From Apostichopus japonicus (taxonomy: Eukaryota; Echinodermata; Holothuroidea; Aspidochirotida; Stichopodidae), in contig NC_092563.1 in NCBI RefSeq assembly GCF_037975245.1, positions 360,001 through 424,000 on the forward strand: DNA of 64,000 nt, written 5' to 3'. The notes under the pieces are model-generated. The model worked only from the letters and a program-made list of their open reading frames with translations. It had not been told where the DNA came from and made no database searches. Shown one piece after another: positions 1 through 64,000 of this stretch. The number at the start of each line of letters is the position of its first letter. Position 1 is the first letter of the stretch. The position numbers and the translations under genes are program-made.

Positions 1-432
1 CTCTGTAACTCTACCATCTCATATATATTACCATGCAGCTATAGTCCACAACATTACCTTCTCTGTAACTCTACCATCTCATATAAATGACCATGCAGCT
101 ATGGTCCACAACCTTACCTTCTCTGTAACTCTACCATCTCATATAAATGACCATGCAGCTATGGTCCACAACATTACCTTCTCTGTAACTCTACCATCTC
201 ATATATATTACCATGCAGCTATAGTCCACAACATTACCTTCTCTGTAACTCTAACATCTCATATATGTTACCATGCTGCTATAGTCCACAACCTTACCTT
301 CTCTGTAACTCTACCATCTCATATTAATGACCATGCAGCTATAGTCCACAACCTTAACTTCTCTGTAACTCTACCATCTCATATATGTTACCATGCAGCT
401 ATAGTCCACAACCTTACCATCTCTGTAACTCT
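1..432. repeat. 60-bp minisatellite, about 7 copies
   Basis: Seven consecutive units of exactly 60 bp start with 'ctctgtaactctaccatctc' and end with 'cacaac(a/c)ttacctt'. The array runs off the left edge of the window. Because 60 is a multiple of 3, it keeps a false open frame of 20-residue repeats; I do not regard that frame as a gene. Units differ at a few bases, mainly in the 'atatatatta'/'ataaatgacc' segment. Confidence 0.95.
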
Positions 433-444
433 CTGGCGCGCAGC

Positions 445-512
445 ATACAAGAAAATTTCTGGTTTTGATAGCCCCCAGATCACTGGAAATGGCACTTCTC
501 GGCTTGAAAAAT
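445..512. repeat. dispersed repeat fragment (family R1)
   Basis: The stretch 'caagaaaatttctggtttt...cccagatcactggaaatggcacttctc' recurs at about 1308-1360 and, inverted, at about 20155-20245 inside a hAT-like element. Shared words include 'agaaaattt' and 'gctggaaatggcacttccc'. It is an interspersed repeat of unknown class. Confidence 0.6.
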
Positions 513-826
513 GACCAACCAGATGTACACTTTTGACTGAGAACCAAGTTTTTCCCAATACTTTTTTTTCATTCATAACCCTTTTGAACCCATATCGATG
601 TGGATAGTATATGTGATTGTACGTTTACACTCATACACAGGAGATGTACAGACATGATAATAATCATGAGTGACAACGTGCTATACGGTCACAGATCACA
701 GAAACGACCACAAAGAGTCATTTACCTCATGCAGCATGTGTTGGATGAAGTTTTAGCCACCGCCAAATATGATTTTGATAAATAATCTCACACATTATTT
801 TCTATTTATGGCCACACACAAAAATT

Positions 827-1002
827 ATGCCACCAAATATTGGGGGGATACTAGTTACTATTAGATACTACCGTATATCCCAACCTAAAATTTTGGGGGG
901 ACATGTCCAAGAACAGTGAAAAAACTTCCAGCCTCCACCGGGATTCGAACCCGGGTCTCCCGCTCTGTACGCGAACACCCTAACCAACTTGGCTATGGCC
1001 GC
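827..1002 (-). mobile_element. SINE-like element with tRNA-like head
   Basis: The minus strand of 931-1002 reads as a 72-nt tRNA-like sequence. It has an A box 'TAGCCAAGTTGG', a perfect T-arm 'CCGGG-TTCGAAT-CCCGG' and a B box 'GGTTCGAATCC'. The acceptor stem pairs at only about five of seven positions, so a working tRNA is unlikely. The body that follows (827-930) contains 'acatgtccccccaaaatttt' and 'tatttggtggcat'. The same body recurs at 1425-1495 without the head. This fits a Pol III-transcribed tRNA-derived SINE. Confidence 0.65.
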
Positions 1003-1307
1003 TGATTCGTTCGAAACCGGTAAGGAAAGTCGCAATTTCACTGAAGGCGTTTGTCACCAGTATCGTTTGTCCCCTGGTTGCTATAGCCCTATTTTCCTTT
1101 TTCATCGGCAAACCAAATTTCATTACGGAAGCGGTCCGTCTAACTATTCATTTCGAAAAAAAGTAAAAACTACTTTCGGTCATATATAGTAACAAATTGT
1201 GACACGGTTAGACAGGTGCCTTGCGAGGGATTAGCCAATGGAGGAGGGGAAGCTTGTATAGGCAAACTATCTAAGCGTAGCGCCACCATAACTTGGGGCG
1301 AAGCGCA

Positions 1308-1360
1308 AAAGAAAATTTTGGCCGAAAATGCCTCCCAGATCGCTGGAAATGGCACTTCCC
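1308..1360. repeat. dispersed repeat fragment (family R1)
   Basis: This is the second copy of the repeat at 445-512, sharing 'agaaaattttgg' and 'ctggaaatggcacttcc'. The preceding 'gcgtagcgccaccataacttggggcg' region matches, inverted, the 'atggtggcgctccgctcagatag' part of the element at 20035-20698. This DNA is therefore probably the remains of a related element. Confidence 0.55.
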
Positions 1361-1424
1361 AGGCTTTGTAAGTTGCATCTAAGCATTTTCTATTTTGAAA
1401 TTACTAGCGATATCATAAAAAAAT

Positions 1425-1495
1425 ATGCCACCAAATATTGGGGGGATATTAGATACTTTATCCCCCCACCTAAAATATTGGGGGGGACATGTGTA
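1425..1495 (-). repeat. SINE body copy without tRNA head
   Basis: 'tgccaccaaatattgggggg...cctaaaatattgggggggacatgt' repeats 827-905 almost word for word. It ends about 50 bp before the PIPOX splice acceptor at 1544. Confidence 0.65.
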
Positions 1496-1544
1496 ACTGT
1501 TTCCTCTATAAACAAGCATAACATGTATTTATCTTCTTGTTTAG

Positions 1545-1731
1545 GTTTCCTCACATGATATATCATGGTGAAGGGAAAGACATTTACACATTGCCTATCT
1601 ATGGTAACAGTGGCTTTAAAATAGGCATAGATGCAGGAGGACCAGAAGTTACTCCCTCCACGAGGAACTACACCCCAGATCCAGTGCGAGTTAAATACTG
1701 TGAAGAGTTTTTGAAGGAATTCTTACCCAGG
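1545..1731 (+). CDS. PIPOX: PIPOX-like exon, third from right end of known part
   Basis: The acceptor is 'tcttgtttag' and the donor 'agg|gtaaat'. The exon starts on the third base of a split codon and ends on a codon boundary. It encodes the beta-rich substrate-domain segment before the flavin-linking Cys. Confidence 0.85.
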
Positions 1732-4331
1732 GTAAATACTGTTACATGAACATTAGACTCAGAATTGAGGCCTTATATGTTAAAATATTTGTGGCATGAC
1801 ATATGCCGGTCATTAAGACAGTTGCCTTACTAAGACACTGCAGGGTGCAAAAGGGTCAAAGGTATTGTGAGTTATGATTACCAATGTTACATGGGAAACA
1901 TAATAATGATAAGGGATTTAGATCATTTTGGACTTAGTTTGACAATGTCTGAGGAAGTTAACAGATTAACTTCAACAGTCAAATAATTACCTGTCAGGGC
2001 AAATTTTTAAGGATTTCTACCGGTTGCCCCTCAGACAACTAGGTCTTACGTTCAGGTTGTACAAACAGCAAATTTGGTTGTCCAAAAACATGTAGCCAAA
2101 TAACAACTGAACGACCAATATATGTACACTTTAAAAGAAATGTGTTGGTGTGGTGAATAGAATACCAATATGTACACTTAAGAGAGATGTGTAGGTTTGG
2201 TGAATAGAACATCAATATGTACACTGTAGGAGAGATGTGTAGGTTTGGTGGCTAGAACACCAGCTTTGGGACAGAAAACTCTCCTTTGAATGGATCATAG
2301 ACATACCACTATTTTTTAGTAGAACCAAAGTATATACTAATTCATCAGTTTAACCTATTTAGGGAATTTAATTACAATACAATCTGAATTTGATGTCAGC
2401 AACTATAGTTATACTCTAGACAACATTGAAGGCTGTTGGATCAGGATTTCACAACAGTACTGCTCATGGCATTGATGAAATCTAGTATATAGACACTCTT
2501 AGTGCTCGGAACTTCATAGCGCTGTGTGTACTCATACTATAAAATATTCAACTTTTGCTCTGAGTAAATTACAATTTTGTCAGTGCATTGTATGTATCAT
2601 CAGGATGGTTGTATTGCTTGTGCTGATGTGAACTTTTTCATTAGCCAATTATATTCATAGCATATATTATATTGCTGTGAATGTTAATTGTTACTCCATA
2701 GTAGTCTACTGCAAGTTATGCAGGCCTGATTTTTCCCCAAATAAAATAAATAAACCTCCCCCATGCTTCAGTTGTCCTGAAAGCATAGAAAGCACCCATC
2801 TGTAACTTCCTGATATGGATCTAGTGGAGAACCTACTTTGTTGTTCAGAAATCTATAAAACTAACTATGAACATTTATATTGTACAAGTAGCTACCATCA
2901 AATTTTTTTTAGTATCAGTGCCAATAAATTTGCTTATTAAGGATTTACATTGTCTATGAAAGTTTCAGTGTCCAATACTTTTTAAAGTTACAGCATTAAG
3001 TGTGACAATTATTCAGTTGTGCTATATGATATTATAGTTGCAGTGAAAAAGGTCAGAGAACTTCCTGTAAATCAAAATATGTAATTAATCTAATTAGTAC
3101 TTGCAGCTCTTTCCTTCAGAGAAATCCATTCCTTCTTCTTGCTAGAAGAGAAGTTGTTTGATTGTCATAAGTGTCATAATTAAGAAGTCACAAACATGTG
3201 CTCCAATTTTTCTTGGGTGACCACTCCATTTAAAGAACCAAACGACAGAGAATTATTTTTTGGATGACCCTCCATTGAGAGTTTGGAAGAACCAAAATTT
3301 AATGAGGGGGGGGGGGGGTGGGAGAGGCAGTGTAAGAATGAAATGCATTAGTGTCCCTCTAATAAGACAAACTTTGAGAACATGTTCCCCCGTGTACCCT
3401 CTCCCCCTGCACCTCCCTAAATTGACAGCTATGACCTCTGGTAGACTCTGAGTATATAATTCTGGTTTTGCAGTCTGTCGGTCCCATCCTCTACACCAAG
3501 ACTTGCCTCTACACCATGACTTCAGATCGTCACTTTGTAATCGATACAGCATCCCGAACTGGCTTCCCAGATGTCATCATTTGCTGTGGTGCTGGACATG
3601 TTTTTAAGTAAGTAACTTACCCATCAAATATTTTTATGTATTATCTTAAAAATTTCCCAGAATGAATCAGTTTGAGGAACAACTATTAAGCAGAACAGCT
3701 CGAGACAATATAGTAATTAAAGCAAACCTCAGAAATGATATTTGGAGGGTTAATCACAATTAGCGTAAAGTTTATTTCCTACCAAAGAATTAACACCATT
3801 ATAGCTTTGTGTTTATAACTATTGAGATTATAAGACTGAGACCCAGAGTTATGGTAAACACTATCTATTTGTGTTGCTGCTGTCGTTAACTGGTACGTAT
3901 TATAGTTAATGTTACTGTTGTGACCGGTGTAATTACAGTATAACACTAGAGAAGATTTTTAAAGAATGCAACACCAGTGGTGTCAAATTAATATTTGCAT
4001 CAGTCATCTTATAAATCAATAAATCTATCTGCTATAAGTAATGTAACTGGAGTTTTTAAGACTGTTGTTAAAGGAAGTCTTGAATCTCAATGTTTGTACT
4101 TTGTTTTAATAATCATGTCCTAGTTCATCTAGTTTTACTACTGGTATTTTCATCTAACCCAGATTTGCTGCTGTGGTGGGAAAAGTCTTAACGGACATGG
4201 CCTTGGAGAGAACAGTGCCTTACAATATCAAACCCTTCTCTCTGAATCGTCCTGCCATCACAGACCCAAATTTTAAGAAAAGCTTTATCATGGGTGATGA
4301 ATCTCACCTTCAAGCAATGTCTAAGCTATGA
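1545..4331 (+). CDS. PIPOX: peroxisomal sarcosine / L-pipecolate oxidase-like, last three exons
   Basis: FAD-dependent amine oxidase of the monomeric sarcosine oxidase family (sarcosine + O2 to glycine + formaldehyde + H2O2), expected in peroxisomes. Exons are 1545-1731, 3474-3607 and 4163-4331, joined in frame to about 162 residues; the N-terminal FAD-binding half lies left of the window. The first exon gives 'FPHMIYHGEGKDIYTLP' and 'FKIGIDAGG'. The second gives 'KTCLYTMTSDRHFVID', whose Cys matches the residue that binds flavin covalently in this family, then 'CCGAGHVFK'. The third gives 'FAAVVGKVL' and 'FSLNRPAI'. The protein ends in Ser-Lys-Leu, a classic PTS1 peroxisome signal. All borders are AG/GT. 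Substrate choice between sarcosine and pipecolate cannot be told. The gene is convergent with methyltransferase gene A. Confidence 0.88.
1732..3473. other. PIPOX-like intron
   Basis: Noncoding. It holds three imperfect copies of a roughly 63-bp unit at about 2116-2270 ('gagagatgtgtaggtttggtg') and a G tract at 3306-3318. No other gene is seen. Confidence 0.7.
3474..3607 (+). CDS. PIPOX: PIPOX-like exon with flavin-linking Cys
   Basis: The acceptor is 'ggttttgcag' and the donor 'aa|gtaagtaac', splitting a Lys codon completed by the next exon. It contains 'KTCLYTMTSD', the covalent-FAD cysteine context, and the Gly-rich 'CCGAGHVFK' that precedes the last FAD-contacting stretch in the family. 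Confidence 0.87.
4163..4331 (+). CDS. PIPOX: PIPOX-like terminal exon with PTS1 tail
   Basis: The acceptor is 'catctaacccag'. The exon encodes 'FAAVVGKVLTDMALERTVPY', then 'FSLNRPAI' and a C terminus 'QAMSKL' followed by TGA at 4329-4331. The SKL tripeptide is the strongest form of the peroxisomal import signal. Confidence 0.9.
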
Positions 4332-4738
4332 TTTTGTTTCCGTACTGGAATATGTAATTAATGCATATCCCTTTACTCCATGTATTGAAGCATGTCAGGG
4401 CTCTGTTTAATGGGTATAAACAAGATTTGATCATGGAGAGGAATTTCTGTCAGATTTTCTTTCTTTCTTTCTTGTTGTTTTTTAGTTTGCTTCTTTGCTT
4501 TTGTTGAGAAAAACAGTTAATGTCCTGGAATTGTGTTAATATTTTGTTTTAGAATGAATGATTGATTGATCTGTAGCAGTTGATTTAATTTGAAAAGATG
4601 AATTCACTTTCAAGTTCCAAATTAAGAAGTGATTTAATAACATCTGATTTGAAATCCACTGCTAGAGAAAACCCCAAACATCTAAACAAAGTTGTTAATG
4701 TTTAGAGAAGTTTATACAACTTTCTGCTTGCCTTTGCC

Positions 4739-4744
4739 AATAAA
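4739..4744 (+). promoter_or_regulatory. candidate polyadenylation signal for PIPOX-like gene
   Basis: This is the first AATAAA on the plus strand after the stop at 4331, in 'gccaataaacc'. Assigned by position only. Confidence 0.35.
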
Positions 4745-5489
4745 CCAATAAGCCATATGTTACTTTTTCTCAGCCGTTTTGGTTTAAAAGTTCATTCTGC
4801 TTTTTTCTATCTTTTCATTTACAACTGGTGAATTCGATCTTCTGTACTAAACTACTTTGAAAACCAAACTGTGTCCAGTCCTGCTATTTCCAAAGGACAT
4901 ATAAAAAGGATTTTGCCAAAAATATAGTTTTCAAATTTTGATAAAAATTAATACCTTTTGGTGTACTCCAAGAAGGTGTTAACTGATACTACCTTTGCAA
5001 TGGTGCCTTTTCAACAGTAATTTTCATATTTTATTAAGCAATTTAGGAAAGTTGATTTTATTGAGAAATTTAGACAGTTTTGTAGTAAGTTATAACAAAG
5101 CTTTTAACCTTTCCTTCTATCCATTTTAGGTCATAAGTTTTCTTATTCCAAAGTATCAATCAGGTAATGATGGGATATCAGTATTGACATTATAAACTAG
5201 CCAACTGGGGAGCTGATTTTATAGAAAATCTAATCTGGTCTCCTTGTTCTTTACATATAAAATAAGTATTCCTTTGTAAGTTTTTCTGTTTACTTGTCTT
5301 GTTTCTCATTGAGCTGCTAAATTAAAAATTAAAAAAATATGATTTCCTTTTGTATTCGCATTTCGTATTCCATTATATACGCATACAGGTATAATACCTT
5401 CATCATTCAATAGAACTTGTATCAAGTTTCATGAAGTTTATCAATGTTATTGTTATTAAAGTGAATATGCTGTAACCATGCCATCAAAA

Positions 5490-5546
5490 GTATTCCATCA
5501 TCATCATCATCTCAGCATCATCATCATCAGTATCATCATCATTATT

Positions 5547-5605
<59 letters not shown>

Positions 5606-5790
5606 TATCATTATGATCATCATCGCTATTATTATCATCATCATCATCATTATTATTATGATTATGATCATCATCGCTATTATTATTCTCATTATCGTCA
5701 TCATCATCATCATTATTATTTTTATCATCATCTTTGTTATCATCATCATTATTATGATGATGCTAGTGATGATCATCACCATCATCATGC
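5490..5790. repeat. (ATC)n / (ATT)n microsatellite, about 300 bp
   Basis: Long runs of 'atc' interrupted by 'att', 'atg' and 'gct' triplets, in the PIPOX downstream flank. They give false Ile/Met-rich frames on both strands. Confidence 0.95.
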
Positions 5791-8700
5791 CACTCTAGCT
5801 TCCTCCAAAGATTGCTTTCCTACAGATGCTCTGCCAGCCTCCAGTATTATTCCCCAAAAAACAATGGGTGCCAAATTGGACGAGTTAAATTCTTTGTAAG
5901 TGTCGAATTTGTGTCACTATTTTTTTACTTTGTAGCATATTTCAAGGGGTGGGGGGGGGGGATAACTGCTACCATTATCTTTGTGACACCTCAAGTAGCT
6001 TGTCATTAATCAATAAACATCATAGTAACAGATGTACATAATGTCCAGCCTTCTTATAATATTATTATAATTGAGATGTGAATTGCTATGACACAACCTG
6101 CTATTGTTAATTACCAGTTAAATGCAGACTTTTGGGCAAAGTGAAAAGTGTCAAAGTATAATGACAGTGACAGTTGCACTAGTGTATTACACTGAATGAA
6201 TCTTGTGGAATTTGGTTGCATCCCTGTAAAATGTAACCAGGTATTTTGCAATAAAATAATCTCTCAAATTTATTTGAACTGAGCAGAATATTCGTTTTAA
6301 GAACCAAGTTTAGAAGAAATAGCAAAAGGAAAATATTTTCCAATAAAATGATGTATTTACTTGTGTAGACACTTTGGATGGTAAAATGAGAAGGAGGTCA
6401 TTGACCGGATATGACCGGTCACTGAGGGTGCACAGTGTTAAAAGATTACCAGGGCATACTAGACACCGTAGAATGCGGTGCTAAGGTTGTGGGGAGACAG
6501 GTAAAGCAGGTCACTCGTAAATATATAAACCAGTAAGTTTTATAATGTCATTGCATTAAGGCGATACCTGGAGTATGATATTCTTAACAGTTGAAAATGG
6601 GTTAATGTTGCTTGTTCATTTGGGGGTTTATATGTTGTAAACTGCAGATAATCTTATGCAAGAATTTGATCTATATTGTCATATTTCATAAATGTTTACA
6701 ATGAAATAATGGGAAATAATATGAAAAGAATTTATTACATCACTTTTTTTCCCTTATAAGGTGCTATTGTGGAATCTGCTTTGTAACCCACTTTGCGTGC
6801 TATTGATATTCATAATGATCTTTTGTTAATTGTATATTTCATTGTGGGTTGTGTTCATCATATATTGTAAAATATTGCTGCTGTATGTTTTGTTGCTTAT
6901 GTTTGTACATATTTTTAAGAATTTCAATTCATATGAATGCCTTTACTATAGCAATACCAATTTGGTGATTCGTCAGGGTATAGTCCATATAGCTGAAGCT
7001 GCCGTTTGAAATGTCTTGAATTGCATTTAAGCTAAAGAGCTGTGCAGTATTCATATCTTTAAAATTCTTAAACAACGAATTTGTTAAAAAAAATCATTGA
7101 TAATGTAGCTTCCTTAACTATCCTTTAAATTGTAATAACCAACGATTCAATATTCATTCTGCAAAACTGTTTGACTTTATAAGCTGCTTTCTCTTGTCAT
7201 TCTGTTGTAAAGTGTCTGTGTGTGCGTTTTTGTTTTTTAAATTTCCTTTAGAGATATGTTGGTAATAACCCGGATTAAGGATTTATACTATGATCACTTG
7301 ATGCCAAAAAGTCAACATTAATACTGTTTGGTGCATCAAAGTTATTCGTATCACTGACAGCAATTAATCCTGAGAGAGGGGTGGGGAAGGAAGGGGGAGG
7401 GGTATGACTTCATAAGGTCACAACATTATATCAAAACTTTTTGAGAAAAATTGATCCTCTGTGTTTTCTGTACCACAAATTCCAGTATCGATTTTTTTTT
7501 CAACAACTGCAACGCAGTTCTAAGTTTTCAACACAAATTCAGTTTTTAGTACCAAAAGGGTACTTAATAATTACAAAAATGAAAACAAAATTAACCAAAC
7601 GGGTCATTTCTAATTATGAGAAGGGTTCACTTTTTAGGGGTGTGTTTTTCACAAAAATTAAGGTCAACAGCCCCCTTCCCCAGAGGAAGATCGAACAGAG
7701 CAAATCAGTGGCTACATGCTTTCTAAATGACATGTGACTTTTATGATGCCAGGTCAAACGAAGGTGACCCCATGTCAAACACGACTTCTGTAAAGAGCAT
7801 GTCAATGAATGCAATATACCGTGTAGAACCATGTAGGAACAAGCACAGTCTACTTTAATCTGTATATATTTAATACCGGAATACCTGACGTAACTCAGTT
7901 AAAGTTTTGTGTAATATTTCGTCAAAGGTACATGAATTTATAAAGTGCCTCCTAAGTTTGGCACCGTTTTCGTAATTCTCACAGAGGAAATGTAAACGGC
8001 TGGTATTAGTTTAAGAACACAAAACCACGAAATAAATAAACAAACAGGTATAGACGATACTCTCATTGCCCTGTAGTTATTACAAGAACTTAGAGAAAAC
8101 ATTGAGTCAGCATTATCACCTCGTTTTGCAAATTATAGATTAATAATAACATTCATGTCATACAAACAGAACATTTAAAGCAAGGCTGTTTACGTTGATT
8201 TTGTAATTGTTACAAATTTTGTTGCTACATGTGAATAATTCTATCTTAACTGGTATATGCGACTGTGCGAAAAACAGAGTGATGGGAACCAGTGCCATGC
8301 GTACGGCGGCGGGATGGTGGAGGGGGAAGGGGGGGGTGCAGCAGTCGTGGGTAAATTTCTCAGTGGGTGGGGGGGGGGGCTCTACAGACTAAATGTGCAT
8401 CAGAGTGCAATATATACCCTGTTATTTCTTTTAAGGCGAGGATCTCCAGATCCCCCTAAATGAATATCAGCTTCAGCAACCGCAGGGCCAAAAACCTATA
8501 AAAATCCCTTGTTCGCCTCTGGCCCTTCTATAAAGGTCATTGCCCCTACTTAAATTAGTCAGGGAAAATTAGAATTTAACCCCAGCCTTTGAAGTCCTGT
8601 GCTCGTCACTGTTCGAAACCAAATGGGAATCAGTATAGTGCTTATTAAACTGGAAAAAAAATGAACATGTGTGGCGTCTAGCTATCTGTAGAACTCGTTC

Positions 8701-9043
8701 GTCGACCAAGATCTCTGTCACATCATTTAAAAGATATGGTTCATTTTCCCCATCTTCTTTATCAATAATCAGCTCATATCATCCAGTCTGGACAATTGTT
8801 GTTGTCTCTGTACGATCAAGGCCTACAATATCGCACATCAGCTACACAAACAACAATAATAATAATAAGGAAAAAATATTAATAATCAAGCAGTTATTTT
8901 TACGACGCTTACAACTTTCACGTCAGGTGGCTTCCAATACAACAGTTTAACTCAACTTTGGAATCTTTTCAATTTAGAGAGTCAGTTCAGATTGGAGAAG
9001 CGTAGATTGCTCTTAGATGAAAAATCCATCTTATTATGACATG

Positions 9044-9119
9044 GCCGGGGATCGAACCTCCCAATTGATAAGTCTCATTGTTCAAGAGCCACCGCCTTTA
9101 TCCACTCAGCCGCAGCTCT
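9044..9119 (-). mobile_element. tRNA-like (type II, Leu/Ser-like) sequence, probable SINE head or tRNA pseudogene
   Basis: The minus strand gives 'GAGCTGCGGCTGAGTGG' (A box) and 'GGAGGTTCGATCCCCGG' (T arm and B box). The spacing suggests a long variable arm, as in Leu or Ser tRNAs. The acceptor ends do not pair cleanly, so function as a tRNA is doubtful. Confidence 0.5.
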
Positions 9120-9342
9120 ACATGTAATATTGTTCGTTACTATAAGATAATGGTTTGGAATTATTCATAATGTCATGTACGATTGATTTGGAGTGTGACA
9201 TGAATTTATACCGTAAATAGAATGGTGCTGGCATCAGAAAATTGTCCAAACTGCCCGGACTAGAAGTCCCTATATAGTAAGGGCTCGTTGGATAGTGCAT
9301 GCGTTGGCAGGTAACAACTTAGGAAAAGTAAATATAATGGCG

Positions 9343-9462
9343 TTACATCCCAGAAGGCTTTTGGCCATCAAACCAGCTCCATTTTTTATCTCCATCCTCC
9401 AAGCATGTAATTGTTTTGCTCCAGTCATCTTCCAATAGTTTCAGCTCATCGTCAGTGAATAT
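9343..9462 (-). CDS. pmt: gene A terminal exon 12
   Basis: It encodes '[20 protein letters not shown]', then '[15 protein letters not shown]' and TAA. The family ends with an FSeedY...W....W-LF-AKK segment, which this resembles in layout. The acceptor is 'ctctctttaag'. Confidence 0.9.
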   Translation of the reverse strand: MFTDDELKLLEDDWSKTITCLEDGDKKWSWFDGQKPSGM

Positions 9463-12400
9463 CTTAAAGAGAGAAAGTGTTGACATGAGATAAATGATTT
9501 TATTTAGTGCTTAAAAAGTATATAGTACAACCAGAAAGCCAGTTGGCTTCGTGATTTCTTGCCATACAGTTTGCTCGAAATTCCAAATGAATGTCTGACT
9601 AATGTAAAGAAAGTGAGTAAAATATGTCTGACTAACGTGGAGCAAGTAAGTAAAATCTGTCCAGGGTTTAAGTGAGAACCAGAAAAGATCAGAGTTTTCC
9701 AGCAGTTATTTGTAGCACTTCCCTGTGCATGGGCATCAACCATTTCATTCACTGGTAAGTATGCTTACATAATAGAATCTATATTCCAAACGTTTCAATA
9801 TCCAGAAAGAACAGTCTTGCTAAGTGAAATGCAGACACATAGATGTATGACTAACAAAACGTTATCTTTTCCAAGTCTGAGCTAGCAAATCAGCTCTGCC
9901 ACCTTACAACCATCCCTTTATAAATGGTTGTTACTGAATGACAGCTCTACATGACATTGGTTATACATTGTGAAATACTTTCGCAACTTACTGCCAAAGT
10001 ACAACTCATCTAGTATAGAGAAAATGGCAAATTTGAGAACATTTGAGATAACATGTTGACCCCTTGGGCCATTCCCCCCCCCCCCCCCATTTGAGATAAC
10101 CTGTTGTCTGTTGACCCCTTGAAACTCAGAGGACGAAAACTGATATGGGCCTGAGTGAGTGTGTTAAAGACTATTGATTCTCTGAAGAAGATTTCATTTT
10201 CTGGTTGACTGTATGTTTTGTTGAAGATTTACAAAGCCCCTTCACAAAATTGAACTGAATTTGATCAAACTATGTTCACCAAAAGAAAATCATAGCATTA
10301 GACCATTATTGTAGCTTTCATTTTGGAGTTGTCATGGAAAAAAGGTTTTCAGATTTTTTCAACATCATAAGTATGAAGTTCAAGAAAGATGTTCTTCTTG
10401 AGTTATCGTGATTACAAGATTTTCATACTTTGACTTAAATATGACCGCAAATGCACTTTGACATCAACCAATTTCCATAGGGTTCCTCTTCTCAACATGA
10501 GACATCAACATGCCAAGCATGGAATTCATCAAAGCTTCTCTTCTTGAGATATCGTGTTTACAATGTTTCATCTGGTGACCTTGTATGACCTTGATCCCAG
10601 ACAAAAGCTATCGCAGGCGAGAACTTACTATGTTGCTTGTCCATCTAACTTTGTAATATTTGAGTTATCGGATTTACAAGGTTTCCACAGTTTGACCTGT
10701 GGGGAGCTAATATGACCTTTGATCCCAGCCAAAAACAATACCAACCGAGAACTTAATATGTCGTATCAACATCCAAAGTTTGAAGTCCATCCTAACTTTG
10801 GAGTTATCGTGTATACAAGCCAGAGCATCACGTACAAACACATTTAAACACACATGCACACACGGCTTCATGACCGCAATGGTTCCTTTTGCTTTCAGCA
10901 AGGAATAAACAGCAGATATTGAAGTTAAGAGCGCAGTATGTTATTGTATTTCATGATATTTTATTCAATAGAAGTTGCAATATCATTAGCTCTCCCGATC
11001 CATACCGTAACCCTTACCCCATTCGTACCCCAAGCTCCCTTTGCCCAACCCTGTACTCCTACCCTACCCTTCCCAACCTCTACCCCTAGTTTACCTCCAC
11101 ACACACCCGTAGTCCCCAACCCTTCCCTAATATCACCCCTACCCTCACCCCTAACCTCACCCTACCCTTCTTCAGCCCAATCTCTTACTTCTGCCCTACC
11201 GTTACCCCTATAGCTTACCTTTGCTCCTATATCTCACTACATCGTTTCACTAAAGAATGGTTACTGCTTATATCCTAAGGAAAGAAAGAACCACTAAAAT
11301 AATTACCACTGTTAACTCTGGCCTTTTCTCGGAAATGTTCTTCTTTCCATCTGTGAGTTTGTTGATCAGGTGCTGTGACACATCTGTTGTACTCACATCG
11401 ATGAAGCCACCAGACTTCAAATTCTTAATTGTGAAAGAAATCATATTAAGAACTTTCAACTCAAAAGTTAGAAAGACAAATGCCAGTTGTGTTTCATCTT
11501 CTCTGTTTACTACACCTATAAACTTAACGTCTGTGGGCCGACAGGTAGAGAAAGAGGAGGGGATTTTAATTACCTAATTTAAGTATTAAATTGTTAAATT
11601 AGTATTATTACACCACAGGTGAATATAAAGGTCAATCAGTGAACCCTGTACTTTTCAATTGGCGTATAAATAGGCATATAAATACATGTATAAATATGCG
11701 TATACTTACGCGTATAAATTGGCGTATAAATACACCTATATATAGGGCGTATCGAGGGGCATAGTTTGGATGAGTTTGTTTGGAATATGTATGGTGTGGC
11801 CTATTCGTAAAACTCCAAATGTAACAATTTCATGTAGCACCGGCCACTCAAAAATACATTTTCCACCTTCTTTTAGACCCTGATTGCTCGTAAAACTCTG
11901 CGACCCCCCCCCCCCCCCATTTTCTCCTTCCTTTCCGAGAATAAAATCCTCATACGCACTTGAATGGTAATCATCTAACTACATAAATTGCAAATAATCT
12001 ACTTCTTCTCAAAGAATGTGATTTATTGAATCGTATCTCCCTCTTCAGTCTTTTCATGCATCCTTTGTATATGATAGGCCATATATTGAAGCCGATTGAG
12101 CATTCTAAGAGTTAAGACCTTCTTCGATATGAACCAATAAAGTCGGAACCTCCAGCATAAAGTATGTACCAATTATGTTCAGTTAAAATTTCAAGTTAGG
12201 GAGAAAAGAGGGGTGTGGGCTGGAATTCTAAATTATCTTTGATGTGATTAAGCATGTCAAATTGTATTCTATAGAAACATTACCTGGAGGTAATTATCCT
12301 CTGAATCCTGTGAGTTATTTCCTTCAGAAAACTCATAGAACCCGAATTTACCGCCAGGTTTCAACCAGGTCTAAAATCAAAGTCGAAAAATCTTAATTTA

Positions 12401-15400
12401 TTAAATAAATTCACAAAATAAGTCTTATTTCAGTGAATATCCATTGAACAAATAATATAAACGATTGGGAATCTTTACTCACAATCTAAGGACACACAAA
12501 TTTCCATTTTTTGTTTCCTTTTGTACTGCGAAACAGTTTGAATAAATTTAGATTCATTCAGTAAAAACATTCAAATCTCACTACATGGATGAAGATCTTT
12601 GAAGAACTGCATACCATGATGTTCTTCAGCAATGATTGTTTCTTGTGAATATGCATCGATTCTCTTCCGCTATAAATGACGTCAAAGTGTTCTGGAGGAT
12701 AAACACTCTTAGTGACGTCACCAATCTCAAAGCATATCTACAAAGAAAAAATATGAGCCAAATCGTCGGTTATACTGTTGAAAACTGTTGTAAAATTTCA
12801 GCCTTTTTTAGGCCACCCCCCCCCCCACTCCATTTTCTGTACCGTATCCTATATGATCCTTTCTACCACCATATTGGGATGTATTGAGCAGTGCTTAGAC
12901 TAAAGACCATTGGCATAGGAGGGATCCACCTAACGCACGCGTTTTGCGAAATATTGAAAGGCAAGATGCACTTTCTACAATCCCACATTACTTCAGATTA
13001 CCATAATCATGATTTCGAAGAAGACTAATTCCTTACAATATATTAAATCCTTAAAAATTAACATCGTTTACGGAAGAGTAAAATAGATCTTGGAATTTGA
13101 TTTATAAAACAATATTAACAATATTATATTATATAACAATATATTATATAACAATAAAACAATATTATAAAACAAATTTATAAAACAATTTGATATAGAA
13201 ATCAAAGACAAGTTACTTCCTCCTCAGGCAATTGCTTTCAATAAGATTGAAGGGATCAAAGTCTTATTTGATATTTCTGGTTGTTACAAAACTACGAAAC
13301 TAACCTTTATCTCGCTTTTTAGTTGACTTATTCTCTCCCAAGCAACTTCAATCTTATCACATGACGAGTCCACACCTACGACGTCAGCAGAATAGAACTA
13401 AATACCAGTAGAGACCACACACAAAAAACACAAAAAAAAAATTGCCGTCATTTTAAAACTGCTATTGTAATTTGTAACGTTTACATAAAGGAATCTGCAC
13501 TCAAATGCTGTTAAAGCAGCTTCTACACTCACAAACAGTTTACGCACATTGACATGTTTCACATCTCGACAATATAACAATAAATATAACACTAAATATA
13601 GCAACAAATATAGCAACAAATATAACAATTAATAACCTACATATCTACCTACATATACCTATAGATCTACCGTTGTTTGCAAAGATATTCAGAATTAGCC
13701 AATTAATTTGCATGCATAATTCTGAGCGAAATGTGTTGTTGTAACAGTCGCTTGTGCAATGCAGGTGCAATTTACTGGTTAGTATATGAGTGACTTTAAT
13801 TAAACATTGGATCTTGTAAGATTTAACGAGAGAAAGAGATAAAGAGTGTTGAAGAGAGATGGAGAGGTGGAGAAAGAGCTTAGGCGGATATAGCCCGAGG
13901 GTAAAATTAAAAAAAAAAGTCCCGAAGATATATCGAAGGAACAAGGAAAATATGGAATAAAGGGTTACACACTTTCATTTTTTATATGATCTGAGAAATA
14001 TCTTTATTGCTCCCTTTCCTCTAGTTTCCTAACACTTTCTTGGAGATGTATGGCTAAGTGATTAACTTATACATTGTTATCCGTGCGACTAATCCGTGCA
14101 CCCTCCCACAAGCCACGACCATTGCTAATGCTTCTCCGTCCATATAGAGAGGTATGGAACCCAGCCTGAGGTTTGGGGAACTTTGCCGAAGCTATAAGTA
14201 AACTGGATGCTCATTTGCTTTTGCGCGTGGTCGAAAGTTTTTAAGTTTGTTTGACCAGCTTGATAATGAACAAAGAAATTATTTCTCTCTATGAGGGGGT
14301 CGGGGATTGGAGGCTACGTATAGGAAGTTGCAATCAAGGCTATCAAACTTCTCAAGGTAAGCCATTAACAGAGTCATGTTATAAAATAACAACCAAACAC
14401 CCTGGTTTGGGTATTTAAAAGCGACGATACTAACCTGTCTCGATTCTTGCATTTTAAATGATTCCCCTTCTCCTTAACCCTCTTCCGGGTCAACGGACCA
14501 CATCATATCATCCGTCTGGATCTAATCAAAACCCTCAATAGTACCTCATTTACTTAGTAACTATGTTCTGTAGTTACCAGCCTCTTTATAACTTTGTTCT
14601 GTAGTTACTAACCTCTTCAATATTAATGGTGCCCAAGTTACTTAGTGAATTTGTTCTGCCGTTACTAAACTTTTCAATATGAATGGTACCCCAGTGACTT
14701 AGTAACTTTGTTCTGTAGTTACCAGCCTCTTCAATATTAATGGTGCACCAGTTACTTAGTGACTTTGGTCTGTAATTACCAGACCATTCAATATGGTGCC
14801 CAAGTTACTTAGTGAATTTGTTCTGACGTTACTAACCTTTTCAATATGAATGGTACCCCAGTGACTTAGTAACTTTGTTCTGTAGTTACCAGCCTCTTCA
14901 ATATTAATGATGCACCAGGTTACTTAGTGACTTTGTTCTGTAGTTACCAGCCTCTTCAATATTAATGATGCACCAGGTTACTTAGTAACTTTGTTCTGTA
15001 GTTACCAGCCTCTTCAATATTAATGGTGCACCAGTTACTTAGTGACTTTGGGCTGTAATTACCAGCCTCTTCAATATGGTACCCCAGTTACTTAGTGACT
15101 TTGGTCTACCGTTACTAACCTCTTCAATATGAAAATCAGCGCTGCCTGTGCCGCAAGCGAGATCCAGTACGTTCTGTCCTGGTTTAACATTCAGTTTTTC
15201 AAACTGTGTCTGTTAAAAAGACAAGTGTTAAATAACTAATGGCTACTTTGGTGTAAAGCATACGAAACTCATTGGCAAACTAGAACTGCATTTGCCTGCA
15301 AAATTTCACAGTATTGTAGTGCACGTGGAGTGCTTGCAGTATTACAGGAAGAACTTTTCGGTTGTTCATGGTGTCATTTTTTGGGCGGACAACACAACAG

Positions 15401-18400
15401 GGAGTATAGTCATGTAGGTACCTACAAAGTGAGGGCGCTTATGAGTGCCGTAACAGGCTTAGAAAAAGTTGGCTACGCAGCTAGCCTCTGAACTGCAAAT
15501 GTTCAAAGACTATGAGAAATTTTCAACGTCAAGTCATATATGTATTGTCACTTGGCCAGTAATGCCAATATTGAAGCGCGCATGCGCACTGCAATAAACA
15601 TCCTGATTACAAAATGCTAAATACCGATTATACATGCCGTCGCGTTGCAATTGCGAAATTTGGAGGAACAAGTTACAATTTAGGGATGTGCTGAAACGTT
15701 TGAGATAAAACTGCCAAATTTTACAGATAAAACAGTAAACAAATTCATTAAGAAGATTACACTTTTCTTTTTTTTACATCGGAAATAGTGGAGAAAATAG
15801 GTACTAAGTGAATAACGGAAAATGTAAGACAAAATCGTCGAAATATTAGGGAAATCTGAAATTAAATAGTTAAAATTTCGATAAAATAAAATATGCAGAA
15901 ACAGACGGCATTCTAATGTTAGAATTTCAAAACTTCTCTGGTGTTTAGATTACTCAAACGGTTATATCTATAATTGGACTACATTATCTTACATGCATAC
16001 AGGTTAGTGAGGAGTGTTAACATTTCCAAAATCAAAATTCTTCTGTGAAAGACCGGTTTTCTCATGCCCCTTACCTTTCAGCTTCAAAAATACAATTACT
16101 ACTAACTATATAGACAGTCGCATATAAGTGTTATTGGGAATAAATACAGTCGAGAAAGGAAGTTCCAAAATCATCTGTAAATAAATTACATCGCTGGATT
16201 GCAAGCACTGTCCAAAGAATTACCTGAACAATGATATCTGAACAAATATACGGTCATTTATTTCCACACATGCTTATAATTCATATCATCGTTACATCAC
16301 ATGGCATTGTTTTACCTCGATGAAATGATGTCCCAAGAAAGTGTTGTAGTCATCACCCAATAGCCTCTCCAACTGCGAGATTGTCTTCTTCGAATCCAGT
16401 TTGCATTTCAGTGTCTGCCTTGGATCAACAGAAATCTCCCTTCCGTAGTCTTGCTTACATTTCTGCAGCAGCCAACACATTTGATTTCTATTCTGCTTCA
16501 GCTGAAAAAAATTACATTGATTTTAATCAATATTATCTCAAAGCGAATCGTTCTTAACAAAGCTATATCCATTTAATAGCGGCATAACAAAGCAGCGGGC
16601 CTATTTCAACTCAAAATTCAGCATATCATTCTAAAATTATCAAAATTGCTTTCAAATGCTAATATACTATTTTTACTAAACTTAATTTTTATAAACTTAA
16701 TTAATTCCAGGCAGTGAGGAGTAGCAAACACCGGTCAAAAATTGTGAATTAACTCAGACAGGATAAGAATTTTAACCACGGCAACAACTACAAGTTTACG
16801 GTAGCATACGCCCGTTAAAAGCCCCATTGACTTACACACTAAATCACAAAGTAATGTGGTCTCTAAGTCTAGATAGAAGTTTTCACTAGCTAAACGCTAC
16901 CCATCACCGGATAGCTGACAAGTTGGCCTTTCATGGCACTATCAATTTTCCGTACCATGACCATGTAGATTTTTTGCTATCCGAGCCGGAAGTTTTCGTC
17001 ACTTGTAAGCAAACCTCTTCACTCAGTGGTAAACAAATTTCCTACGCTGCTCCTGGGAGGCCTAAAGTGGTCTAAAATTGCCTCAATTGACCCAATTTTT
17101 TCACCACATGTACTTCCATTCATGCTCTTCAACATGCAAGCCACAAAAAACTAGATTAAACTAGATCCTTTTTGGCACTTTTCCTGAACAATCGGGCGGA
17201 TCGATATAGACTCTAATAGGAGTATGCCACCTTACGATGGCAATTCACTAGGTGACCATCTTGCCTTTTTCTAGCACAATTATAACGGTAAGATTCGTAT
17301 CGCTGTTGCTATGGAGATCTTCGACAAGCGTAGTGGCTTTAAAGAAACTCAAACGACAATGGAACCAAAGAGCAAGTCCTATAGCAATTCCTAGCAAGTC
17401 GAAGTAGACTCCGTAGATTGTGGTTGGTAGCTCAGTGCCAATAATGTTACCAATTTGTTGGCATGTTAGATGGGCGTGCGTATGGATAGGAGACAGGAAA
17501 AGACATGACTAAAGTTAATCCAAATATCGATCCCTAAAAATGACTGCTTATATCGCTATAGAAAGACTAAGGGATTTTGAATATACAGTCTAGTCGTTTC
17601 TAGTAAACGATGTACTTTAGCCATTTTGAATGCCCTCCCGCACTCTCATCCCTTATGCATGAGCCCTTCTAAGAAAGATGTTTGCGTTCCTTTGATATTT
17701 TCCCTTATTACAAAACTGCATAACGCTCAGACAGTAATGGTTCAAACTAAATCAATCTACAGCTAAAATTGGCCTTCTCAACAAATCACCATGAAATAAA
17801 CTATGTGGAATAGAAGGCGTCAATTCGATTCTAAAAAAAAATCGTATTTGGCACTACTAGTTTTATACTTTTCAAAATTTCCATATGTTTTCTTTATGAT
17901 TTGAAATAAAATAGAACTTTATATCACGTTAATTTGTTGTTATTAACGAATCGTATGGACAATTTACCAAAATCAACACAGGTGTACTCTAAGCCTACCT
18001 TTGCGTAAGATTGTAAACTTTTTACAAAGACGATATTAAAGTCCCAATCAGACTGTTGACATTCAATCTTTCCTTTAGTTCCCATCAGTAAGTCATGATA
18101 TTCCTGGGGTGAACGGTAGTAAGTTGGGTTGTATTCTATGTCATAGTTACCTATGTATGAGAGATGACACAAACGTATTTCATAGAATCTGTCGCCGAGA
18201 TAGCAGGGTTTTCCCCCTTCAGAGTGGTATATTCGGAATAAATAGGAATTGGCTGATCACCATGCATGCAGAATCGCGGGTAAGCTGGGGGGCTCAAATA
18301 ACACACTTCATCTGCACAACCTGCAAACATTGTTTGTTTTTTAGTACTTCCCTTCCATCGACCCACTTCCGAATCATCACCCTCTTTGACTAGCAATTTT

Positions 18401-21400
18401 TGGCAAGTTAGGTAGAAGACGAAAGTGCGTTATTTGAGAGGAGACAGGTAAGAGAGGGGTGAAGTAAATTTACAATATAGAGTGAGAGTAACTTCCAACT
18501 TCCTTCGGGATCTGCCTGTGATTTTTCCATTCATATTCAACATAACCGTGTGCTACGTCAAGGGATGTGGGGGGGGGGGGGCTGGGGGAGGTTTTCACTT
18601 TATAAACTATTTTCATGTAGGTAGTTCCGTCTGGTCGACAGATTAATTAAACCAACCTTTTTTCCAATTTAAAGAAAATAATATGGTCAAACTAAACCAA
18701 CTTCCCAAATTCTTCTTTGATTGTTGCTGTTATTGTTGTTTTTCTCGAAACGAACAATAGTTTACAAGTGCTTAATTATGCCATTCCACTCTTTTCACAC
18801 CAAATCGTCGGTACTTTATCATATAAGCATTAATAAAATGCAGACAGCCTGTTAATGAAAAGTTCCATCTTCTCGATTACCTTCATTGGTTTGTAAACGA
18901 ATTATGAACCTTTGATTTTCACTGAAAGTGCAACAAATAGTTTCGCAAAGTTTCCAAAAATATGGGCAAAGAAATCTACTGTAAGTGAGAAGACAAGCCG
19001 GACTAAATGTAAAGCGTTAAGGATCAGCACATACCACTTGCTACATTACAGGATTCCCTACAGAAGAAATAGCCGCCATCTTTCAGCCACATCAGCATAC
19101 GCTGCTTTATCATGGCCATGTCTTCAGAGGAGAGGTACATCAAAAACCAGTTTGTGAATATAATATCAAAACTGAAATAAATAAATAAATAAAAAATATT
19201 AAATAAATGAATGAATGAATGAATGCATGAATGAATGTATGGATGGATGGATGAATTAATTAATTAATTAATTAATGGATGGATGAATGAATGAATGAAT
19301 GAATGAATGAATGAATGAATGAATGAATGAATGAATGAATGAATGAATGAATGAATAAATGAATAAATAAATAAATAAATGAATGAATAAATAAATAAAT
19401 GAATAAATAAATAAATAAAACTTGAAAAAAATAGGAAGAGGAAAAGTTTAATGTCTGAAAATTAAAGCCAAACTCCAATCTCAGCGCCCTCAAACAGGAT
19501 AAAGCATTTGTGTTATTTACTCGCTAGGACCCATAAGACTGAAGACACTTGACGATTACGATGTTCATATGGGCAAAGGCGAAGCGGGATGGTAGACAAA
19601 TGGACGCACGGGCAAATTAAACTGTAGAGTTCCAAATCCAACTATAGAGTTCTAATGAGGTTTACAAGTTACATTCAATTAATGTGTTAATTGTATTTCT
19701 TATAACATCACCTCCCGATCGGGTACTTGCTGTCTCACCATGCAGGTATGCACCCATCACATCCTTCTCCCTTCTACCCCTCCCACAGGACTCCGGCCTG
19801 GCCGCATTGTTAGTCAATCTCTTACCTTTTCTCTGGGAAGCTAAGGTTCATTGCGTCATCAGCTATGAACTGAATATTTCCTCGTTTCTTGTTCTTGTCC
19901 TTATTTTTCTCAATAAACTCCGCAATGAAGTCCACAGTAGTCACGTGTGCTGCCTGATCTGCCAGAATCCCAGTAAATCGTCTGTTTGGGTATAAACAAA
20001 GGACAACAAGTCGAGTAACAAAACAGCGAGAAACCAAGGGCGGCGGAACCGGGGGGCACAGGGGGCACGTGCCCCCCCCCCACTTTTCCTCAGGTTAAAA
20101 ATGTGCCCTTTTTCTACATAAAAATTGAGGTGTCTCAAGTTAGCAAGAGGCCAGGGAACCAGAATGAACACTCGGGAAGGGCCGTTTCCGGCCATCTGAG
20201 GGGTTTGTAAAACCCAAAAAAACAAAAATTTTCTTGTACGCTCCGCGCCAACCGATGGTGGCGCTCCGCTCAGATAGTCGTGCATACAACTTTGCAAATC
20301 CTGGCTACGCCCCTGACTTTCAATGAATTTCTGTGGGTCAATCTCAAAGCTATTTCGAATGGAAAATTTGTTAAGATATTAACAAGAAATAAACTCTAAT
20401 TCGGAAGATTCCTACATTAGCAACTAGCATGATTTCACCTCATTTTGTCTCAAAAGAAAACTTGTTCCTTGTTTCCCAATTTGCACATTGGATATTACAG
20501 TGCTAGTATGCATATTTTCCTTGAGGGGGGGGGGGGGGCGTTGATGGAGTGATGTGTATACGCAAATATGATAATACAATAAGAGTTATAAAGGGTACTA
20601 AATATAAGGCTGCATCAGTCCAATCGAATTTCTGCAAAGTGCCCTTTGATGTCGGTGCCCCCCCCCCCCCCAGATTAAAAGTGCTTCCGCCGCCCTTGCG
20701 AGAAACCCATAACAGGGTTAATGGGATAGAAATAACTGAGGATAAAAAAAATATATATTTGCAAATATTCCTTACTTATATAGTCATCTCGTTTCGCGTA
20801 CGTTCAGATTTGACAGAATGGCATCCCGTACGACAGCCAGTGCATATGGGAACACATAGCCCCTTGTGCGATCGCGCTAACAAACTTACTATGAAGCCCG
20901 CTTGTGCGCAACTCTATAGAGACACTAATCAGTGTGCCTGCGTAGCGCGCCTTCCAGCTCGTATAAAGGCTAAAACAGAAATATGTTACAGAGCCGAAGG
21001 CTTTACAACATCTTGGCCTCGTGCACACTGTTAGTGTTATATGTAGGTATAATCATGAGTTTGATAAAATACTAAGGGCGCTCCCGGGCACTGAACGGTA
21101 AGTTATGAAAAGCTAAGTGGCGAATGTATGTCGCGAGCTACGCATTGAGGAAGCAGACAAAGAAAAAGTCCGACCGGATAATTTTACCTAGAGAAACCGA
21201 ACTTTGTTGACGTACCAATAGGATGCTTTGTATCATTAATTATTGTTAGTTGCAAACACAAGGCAAGTGATGGTACTACACTACAATCAACGGTGTCCGA
21301 CATTCAAAAACAGATAGTCAACGTGATAAATGCATAATGAACACGCAGGCAATATAAAGGTTATATATTGATTTGCGAATTTGCGACCTTCAGTCAAATC

Positions 21401-23405
21401 TTCCAAGTTTTTCTAGCCGGCCTCTCCCATTTCCTCTCATGAAATTGGGGATTGAAATTGAAGATGAAATATTTACCAGAGCGTCTTCACTGTAAACGGT
21501 CTTGACATCAGTAATATGAATCAAGCACGAATTATTTTCGGACTTACCCAATTCCTCCTGCTAGTTCCAGAATTCGTTGGCCCTTATATTCTGGTAGTAG
21601 GCTCAATACTTCAGGCAATTCTTCTCTCTGCAGGCTCGATGCATTTGTATCTAGCATCATGTCCTCAGCACTGGCATCTTTCGTGAAACCAGACCAAAAC
21701 GACAGCATCTCTTGTCTGATTTCACCTGAAGCTAATAGAAGAATTGATATTTGATAATATTCAAAGGATATTTAGTTATGAATATCTCAATGTCAATTAT
21801 ATTTGCAAATATATACTTATAACAAGTAAAATGAAAATGTATTACCTCATCATCAATGGTACAAATTTTGTTAGATATGGAAAGATAATTTGTTTAACTC
21901 CAAAGAACTTTGGGATAATTTTCCAACCATCATCAAAACGGACCTAGAGTCCGACACCCACCAACCGCTAGCCCTTGCATATACAATGCAGGAACACCTC
22001 AAATATCCACTGAATTCCTTGTCCGACACCCACCGCTAGCCCTTGCATACAATGCAGGAACACCTCAAATATCCACTGAATTCCTTTTAACTACATACAT
22101 AACTAGGATGTAGACAGTTGAATGAAATTAATTCGTCAACGACAGCCCCGCTGTTTGCCTTGAGTTTATCATTGCCTACATCACAAGTGAGAAACGATGA
22201 ATTGATAATAACATTAATGGAACGATTTCTATTATTTATTACGTGATATTTCGTCTTAGAACTAGAGCAGGCAGTCCTGCCGATGATAACAAATTTACAG
22301 GCACCAATATGTGGCCGTAAAAGTCTATGCGATAGAAAATTGTATATACAGGTAATAGTGCTTTCCGTTCTTAACAACAGTATGAAAGCGATCAACAGAA
22401 GCAAACAAAATATATATTTGGAAATTTGGAAAAAGGAAATCAAATGCAAGGAACATTTACGATATAAGATACAAAAACAAAATATACCAACTAAACAAAA
22501 ACAAAGAATCTGAATGTTTAACAATTTTCCGTATCATGACTGTGCAGATGTTTTGCTATGAGAGCTTGACGTTTTCGTCACTTGTAAACAAACCTCTTTA
22601 CTCAATGGTAAAAACAAATCGTCGGCTGCTCCTGGGAGGCATAAAGGTCCTGGGAGGACTAAAAGGGTATAAAATTGCCTCAATTGACCCAATGTTTGCA
22701 CCACATGTACTCCTTCGATCATGCTCTTGAACATGCAAGTCACAAGAAGAAGAAAATACAGATCCTAATTGATAACATATTAAAAAGATGTTCTCCTGCT
22801 GCTCATGGGCTAACATATTGAGTTGTAAGGTAACAACACCCTGACTAAAACCACAAGGAAAATACTTGAAAATTGTAAGAACGTTTTAGGATGCTAAGGT
22901 TGACTTTGGGGCCGATACTGAATGATAACTATCATTCAACTTGTAAGCACTCGAAGCACCATGGAGCACATGCTTATAAAGTGATTGGCTTCAATTAATA
23001 GTTCTCTAGTATAAGCTGCAATGTATAAGAATTATATTAAGCATGTCTTAAATGTTAAGTAAATATGTATCGTGTTTTAGCGTATATGGACGCACAGGCC
23101 TAAACACATCTCATCAACAATTTGACTGGCGCTGAGCTTATATGTAATTTGCAGGCATATTTAATTTTCGTGGATATTAAAATAAACGATATATTATATC
23201 CTATTTACGAAGTTATACACAAAAGCCCAATTTTGTTTTCTTTTTCAAAAGAAGTCCCTTGAGCACACATTTTAATTTCTTATTAGACAAAACAATATAA
23301 CCAATCTCTTTGTTGTTGTTGTTGTTTTCATTGTTGTTGTTCTTTGTGTGTTTTGAGTAAAAACCTTATTAACTCACCAGTCTGGTTGACTCTAGGACTT
23401 GTCAC
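9343..23405 (-). CDS. pmt: phosphoethanolamine N-methyltransferase-like gene A (12 exons)
   Basis: A two-domain SAM methyltransferase of the phosphoethanolamine N-methyltransferase type (phosphoethanolamine to phosphocholine), expected in the cytosol. Exons in order: 23378-23405, 21548-21725, 19826-19981, 19035-19171, 17999-18150, 16316-16501, 15120-15209, 13305-13397, 12615-12737, 12284-12370, 11307-11423, 9343-9462 (TAA at 9343-9345). They join in frame to 489 codons including the stop. Domain 1 shows '[11 protein letters not shown]', '[10 protein letters not shown]', '[14 protein letters not shown]', 'WLKDGGYFF' and '[13 protein letters not shown]', all typical. Domain 2 shows '[17 protein letters not shown]', 'DVVGVDSS', '[16 protein letters not shown]' and 'WLKPGGK', but lacks the family's FVSTGG linker. 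The base triplet matching gene B's ATG is GTG, with no in-frame ATG up to the upstream stop; the first Met is in exon 2 (codon 16). All introns are GT/AG. Confidence 0.85.
10100..10900. repeat. dispersed repeat R3 ('gagttatcgtgtttacaag' family) in gene A intron 11
   Basis: Successive segments contain 'gagatatcgtgtttacaatg', 'gagttatcggatttacaagg', 'gagttatcgtgtatacaag' and 'tgacctttgatcccagcc', spaced by 150-200 bp. Related segments are at 30880-30960, 42400-42700 and 56690-56870. Confidence 0.75.
10975..11215. repeat. CCCTA-rich pyrimidine tract in gene A intron 11
   Basis: About 240 bp built from irregular 'cccta', 'ccctta' and 'accc' words. It is too irregular for a telomeric array. Confidence 0.75.
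11307..11423 (-). CDS. pmt: gene A exon 11 (domain 2)
   Basis: 39 codons: '[20 protein letters not shown]' then '[15 protein letters not shown]'. It aligns with the LKDAGF segment of the family and, residue for residue in length, with gene B exon 11. The donor is 'gtg|gtaatta'. Confidence 0.87.
12284..12370 (-). CDS. pmt: gene A exon 10 (domain 2)
   Basis: It encodes '[17 protein letters not shown]' and 'DSEDNYLQ'. WLKPGGK is the conserved beta-turn after motif III. The acidic loop is short compared with plant enzymes. The acceptor is 'gattttag' and the donor 'cag|gtaatgt'. Confidence 0.88.
12615..12737 (-). CDS. pmt: gene A exon 9 (domain 2)
   Basis: It encodes '[20 protein letters not shown]' followed by '[19 protein letters not shown]'. 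The family usually has YSRD-LHI here, so gene A retains the HI while gene B has lost it. The donor is 'atg|gtatgca'. Confidence 0.87.
13305..13397 (-). CDS. pmt: gene A exon 8 (SAM motif II, domain 2)
   Basis: It encodes '[20 protein letters not shown]'. The Asp of GVDSS is the expected SAM-ribose acid. The acceptor is 'ggtatttag' and the donor 'aag|gttagtt'. Confidence 0.88.
13398..14519. other. gene A intron 7, unique part
   Basis: AT-rich, with a short 'aacaaatatagcaac' repeat near 13570-13630. No gene is seen. Confidence 0.6.
14520..15119. repeat. about 57-bp minisatellite grown from the exon 7 splice donor
   Basis: About ten units of 'cagttacttagtgactttgt' + 'tctgtagttaccagcctctt' + 'caatattaatggtgcac' directly abut exon 7. 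On the coding strand each unit carries a copy of the exon end and donor, 'attgaagag|gttagtaac', exact in some units ('gttactaacctcttcaatat') and decayed in others ('gttaccagcctcttcaatat'). Confidence 0.9.
15120..15209 (-). CDS. pmt: gene A exon 7 (SAM motif I, domain 2)
   Basis: The acceptor is 'tttttaacag' and the donor 'gaagag|gttagtaac'. It encodes '[20 protein letters not shown]'. By direct count it matches gene B exon 7 at 21 of 30 residues. Its 3' border has been copied into the neighbouring minisatellite. Confidence 0.9.
16316..16501 (-). CDS. pmt: gene A exon 6 (inter-domain linker)
   Basis: It encodes '[17 protein letters not shown]', similar to the family's NQ-ICW segment, and '[20 protein letters not shown]'. 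In plant-type enzymes this region carries an ILRYE...FVSTGG signature, which is absent. It is phase 0 at both ends. Confidence 0.87.
16940..17160. repeat. dispersed repeat R2, copy in gene A intron 5
   Basis: Partner of 22510-22745 (shared 'gttttcgtcacttgtaa', 'gctgctcctgggagg', 'tgcctcaattgaccc'). A weaker third copy may lie near 25030-25310. The flanking 17161-17998 part of intron 5 shows nothing else. Confidence 0.7.
17999..18150 (-). CDS. pmt: gene A exon 5 (end of domain 1)
   Basis: The acceptor is 'ctcatacatag' and the donor 'aag|gtaggct'. It encodes '[16 protein letters not shown]', matching the family's NPThYR segment, and 'SLQSYAK'. It is three codons longer than the gene B exon. 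Confidence 0.88.
19035..19171 (-). CDS. pmt: gene A exon 4 (domain 1, post-I motifs)
   Basis: It encodes '[17 protein letters not shown]' and '[14 protein letters not shown]', the strongest family signature in the window. Gene B has Phe where this copy has Cys in 'FFCRES'. The donor is 'agtg|gtatgtg'. Confidence 0.92.
19172..19430. repeat. (TGAA/TAAA)n tetranucleotide repeat touching exon 4 acceptor
   Basis: About 260 bp of 'tgaa' and 'taaa' units start 3 bp upstream of gene A exon 4. On the coding strand the units are TTCA/TTTA, so the repeat itself forms the pyrimidine-rich tract before the acceptor '...tttatttcag'. Confidence 0.95.
19826..19981 (-). CDS. pmt: gene A exon 3 (domain 1 core)
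   Basis: The acceptor is 'acccaaacag' and the donor 'aaaag|gtaagag'. It encodes '[20 protein letters not shown]', whose Asp is the expected SAM ribose-binding acid, and '[11 protein letters not shown]'. Confidence 0.9.
20035..20698. mobile_element. hAT-type non-autonomous element (664 bp) in gene A intron 2
   Basis: It starts CAAGGGCGGCGGAA and ends with the exact inverse TTCCGCCGCCCTTG, a perfect 14-bp terminal inverted repeat. A perfect 8-bp target duplication CGAGAAAC flanks it at 20027-20034 and 20699-20706. An 8-bp duplication and CA-GGGCG termini are hAT hallmarks. No transposase frame is seen. The left boundary lies 53 nt from the exon 3 acceptor. Confidence 0.9.
21548..21725 (-). CDS. 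pmt: gene A exon 2 (SAM motif I, domain 1)
   Basis: The acceptor is 'attagcttcag' and the donor 'attgg|gtaagtc'. It encodes '[15 protein letters not shown]', '[17 protein letters not shown]' and the start of the glycine-rich loop AGGIG, in which the Gly codon is split by the intron. Confidence 0.88.
21947..22085. repeat. about 70-bp tandem duplication in gene A intron 1
   Basis: 'gtccgacacccacc...aatgcaggaacacctc...cactgaattcctt' occurs twice in a row, with a short 'aaccg' and 'ta' difference between copies. Confidence 0.9.
22510..22745. repeat. dispersed repeat R2, copy in gene A intron 1
   Basis: About 230 bp resembling 16940-17160: both contain 'caattttccgta', 'gttttcgtcacttgtaa', 'gctgctcctgggagg' and 'aaaattgcctcaattgaccc'. 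Class unknown. Confidence 0.75.
23378..23405 (-). CDS. pmt: gene A exon 1, start codon reads GTG
   Basis: This aligns over 28 nt with gene B exon 1 (58372-58399): both are preceded by 'ttcagt', both end 'ACT G|gtgagtt', and both encode a decapeptide of pattern x-x-S-x-x-x-N-x-T-G. Gene B has ATG and gene A has GTG. Upstream in frame there is no ATG before a TAG. Either the start lies elsewhere, a non-AUG start is used, or translation begins at Met 16 in exon 2. Confidence 0.6.
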
Positions 23406-24519
23406 TACTGAACTACGCCTGGAAATATCGCTGAGCAGAGCACTGGATGACTATACTTTTATTATGTTTTGCTTTATGCAATTGAAATCCCCTTGTTCCA
23501 ATCACGCACAGCCGGTAGACAGAAATAGGTGTGATACTGATGCCCATGAGCAATGCTGTCATGCACACTTGAACGTTACCAATGTCGTGAGTTAACTGTG
23601 TAATATAATTCTCGGCGAATCGAAAATGCATTGGTTTATTACAAGTATTGGCTACGTTTTTAGTACCGTTAAAAAAGCTAAGCTATAAAAATATCAAAGT
23701 GGTAAACAATGACTAGGCATTGGCATACGAAGTTGACGGTACCTGTAATCATGACACACAAATCAGAATATGAATGAACTTGTGATAGTATCGCTGCTCT
23801 AACACACTTAACACGTGTATAATATCTGATTAACTATAGTCCGGCCTATAAGACAAACTTGAGAAGAGCCCGCTCGAGGTATCGAAATGTAACTGATGAC
23901 GTCATTGAAGCGAATTTTGTCTCTTCTATAGTAGGGCTCTTCCCGACCGGTAAACAAAACTTCTGGGATGAAGGAAAGGGGGAGGGGCTTAAAGATAGGT
24001 CATATAAACAGTCGCGTTTTATTACTTGCGAAGCTTTTGTGGTGGCATCATTTGGGTGGGGAGGGGTGGGGTACATCAGTCTTCTTGGTTCCCCTGCCTG
24101 GCTACCAACCTGGCTCTGTCTTAAACTTACAATGGAAATAATTATTCTTTGCTGGGGGATTTCACATTTTGACTTTCCTTTCCCTCCACATATCTACAAT
24201 CAGTCGAACTTTTACTGAAACACAGAAATTATTCAAAGGTTTATCTGGACCTTTTGAGAAAAAATGTTGAACTTCCCATGTCCCACAGATCTGTGCCAAC
24301 GTTGCAACAATAAAAGCAAAATTCGTCTGACAAAGATATCCAAACAGGCCACCTCTTTTCTCCCCTAGCCTCCACTTCCCCTCCCCGTTCGTGAAACTTA
24401 GTCTCAGCAAGAGGAAACATCAAGATGAGGCTTTTCGTTTTATTAGTAATAACAAGACAACACTTGTGAATTACCTGGTGGAGCATGTCTTCATTAAAAC
24501 TCCAGGAGAGTGGCGATAT
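23406..24519. other. upstream flank of gene A
   Basis: No gene is seen. At 23863-23945 'gaagagccc' and 'gggctcttc' form inverted arms around 'gatgacgtcat', a perfect CRE-like palindrome at about 23896. This could be promoter-proximal control DNA about 500 bp upstream of exon 1. Confidence 0.4.
23451..23465 (-). promoter_or_regulatory. TATA-like element upstream of gene A
   Basis: The minus strand reads 'ataataaaagtatag', about 50 nt upstream of the exon 1 start position. This spacing would suit a short 5' UTR. Assigned by sequence resemblance only. Confidence 0.25.
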
Positions 24520-25966
24520 TATGGAACGCGAAATGGGGAAATTATTTTGTTGTTTAAACTAAGTTTGTTGTTGTCTAAACTAAAGTTGTTGCTGCTATTT
24601 TACCATGTTGCTGTTGTTCGTTGATGTATAAACTCATGGTGATGTCTAAACTCACGTTGAATTCTAAACTTTCGGTTGATGGTTAAACTCACGTTGAATT
24701 CTAAACTTTCGTTGTTATCTAAAGTTCCGTGATGTAACAAAACACATTGTGAACGAACATCATTCGTCCTTTAAAAAAAAACTGTTTTTTCAACAAAATT
24801 TTCTTCCAATCCTTCAAATGAATGTTTGAAACGAAATAAAATCATAACAATCAACCGCAAGTTCCTTCCGTGCAGAGCTAACAACATTTTCTATTACAGG
24901 GATTTTCATGCTAAAAATAACCAATGATGTTTTCCCAAATTCCCGGTGATTTGATTGGCTAATAGTCCCTTACCCATTGTCTACAAATAGGTACAGCACC
25001 ATAACTAATTGCTTTCCAAGGCCGATAGATCATAGAAAGAAGTTTTCAATTGACATATCCTACCCACCATATGATAGCTGAAGGCTTATCTATCATAAAA
25101 CATGCAACTTTTGCCACCATATTCGTTTAAATTTTGAGCTAGAACAGATCAAAGTTTATCATAGTGCTCCCCTTCCCATCTACCAGCTGTCTGTGCGGAA
25201 TCTTCTTGTTTCACCCAAGATTTTCTAAAATACCTTAAATCACCTTCAATCCTACAGATTTTTAGACCATCAGTAGTTTATTTCATCCTCTTCAACATCC
25301 AAGCATCACAAAGAATGGTTAGGACTCAGAAAATGCAAAAAGAAATCAATACAGTAGGGCACCAAAGGGCTATTTTCCGACAATGGTTAACCTCTCAGGT
25401 GGACGTGCAGTAACTATATGGAACGCGACAAGGGCAAAATTCGTTATCGTCGTGATTTGTAGCAACAACCTAGTATATATCGTTAACAATTAACGTGATA
25501 TGTAGCAGCAAACTGAATTGTTGACATTTTTTTACAACTAACCTAGTTAAAGTATGTCATATGATAACGCAATTGGTGTTCGATCGGCACAAAAAAATAT
25601 TTAATCTAGTAATATTACTGTCACTCGTTGACTTGATTGCCGACATTCACAGCATATACACACAGCATTTAATGCTTCAATTAAAAGTTTCAAAGTGCAG
25701 TATTTTTATGCTGGCACTTTGTCTCGACACTCGTTTCACTTGTTTTCCGATATTCACAGCATATCTCTACATTATTTAATAGGTTCAATTAAATCAAGGT
25801 ACATTATTTTTATGCTGATATTTTGTCTAGACACTCCTTTACTTGATTTCTGACATTCGATCACAGCGTATGCATAGCCTATATAGCACTGCCAAAGTCG
25901 TTTACCGCGTGCAGCAGTGTGGCATTGCATGCCGTCCAGGCCTGCATATATGGTAACTAGTCTACA

Positions 25967-26343
25967 CAGTGGCGTAGGAAGGTACTTTTGAGTGGGGGGG
26001 GGGGCTGAAGACTGATGGCCGGCCTGGGGGAGGGGTCTAAGGGGAGGGGGTGTCCCCCTCCCCTTTGGATTTTTTTGGCATTTCCAGGTGGCCTCAGATG
26101 CAATTTGGTGCAATATAGCACACTTCAACATCCCACTCCATTTTGTAAATAATTTTGCATTTTCACCTGGCTTTAGATGCAATTTGGTGCTGCAAATGAG
26201 ATTTTTTTCTCATTTGGAAATGAAAAAGGGGTTTTCTGACTTGCGGAGCGGGGGGGGGGGGGGGGCGGAATGATACTTCCGCCCCCATATTTTTCACTGG
26301 GGGGGGCTGGCGCCCCCCAGCCCCCCCGGTTCCTACGCCCTTG
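25967..26343 (+). mobile_element. hAT MITE, copy 1 (377 bp)
   Basis: It begins CAGTGGCGTAGGAA and ends TTCCTACGCCCTTG (imperfect 14-bp inverted repeat). A perfect 8-bp target duplication AGTCTACA lies at 25959-25966 and 26344-26351. The G-rich core has 'ggcggaatgatacttccgcc' and two 'gatgcaatttggtg' motifs. Copy 2 lies at 46570-46920 in the opposite orientation. No coding capacity. Confidence 0.93.
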
Positions 26344-26984
26344 AGTCTACAGCCAAATTCCCCGCTTCACAATTTGACAGTCATTTCGCTATTGTATATT
26401 AGTTAAAGGCTTCATCATTTAATTTATTTCTGTACACGTTATGGGCCAAACAGTATAAGCTTCCCTTACGCACAAGCCAGCGTTTTGTCACGGTCATTAT
26501 AACTAAGTATTGCGTGTTCCTGTAGAGGTATTTTAAAGTGCATGTTTTCATGGAGGACAGCAGCTAAGACGCAAGTTTTACTGAGCGGAGGAAAACATGT
26601 TGCGTCCCGTGGACGCAAGTTTTAAAATCCAATAACAATAATGAAATGGTAAATAGTACACAACATTTTTATTCTTGATTATTATTATTCTTAGAACAGT
26701 ACTACACAAACAACATATTTTCAGTTGATGCCAATATACATATCCTTGATATTACTGTATTACTACAGTAGTACATACAAAATGTGGCCTTAGTAGAAAT
26801 AGAAATATGTATGTACTTATAGCTATAGTCTACTAATATCACTATATGGCACTAGCCAGTAATAGAAGTAGGTATGACGCATTCTCGTGCGCTGGTGATG
26901 TTTGTTGAAATTCGTCAGTGAGATCAATTGTTGAACAGTGCCGATGACACTCAACGCAAGTTAATACAATAACGGAACTGTAGA

Positions 26985-27225
26985 CATCAACACTACTTTA
27001 AACATCAACGTTACTTGAAACATCAACGTGAGTTTAAACATTGACGTTACTTTAGACATCAACGTTACTTTAAACATCAACGTTACTTGAAACATCAACG
27101 TTACTTGAAACATCAACGTTACTTGAAACATCAACGTTTCTTTAAACATCAACGTGACTTTAAACATTGACGTTATTTTACACATCAACGTGAGTTCAGA
27201 CATCAACGTGAGTTTGAATAGCAAC
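26985..27225. repeat. 18-bp tandem repeats in foldback arm
   Basis: About 13 units of 'acatcaacgttacttgaa' and variants (gtgagttta, gttacttta). It forms the right arm of foldback copy 1. Confidence 0.9.
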
Positions 27226-27261
27226 ATGCAAAACAGAAGTAACAACGTATAGTTTAGACAG

Positions 27262-27905
27262 ACACAGTCAGTTCTACTTAATATATTGGGCTATATGCCA
27301 CCCCTGTCACTATACATCTATAACTAGAGACAATCAGTTCTACTTTATATATTTGGGTATGTATACCACCCATGCACTATACATATTATGGCACTAATGG
27401 GCCATCGTACATATATAATCAGAGACAATCAGTTCAACTTTATATATTTGGGTATACCCCCACCACTTTACATCTATAACTAGAGAGTCAGTTCCACTTT
27501 ATATATTTGGGTATATGCCAGTGCCACCCCACCACTATACATATATAACCAGAGACAATCAGTTCTACCTTATATATATTTGGGTCATAGAAATAGAGGG
27601 GGTACATCCCACCCCTGTCACTATACATCCATAACTAGAGAAAGTCAGTTCCACTTTATATATTTGGGTATACCCCACCACTTTACATCTATAACTAGAG
27701 AGTCAGTTCTACTTTATATATTTGGGTATATGCCACCCCACTACTATACATATATAACCAGAGACAATCAGTTCCACTTTATATATTTGGGTATACCCCA
27801 CCACTTTACATCTATACTAGAGAGTCAGTTCTACTTTATATATTTGGGTATACCCCCACCACTTAACATCTATAACTAGACACAGTCAGTTCTACTTTTT
27901 ATATA
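27262..27905. repeat. about 60-bp satellite, roughly ten copies
   Basis: Units of 'gagacaatcagttctacttt' + 'atatatttgggtataccccac' + 'cactttacatctataact' with length variation. It replaces the expected end of foldback copy 1. Confidence 0.92.
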
Positions 27906-28470
27906 AATGTTTATATATATGTAACAGGGTTGATTTATCACCCCCCTATATAATTATAAAGTAATTGTTATTAGAGGGCGCGCGACAATAATAAATTTGT
28001 TGCTGTATAACACCTTTAAAAGACGAATCTATACGTTATCGTTCTCTCCTACTTTACAGGTAGGTTGATGAATATTTATGGTCATTTAACAACAATTAAC
28101 TATAGTCATTGAATATAAATCATGTTACTATCCTAGCTAATGGTAAATCAGAGTCAATGACTCTCAACTGTAGTAAATATCAGGATAGAAGTAAATCGTC
28201 GCTGTTGGCAGACCTAATGTTATAACTGAACATGTTGTTAGTATAGTCCAGGAGGCGACGATCGCCTACACTTGTAGCCACTAAAACGTATTGTTTATTA
28301 TATTTCATTATTATTCAGTCTTTTCATTAGTTATTCTTATGATAATCAAGTGCTACGGTGCTTCAAGGTTAATTTATGACATGTGTGTTTTACCTGGATG
28401 CAAAATTACGTGTTTAATTTTACAAGAATGATTGCAACCGCTGTAAAAGTAAAATCAAAAGGTTGTGGAA

Positions 28471-30580
28471 TATGGAACGCGAAAAGGGCAACCTATTTCG
28501 TTTGTTGCTGTCTTAAGTAAAGTTGTTGCTGCTATTTTACCATGTTGCTGTTGTTCGTTGATGTCTAAACTTACGTTGATGTCTAAAGTCACGTTGATGA
28601 CTAAACGCACCTTAATGTCTTAACTCACGTTGATTTCTAAACTTACGGTTGATGTCTTAACTCATGCTGATGTCTAAAACTTTCGTTGCTATCTAAACTT
28701 ACGGTTGATGTCTAAACTCACGTTGATGTCTAAACTCACGTTGATGTCTACACTTTCGTTGCTATCTAAAGTTCCGTTGTTGTAAAACATTGTGAACGAA
28801 CATCATTCTTTCTTTTCAACAAATTATAACAATCAACCGCAAGTTGCTTCCGTGCAGAGCTAACAACTATTACAGAGATTTTCCTGCTAAATACAGCCAA
28901 TGATGTTTTCTCAAATTTCCCTAGATTTGTTTGGCTAATAGTCCCTTACCCATTGTCTGCAAACATGCTTGCATCTTCAGTGCTCAATGAACGCAACATA
29001 TGATGGTTTAACTATGTAACGCGAAAAGGGGGAAAATCGTTAACGTCTGGACTGATTTGTAGCAAAAGCCATGTAAATATCGTTAACAACCTGGTTTGTC
29101 GAACAAAATCACGTTAACGATATCTACATGATAGGTGATACAACTCCGAGGACGTTGTTAACGATATTGTTAACGTAATATTTGAATAATTGTTTTATCA
29201 CAGAAAGTTATGAGTTGAGAAACTTGAGACAATCTATGAATTTTGCGGGAAGCTACCACAACATCTCTGATACTGAAAAGGACTTTTATTTCACAGTATG
29301 TTTTGTTCTCTCCGTATTAAGAGTTTTTACACCACAGTTATATCTTCATTGCAAACTTTTCGTGGAGTTGGTTGTTTCCAAATACTGCAAAGCATCCAGG
29401 GTATATGTTGGATCAGTTGCTCTATGGTTGGATGTAGTCTGCGCTTCGGGAGTAACAAGAAGGTCACAATATTGAAGTACGTAGGCAATACACTCACAGA
29501 ACTTACTAGTTTATTTGTAAAAGGGATTGTGGGGTAAATGGAATATACACAAACCTTGCTCAGCATTGTTATGAATTTTTACATGTGCATGGATATTTGA
29601 AGAGTTGGGGTTGCTGGTGAAATCAATCAATCAGGTCAAAGCATGGAGGTACTATATATACGGCGTTGGAGAGGAGGAAAGAGTGGCAGGGCAGGCGAAA
29701 TGAAGGTCGGACGGCTGCCCCTGTAAAAACAGCGAAGCTAGGGCACTGGATGGCATCCGCCATATATATTGTGTAGCGCATTCACAAAGTACAGGCAGTG
29801 ATAAGATCCCATCTTTACAACTACTGTACACTAGTAAAAGTATAGGTCATATAATAAACGCAATTGGTGTTCGATCGGGACGAAAACTTTTGTCTCTAGT
29901 ATTATTACTGTCACTCATTTTACTTGATTGCCGACATTCACAACATATCCAGACATCATTTGATGGTTCAAATAAATAAGTTTTAAGTACAGTAAATATG
30001 CTGGCATTTTGTGTAGACACTCGTTTTACTTGATTTCCGACATTCCCGGATTATCTCTACACATTGTTGAAGGGGCTCAATGAAATCAGATTAAAAGTGC
30101 AGTATTTTTATGCTGGTACTTTGTCTAGACACTCTTTGTACTTGATTTCTGACATTCACAGCATATCTGCATAGCCTATAACATTTTATAAGTTGTTTAC
30201 CGTACAGCCTCCTATTCGTATGAGTTGTAACATACAGTGGACGGACCTGTGTTTATCATGCCATAGTGTAATTGTATCAAAACGGTGGTTCGAGCCATTT
30301 CTGTAGTAACAGCTAGTTCTGCAGAACTCTCTAGTGTACAAAAGTCATCGAAACCTCAATGCATTTTGCATTCTGGTTTACATTACACGGTTGAGCAATT
30401 TTGAACAGCGCCCACAGCAACAACGTAAGTTTAGACAACGACGTAAGTTTCGACAACGGAAGTTAAGACATCAACGTGAGTTTGAGCAACAACATGGTAA
30501 AACAGCAGCAACAACTTTAGTTTAGACAACAACAAACTTAGTTTAGTCAACGAAATAAGTTTTCCTTTTCGCGTTCCATA
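28471..30580. mobile_element. foldback-like element copy 2, intact ends (2110 bp)
   Basis: The termini are TATGGAACGCGAAAAGG and its exact inverse CCTTTTCGCGTTCCATA. Direct repeats GTGGAA flank the ends at 28465-28470 and 30581-30586. The arms are made of 18-bp-type tandem repeats: 'gttgatgtctaaactcac' on the left (28560-28760), 'caacgtaagtttagac' on the right (30420-30540). The interior shares segments with copy 1. Long repeat-built inverted arms resemble Foldback/Galileo-type DNA transposons. No transposase is recognised. Confidence 0.75.
29070..29140. repeat. hairpin inside foldback copy 2
   Basis: 'catgtaaatatcgttaac' and, about 29 nt later, 'gttaacgatatctacatg' form an 18-bp stem with one mismatch. 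GTTAAC palindromes recur in the next 50 bp. Confidence 0.75.
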
Positions 30581-30880
30581 GTGGAAGAACATTGTTCTGC
30601 GCATGGGCAGTCTGTACTAACTAGGGGGGAACCCCCTCATTATTGTCTATTTAGGCTAAAGTGTAATTTATTTAAGAAGTTTTACCATTGTTCTTCTATT
30701 ATTTCTTTCCACTGTGATTATATGCGAAATGGAGACCGAGATAAGAATGAGTTACAATAATAAATTTATTGCTGTATAACACCTCAAGACGAATCTATAC
30801 ATTATCACTCTCTCCTACTTTACAGGATCCAGACCACCTTGTTACATATATATATGTAAATATGGAATTGGTCCAACCTT

Positions 30881-33438
30881 CCCTTCTTCAGATATCATGA
30901 TAACAAGTTGGGGGTAACAAACGCACACACATACGCCATAATGAATGCAAAGGTTACGTTTATCATCGAAAACAGTAAGGGTAAAATCACTCATTTATTC
31001 CAGTATTTTGGTTATACTGTTTATCCCTTTTTGAAAGATTTGGTAGTCCGACATAATTTCTAGTCGTCTCAGACGACCGTAACAGTCCTACACTGCCTTG
31101 TTTTACAAACTTGTAATAACCGTCAAAGAGAGGGAAGTAAATGTCAGTTCATATCAACTACTAGTCTTGGCCAAGTTGTTTGTAATACTCTTTTCCTGAG
31201 GTGCAAATTGATTATGCCTCACTAGAGTCAGTTTCTGCCTACCAGGAATGTGCTTGCCCATTGTATTTTACATGCCCGAGGATCTGTCTGATACAAACCT
31301 AGTATCAATCTAAAGTGTTGCTGCAGGCGTTCTCTGGGCAGTATAGCAGATAGATACGGGAAATTAGCAATGTGAGAAAGTAAGGTACACTAGGCTGTAC
31401 ATACTAGGGTCTTAACAAGACTAATCAACTACCTAAAGATGAAACTTGTATTTTCTTTGATGAATCAAAGAGCAAGACACATTTGTACCATCAATCATTT
31501 CTGTCTGTAATGCGTCTGATTACAGTGGAGCTCATGGGTCTGCGTCAATGGGGAAAATTATGTGAGAACACTGCACTGTGAGCCTTCAATGTTTGAAGGG
31601 CGTTTACTTTAAAGAAAACAAGTAAATGCTGTTGAAATGCATCCTGCACTTGTGGAAGTTATTTTTGTGCTCTATAACGGTTCTATTGAATTGCCTGCAA
31701 AGCTCGATAATTAACTAAAAAAAAACATTTGTTAACATCGTGATCAATGGTAAAATATATTATATGTTGACAATACACTACACAAACATTAGACATTAAG
31801 TTTGAAGGGATATTTCTGGAATAAGGCAAGGTTTATTTGATAGAAATAGTTTACACTCAACCAAGTTACCAACAATATAGTAGAATTAAAACATTTGTTA
31901 ACATTGTGACCAATGGTAAAATATATTATATTTTGACAATACACCACTCAAACATTAGGTTTGAAGGGATATTTCTGGAATAAGGCAAGGTTTATTTGAT
32001 AGAAATATTTTACACTCAACCAACAATATAGTAGAATTAAAACATGATATTTAGCATTTAATTTTGTTTACCTTCATGTAAGTGTCTCATTGTCCACCAC
32101 TGAAATGTTCCTTTAAAGGCAATACACAGAAATCCCACCCACCCCAACCCCCCCCCCCCCCCCGAAACCAAAAATAAAAAGATAAAATGTTAGGAAGTGA
32201 AACAGGTAAAGAATCATATTAGTCATACAGAAGATTAGTACGATAAAGATACAGAGCAAAGTGGAAAAATTGAGATTTGGTTATAGGAAATCCTAAAGTG
32301 TAAAACTAATAGAAAAACAGACCAAATTAACATTTAGAGTCATGTATTGGAAGACTTAAATGAGTTGTAAATAGTACTATTTAAAAAAAAAACACCTCTA
32401 CACATAGAGGGAGATGTATATTAAATGGAAGATGTGCATTTTAAACTTAAAGTACTTTCAATTTTGAGCTTTTTCTGACATTTAATGGTTATGCCCTTGC
32501 TTAGCCAGATGCATAGGATGTGTCCATTAAATAGGACAGATTGCAATAAAACACATTCATGTATTAAAATCAACCCTGTCTGTGTTAAGTTTTGTTACAA
32601 TTTTTTTCTCACTTTAGCAGGTTCAAATAGGTCAGAAGACAGAGGTGGAAGAGAGGTCAAAATCTGGAGGGGAAGGAGAGGGACACAAATTCCAAATTTG
32701 ATTTGATGGGGCTATTAAACCACACAGTCATCTCTAAACACCCCCACAAATACATTCTGTACCATAATTTCCTAATTGCAGCTTTCTTAACTTTTAAAAA
32801 ACTTCTTGTTTTGTTTTTATCACAATGGGACACATTTTCTGTACGAAAATGACAAATAATATTCATTTTTTAAACAAAATGGGGCAATGCTAGTTTATGC
32901 AAATGGACCCTTTCTTAAGGTTTTTCATAACCTAGTCACCCCAAGAAGAGATACAACTGACTTGCATCCAGGACTAGGGAGGCAGGAGTTCAATTTACAG
33001 CCTGTGTGTCAAATTTGTGGCCCACAAAAGGGATCTAAGAGGAGTGAAAGTCCTCTCCTCCTTCAAACAAAATTTGCATTTCTTAGAGTTCTTGCAGGTG
33101 AAATGCTGGCATCCTCATTACCTTTAATACCAAACACACAAATCTGCCTTCTTTGTCCATCATATTTTTGTGAATTTGTCTGCATTGCATCATTTTAACT
33201 TTCCAATTATGAATACATTATTGATAAAGTGGCAATATTACCTAGTTTTGGCAGCAAGAGCTGAAATGAGGGTACTTAAATTAAATACTTAAGACTTGGA
33301 ATGTTATCAATATGAATTACTGTCCTTGTCAGGTAAGGTTTTCTTTAGCTTTACCAATTCATAGTCTTCTACTCTTCAATAATTACAACAGTGTATGTTT
33401 ACAGGATATAAGTATACTTTTGGAGATAATATAAGAGA
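30881..33438. other. intergenic region downstream of gene B
   Basis: No gene is recognised. Contents: an R3 repeat segment at 30881-30960, a roughly 160-bp tandem duplication at 31725-32043 ('aacatttgttaaca...gaagggatatttctggaata'), and a C tract at 32150-32163. Confidence 0.6.
31725..32043. repeat. about 160-bp tandem duplication
   Basis: Both copies contain 'ggtaaaatatattatat' and 'gaagggatatttctggaata' and end 'caacaatatagtagaattaaaaca'-like. The second copy lacks about 15 bp. Confidence 0.9.
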
Positions 33439-33720
33439 GGAGTGGATAAAGGTAAACATAAAAAAAGGTGGAATAAGCGATTACATTTTTAGAATCTGGT
33501 AGATTTTTGGCCATAAAACCAGCTGTATAAGAAAGGAGTGGATAAAGGTAAACATAAAAAAAAGGTGGAATAAGCGATTACATTTTTAGAATCTGGTAGA
33601 TTTTTGGCCATAAAACCAGCTATATAAGAGAGGAGTGGACAAAGGTAAACATAACAAAAGGTGAAGTAAGCGATCACATTTTTAGAATCCAGAAGGTTTT
33701 CGGCCATAAAACCAGCTCCA
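33439..33720. repeat. triplicated tail of gene B last exon and 3' flank (about 96-bp unit)
   Basis: Three head-to-tail copies start 'ggagtgg' at 33439, 33535 and 33632. Each holds 'ggccataaaaccagct', 'ttttagaat' and the following 3' flank. The third copy overlaps the real exon. The outer two therefore carry a second and third copy of the last ~12 codons with the stop, as untranslated DNA. Confidence 0.92.
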
Positions 33721-33801
33721 TTTTTTTTCTCCATCATCCAAACATTTGATCACTTTGCTCCAGTCATCCTCCAGTATTTTTAGTTCTTCTTCAGTGAATA
33801 T
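33682..33801 (-). CDS. pmt: gene B terminal exon 12
   Basis: It encodes 'IFTEEELKILEDDWSKVIKC', 'EKKWSWFYGRKPSGF' and TAA. The acceptor is 'ctctctttaag'. Its last 12 codons are part of the triplicated unit described at 33439-33720. Confidence 0.92.
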   Translation of the reverse strand: MFTEEELKILEDDWSKVIKCLDDGEKKWSWFYGRKPSGF

Positions 33802-36800
33802 CTTAAAGAGAGGAAACATCAAGATAAAGCCTTTCATTTAATGTTCTCTGTCTTTTTGCCTCAAATGTAAATAATGAAAAGAAATATCAATGTACATGTT
33901 TCTATTGCACTTCAAGGGGATCAATGATATCATTTCCACCCTCCCCCCCCACCCCACCACCCCCAGTGCCTTAAACACAAACATAAAACACTGATATACA
34001 GCTTGTTAGGCTTCAACAAAGATAGAACACCGTGGTTCACCTTTCGTAGGTCCTCTTTTTTCTCAGTAATACCTCTCTTTGCACCTGCTAACTTGTCAAT
34101 GAGGTACTGTGACTCATTTCCGGTACTCAATTCTGTGAAACCAGCAGATTTCAAAATCTGAATTGTTGTATAAGAGGGAAAAACAGTAAGAAAAGTTAAT
34201 AAAACACCCCAGAAAAGGCCAATTTCTACTTTTTTCCCCATCTCTGTATTCTTACACATGGGGACAATATTTAATCACAAAAATAGAAAAATTACATGCC
34301 CCATGTACCCCTCTGGCTATGCCTGCACCTACTTATGAATTTCATTTGTAAAGGCATAGTCCTGGCCCTACGTATGAATTTCATTTGTAAAGGTATAGTC
34401 CTGGCCCCTACTTATGAATTTCATTTGTAAAGGTATAGTCCTGGCCCCTACTTATGAATTTCATTTGTAAAGGTATAGTCCTGGCCCCTACTTATGAATT
34501 TCATTTGTAAAGGTATAGTCCTGGCCCCTACTTATGAATTTCATTTGTAAAGGTATAGTCCTGGCCCCTACTTATGAATTTCATTTGTAAAGGTATAGTC
34601 CTGGCCCCTACTTATGAATTTCATTTGTAAAGGTATAGTTCTGGCCCCTACTTATGAATTTGTGAAGGTGAAGACGAGAGAACTGCATTTATTTGTTTGA
34701 ATTCTATGATAAAATTCTATATGAGACATAAAAAACATATTAATAACATATATATATATATATATACGTAACCTACTCAATTTGACACAGGACATCTAAA
34801 ACGTAGAATGGCATTAGCAATCGATCAATTTGATACAAACTCTCACAATATTATAATTTAGGGTGTGCTGAAAAAGAATGAGTTTGTTAACATTACCCAC
34901 ATAGTTATTATTTCAAGGTTATTTCTTCCACCTCCAAATATGGCAAATTATCACTGTTACAGACAGCTGTCTCCATAGTTTTTTGTCATCAGCAGTTTAG
35001 CACTCTGCAATATTTAATACAAATTAAATTTTCCAAATTTAAAGAATCTTTAAAAATGTTTTCAATTGTTAGCATGCTAATCTCTGGAGAAGGAGAGGTG
35101 ATTAAAATCTTTCATTCTTGATACATCACCTGGAGGTAATTTTCTTCTGAATCCTCGGAGCTCTTCCCTCCACAAAACTCGTAGAAGAAGAGTTTACCAC
35201 CAGGTTTCAACCAGATCTAGGATTAAATTAGTCAAGAAAGCTTTAGGTAAATCAATAACATAATGTAATCTATGAAAATGTATTTGCATTGTCACATAAA
35301 GCATGGTAGTATCATATAATTCACTTCTTTTGGAATGCTTCTTTCTTAATCATTAAAACAAAAATGAGGGTCTGTATGTAAATGTGAATGTAACTCAAAA
35401 TACCTAATTAAAAATTCGTTTTTTTATTGAAGGGTATAAACAGCCACAATGCACTATTGCTATTTGAAATTTGGAAGGAATTCAAGCAGAAATCGATAGC
35501 AACCCAGTAGAACATGGTTGTATATGTTCATCACATTTCCAGCCAAGAAATGTTAACACTTGCCCGTATTTGTTAAATTTATGTGTCCATATGATCATTG
35601 AAAGCCCACAAAAGCAAAAGGTTTAGTGGTTCATTGCCACATATCCAATAAGAACATTTGTAATATGACACTATACACACTAGAATTCCAAGCTTTGGCC
35701 ATTCATGTTGACGTCAACATTTTTGCACTGATATGGAACTACATGTTGTTTTGCGTGCATACAAAGCTTTGATGAACTTCACATTTACTTGGTCTTCAAA
35801 CTTCAACCTCTCTTGAACTTTCACTGCCACAGAAAACTACTTTTTGTGCAAACTTGGATCTACCGAGGTCCATTATTGTACATTTGGAGGTAATAAAGGT
35901 CAACAAGGATTCCCCACCTTTACCACTTGACACAATAGGGGAGGGGGGGGGGGAAACATTTGACCTTCCCAAAAAATTAGAGTTCTTGTATTCACTAAGA
36001 TGGCTCTGTCAGAGTTTGGTTTCAAATATCATTCATGAAGTTAATTCCAAGCTTTACTTTTCTATATTGCAGTGTTATATATAGTATTCAGACTTTGCTC
36101 TTATATTGCAGTGCTATATATAGTATTCAGACTTTTTCTCTTTGTTGACATAAAATGACCTTTCATGCCCATGTTAAACAATAGAGTTCATGTAACACTC
36201 ACTGTAAGATAGAACTTCACATCATATGTGGAGTGTTAGCTCAGTGGTTAACGCCGGTGCCTTTCAATCATAAGGTCTCGAGTTCGAGTCACTCCAAGAT
36301 TAATGTATGTCGTCCAGTTACAGAGTTGTTGACATTTGACAATTCATAATCATGGACGTTAAATATGAATCTAGGAGACTGACTTCGGTCAGCTTGACTT
36401 CGGTTCCTGCTTGCAGGAGGATCTAAAATACATACATACATATGTAGTTTATAGAGTTCTTGTAACACTCACTGTAAGGTGGAACCATTCACATCATATG
36501 TAGTTTATAGAGTTCTTGGAACATTCACTGTAAGGTGGAACCATTCACATCCTATGTATTGTATTGTATTGGGATGAAGCACTATCCTTCCGTGAACAGA
36601 TAAAGGCTAAATGTAAACCTGCACTCTTCAACCTCAGCAGGATTAAGAGCATCCGTAAGTACTTCACCGTAGACTTTCGCAAACGCTCTCTTCATCTCTC
36701 GTCCTATTCCACCACGACTATTCAAATATATTATATTATGATCTTCCTGATTGTGATATCAAAAAGTTGCAACATGTGCAGAACATGACTGCAAAGCTGG

Positions 36801-39800
36801 TTCTGGGTAAAGGCAAGTTCGATAGTGCTTCAGACTCTCTCCACTCACTTCATTGGCTGCCAATCAAGGCTCGAATTCAATATAAAATTGCAACGTTCGT
36901 CTTAAAAATGTCTTCATGATCTGGCACCTCCTTCTTATTTAACAGGCCTTACCACTATTCGCAAAGCTCGTCCAGGTTTACGTTCTTCATCTACTGACTT
37001 GGGCATTGTCCCTTGATATTTTCAGGAACTAAACGTAAAACATTTAAAGACAGATCGTTTCCCGTCGCAGCCCCCACGACTTGCAATAGCTTACCTGATT
37101 TTCATAGAAGTATTCTTTTGAAAGATTCAAGCATGAATTAAAAACTCACCTATTGAAGAAAGCATTTTATTTAGACATTTCTTGACTGTTTGAACTTTTT
37201 GTACTGTATGTACTTAATATTATTATTTTTATGTTCAGCGCCGCTGAATGCCCTTTTCTTTGTAGATATCGTGCGCTTTATAAGTTAATAAACATAAACA
37301 TAAATATATGTAGTTCATTAAGTTCTTGTAAGACTCACTGTAAGATGAAACCATTCACATTATATGTAGTTCATATAGTTCTTGTTACACTCACTGTAAC
37401 ATGGAACCATTCACATCAAATGTATTTCATATAGTTCTTGTTACACTCACTGTAAGATGGAACCATTCACATCATATGTAGCTCATATAGTTTTTGTAAC
37501 ACTCACTGGAAGATGGAACCATTCACATCATATGTAGTTCATATAAGTTTTGTAACACTCACTGGAAGATGGAACCATTCACATCATATGTAGTTCATTT
37601 AAGTTTTTTAACACTCACTGGAAGATGGAACCATTCACATCATATGTAGTTCATATAGTTTTTGTAACACTCACTGGAAGATGGAACCATTCACATCATA
37701 TGTAGTTCATATAGTTTTTGTAACACTCACTGGAAGATGGAACCATTCACATCATATGTAGTTCATATAGTTTTTGTAACACTCACTGGAAGATGGAACC
37801 ATTCACATCTTATGTAGTACTGTATATATAGTTCTTGTTACACTCACTGGAAGATGGAACCATTCACATCATATTTAATTATTGTGTTAAGTTGTAACAC
37901 TCACTGTAAGGTGGAACCATTCACATGATCCTTATTAGTTCATGCCATCTTTAGTTTTGGCATTCATTGTACAAGTTTCACTTTTGTTTATCTCATATGA
38001 CCATTGCATGACCTTCACCAGAAACAAGAGGGCTTCTTGTACTCATTAAGGTGGACCAATAAACCAGGTATTGAGTTTTGTTTTTTATACTAATCAAGCT
38101 GTCACACAAACAGGCATAACCACAAACACACATAGTCCATCAACATTTAATAGGTTCTACAGTATGTCTCTTTTGACATGGAAATATGACATACCATGAT
38201 GTTATTTAGAAATGATTGTTTTTTCTGAACTCCCATCCTTTCTTGTCCACAGTAAACGACGTCAAAATACTCTGTAGGATAAGCACTCTTAATGACATCA
38301 CCGATCTCAAAGCAAATCTACAGAGGATGAGGAAAAGAGTCAAATCATCAGCTAACTACACTCTCTTACCAACCACTGAAATGAATCCAAATACCTTATC
38401 CAATCCTTCCTGAAACCTTTCTGACTATACTCCTCTCCCTCCCCTACTCTCCCACACCTCCTCTCTTAAGTTAATGTCAGGCAGTTTATTGTCAAAGCAC
38501 CATTGACATAGGGCTGACCCATGTAACCTGCTGAATTGTAAGGAATGATATTATAAGGCAAGATACAATGTCTACAATTTCATCTGATTCCATGCACATA
38601 CAATACTCATGATTGGTATGAACAAGATTCCTTGCAATATCTTAATCCTTTGAGAATAGAAATGACATTCTTTACAAAGGGTAACGCAGATCAGTCAAAT
38701 TGGATTTAACAAATCGCAGCCAATATGACACAACTAAATGCAAATTTTGAGTTTCAATAACACTGAATAAAACATAAGACTGTTGAAAATAGTTGTCATA
38801 CCTTCCTATGTGACATTTTTGCATAAATTAAACTCACCTTGATATCTCTTTCCAGTTGACTTTTTTTCTCCCAAGCAACTTCAATGATATCACATGAAGA
38901 GTCCACACCTACGACATCAGCAGCGTAGTGCTGTACAAAGGGAAAAATATAATAGAAGAATACTATATAGTTACTTGTGTGACCACTGAGTATATCTGAT
39001 GAAAGTGCTCTAAGCAGTGTGTATGTGTGGGATGAAGGGGGGGGGGGGGGTTGAGGGGGTATTATGGCAAGTTGGAAGCAAGAGCACCATCCCTTTGAAG
39101 ATCTAAATGTAAAGAAGGAAAATCCTCAAATAAATTAAACACAATTCCTGCAAAAACTTAATACCTGTTGCTATATGTTTTGGTTGTTAATATGAATCTC
39201 AAAAATAGAATTAGTTAGCAATTGACAGATCATTGAAGTACTTTTTGTGAGGTCCTTATGCACAGTCCAATTGTTTCTACACCAAGGCTGGGTGAGTGGG
39301 GTACGAACTAGTTCCACAAAAAATTTGACCCCTTAATTGCCTCTGCTAGATGGACATTCACTTGGTTGTGATCTTGACAGGTGATGGTTTCACAAACGAA
39401 CACAAAATTTCAGGTGAGGCAAAGGACTTACCTCTTCAATGTATAAATCAGCACTGCCTGTACCACAAGCAAGATCCAGAACTTTCTGTCCTGTTTGATC
39501 AGTCAGTTTTTCAAAGTGTTTCTGTTGATATGGTAAAGAATTGTGTGATTTAACGTGATTAAGAAGTTAAAAGAGATATTCCAACTAAAGTAAATACTGC
39601 CATGTTGTGTATTTTCACACCTAAATATTACTGAATGACCATCAAGTACGATTTATGTTATGATGTCATCATAAACATTCTAAAAACGTTTGTCAAATAT
39701 TTATGTGTCCACCCAAATTTGGGTCATGTTTTACCCAAAAACACAAAATAAATTGGTTATACTGTTGTATTGAAATAAAAGGTTATACCCAAATTGGAGT

Positions 39801-42800
39801 GCTTTGGATACACATGATTGGATACAACACCCAGTGTTGAGTGAATTATTTGTCCAACTTTTTACATGAGTAATATTTAATCATTTATATGCAATTGCAA
39901 TAGAAACAAGTTTCATTGGAAAATTGTCACATGTTTATCATTTCTTCGTTTTTGTTTCAAACATCTGTGATTCATTACCAAAAGTGTTATATTCTGCATA
40001 TCATCTGGCATTTTATTACCTTGTTAAAATGACATCCCAAGAGGGTGGTGCAATTGTCGCCCAATAGTTTTACCAACTGCAAGATTGTTTTCTTTGACTT
40101 CAGTTTCTGTTTCAACGACTCCATTGGATCGGCAGATACCTTTTCTATCAAGCTACCTTGCTTACACTTCCGCAACAGCCAACATATTATATTTCTGTTA
40201 CCTTTTTCCTGAAAATATAAAAAGAGGATATGTCATGGACAAATTTTGTTCCAACTTTAGTAATTCTTAAGAAAACTAATTATGCAATTGACAAATTTAG
40301 ATTTTCTTACAAAGCTTTTCTTTTCTGTTGCCGTAGTGTTGTTGATTTGTCCTTGAAATGTGATACATTTGGAATGAGTGCTTTTTGTTGTCAATGTTTC
40401 TTCATTTAACACCTTCATCACTATGCAACTTGTTGATAAGAATACTATATTCCTCAGTGGATTAATGATTTGTGGATTCTAATTATAAAACAAAGATTAG
40501 TATACATGCATACATAGATGGAATAAGTAATGCTTACATGTAGATAAGACAAATAAGACAGAGTACAGAGAAAATCTACAACATAAACCAATGTTTCTCA
40601 TCTTTGAGAGATAGGTGGCTATACCTCTATTCCCAGAATTGGACAAGTTTTTTAATTGTTTTTTTTTAATATTATAAGTCTCAATACTGTAATTACTCTG
40701 TACATTATACGTCCAGATGCTTATTATAAGTCTCAATACTGTAATGACTCTGTACATTATACGTCCAGATGCTTTACAGTATCGTCAAGTACTACAAAAT
40801 TTACCAAAATTAAGTAACCACTTCAAAGTATTGCTACTACGATTATCTATAATTAAAATTGCTAAAATTTTCCAAAATTACTTTCCTGTAGTTTCTGAGC
40901 CTCTAAACTATTATTTCTCAGACATTGAAACTTCAAGCTGGTGTGTTAAATCAAACACCTCCAGGAACAAAACTTCAATCTTATATCTCCATGCTGTTGG
41001 CCAGAGAACTGTTTTGCATGGGAGTAACTTAAAATGCTTCTTGAAGATTGAAAACCAATGGCCGCTATATGTATGTCATATGATAGAGACCTAAATTTGT
41101 GATGAACATGCAAGTGCAACTCTCTCAACTTAAGAGCTACGATAAATCTTGCTCCACTTTGTTATTTCGGGAGATATCGTTTCTTTCATCTGTGATGTCA
41201 TAGCACCAATAGAATGTGAAATCTTTCAATATTATGTTGTATTTTCATATCACTGATGGAATGTTAAGTGTGTTGATGATGAAATTAATACCATTAGTAT
41301 GGTCATACAAGCTGGGGCTTCAATATGTTAGATTCACCATTCCTAGAAGCCAAGAGTCTATTATAGAAAAAGAACATCGTAATAAAGAAATTTGAAAAAC
41401 ATAAAAAAGTTGAAGCACATATGTGGGTTGATATTGTCATACTTGCTTCAAACTTTGCTTCGATAGTTTAGATACAGCATTCCTCGAATCCAAGAGTCTA
41501 TTGTAGAAAATGAACATCCCAATAAAGAAACTTTTAAAACATAAAAAGTAGAAGTAGATATGTGGGTTGATAATGTCATAGTTGCTCATGAGCAAGTATG
41601 ACATCAACCCACATTGTCTAACTCGTGGCTGAAGACTTGCAAGTCTTCAGCCACAAGTTAGACAATGGAATTACATATTTCTGGAGAAGTCTGTCCATCT
41701 TCTCCTTGCATGTTGGTAGTTGAGTTTGCGACTCTTAATTTTGCAGCATTTGTCTGAAGATGTATTAATTACTGTATGATGGCATAGACGCCTACCTTTA
41801 CATAGCACTGCAAACTTCTTGCATTAATGACTCTAAACTCCCACTTTTCATTACCGTTTCTTGAAGAGCTCCATAATATATCATGATATTCATGGGGGCC
41901 ACGGTAGTAAGTTGGATTGTTCTGTAAGCTGAAGTTTCCTGTGTATGAACAAAAATAGCCTGGTATGTAAGAAAATATCTGATAATTTTAAAGTGCATAT
42001 TTATCATGAGTGTAGGCTATAAAATTTGATGAGAAATGTGTAGTATTCTGTGCTAGATGGAACTTATGGACCTTACTGATCTTAAACGACCTGATGCATG
42101 CATGTGCATGCATGTGGTTGTAACCTCATGGTTCTGTTAAGTTAGGTAATGATTGGTATATAAACAAAATCCTTGTGAATTTGATATTGTCTAGTGATCA
42201 GTAGGAATCATGGACATGCACAAAATTTCTGCTCAAGGATAAAAAATACTGGCCAATGAGTGTCTTCACACTCCCATCTTAATCTGCTCACCTCCCCTGC
42301 AACCTTATATTAGCTAATATGAACCATGACTAACAGGAACAAGCGATACAGTTGTTACAAGTACTCACTCAGGTGGACAGGTGACTGTGCAGTAAACCTT
42401 TTGGAGTTATAATGTTTGCAATGTTTCACACTTTGACTTCAAGTATGTGACATTTGACCTCTCTAAAACAATAGGCCTTTTGCACTCCAGGCTATGGCAG
42501 ACTTACATATCAAATATAAATTTTAATGGTTAATTTTGGGGTTATCAAATTTAAAAAGGTTTTCAGACTTGCCAACGTGCCAATATAAGATTGCAGAGGT
42601 TACCCATCTTGAGATATCATGTTTACAAGCTAGGGCATCATATACGCACACACTAACGTGCACACATACACCCCAATTTGACTGCATAGGTTACTTGCCT
42701 GTCTATGGCAAGTTAATGAAAGTTAGGACAATGAATATACATCTGTAAATGATAATGCAAGCCTTAGAGATAAAATTTAAAATAATTAACAACCAAAGCT

Positions 42801-45800
42801 TACCACTTGGTCTATGACACGACTCCCTGAAGAAAAAGTAACCATCATCTTTCAGCCAGATCAGCAAACGTTTCTTCAACGTCTCAATGTCTTGTATGGG
42901 GAGGTACATCAATAGAGCATTAGAAAACACAATATCAAAACTGAAAAGACAAGGAAAAATATATGCCTTGTGATCCTTGTTCTGTTTAACGTCTCCAAAG
43001 CAACATCTCATTCCATGCCACCAGCCCCACCCTCCATCCCACATCCTCCATTGGAAAAGTCGGTGCCATAAGCTACCCATCAAACAATCAACATCCCAAC
43101 CATGACTGAGGTATTAAAACAGCAGGAAAACAGAAAATGTCTAGAGTCAAACTGGGGTCTGCAGACCCCTCTGGAGAGTGTTAAAGTTTACATCAAAGCA
43201 AACCTACTGTAACAGAAGCTCCTGATTTGCCAACACCTTGTCCGGTGGCAAATCTCAATGAGTTAGAATCATTGTAACATTTCCTGAAAGATAACCTCTC
43301 TATCTCAACCATAAGCATAATTCATTGTGCAAATTGAAAAGGGAAGTCTATACTTAATTGTATTGGAGTCTTTCACTGTAACCCCCTGCCCCCCCTTCCC
43401 CCCCCCCAGTCAGGTGGTTAACAGTCTTTGCATTGTGAGATAAATTACATCATATTGGAAAGATAACTCTTCAGCAAATCATTTTCCGTTTCAAACTAAG
43501 AAACAAAGAAAGCAGTAGTAGTGTAACGGCAAGTTGAAGTTACGTCTCTATGATGGAGCCATAGAGATGTTTGTCTTACTTTAGTTCATTGCTGCACGGG
43601 AAAGAGCGAAAGATATTGATATGTGGTCATTGGAGATACTTTCAAGAAGTAAACTTAAACGTTCTGAATAATTCAAATCCCCTTTCTGATCCATACTGCT
43701 GACTGACTCCTTCCTGCATGCCTGCCATCCCAACCCCCTCTCCCATCCTCCCCTTGCCAGGGTTCTCACCCACCCCCCTCTCCCATCCTCCCCTTGCCAG
43801 GGTTCTCACCCAACCCCTCTCCCATCCTCCCCTTGCCAGGGTTCTCACCCAACCCTCTCCCATCCTCCCCTTGCCAGGGTTCTCACCCAACCCCCTCTCC
43901 CATCCTCCCCTTGCCAGGGTTCTCACCCAACCCCCTCTCCCATCCTCCCCTAGCCAGGGTTCTCACCCAACCCCCTCTCCCATCCTCCCCTTGCCAGGGT
44001 TCTCACCCAACCCCCTCTCCCATCCTCCCCTTGCCAGGGTTTTCACCCAACCCCCTCTCCCATCCTCCCCTTGCCAGGGTTCTCACCCAACCCCCTCTCC
44101 CATCCTCCCCTTGCCAGGGTTCTCACCCAACCCCCTCTCCCATCCTCCCCTTGCCAGGGTTCTCACCCAACCCCCTCTCCCATCCTCCCCTTGCCAGGGT
44201 TCTCACCCAACCCCCTCTCCCATCCTCCCCTTGCCAGGGTTCTCTGGGCCTCTGTACCTGTAGTCACTGGTAATCTCTTACCTTTTCTCTGGGAAACTTA
44301 GGTTCATAGCATCACCAACTCTGTACTCAATATTTCCATGATTCTTGTTGTTTTCCTTACTTCTCTCGATAAATTCTGCTATGAAGTCCACAGTAGTCAC
44401 ATGCTCCGCCTGCTTGGCCAACGCCCCTGCATATCGTCTGTTGGGGTATATAACATGAGGATGTCTATTAAGGTAATAAACCCACAAAATGGGCAAGGAA
44501 AAGGAGGGTGGGGGATACAGGTCAAAAATATTTGCTTCTTAATTATACTTTGCAGAACGTTGATAATCGTTACCCAGTTAAAGCATACAGTATGTTTCAA
44601 ATAAGTTACCATGTATGTTACTAAATTAGTGTTCCAGTACATTGTTCTTGTAGAAACCACCCTACGTGTAACACAGTTATCACCACAACTGCAAGACAAT
44701 CGAATGAGATGCGTTCTACCATCACAGGTCACAGAATTCAAATTATATTGAGGCTGCAAACAATCAGTATCATAAAGTACATTTTCATGACAATTTTAAG
44801 TCCTACACATTTCCAACATACTGTATGATGTATAATCCTTCACAAAGAAGAACATTTGCTATGGATATTTCCTAGAGAGGGCGTGGATATAGCATGGGTG
44901 ATCTGTACAGCTCTTATCTACATGCCATAGCTGACCAAGACTGTATTATGCATGGACAATGCAAATTGTAACCACTAACTTGCATAAACAACTCACATCA
45001 GAATCCATGGACAATGACAAGCTTCATAATTAATTGCTATACTGATATACATATATATAGACAGGAAAAAGGATCTTCCATTCTCTGCCATTAAATTGTC
45101 AAGTTCCACTCTACTGTGTTCAGTGTATACTGTGTGACATGAATATTCAGTATGTAGTGATTTACAGCTCTCTCTCACATCTCCAATAAATGTTTTGTAC
45201 ACTTACCCAATTCCACCTCCCAGTTCCAGGATGCGTTTCCCCTTCCATTCTGGAAGTAGGCTTAATACTTCTGACAATTCTTCTGCATCCATGTTTGATG
45301 CATCTGTATCTAGCAGCATCTCTTTTACACTAGGATCTTTCTTGAAACCAGACCAAAATGACTTCATCTCTTGTCTTGTACCACCTGAAGCAAAAAGTAA
45401 AAAAAAAACACTAAATCTTTTCTAAGTAGGACTCTTTCTTTTTTCAACTGTAAATTTTTTGCTCTGACTTTCTACTTGGAAAAGATGTTTCTAAACCACA
45501 TTAAATTGCCTTGTACAATTGTACAAAACTTACTTACTGAGTTTGGGAGCGCAATGGACACACCAACTTAGTTTTGGAATTAGTCAACTAATGGAGATTT
45601 AAATTTTATCATTATTTCTTTCTGTGAAACTTCCAAGAGCCCACTGCTATATACACACATACAAATGGACCGCACCACTATAAGGAATAGGGAGGCGCAG
45701 GTCTGTCAAACAAATGATGACAGGTGAACACCAGAGATCAACAGTCATCAGTTTATTACTGTAGATCAACATATACACAACACAAAGAAATAGCCTCAGG

Positions 45801-48800
45801 TTATACTTATAACACCTCACTACTGCTCATCAAACCCGGGACCAGGTGGACCTCTACCGGAACTGATTAACCACTATGACGGCCACTAAGTTATTCACCG
45901 ATCTAAATACTTCTAATCAGTAAGGATACAGCAAATTCATCAAATCTTCAACAACAGCAATGAGTGCATCTTCTCTAAACCATGGGAGGAGTGCTCACCT
46001 AAAGAAATTGGACCACATGCATGCATGGCCCAAATGCACCAACTCACAGCTGCATGAATACATTATATACAACTGCAGGTCGAAACATGCATCATGATAA
46101 CAAACATGGATAACTATTCTTTAAAAAAGGACAGTTTTAACAAATGACTCCCTAAGTTCTGTTCCACAATGAACAATTAAAGATCTGCTTGATTGGCTCC
46201 AATTATAGCATGCTAAATAGCTAGGAAAGTTTTGTGATCACGTAATTGACCTCATGCCACAGTCGAAACAATTAGCCTGCATTGCTTCATAACACCATTA
46301 GGCTCTTTGTGTAAACACTGTGTGGTAATATGTTCATGTCTACAGTGTAGTTATTCATACAGCGATAACCAGTCTGCCAGAGACCGTCCCTCATACAAGA
46401 AAAAATATGTGGCAGGCGTTGCAGGCTAATTGGTAAAAATGAAGTTCTTCCACTGTGTACTTTATGTTTATACTAGCCAAGGTCATGCACATACACACCT
46501 ACCATTAGATAAAGATCGACACCTTGGGCCTTCAGTATATATAGGGACTGACAAACTATTATGAGTATTCAAGGGCGTAGGAACCGGGGGCTGGGGGGCG
46601 CCAGCCCCCCCCCCCAGTGAAAAATATGGGGGGGGGGCGGAAGTATCATTCCGCCCCCCCGCTTCGCAAGTCAGAAAACCCCTTTTTCATTTCCAAATGA
46701 GAAAAAAATCTCATTTGGAGCACCAAATTGCATCTAAGGCCAGGTGAAAATGCAAAATTATTTACAAAATTGGAGTGGGTGTTGAAGTGTGCTACTGTAT
46801 ATTGCACCAAATTGCATCAGAGGCCACCTGGAAATGCACCCCTCCCCTTAGACCCATCCCCCAGGCCAGCCATCAGTCTTCAGCCCCACCCCCACTCAAA
46901 AGTACCTTCCTACGCCACTGTGAGTATTAATTTTATGTTCTTCACAATTAAATCTCAAGTTTAATGCAAAACTTTCTACAAATTCCAACATGGTCTGTAA
47001 GTCAGTGACTTAATTGGAAACATGTTTGGTAGAGGATACTGTATTATGCAAAGGGACCACTCCAAAGCCTAGTTTTCCCGATACTGATACTGTACTTGTG
47101 TATACGACTATACAGGACTACAGTAGTGCCTAGCATTTGTTAATCATACAACTAATGTGACTACTGCTTCTACTACGACTACAATGCTCGTTATGCTAGT
47201 GGATTTTTACAATAAAGTTACCACTGACTGAGGCCTCAATATACATGGAGCCTAGATGTGTTTACAACAGAGACAGTATGGTCTTCATAACCTCACAGTA
47301 TTTGATAAAACTGAAATAGTTAATATGTTCAGACAGTGATTTAAAACGAAGAGATATTCAACATGGAACAAATACTTGCAAATTCAAGTTTGATTCACCG
47401 AATTTAGCCCTTGACTAAACACTTGGAAAACTTAAGCTTTACCTTGAGCTTAAACGTCTTCAGAGGATGCGACTGTGTTTACAAAGCTACAATACATACA
47501 TTTTTTACAAATCAGGCAAAACTATGTATTTAGCTGCCAAACTAAGTTGAGCATATTCACCCAACAAGCAACGAGGGCACGTACTTCCAAAGAGACAGAA
47601 ACAATCAACATGGTAAGACAATTGCCGTTTGGCTGAGCCATGGATAAAGGAAATACAGGAACACACAGCATGCTATACACTCTACAGATGCTCCAAGAAC
47701 TAATTCAGAAAGGATAGCCTACTCAATAGACTCACTTACTCATATTGCTACAACACTTGCATTGCAAAAATGAACTGTTAGTTCAGGTTAACATAATCTT
47801 CCCAGGTAAGAGAGCCGTTACCCAAATAACTCTCCAGCGAGACATGTTGGACAGGATTCATTCATCTTACATGGGAATTGCTGCATGCCTCAGACGAGCA
47901 TGGAATTCTCTTTACTGTCCAGGTATCAGTTTGAAAATTACAAGACTATATCCAAACATGTGACATCTGCAGGAGTATGGACAACATCCAACCAAATGAA
48001 CCTCTGACAACTCATCAAGTTGAACAACTTCCCTGGACAAAAGTTGAAACTGGTATCTTTGACTTCCACCAAAAGAACTACCTCGTCGCCAGTGTTTTGT
48101 CCTGGAGAACCTGTCTTTAGGCTTCGGATGATCCAGGTTCAAGAAGGATTCAGAGAGAGCTTTATATGATATCCTGGTTTATTCGTATATGTTAGGTTTA
48201 AAGATACTACATTCCTCGATCCCCCTCAGATATGACCTACCAGAAAATGAACTTGAACGAGTAACAATTAGATCGCTAATTATGAAAGGCCTACTTTAAT
48301 CATTATGATTAATAACAAAGGATGTCAAAAAGAAATAATTAAAGCTAATGAGAAAACTACAGACTTTTGACTTTTACTTATTGACGTAATCCTTTGACCA
48401 AATAGGCGGCTTTGAAGTACGCCCATATCGGGTCTTTGTAAGGGTTATGTCCGGAGTCCCTGGGGTTGTTGTCAGGACTGGTTGATTGAGACCCTGGATC
48501 CCCATTGAGGGTCTCAGTGTGAACATCCCTGTCCATAAGGGTATCCTGGTCTTATTTCAGGTGACTTGTGGGGTTCCTGTGGGGTTTGGTTTGTCCCACA
48601 AGGAGATGAGTTCACTACGTCAGAGTTGGAATTTCAGGAACTTTTGTAATTGGTAGGTTATTACTCTGGCATTCAGACACATTTGGTTTGCTAGAGTCAT
48701 CTGGTATTAGGTACAGGTAATCCCATAAACAAATCTGTGATTATTACTCGGTACCCTCACCAGATAAGTGTTGGTGCCCTTGATCTGAACAATGGTCCCT

Positions 48801-51800
48801 GGGATCCATCTTTCCTTCCCTCCCGCATGTTTTTCACCCGGACTGGTTGATACAAGTCCGAAAACCCTCATCCATGCCACGAAAGAGTCCATAATTAGCT
48901 GTATGTTGCATCCAAAAAACCCGCCGTTTGTACGAACGGCAGGTATATTCCAGTTGGTTAGTTGAGTGATCAGTCCCATCTTTTCGCACCTTAGTTGAGC
49001 TGCCTTTTCCTCTATTATAAAACTCATCACACAGCTAATAGCCAAATCACTATCAGTTCAAGGCAGACATGGCAAGTGTGAACAAATAAACCAATCCCAA
49101 TCTGTTTGCAGGAGATAAAGTTTCAGTTAGTTGAGGTCAAGAGAGCTGATAAATACAACCTTTGGTTAATGGAGTAATTCTCATCATGTGATTTGGGAAA
49201 CTCTGTCACGTTGCATTTTGGTTTTAACCTGTTGCCTTTCAACCTTAGATTTATGGCTGGACTTAACAAGAGAGAGTCTTGTTCTGGGGCCCCCTTTAGG
49301 AAAAGTTTGGCAGGGGTTTTGCCCGTTGTGGAATGGGGAATATTAAGGTAATGAAACAGTACATTAGCAACCTTATTGTAGAGACATATTTTGGTCACAT
49401 TTTCTAAACATTCTTTTAAAATTGGTCTGGACATGTTTTTCAGCTAGCCCATTACTAGCTGGATGGTAGGGAGGACACACTGTGTTGTCAATTTGGTTTT
49501 CCTTCAAAATGTCTGAAATTCTGAAGAGATAAACTGTGGCCCATTGTCTGATACCACCTGTTTTGGAAGACCAAACCTTGCCAGTAACAGCCTCATAACT
49601 GTAATATATGTTGCAGTAGCAGTGGTACTCCTCATAGGAATGACCTCTAGGCACTTGGAGTGACTATCCACTACTAGCAAAATTTGCTGACCACTGATTT
49701 CGGCGAATTCAAGGTGTATCCGTTGCCAAGGCTCAGTTGCCCAGGGCCAGAGCAACAATGGAACCACATGAGGTTTATTCTGAGTGCTGATGCACTCCGA
49801 ACACATACGTACTGTATCTTCTATATCTTTGTCTAGGCCTGGCCACCAAACATCATTCCAGGATGGCACTCCTGAAGCTCCATAAGCATGCGCTGCTGAA
49901 GTTTGGTCGGAATTATAACTCTGCGACCCCAGATCAAACAACCATCTTCTAAACTCAGCTCATATGTCTACGCCTAAAATAAGGCTGAATTGATTCATTA
50001 TCACAATTATAGCTTGGCCAGCCAGCCAAAGTATAATCATACACTTTTGTTAGAATTTCATCCTTGCTAGTGCACTTTGCTATTGCAGTCACAGTGAAAG
50101 GTAATGCGTCTACCAACGAGGTATTATAAACTCCGTGTTGGCATCCACCACACTTGGTAAAGGCAATCAACTTAGCAAGTTCGCATTTGCATTTTTAGCT
50201 GGAGAGCGATATTCAATATCATAATTATATCCTGCTAACAGCAAAGCCCAATGAAGCCTGCATCCTAGCCCCTGCAATGGATGGTATCCCTGATTTGGCC
50301 CAAATATGCGTGTTAGAGGCTGTTGATCAGTTACCATAGACAATTTTGTTCCACATAAATACAAATGAAACTTCTTCACAGCATATATAGCTAAAGCTTC
50401 AATATCTCTCTGCGCATAATTTTTCCCGCAGATTTTAAGGTTCGTGAGGCAAATGCGACTGGTTTTTTCCACAGTCCGCTAGCCTATGGCTTAATACTGC
50501 ACCTAGTCCATAGGGACTTGCATCTACGCTTAATAGTACTAGAGGTTTAGTTGGGTCATAATGAATGAGAACCTGGTGTCCTGAGAGAACTGTTTTGGCA
50601 TGTACTTGAAGGCATCATCACGTTTTTCACTCCAAACCCATTCTGATGAATGATGCTGAAATACTGAACCTGATATTTGTAGAACTGGCACTTGGTAATA
50701 TTGAGGTGAACATTGTGCTGTGTAACTCTCTCAAAAACTAAATGTAAGACTGTCAAATGCTCATCTGTTGTAGTGGTGGCAATGTCATCGATGTAACAAA
50801 ATACATTGTCAATGCCTGATAGGATCTTAGCCATGATAGCTGAAAAATAGACGGTTCATTTTTACACCGAAACACAAACGATTTGGCAAAAAAAGACCTT
50901 GATTGGTATTCATGGTCAACAACTCCGCAGAATCGGGGTCAAGTTTCAACTGATTAAATGCACCAGTTAAATCTAGAATTGAATATACCCTTGGCTGTAT
51001 GCCCTCTTGTGCAAGCTTTGCAAATAGATCCTGTGCATTTGGCAGTTTGTACCCATCATCCTCAATGACCTTGTTTACCTTCTTATAGTCCCCACATACC
51101 CTAATTTGGCCTTGGGATATCTGGACATGAACAGTGGGGGATACCCATTCACTATATTTCACTGAATTCATGACTCCTGTGTCTTTTAATCTCTCATACT
51201 CCTTATTTACCCTTCCCACTAACGAATAGGGTACAGGACGGGCCTTTTGGTACACTGGTTTTGTCCCCATTTTGAGCAAGTTAAGGGTAGCAGTAAATCC
51301 ATATGTATCCCACTAGAATCTGTTTCAAACAATTCTTCATGTTGTTTAAGCAACTTTTATAGGGCAGGTGGGTGATCCCCTTTGGAAGGTAACTTTAGGT
51401 TTTGTTATTCATTGAGAATATGCCATCCCACTTTAGCTTTATGCTACTTAACCAATCTCGGCATAAGAGGGATGGTCAGTTACCCTCCACCAGACCAATT
51501 CTAGGGTTTCTACCTGTTTCCCATACATAACTGGTACTGTGATAGCCCCAATCAATGGAACTTCTCCAAAATAACTGTGCAAGGTGGTTCCCACACTGTG
51601 TAAAGGAAATGTATCAAGCAAGGAATGGTATTTCCTTTCTGATATGGTTGAGCGTGAAGCTCCTGTATCAACCTCCATTTTGATATCCTCACCCCCAACA
51701 TTAATCAATACCTCATATGGTTTAATTCTCCCTGTAGCCTGAGTGTAATGGATACTCCCAGCTACGATGTACAGTCCATACTGTACATCGGCAGTCACAG

Positions 51801-54800
51801 AACTAGTACCAGCATTGCCATCTACGGTTCTGCCGCCGGTTGTCATGGTGATAATCAATCCTGTGTGTATCGCCTCCATTCGACTTGTTGTTACCAGAGC
51901 TCCCCATGTAACTTTTGTTTGCCTGCCATCCCATCCTCTTCGCCTGTGTTCTGTACTGGAGAACCTGTCTTTAGGCTTCCGATAGTCCAGGTTCAAGAAG
52001 GATTCAGAGAGCTTTATATGTATGTATGTATGTATATGTGATCTTCCCGCAAGCAGGAACTCGCGAAAGAAGCCATGGAGGCTTGTAGACTCGCAAGCTG
52101 ACCGTAGCCAATCTCTCGGCACACATCCATTTAACGTCCATGTCGGGGAGTTGTTATTGAACAACACCCTTGCCAGACGACACACATTGCTGTCGGCGGG
52201 GAATCGAACCAGGGATCTCATGACTGGGAGACGCCGGCGTTAACCACTAGGCTATACACTCCGCTATACAGGCCACAGGATATAAGATATCCTGGTTTAT
52301 TCGTTTCTCGGGATAACATCAAGTCCACCCAACTGGGTGTGGCATCATAACATGGGTGATACCATTTTATGTTAGGGTTAAATACTACAATTACTGTAGA
52401 GTACTACCCAGGATTCTGGGAAATTGACTTTCTACCAGACTCTGTAGGTAGCTTTACAGTGATACACTAGCTGAAGGCACAGTTTGCATGTCACGGCATC
52501 CCAGCATCCTGCTTGTCAGGCAATGGAGTATGGACCACAGTTCTCATCCAGTGAATTTCTAAACTTTGAAAAGAAGTGGCAGTTTAACCACATAACATCA
52601 CAAGGTCTTGACACGAGTCCAGCGCAAAGACTGTTCAGTTACAGAACAAAAACACTCTACCTTTGACCAAAGAGTGACAAAGACAGAGACATTACTTCAA
52701 CAAACAAGCACATGTAAGCATTACCAGCTAGAGACACTGTCTGATTTATGCCACAGGATTCCCACAAAAACTGAAAGAATGAACAGCAATGGGATAGCAA
52801 AGCCCACTATGGCTCACATACCTTGCAGTTGCACCTAAACTAATAATAATAATAATAATATACTAAATATTACTATGGATAAATACTAACTAAGGCTATA
52901 TATTATATACCTAACGTTAGGCTAAGTACTTGCCTGTAACTTGACCTCATATATCACTTTTTCTTAGGTTGAAAGACTTTCGTATGTTCTGCACCGAATT
53001 TACAGAGACTTCCATCATTTTCTGCTTTCATTTTGTTCGTATAACCTAGCCCTACAAGATGGGCTAGTCCGTCTCTCTTGGACACTTTGGCTAGTTCCGA
53101 AAGCACTAAATTCTTCGAATTTGTATACGTATTTTGACGTTATAAAAGTGAACAGCGCCGCCAGCGTCAAAGGAGACAACTTCAATGAAGACAACAGCAT
53201 CAAAGTAGACAACCTTGTTGAAGGAGACAGCAATATTAAAGGAGACAACAACATTGAAGTAGACAACAACATTGAAGGAGAAAACAACATTAAAGGAGAC
53301 AACAACATGATAACAGACAGCATAGAAGTAAACAACATAATACATTGCCCTTTCGGTGTTCCATAGGAACAAAAATCCAACAAAACCTTCAACTTTCATG
53401 ACAGAGCTGACAACCGACCAGCTACCTTGTCCTCATACACTCAGAGAAATATCTACAAACAGACTAACACCGCTACACAGCAAAAACGAGTTGGACAAAC
53501 AAATGCCCCTCCCTACAAGGTTTAAGGACTATATGTTATGTTAATATGATTGCAAGTTTTCTTTGTTTGTTGCAACAACCATACTAGGTCTTATTTAACT
53601 TTCTGGGATTGTTCCAAAATTTTAAAACTAATTATTCCTGTGAGTATAGCTAGGGAGCAGGACACTTCGCCCAACAACCATTTCGCCCAACTGCCATTTC
53701 GCCCAACCTTATCATTTCTACCAACCAGCCTGGTCATTTCGTCCAACCAGCCTAGTCATTTCGCCCAATCATCCTGGTCATTTCGCCCAACCAGCCTGGT
53801 CATTTCGCCCAACCGTGTTGGTCATTTCGCCCAACCTTGATTAAATATGATACTTCAAAAGGAAACGTTCGGGAATTGTTAACGTTACAGGATACTAACC
53901 GTATATTAAAGAAACTTGAGGATCGATCAGTGTGTTAGGGGTAAGGTTTGATAGTACACGTCCGAATATTAAGGAATATTAAGGAAACTTGAAGTCCTTT
54001 ACTTTGTATAACTTTAGTAAGGAAACGTTCGGGAATTTTTAACGTTACAGGATACGAACCAAATATTAAGGAATCTTGAGGATGGATCAGTGTTTTAGGG
54101 GTTAGGTTTGATAGTAAACGTTCGGGAATTGTTAACGTTACGGGAAACTTGAATCGTGGTTTAATTGATCACATATGTGATGACATATGTGGTTACATTG
54201 ATAAAGTGGTTACATTAATTAATTATAGTACTTCAATATTATGGACGGGTTTTATAAATATATAAAAAAAAAATCAATTTAATAAGGAAACGTTCGGGAA
54301 TTGTTAGTCAGTAGGATGGATCAGTGTTTTAGGGGTTAGGTTTGATAGTTTTTTATGAAGACCGATTCCCCCTGTGTTTGTATAACATTAGATTAACACT
54401 ATATGTAGAACTAGATAAACACATAACTGCTGTGAACAATACCCTTGATTAATGCCTGGCGGACTTGATAAACGCTTGACCGAAGTCATCAAGCAGAACA
54501 ATAGGTGTGGATTAATAAACCACGAACAATAGGCCTCCGATAAACGTCTGGTTGACCGGATAAACGCTTCGCTGAGCAGAACAATAACTGCGGATTACTG
54601 ACTCACAAATGCAATGACATCAATTAGTGACATCAACCTGTCAATCACATGGGATGAACCCATAATAATATAACTTCCAATAATATAACCCAAAATAAAT
54701 AAAATTGAACTAGTGAAATAGAAACGGTTATATTATTCCACACCGATTCCCCTTTGTTTGTATAATAATATAACTTCCATATAATAATAATATAACTTCC

Positions 54801-57800
54801 AATAATTTAACCCAAAATAAATCAAATTGAACTAGTGAAATAGAAACAGTTATATTATTCCACACCGATTCCCCTTTGTTTGTATAATACTATAATTTCC
54901 ATTGTATGCTTAAACGCCTAGTAGTGTAATCCTCCCATTATACCCGAAATAACTGCTCAGACTCCGATCGATATCGAGCGGACCTCACTTTATTTACACA
55001 AAAAATCATTGGCAAATTCCTGTTTCTAACAGGGCTGGATAACCCTAATTTCTCATGTTTCTACCATAATGTGTTTCCATTCTAACAAGATATTTCACCT
55101 AAATATTTCACTTCTGAAAATTAGCATAATACTGCATAAGCTTAGCTGTGTGACATTGTTGGGTAACATGTGTGACGTTCTAAATTTTCATTCCATAGTA
55201 CGCAATTTTTGCAGTGCAAATGTTGACTCTAGTAATGGCCACAGAACAGCACTGATGTTGATATTTCATAGGAATTACTTTAAAACAGCTTTACTGCCAT
55301 GGTTTTCTTTTTGGAGGGTCATGTGTGTGACATTGTTGGGTCACGTGTGTGACATTCTGCATTTTCATGGATGCTGCAAGTTCATTGGACCAAGCTATTC
55401 TCATTTGCATATGACACTGTTGTTATGCCACACACACATAACAAACCAGTCTGCTAACAATAGTTAGTTTGTTGAATGCTCAACTTGGGGCTTCATTGTC
55501 ACACACATGACCATAAATGTCACACACGTGTCCATCGGTCACGTGTGTGACTACCAATTAGAGGCTATTATTTAATCGTAGGAATAATTATTTTATCATA
55601 AGTTATCAGTTACATTTTATGAAAACTTTTGAGTTATTTGGGTAACGTGTGTGACATCAAAATTTTGCTAATTAGCACCCATTATTAACAAAGAATTGCA
55701 GATCAGGAACCTCTGCTTTAGGAATGAAATAAATTAACCCATGTTAAACTGCCTCCATGTGATAGTTGATAACTGAAATATTATTTCTAGATACTCATGC
55801 AGAAGAAAACAAATAAACAGTTGAAAACCACAAATTTTGGCTTTAACTAAAAATTATGCAAATTTATGCAAATTAGTATGCTTTGGTTGTAATTTTAATG
55901 AAAAAAATATGTAACAGCAAACTTGAGGTATCCCTCTAAAACTAAAAATATATTGTTTGGTCCTGATGAACATTTAGTTTTTTCATGCCAGTTTTAATTT
56001 CCAGAGAATATTATGGGCCCTTTTAGAGGTAAATGCATTAGCACAAACCAAAGTTAGTAGGCTACATATTGATAACAACTCCCTGACTCATTCAAGGCCA
56101 TGAACCATTACACTACTGTGAGATATTTTTTTCATTGGCTCTCTTTGGTAAATTATATTATACAGAGTATATTATACAGACATTGAGCAGACAGATGTCT
56201 TTGTCTAGAATGACCAAGTACTACAGTACTGTAGCCTTGATTTGTCACTTGTTGTACTTCAAAGAAGTAACATTTAGTGTATGCTCTTAAGCATAAACTT
56301 GAACAAACTGCAGTATATTTGTAAAGGAAATATGCAGTAAACACTTGTGCTTATAGGCCTGATTGACTTTCAATAGCAGTGCAACCTTCAATGTGACTTT
56401 GTGCAGGGTTTGTAGGCGTGTATTTTATGTAAATTCATTCTCTTTGCAAATTAGGCAAAACCACAAGGCCGGCAGGCTTTACTGATTCTCTAGATTGCCA
56501 CATTTCACAGTGTATGAGAACAATGCATGTACACTTTGTACATAATTATGATATTGCACTCAATAAGGTATAGGTCCACATATCTATGTACCATCTATGA
56601 AGTTTATTAAACCTAGTGAGAGATATTATGATTACAGCTAGGTTCAGAATGGGAAAAAAATTACTTCAAATACATCAAGTATGATGGTTATCTTTAGAAG
56701 AGCTCTTTACTGTTGAAGTTGTCGTGTTTACCAAGTTGTCAGACATTGAACTCTGTTGAACCATGACCTTTGACCAATGCACAGGAAACCTCTATGATTT
56801 CTTGTACTCCATAAAGCTGTCAGACTATGACCTCTATTGACCTTTGACCCTCACAGAAAACAGCAGGGTTCTTGGGTGGGTTGCTGGGTGCCCCACAGCA
56901 GTTACTCGTTGCAGTTGGCCGCGATGTTCGTTGGGTACGTGCCGTAAGTCTGCAGTAGTTTACTATTAGGGCGTCGGGGACCTAGTATTTTTAGGGGAAA
57001 CTTTGGTTCCCCGCTGGTGAATTTATTGTACGATATACCTTGAGGACACCTGTCTTAAAGGACCTGCAGATACTGGTGTAAAAAACTGGAAACTGACACA
57101 CAGGATCACACACAGGGATCACCATCACATACATGTATTCCTTTTGCCTGTGGCAAAGAATCAGTAAAATCTGGAGCTGGTAAAATATGTGAGCTTGTGC
57201 ATGATTTTTGGCATGATGATAGGAGCCAAATTAATTGAAAAAAAAAAAATTTTCATGTCACACTTTTATGGTTGCACTACTACTGTACATGAAATTTTGC
57301 AACTTTATTCTGAAACCTTGAACTTCCAACATGGACACAAACATTTGGAACTTTCAGGGCTTATGAAAATATTGCAATAACAGTACTCTAGGAGCAATGG
57401 TAGCACCAGAAAAGCCAACACTGAAAAATATAACAAAATTATGGGAATTAAGGGATCTAAAGGAAGGGGTTTCCTTTTTTTCCCTAACTTTTATAATAAT
57501 TTTTTTTAATAAAAGTGAGTTAGACGAAAAATGGTCTTATCATTTGACAATTTTGCACATTAATGCATTGCATTGGAAACTGAACATTTCTAATACAATT
57601 GATTGTCTATTTCCATATATTTTGTATAAGTAGCAGTTCTGATTGCAGAAACAACTGGGAAAATATAGACCTGTGGCAATTTTCCCCTTGTGCATTCTCC
57701 TCCCCCCCCCCCCCGTAGCCCTGCACCACTGTCTGGGAGCTTCTTGCCTATATTTTTTAATATTATTTGGTATATGTTGGGAGCTCCTAGGGGTCAGGAT

Positions 57801-58399
57801 CATAAAGAAAGTTACCATCAACCCGTTTGTTTAAGTTGTGATGCCTGTGCTTTACCGATCGTAAAAAAAAAGTTATTGTTGCAAGCAGCACACCTTAGTA
57901 AAATTAAGCCTATATGGTATAGTAACAATTAGGATTGAGCTATACGTACTGCAAGTGCAAGGCTACGAATTTATATTATCATAGCGTATTATGATATTAA
58001 ATTACACGTAAAGATTACAAATAGTGTCGATTTTATCTTAAATATAAACCTTTAAACTTGCTTAAAATGAAACTCGTATTTAACGATAAACGACAACGGA
58101 GTCTTTCACAAGCAACTTAAGTTACATGCCTGGTGTTATTATTTCCGCGCTAAACAAAATAATGTACTGTTTCTGCAAATAATCATAGACATTAGGCCAT
58201 TAGTTAGGGTTGATGATCAAACAATCACATTCCCGATGCAAGGGGACTGGGGTTGAGAGCGGATCAGTCGTTCGGTAGTTTGGTTTTTCGTGCCCAAGTT
58301 GATCTTTCCTGGGTGACTGACTTTTCTTAAAAAGTATTAGTTAGGGTCGGTATAAAAGTTTAAAAACTCACCAGTCCGGTTAAGCTCAGTACTCGCCAT
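33682..58399 (-). CDS. pmt: phosphoethanolamine N-methyltransferase-like gene B (12 exons)
   Basis: Duplicate of gene A with the same 12 exons and intron phases: 58372-58399, 45207-45384, 44282-44437, 42804-42940, 41796-41938, 40020-40208, 39432-39521, 38838-38930, 38195-38317, 35130-35216, 34041-34157, 33682-33801 (TAA 33682-33684). The joined frame is 487 codons with stop, close to the length of plant two-domain enzymes. Start ATG at 58399-58397 gives MASTELNRTG. Domain 1 has 'RILELGGGIGR', '[10 protein letters not shown]', 'FDIVFSNALLMYLP', 'WLKDDGYFFFRESC' and 'NPTYYRGPHEYHD'. Domain 2 has '[17 protein letters not shown]', 'DVVGVDSS' and 'WLKPGGK', but 'YCGQERMGVQKK' where the family has YSRD-LHI. 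The 13-kb intron 1 holds a gypsy element and a MITE. Phosphocholine synthesis is likely for domain 1; the role of domain 2 is uncertain. Confidence 0.87.
34041..34157 (-). CDS. pmt: gene B exon 11 (domain 2)
   Basis: It encodes 'ILKSAGFTELSTGNESQYLI' and 'AGAKRGITEKKEDLRK'. The acceptor is 'caacaattcag' and the donor 'aag|gtgaacc'. Confidence 0.92.
34325..34664. repeat. 40-bp minisatellite in gene B intron 10, about 8.5 copies
   Basis: The unit is 'ctggcccctacttatgaatt' + 'tcatttgtaaaggtatagtc'. Nearly identical copies imply recent growth. Confidence 0.97.
35130..35216 (-). CDS. pmt: gene B exon 10 (domain 2)
   Basis: It encodes 'IWLKPGGKLFFYEFCGGKSS' and 'EDSEENYLQ'. The acceptor is 'tttaatcctag' and the donor 'cag|gtgatgt'. 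Confidence 0.92.
36230..36443 (+). mobile_element. tRNA-headed SINE (family S1), copy 1
   Basis: The head 'GGAGTGTTAGCTCAGTGG' holds an A box and 'GAGTTCGAGTC' a B box. The body includes 'atgtatgtcgtc', 'ggacgttaaat', 'cggtcagctt' and 'gttcctgcttgc', and the tail is (acat)n. The same order of blocks is found on the minus strand at 52019-52262, which defines the family. Confidence 0.88.
36552..37305 (+). pseudogene. non-LTR retrotransposon fragment (CR1/L2-type reverse transcriptase 3' end)
   Basis: Across shifting frames the DNA reads 'LFNLSRIKSIRKYFT', 'QNMTAKLVLGKGKFDS', 'LHSLHWLPIKARIQYK' and, further on, 'ELKTHLLKKAFYLD'. This is the usual C-terminal sequence of CR1/L2-like reverse transcriptase ORFs. 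It ends 'gcgctttataagttaataaacataaacataaa', typical of a short A-rich 3' repeat. Frameshifts and stops show it is dead; the 5' end is truncated. Confidence 0.85.
38195..38317 (-). CDS. pmt: gene B exon 9 (domain 2)
   Basis: It encodes '[20 protein letters not shown]' then 'VYCGQERMGVQKKQSFLNN'. The His-Ile of gene A's MHIHKK has become Gly-Val-Gln. The acceptor is 'cctctgtag' and the donor 'atg|gtatgtc'. Confidence 0.88.
38838..38930 (-). CDS. pmt: gene B exon 8 (SAM motif II, domain 2)
   Basis: It encodes '[20 protein letters not shown]' and 'EKKSQLERDIK'. The acceptor is 'ctttgtacag' and the donor 'aag|gtgagtt'. Confidence 0.92.
39432..39521 (-). CDS. pmt: gene B exon 7 (SAM motif I, domain 2)
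   Basis: It encodes '[20 protein letters not shown]' then 'GSADLYIEE'. The acceptor is 'catatcaacag' and the donor 'gag|gtaagtc', a better donor than in gene A (gttagt). Confidence 0.92.
40020..40208 (-). CDS. pmt: gene B exon 6 (inter-domain linker)
   Basis: 63 codons: 'NRNIICWLLRKCKQGS' and 'LKSKKTILQLVKLLGDNCTT'. It is one codon longer than in gene A. Again no FVSTGG-type signature. Confidence 0.88.
40655..40776. repeat. 58-bp tandem duplication in gene B intron 5
   Basis: 'attataagtctcaatactgt' ... 'tctgtacattatacgtccagatgctt' occurs twice in direct succession. Confidence 0.9.
41560..41665. repeat. two abutting palindromes in gene B intron 5
   Basis: 41560-41614 folds on itself: ATGTGGGTTGAT...GCTCATGAGC...ATCAACCCACAT, with a few mismatches. 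41614-41665 is a 52-bp palindrome with one mismatched pair, centred on CTTGCAAG: TTGTCTAACTCGTGGCTGAA...TTCAGCCACAAGTTAGACAA. They share one base. Upstream (41330-41590) a 120-bp segment is directly duplicated ('agagtctatt.tagaaaa.gaacat'). Confidence 0.9.
41796..41938 (-). CDS. pmt: gene B exon 5 (end of domain 1)
   Basis: It encodes 'NFSLQNNPTYYRGPHEYHDI', then 'WEFRVINARSLQCYVK'. The acceptor is 'ttcatacacag' and the donor 'aag|gtaggcg'. Confidence 0.92.
42400..42700. repeat. dispersed repeat R3 copy in gene B intron 4
   Basis: Contains 'gagatatcatgtttacaagc', 'agggcatcatatacgcacac' and 'ccccaatttgactgcatagg', also seen in part at 10545-10870 and 30890-30960. Confidence 0.75.
42804..42940 (-). 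CDS. pmt: gene B exon 4 (domain 1, post-I motifs)
   Basis: It encodes 'FDIVFSNALLMYLPIQDIET' and 'WLKDDGYFFFRESCHRPSG'. The Trp of gene A's TNW is Ala here. The acceptor is 'gtcttttcag' and the donor 'gtaagcttt'. Confidence 0.92.
43737..44244. repeat. 40-bp minisatellite in gene B intron 3, about 12.7 copies
   Basis: The unit is 'ttgccagggttctcacccaa' + 'ccccctctcccatcctcccc'. A period of 40, not a multiple of 3, leaves Pro/Leu-rich false frames on the plus strand and Gly/Arg-rich ones on the minus strand. It is strongly C-rich on the plus strand. Confidence 0.97.
44282..44437 (-). CDS. pmt: gene B exon 3 (domain 1 core)
   Basis: It encodes '[20 protein letters not shown]' and '[11 protein letters not shown]'. 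The donor 'gtaagag' is followed 37 nt later by the 40-bp minisatellite. Confidence 0.92.
45207..45384 (-). CDS. pmt: gene B exon 2 (SAM motif I, domain 1)
   Basis: It encodes 'RQEMKSFWSGFKKDPSVKEM', 'LSLLPEWKGKRILELGGGIG'. The acceptor is 'tttgcttcag' and the donor 'attgg|gtaagtg', the same phases as gene A exon 2. Confidence 0.92.
45829..45890 (-). mobile_element. weak tRNA-like sequence in gene B intron 1
   Basis: The minus strand reads 'gtggccgtcatagtggttaa' ... 'ggtcccgggtttgatgag', with A-box-like and B-box-like parts but a poor B box and no clear stem pairing. Possibly a decayed SINE head. Confidence 0.3.
46570..46920 (-). mobile_element. hAT MITE, copy 2 (351 bp)
   Basis: Starts CAAGGGCGTAGGAA and ends TTCCTACGCCACTG. 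A perfect 8-bp duplication TGAGTATT lies at 46562-46569 and 46921-46928. It is the reverse complement of copy 1 at 25967-26343, with shared 'ggcggaagtatcattccgcc' and 'caccaaattgcatc' motifs. It sits in gene B intron 1. Confidence 0.94.
48093..48211 (-). repeat. gypsy 3' LTR
   Basis: It begins TGTAGTATC right after the polypurine tract and ends near 'caggacaaaaca'. Similarity with the 5' LTR continues past this point into 'ctggcgacgaggta', which resembles a primer-binding site. A primer site after a 3' LTR is odd. Confidence 0.7.
48707..51720 (-). pseudogene. gypsy pol remnant (protease, RT, RNase H, integrase)
   Basis: Protease: 'KMEVDTGASRSTISERKY' (51448-51720), with the catalytic DTGA motif. 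RT: 'VYQKARPVPYSLVGRVNKEY' and 'VCGDYKKVNKVI' (50827-51279), then after a frameshift 'VFCYIDDIATTTTDEH' (50556-50834), the YIDD box. RNase H: 'LLSVDASPYGLGAVLSHRL' and 'AIYAVKKFHLYLCGTKLS' (50167-50540). Integrase: 'VRMCSECISTQNKP', 'QVVSDNGPQFISSEF' and 'PYHPASNGLAEKHVQT' (49373-49941). The first integrase Asp, usually in H-x-D-F, is Glu (IHLEF). The C-terminal 'WIPGTIVQIKGTNTYLVRV' is at 48707-49045. Several stops and frame changes show it is inactive. Confidence 0.88.
51945..52389 (-). repeat. gypsy 5' LTR interrupted by a SINE
   Basis: Outer part 52276-52389 starts TGTAGTATTTAACCCTAACA and holds the cgaataaacc signal. Inner part 51945-52018 holds 'ataaagctctctgaatcc'. The 3' LTR reads straight through the junction ('ggatatcatataaagc'), which proves the insertion. 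Confidence 0.8.
52019..52262 (-). mobile_element. tRNA-headed SINE (family S1), copy 2, inside the gypsy LTR
   Basis: The minus strand starts 'GGAGTGTATAGCCTAGTGG' (A box) and has 'CTGGTTCGATTCCCC' (B box). The body has 'aatgtgtgtcgtc', 'catggacgttaaat', 'acggtcagcttgc' and 'gttcctgcttgcgggaagat', ending in a (catа)-type tail of tatg/catac repeats. It matches copy 1 at 36230-36443 block by block. Confidence 0.9.
53149..53365. mobile_element. right end of a third foldback-like element
   Basis: It begins 'gaacagcgccgccagcg', the same inner border as in copies 1 ('gaacagtgccgatgac') and 2 ('gaacagcgcccacagc'). It continues with 'aaaggagacaacaacatt'-type tandem repeats and ends 'ccctttcggtgttccata', a variant of the family terminus. 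No left end was found nearby. Confidence 0.6.
53669..53845. repeat. about 25-bp minisatellite 'catttcgcccaaccagcctggt'
   Basis: About seven units of 'ggtcatttcgcccaaccagcct' with small changes, in gene B intron 1. Confidence 0.92.
53857..54350. repeat. imperfect tandem repeat, roughly 120-200 bp unit
   Basis: 'aggaaacgttcgggaattgtt' and 'gatcagtgttttaggggttagg' recur three to four times with variable spacing. Confidence 0.8.
54655..54905. repeat. about 120-bp tandem duplication
   Basis: Both copies contain 'ataatataacttccaataat', 'aaattgaactagtgaaatag' and 'cacaccgattcccctttgtt'. A partial third copy of the last block lies near 54358. Confidence 0.9.
55148..55665. promoter_or_regulatory. 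cluster of (C/T)(A/G)TGTGTGAC motifs
   Basis: Eight copies of TGTGTGAC, on both strands, occur within about 520 bp. Most have the form (G/A)C(A/G)TGTGTGACATT, two follow 'ttgttgggt(a/c)ac', and 'GTCACACACGTG' faces 'CACGTGTGTGAC' in inverted array. CACGTG is an E-box core. The cluster lies in gene B intron 1. It could be a regulatory array or a decayed tandem repeat. Confidence 0.4.
56690..56870. repeat. dispersed repeat R3 copy
   Basis: 'gaagttgtcgtgtttaccaag', 'tgacctttgaccaatgcaca' and 'cctttgaccctcacag' match the pattern of R3 at 10100-10900. Confidence 0.6.
56871..58371. other. 5' part of gene B intron 1
   Basis: AT-rich DNA with a C tract at 57703-57716. No coding exon or recognised element is seen. 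Confidence 0.5.
58372..58399 (-). CDS. pmt: gene B exon 1 with ATG start
   Basis: ATG GCG AGT ACT GAG CTT AAC CGG ACT G then 'gtgagttttt'. The single G left over pairs in phase with exon 2, which needs two bases GT to complete a Gly. It is linked to exon 2 across a 12,987-bp intron by phase and by homology with gene A; no transcript evidence is available. Confidence 0.75.
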
Positions 58400-60734
58400 G
58401 ACTGAATAATGTCTGGTTTACTGTTTTCTTGCAGTTGTTGGGGAGTTGTTTGGGAAGGAGAAGCAAACCTAGGGAAATATGGGGGGGTTTGTTAGCCAGT
58501 GCCTAACATCTACTACCTACTTTCTCCAGGTCTTCTATAGCTATATGCAACTACTAGACTGTGGCTACCAGCTGATGCCCTTTATACCAAAAATTTGCCA
58601 GCGCAGCAACAGCACAGCTGTCCGGCCGTCTGTAATGAACTGCTATTGTCAAAAGTACAAGGTCAGACAGTACGGAATCGTATAAGGGACGTGCAAATTG
58701 ATATGATGCAACAACTCGTCAAAGGAAAAATTATTCATATTATTCATATTTTTCATATTTTTCATATTATTCATAGTATTCATTCACGTGCACACTTTGA
58801 CACAACAAAGCCCATTTAACAATGCTTCAACTTCATGCAAACTGAAGCTCACTGTTCACATGTTTAATCAATGAAACTACCGTTTGTAAGCCAGCAACAT
58901 TGCACCAAACATAAATACATTTGACCTATAACCTCGATCATTCATTTTCCTAACATGAGCAAATATCAGGTTGTCACGGACCTCCCACACACTAATTATA
59001 TGCCTAATCATCCAGCATTCTTTGAGTTAATGCGTATCATTAAAACACTTCTGTAGACTGTTGCATATAAAAATGTTTATTTCTATTGACATATGAAGTT
59101 ATGATGAAGATGTATTCAAGTAAATGAGAACAAAAGTACTACTCACTACAATGCATTTACACACATCTCCTATCCTTGATGAGTTATTGCATGCCCAAAG
59201 GTAAGTTCTCTCCGAGAGAGAAATGGTTTAGACTCGCATCAAATGTATGCAAAAGATCGCCACCCTTGAAGGTAAGTCAGTATATAGGCCCCCAAATTAT
59301 AGCACGCTATATAATTGCTAGAAGTTTTCAAAAAGTCCTTTCCTGGAGGTCTTTACTCTCCAAATTGTTCTCTGGACATTTTTTAAGAAACACGCAAGAT
59401 GACTGAATGTGCAGTGAGGAAATTTTCCTCCAAGGTTGTAATAAAAACAGTTTAAGAATTTTGGCCAAAGGTGACCATTTTTGAATATCTATCATATTTG
59501 GGGCCAATACAGCAAAATAAGTTCACTATTTGATGGATCATCTTGAATATTACATTGTTCATATCGTCGTCAATATACACACTATATGCACTGAGTCGTA
59601 GTAACATTATAACAGTGTTTTGAGAATGTTGCTCGGCTGTACAAATGCGAGTGTTGCATTTTGAGCATGAATAACCATTATTTGATCTTCTAGCATACTT
59701 GGAGACTAATTGGAGAATTTTTTCATGGTACGAGCATAAGAGGTGTAAACCGTGGGGTCGGGGGGGGGGGGGGGAGGCGGCTTCGAAGGATAATGGCACC
59801 GCGGCGGCTTAATTTGATTTGATATATGTTGTTGAATATGTTTTATCCAGTTAGTTGCACATGAATATTCATGAAGGTGGGGCAGGGGTTAGAGAAAAGA
59901 GCTGGAATACTGGGGGGTCACCAGAAGAACGTTTAGTTTCGGTATGGTAGGTGCCGAACAATAGCCTCTTAATTCAAAGTTCAGGAAGGCTATTCTCGGT
60001 GTTTGGGTTTCTCCAAGATATAGTCTAAGGATTATGAATTAAAAATAGATAATTTAGCTGCCTGGAACTTTTCACTTTTATTTTTCGAAACTGCCTAGGG
60101 TAACAAGTTCTGAAATGATCATGTATCTTCAATGATTCGGATACGTGAGACCCGGATTCGGAGTAAGAACAATACAGGACTCAGCCTTGTATGCCTATAG
60201 GACTTGGACGCATATGCTGGAATAGGCGACAATCTTGATGCTTATTCAGAAGTCACCCATGCAATGCCACGATCAACTGAAGATTCTCAATGTATCAATT
60301 GTACTTATTTGTGTCTTAATATAGCATTGAAGATTCATAACTGACTGTCACATTTCCAGATTTCAGTTCGATATCCCAAAGACAATGACTTGCTTTTGTC
60401 CCCCCATGATGGAAAATCCCTAGGTAAAATCCTACGGTTAAAGTTCAATCATGAGACCACAATACTTGGAAATGTTTCCACTTATTAAGTACGGAGTAAT
60501 ATACAGAACGTTAAAGAATCTGCTTAATGATACCTATTTCTACACAAAATAAAAGTAAATCCAAGAGATTGAAACCGCCAAAGAAGGTAATATAAACATT
60601 TTTGTAGTGCGTTAGTAAGTTTTTGGCTTGATACCGTGAAGATTATAATGAATTTAAAGACTTTTTAAGTCGTCTTGATGTTGGTATAGTGAATATAGAG
60701 GCTTCTGTACACATCACGCCACGCTTGCTACAAC
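58400..60734. other. upstream flank of gene B
   Basis: No TATA box is visible close to the ATG. A 'ttcat'-type microsatellite is at 58735-58790 and a G tract at 59760-59774. No gene is recognised. Confidence 0.5.
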
Positions 60735-60994
60735 TCATTCGATATCCCGATATAAAAGCCAGAAATGATTACGCAATCCATGCCATGCACTAGATAAACC
60801 ATAACACAATTCAGTATTCATTGCTGCAACCTCTCTTCTCATGGTATTAGCTGATTGGATCGCAGTTTCGAATTTCTGGTAATTCCCAGGCTTTTCCATG
60901 CGAATGTAAATCACCATCTGGGTGCCACTGTAAATGATAATAAACTTTGAAGCCGTGGCCCAGAATTTATAGGAATGCAGCAACGTGGACTTGC
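60735..60994 (-). CDS. possible terminal exon of an unknown protein
   Basis: The minus strand has an acceptor 'cttcttctattccag' followed by an open frame to TGA at 60735-60737. It reads 'KSTLLHSYKFWATASKFIII', then 'SGTQMVIYIRMEKPGNYQKF' and ends 'HGLRNHFWLLYRDIE'. The pyrimidine tract and the mixed, low-repeat composition suggest a real exon. I do not recognise a family, and no partner exon upstream was identified. Confidence 0.3.
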
Positions 60995-61254
60995 CTGGAA
61001 TAGAAGAAGCAGATCATTCAGTCGTACAAGAACCGCAATTCACACTGTTTGACACATACTAAGCCTAGACTGTGATAAGGTGATTATTATATTTATACTA
61101 AAGTTAGGCCTAGCTGACGTTACCTGATATCCACATCTCAAATTAAGTGAGGGGGCAATCAATAATTAGGCCCTATAGACAATATGTCGTCTGTGTTCGA
61201 TAGTTAATCGAGTTGTAATCAGCCCTCTGACATATGTTATCGTTATTCATAAGG

Positions 61255-61315
61255 CAGGGACACGATTGTGTTATGCTGTGTTATGCTATGCTGTGTTATG
61301 TGTTATGCGACTGTT
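61255..61315. repeat. 'tgtgttatgc' microsatellite
   Basis: Short run of tgtgttatgc and tgctatgc units; otherwise 61000-62400 shows no recognised feature. Confidence 0.8.
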
Positions 61316-62427
61316 ATGTAGGCGTACTAAGTTTGCTGAACAATTAATGACAATAATGATCATGATTTAGGCAAAGCCTAGGCTAAAGTAAGTAAGCCTA
61401 AGGCCACGAGAATGAAAGTTATAGATTTGTGTCCGGACTTTTTTGAAAACACATGAGGCTTTTTTTCATTATTCATTATTCATTATTTACAACTGCGCAT
61501 GCGTAGCTATCTACATAAACCGTTCACGCAAGTGGTAATGGTATATAAACGACTTCAAAATACCATGTCACAGTAGGGGAGAATAAAACCCTGGCTTTGA
61601 AACACAACTGCTACTACTGTAGTACTAGGCTAGCTGGATGGGGATGCATTGAATTTATAAAAATGTTAAAATACCGGGCTCCTGTCTGCAATATGATGTA
61701 CACAGTGACAATGATAGCCTTCATGACTTGGTCACTACAGTGCATTGACCTGGAACAGTACGTACGTTCGTAGGCTAGGCCTAGATCGACTGCTTGTTAT
61801 CCTATGCTTTAGCATTACACTGGAGACGATCAAAAACACCGCCGAACATCGACCAGTGAATCGTAAAATTTCACATTCTGATCATGCCATCCATCAATAT
61901 TTGTATATCGTATGCAATGTCAATAAACTTTGTTATAGTTTAGCCCTTTTATTTCAACAATTCGAGTCTTCAAACTATAGGTAAGTATAAAAGATTGACA
62001 GGATTTCTTACGTTTCGTTCCACGAGAACGATGCATGGTATCAACGCACGTGTGCGCGTGGAGACATTGCGAGAATCCGATGCGCGGTTGGAGCGATTTG
62101 ACCTGTGACCCCGATGACACCGCGACACTGGCAAAGCGATGATACTGTTTTCATAGCTGCATTTACGTGATAAATAGATCGTCTTTCCGCTGTGCGCGAT
62201 TTGGATTTTTTTTTTTTTTTTATAATGAAATTGTTTGTAATAATGAAATTTTTGGAAATAATGAAAATTTTCGTGCGGTAGCTTTTCAGGCATGCGGGCG
62301 GTGGACGCAAATCTATAACTTTCATTCTCGTGGCCTAACATTGTTTTGGCATAAGCTATATAGCCTAACCTTAAAGATTGTTTACAAAGTATCAAACTGT
62401 TTTGAAACAGTGAAATACATATATGCA

Positions 62428-62676
62428 ATGTCATCAAGACCACCAATATGTAGTTGCAAATCCTGTTTACTTACTGTAGTAACTGGGGAAAGTGAAGAAA
62501 CTGTTCTCATTTATGATGCAACAAACATGACAAGTGGTCAAATGTCATGCAAATACATTTGCTATCTGCTGTTGGAAATGAAATGTGCCAAATTAGAAGA
62601 TTATTTTGAAAGTTTGCTATGTTTTGAATATATTCTTCATATGAGTTTCAGCTTCCCAGTAAGCATTTTAGGTTGA
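62428..62676 (+). CDS. possible coding exon, unknown protein
   Basis: The open frame from ATG reads 'MSSRPPICSCKSCLLTVVTG', later 'IYDATNMTSGQMSCKYICYL' and 'KLEDYFESLLCFEYI'. It closes near a 'cccag|taagc' site. The frame also extends upstream without a stop. A second candidate exon at 63054-63130 follows the acceptor 'ttttcaacag' and reads 'LLEYFEAEEIQINHNDHSGV'. No family is recognised. Confidence 0.25.
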   Translation: MSSRPPICSCKSCLLTVVTGESEETVLIYDATNMTSGQMSCKYICYLLLEMKCAKLEDYFESLLCFEYILHMSFSFPVSILG

Positions 62677-64000
62677 ATTAGGTTGATAAAGTTTCATGAT
62701 GTGTGTGACAGCCCTAGAATTTAGAATTGTAACTGCTTGCTACAAAATACAAGTACTTTAGAAAAATATATGTATATAGTGACTAATATCACATTTTCAC
62801 TGCGCTAAATCTGAATTGCAACATACACATAAGGTTATAGAGCAGCCCAATAATATTTGCTGGTAAATAAGCAGCGATATTTGAACGATTGTAACCAACT
62901 TATCATGTGATTTCTTGGCAGAAAAATTTCAGTGCTTTTGTTCTTAACAAATAGAAACATCCTCATACATTTAAATAGACAGGATTCCAAGGCCTCAAAC
63001 AAAATAGAAAACTTGCATGTCTTTTTATTTGTTTGTTTTTTGTTTTTCAACAGGTTATTAGAATACTTTGAAGCAGAAGAAATTCAAATCAACCACAATG
63101 ACCACAGTGGGGTTACTAAATGGCACCCAAAATGGTTTGTGTATTTCGATATTATGCTAATTACTTCTTCTTGATCTATGACAGTCATTGGCAAGAGACG
63201 TCTGTTCTGCAGGACAGACGTCAGTGAGCATGCTCACTGAAACATTCTTTGAGTAACATGTTAAACACTCTCATTATTTCAAATTAAATTTCAATTTAGG
63301 GACAGACTGAAAAGCAATTTATCTTGAACCCTACTTGAAGATGCTTCCCCCTCATGTCCTAAAGTTTCTATGTATTTCAAAGTGTTTAAATGTGTAGGCA
63401 GGCATTACTGCGAAAACGCAACATGGAAAATCAAAGTCAATTATCAAAAATATTTGAATATATTAACTAACTGACTGACTGAAAAGAAAATAACTTTTTT
63501 GAAATCAACATTAAATGTTACCAAAGTGAAAATTTAAATGTTACATCAGTTACACATGATGAGATATAAACAAAGAGTTTACAAGTTTACGTTACTATTG
63601 AAAGAGTAGAACTTAAAACCCAAGGAACGAAGCACAGCTCGCAGAATCAAAGTCATTGACAATGGAAAGGGAGAAACAAATCTTGCCAGCTAAAAAAAAA
63701 AAGCCTTGCAAGTCAAAACAACTATTGGACAGAGCCAAGAGCACCACCAAGCTGATTTTAAGGCATTGAAGACTCGCCCCAAACCGTGTGTCGCGCTCTG
63801 AAAAAGTTAACTTTCTGTTGCTTGCAAGTGAAGTTTTCTGCTTGTCGCTACAAAATGCGGACAGTAATGAAACGTGATACCTTGTTATCTATTATCTAGA
63901 CCTGAGATGTCCAAGCTGCTGTGGGTATTGACCGTAGCTGTATGCATTGACCGCAGCTGTATGTACTGACTGTACGCTAGTGTCAAATTACCGAAGGTAG

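Follow-up and report, generated by a model that had tools for sequence, protein, structure and literature searches.

In nematodes, the half-reactions of phosphoethanolamine methylation are split between separate phosphoethanolamine methyltransferase (PMT) proteins, PMT1 and PMT2, as described in the available portion of a published study (PMC10269165). The same portion reports nematodes whose genome has a single PMT1-type protein (AsPMT and OdPMT), and yeast carrying one such PMT1-type protein is among the strains that it describes as grown without choline. The PMT2-type enzyme TcPMT is described there as methylating phosphoethanolamine, and PMTs are presented as anti-nematode targets, the step being absent from mammalian cells. 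For PMT-1 of Haemonchus contortus (HcPMT1), that text names four residues that constrain the pocket (W14, M26, M27, and W123) and links the narrowness of the pocket to a stop after one methylation (PMC10269165). For PvPMT, the available text of a second study places Y16, Y24, H129, Y157, R176, and Y178 around the substrate and methyl group (PMC4357015). In the literature that we searched, a limited library, no echinoderm PMTs were found, and published ones may exist.

We analyzed a 64,000-nucleotide stretch of Apostichopus japonicus DNA (the window; contig C3, 360001-424000), in which a tandem pair of 12-exon PMT-like genes, here called A and B, had been predicted. Both genes were rebuilt independently from splice signals and reading frame (Table 1). 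At the level of gene structure the original prediction was borne out: its 12 exon-pair lengths were reproduced pair by pair, all 11 introns of A agreed with those of B in position and phase (11/11), and the common strand that it had claimed without naming proved to be the minus strand for both genes. Every intron had GT-AG borders (11/11 in A, 11/11 in B). The coding sequences comprised 1467 bases in A and 1461 in B, with frames open over 488 and 486 codons, respectively (stop not counted), and no internal stops. Exon pairs matched between the copies far above chance; in tblastn, for example, exon 2 gave an E value of 9e-20 and exon 3 one of 4e-25. The exception in form was the first exon of A, which has GTG at the place of the ATG of gene B. 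Over the 28 bases alone, 18/28 were identical between the copies, a level reached in 22/300 simulated sequences and not significant; with flanks and the donor site included, 36/54 bases were identical and 0/1000 simulations reached that level, so the first exon of A is homologous to that of B, though without an ATG. The first in-frame ATG of gene A is codon 16, located in exon 2 three codons upstream of a conserved Phe-Trp, and a Met occupies the same alignment column in B and in a third gene, C, described below.

Table 1. Exons of genes A and B (window positions; MT1 and MT2, first and second methyltransferase domains)
Feature	Coordinates	Strand	Length (bp)	Remarks
Gene A exon 1 homologue	23378..23405	-	28	GTG first codon, not ATG
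Gene A exon 2	21548..21725	-	178	SAM motif of MT1; codon 16 is first in-frame ATG
Gene A exon 3	19826..19981	-	156	
Gene A exon 4	19035..19171	-	137	Trp of MT1 pocket kept
Gene A exon 5	17999..18150	-	152	
Gene A exon 6	16316..16501	-	186	MT1-MT2 linker and altered MT2 start
Gene A exon 7	15120..15209	-	90	MT2 SAM motif VLDLACGTG
Gene A exon 8	13305..13397	-	93	
Gene A exon 9	12615..12737	-	123	
Gene A exon 10	12284..12370	-	87	Shorter by 45 bp than its gene C counterpart; two phosphate-binding residues gone there
Gene A exon 11	11307..11423	-	117	
Gene A exon 12	9343..9462	-	120	TAA end; 9343 is the end of the last exon of gene A
Gene B exon 1	58372..58399	-	28	ATG; 58399 is the start of the first exon of gene B
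Gene B exon 2	45207..45384	-	178	Met-Met of MT1 pocket is Met-Leu
Gene B exon 3	44282..44437	-	156	
Gene B exon 4	42804..42940	-	137	Ala instead of MT1 pocket Trp
Gene B exon 5	41796..41938	-	143	
Gene B exon 6	40020..40208	-	189	
Gene B exon 7	39432..39521	-	90	
Gene B exon 8	38838..38930	-	93	
Gene B exon 9	38195..38317	-	123	
Gene B exon 10	35130..35216	-	87	Shortened as in gene A
Gene B exon 11	34041..34157	-	117	
Gene B exon 12	33682..33801	-	120	TAA end

Repeats and other elements lie in and near these genes. Intron 1 of gene B carries, on the minus strand at 49507-51312, the pieces of an interrupted retroelement, which we take to be Ty3/gypsy-like. Matches to RNase H (6e-8), integrase (3e-9), and reverse transcriptase (1.1e-5, which falls short of the Pfam cut-off) lie there in separate open frames. 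In intron 3 of gene B, a minisatellite of 13 copies of a 40-bp unit (43729-44244, 97% matches) holds two open plus-strand frames of 186 and 188 codons, which could mislead gene-finding programs. Three copies of a 97-bp unit at 33429-33717 overlap the stop-codon end of the last exon of gene B, and the tail of this exon thus seems to have been duplicated into 3' flanking sequence. Further minisatellites have units of 56 bp (37306-37926 and 36434-36558), 40 bp (34328-34661), 60 bp (1-432), and 57/167/283 bp (14589-15133), the last overlapping exon 7 of gene A by 14 bases. A tRNA-like gene is present on the minus strand at 929-1003; ARAGORN assigns it to tRNA-Cys (anticodon aca), and it scores 42.4 bits against the Rfam tRNA family.

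The PMT family assignment made in the original prediction was upheld. The best solved-structure matches of the whole gene B protein were Arabidopsis PMT2 (AtPMT2, 5wp5; 3.8e-81) and PMT1 (AtPMT1, 5wp4; 1.6e-78), and the whole gene A protein aligned end to end with both (by alignment, not by search). When the MT2 halves were searched separately, AtPMT2 was matched at 1.2e-34 by A, 1.6e-32 by B, and 1.9e-104 by C. Among NCBIfam families, the best 25 of 64 and 57 per protein were all general methyltransferases and fell below cut-off.

The predicted pair proved to be part of a set of three. The third PMT gene, C, is on the plus strand immediately past the right edge of the window, such that B and C are divergently oriented. 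Its exons 2 to 12 were located at C3:427702-438144 (67702-78144 when the window numbering is extended), and all 10 introns located share their positions and phases with introns of A and B (10/10); introns common to the three genes favor local descent. A search of C3:410000-427702 for exon 1 of C returned nothing convincing, and C could thus begin closer to the window, or within it. Together, A, B, and C span less than 69 kb of contig C3. In a search of the whole genome (671.6 Mb, 35 contigs) with B, all matches with an E value of ≤0.001 fell in A, B, or C, and the search with C again returned these three genes alone at 0.001 or better; both searches score best candidates only, such that a diverged fourth copy could escape them. 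The best matches outside the cluster had E values of 0.0013 (query B) and 0.0055 (query C) at 23 to 30% identity; those on contigs C8 and C13 overlap general Methyltransf_25 matches, and another is on C22. Among the best candidates scored in these own-genome searches with B and C, no second-domain-only PMT-2-like partner was seen. Elsewhere in the assembly, COX1-like pieces with internal TGA occur at C29:14745-16086 and 30842-31219, besides the mitochondrial contig C35; they could derive from another mitochondrial copy, from a nuclear insertion, or from foreign DNA. Contig C35 itself (16,099 bases) yields the COX1 residues expected, such as STNHKDIG and FGNWL, if AAA is translated as Asn (NCBI table 9, the echinoderm and flatworm code), and its genes and tRNAs follow the order of sea urchins or sea cucumbers, which points to an echinoderm.

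The original prediction had also described A and B as duplicates of the complete two-domain form, and here the residue comparison went against it. At the six PvPMT residues of the catalytic dyad and phosphate site listed in the available text of PMC4357015, C has 6/6, A has 1/6 (the His alone), and B has 0/6; the state at Y16 depends on how a poorly conserved region is aligned. R176 and Y178 belong to a segment that exon 10 of A and B lacks (87 bp, versus 132 bp in C). Over the whole domain, we defined 82 invariant MT2 columns on C, AtPMT1, AtPMT2, PkPMT, and PvPMT. A keeps 40 of these and B keeps 37; 38 were lost in both genes, with a further 4 lost in A alone and 7 in B alone. At 28 of the 38 jointly lost columns A and B share the same new state (a gap in 5 of the 28), and most of the change in MT2 thus preceded the separation of A and B. 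Identity to AtPMT2 is distributed between the domains in A and B in the reverse of the balance seen in C: 57.1% (145/254) in MT2 and 45.8% (103/225) in MT1 for C, against 30.5% in MT2 and 41.5% in MT1 for A and 28.5% in MT2 and 38.6% in MT1 for B. By these comparisons, C looks like the sole complete two-domain PMT of the three. Ordinary tandem duplication of a complete two-domain enzyme would account for the two-domain architecture of A and B and for their end-to-end match to AtPMT1 and AtPMT2; however, with the MT2 substrate site lost in both genes and kept in C, we find this reading hardly credible, and on the residue counts we reject A and B as complete duplicate enzymes.

Other features of MT2 persist in A and B. 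The fold is still recognized (Pfam Methyltransf_31, 68.6 bits in A, 55.7 in B, and 72.9 in C), and both genes retain D82 and D107, whose side chains contact SAM. G60, a backbone SAM contact, is Ala in both copies, which makes SAM binding by their MT2 domains putative; at I33 and I108, likewise backbone contacts, the residues are Asn/Thr and Val.

In the first domain, 52 invariant columns were defined on C, AtPMT1, AtPMT2, HcPMT1, and 6wlf. A keeps 47/52 of these and B keeps 42/52, being changed at 10/52. The pocket residues named for HcPMT1 are W, M, M, and W in A and C (4/4) and W, M, L, and A in B (2/4). Given the link between pocket and methylation drawn in the available text of PMC10269165, the changes at two of the four positions suggest that the range of substrates accepted by B may have widened. 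With its MT1 altered in this way (10/52 columns, W to A, M to L), B may not act on phosphoethanolamine.

A and B are identical at 59.3% of aligned residues in MT1 (140/236) and 65.1% in MT2 (162/249), the excess in MT2 not being significant (bootstrap, 0.10), and dS between them is about 0.69. Judged by this dS and by 59 to 65% amino acid identity, A and B are old duplicates; the dS value rules out a recent duplication. The ratio dN/dS, obtained by a counting method, was 0.344 in MT1 (0.229-0.518) and 0.325 in MT2 (0.213-0.476), where ranges are 95% codon bootstraps and each value is an average over the A-B pair, such that recent relaxation in one copy could go unseen. Taking the recognizable fold together with the MT2 ratio, the second domain of A and B has lost its substrate site but is not visibly decaying, averaged over the pair, and seems to be under selective maintenance. 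In unrooted trees of MT1 (n = 7 sequences), MT2 (n = 7), and the full length (n = 5), A and B grouped against the rest with support of 99, 100, and 100, respectively, in agreement with the local duplication that had been claimed for them. The branch to A and B was 1.23 in the MT2 tree, with tips of 0.26 each, and 0.41 in the MT1 tree, with tips of 0.24 and 0.42. In the full-length tree, A changed less (0.23) than B (0.36).

These measurements bear on two further explanations. Either gene or both, with A the likeliest candidate, could be untranscribed or decaying duplicates, as the replacement of ATG by GTG in A and the altered MT1 pocket of B might indicate. However, the frames have stayed open over 1461 to 1467 bases with 11 GT-AG introns per gene at this dS, dN/dS is 0.34 for MT1 and 0.33 for MT2, A is the less changed copy in the full-length tree, and its codon 16 ATG has a counterpart in B and C. 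We consider decay very unlikely; open frames, GT-AG introns, dN/dS, and branch lengths likewise disfavor gene A as a plain pseudogene. Alternatively, MT2 could have been repurposed, keeping SAM binding and taking on a new methyl acceptor, which would make A and B enzymes with two activities. The recognized methyltransferase fold with D82 and D107, the long branch followed by short tips in the MT2 tree, the 28 of 38 joint losses with the same new state, and an MT2 dN/dS as low as that of MT1 are all consistent with this explanation. Yet it comes with no candidate substrate, A and B have both lost the catalytic Tyr, B has also lost the His, and the substrate loop is partly missing; a structural role would also give the same trace. 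We therefore regard repurposing as unlikely.

The reading that we favor, with a probability of about 0.5, is that A and B are old local duplicates limited to MT1 chemistry that have retained a noncanonical MT2 beside a complete-looking C. According to this model, C would be an ordinary two-domain enzyme, predicted to convert phosphoethanolamine to phosphocholine through all three methylations. A and B would derive from one older copy whose MT2 had lost the phosphobase and catalytic site, and this MT2-altered copy would then have duplicated in tandem. A, and perhaps B, would be expected to act through MT1 only; A (perhaps B) would mainly catalyze the first methylation, from phosphoethanolamine to phosphomonomethylethanolamine, with the intermediates passed on and the later methylations left to C. 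The MT2 of A and B is probably folded, perhaps binds SAM, and could serve as a structural or regulatory partner of MT1. The restriction of A and B to the first step is weakened by the nematode work: in the available part of PMC10269165, a single PMT1-type nematode protein supports yeast growth, and PMT1-type proteins occur alone in some nematodes, which suggests that a PMT1-type protein may carry out more than one methylation. A more specific scheme, in which phosphobase methylation would be divided among the three genes of a non-nematode animal, strikes us as distinctly unlikely: C would run the whole route, A would perform the first methylation only, B would act on a different or larger amine through an MT1 opened by the W-to-A and M-to-L changes, and the conserved MT2 of A and B would bind SAM either with a new acceptor or as a SAM-sensing regulator.

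The cluster is of use in several respects. Ancestor-like and derived PMT forms can be compared in one animal, and the retained noncanonical MT2 lets the role of a retired catalytic domain be tested directly. The range of PMTs in animals also bears on the specificity of PMTs as anti-nematode targets.

Compared with known PMT systems, A and B combine features of several. The Arabidopsis enzymes are homologous to them end to end, with the same MT1-MT2 order, and are the best solved-structure matches of B and of all three MT2 halves (A, B, and C); however, the MT2 site retained by the Arabidopsis enzymes and by gene C has been lost from A and B. The MT2 domains of nematode PMT-2 (4krh and 4ine) and of the Plasmodium PMTs (3uj6, 4iv0, and 4iv8) are homologous to those of A and B, whereas the phosphobase site present in PvPMT and PkPMT, the two checked residue by residue, is missing from A and B. 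Haemonchus contortus PMT-1 (4krg) is like A and B in having a conserved MT1 and no canonical MT2 site, and gene A carries all four of the pocket residues given for it in the available text. Only residues 13-251 of 4krg align to B, yet the MT2 of A and B still matches PMT MT2 domains first. For MT1, a topology joining A and B to the PMT1 chains 4krg and 6wlf was not the best of three compared, although it was not rejected (AU P = 0.199). A and B resemble nematode PMT-1 in their putative division of labor rather than by an established common lineage. Unlike the nematode PMT-1 case, A and B still have beside them a gene whose MT2 site is intact: a loss of the MT2 site similar to that of nematodes appears here in an echinoderm that keeps a complete-looking enzyme next door.
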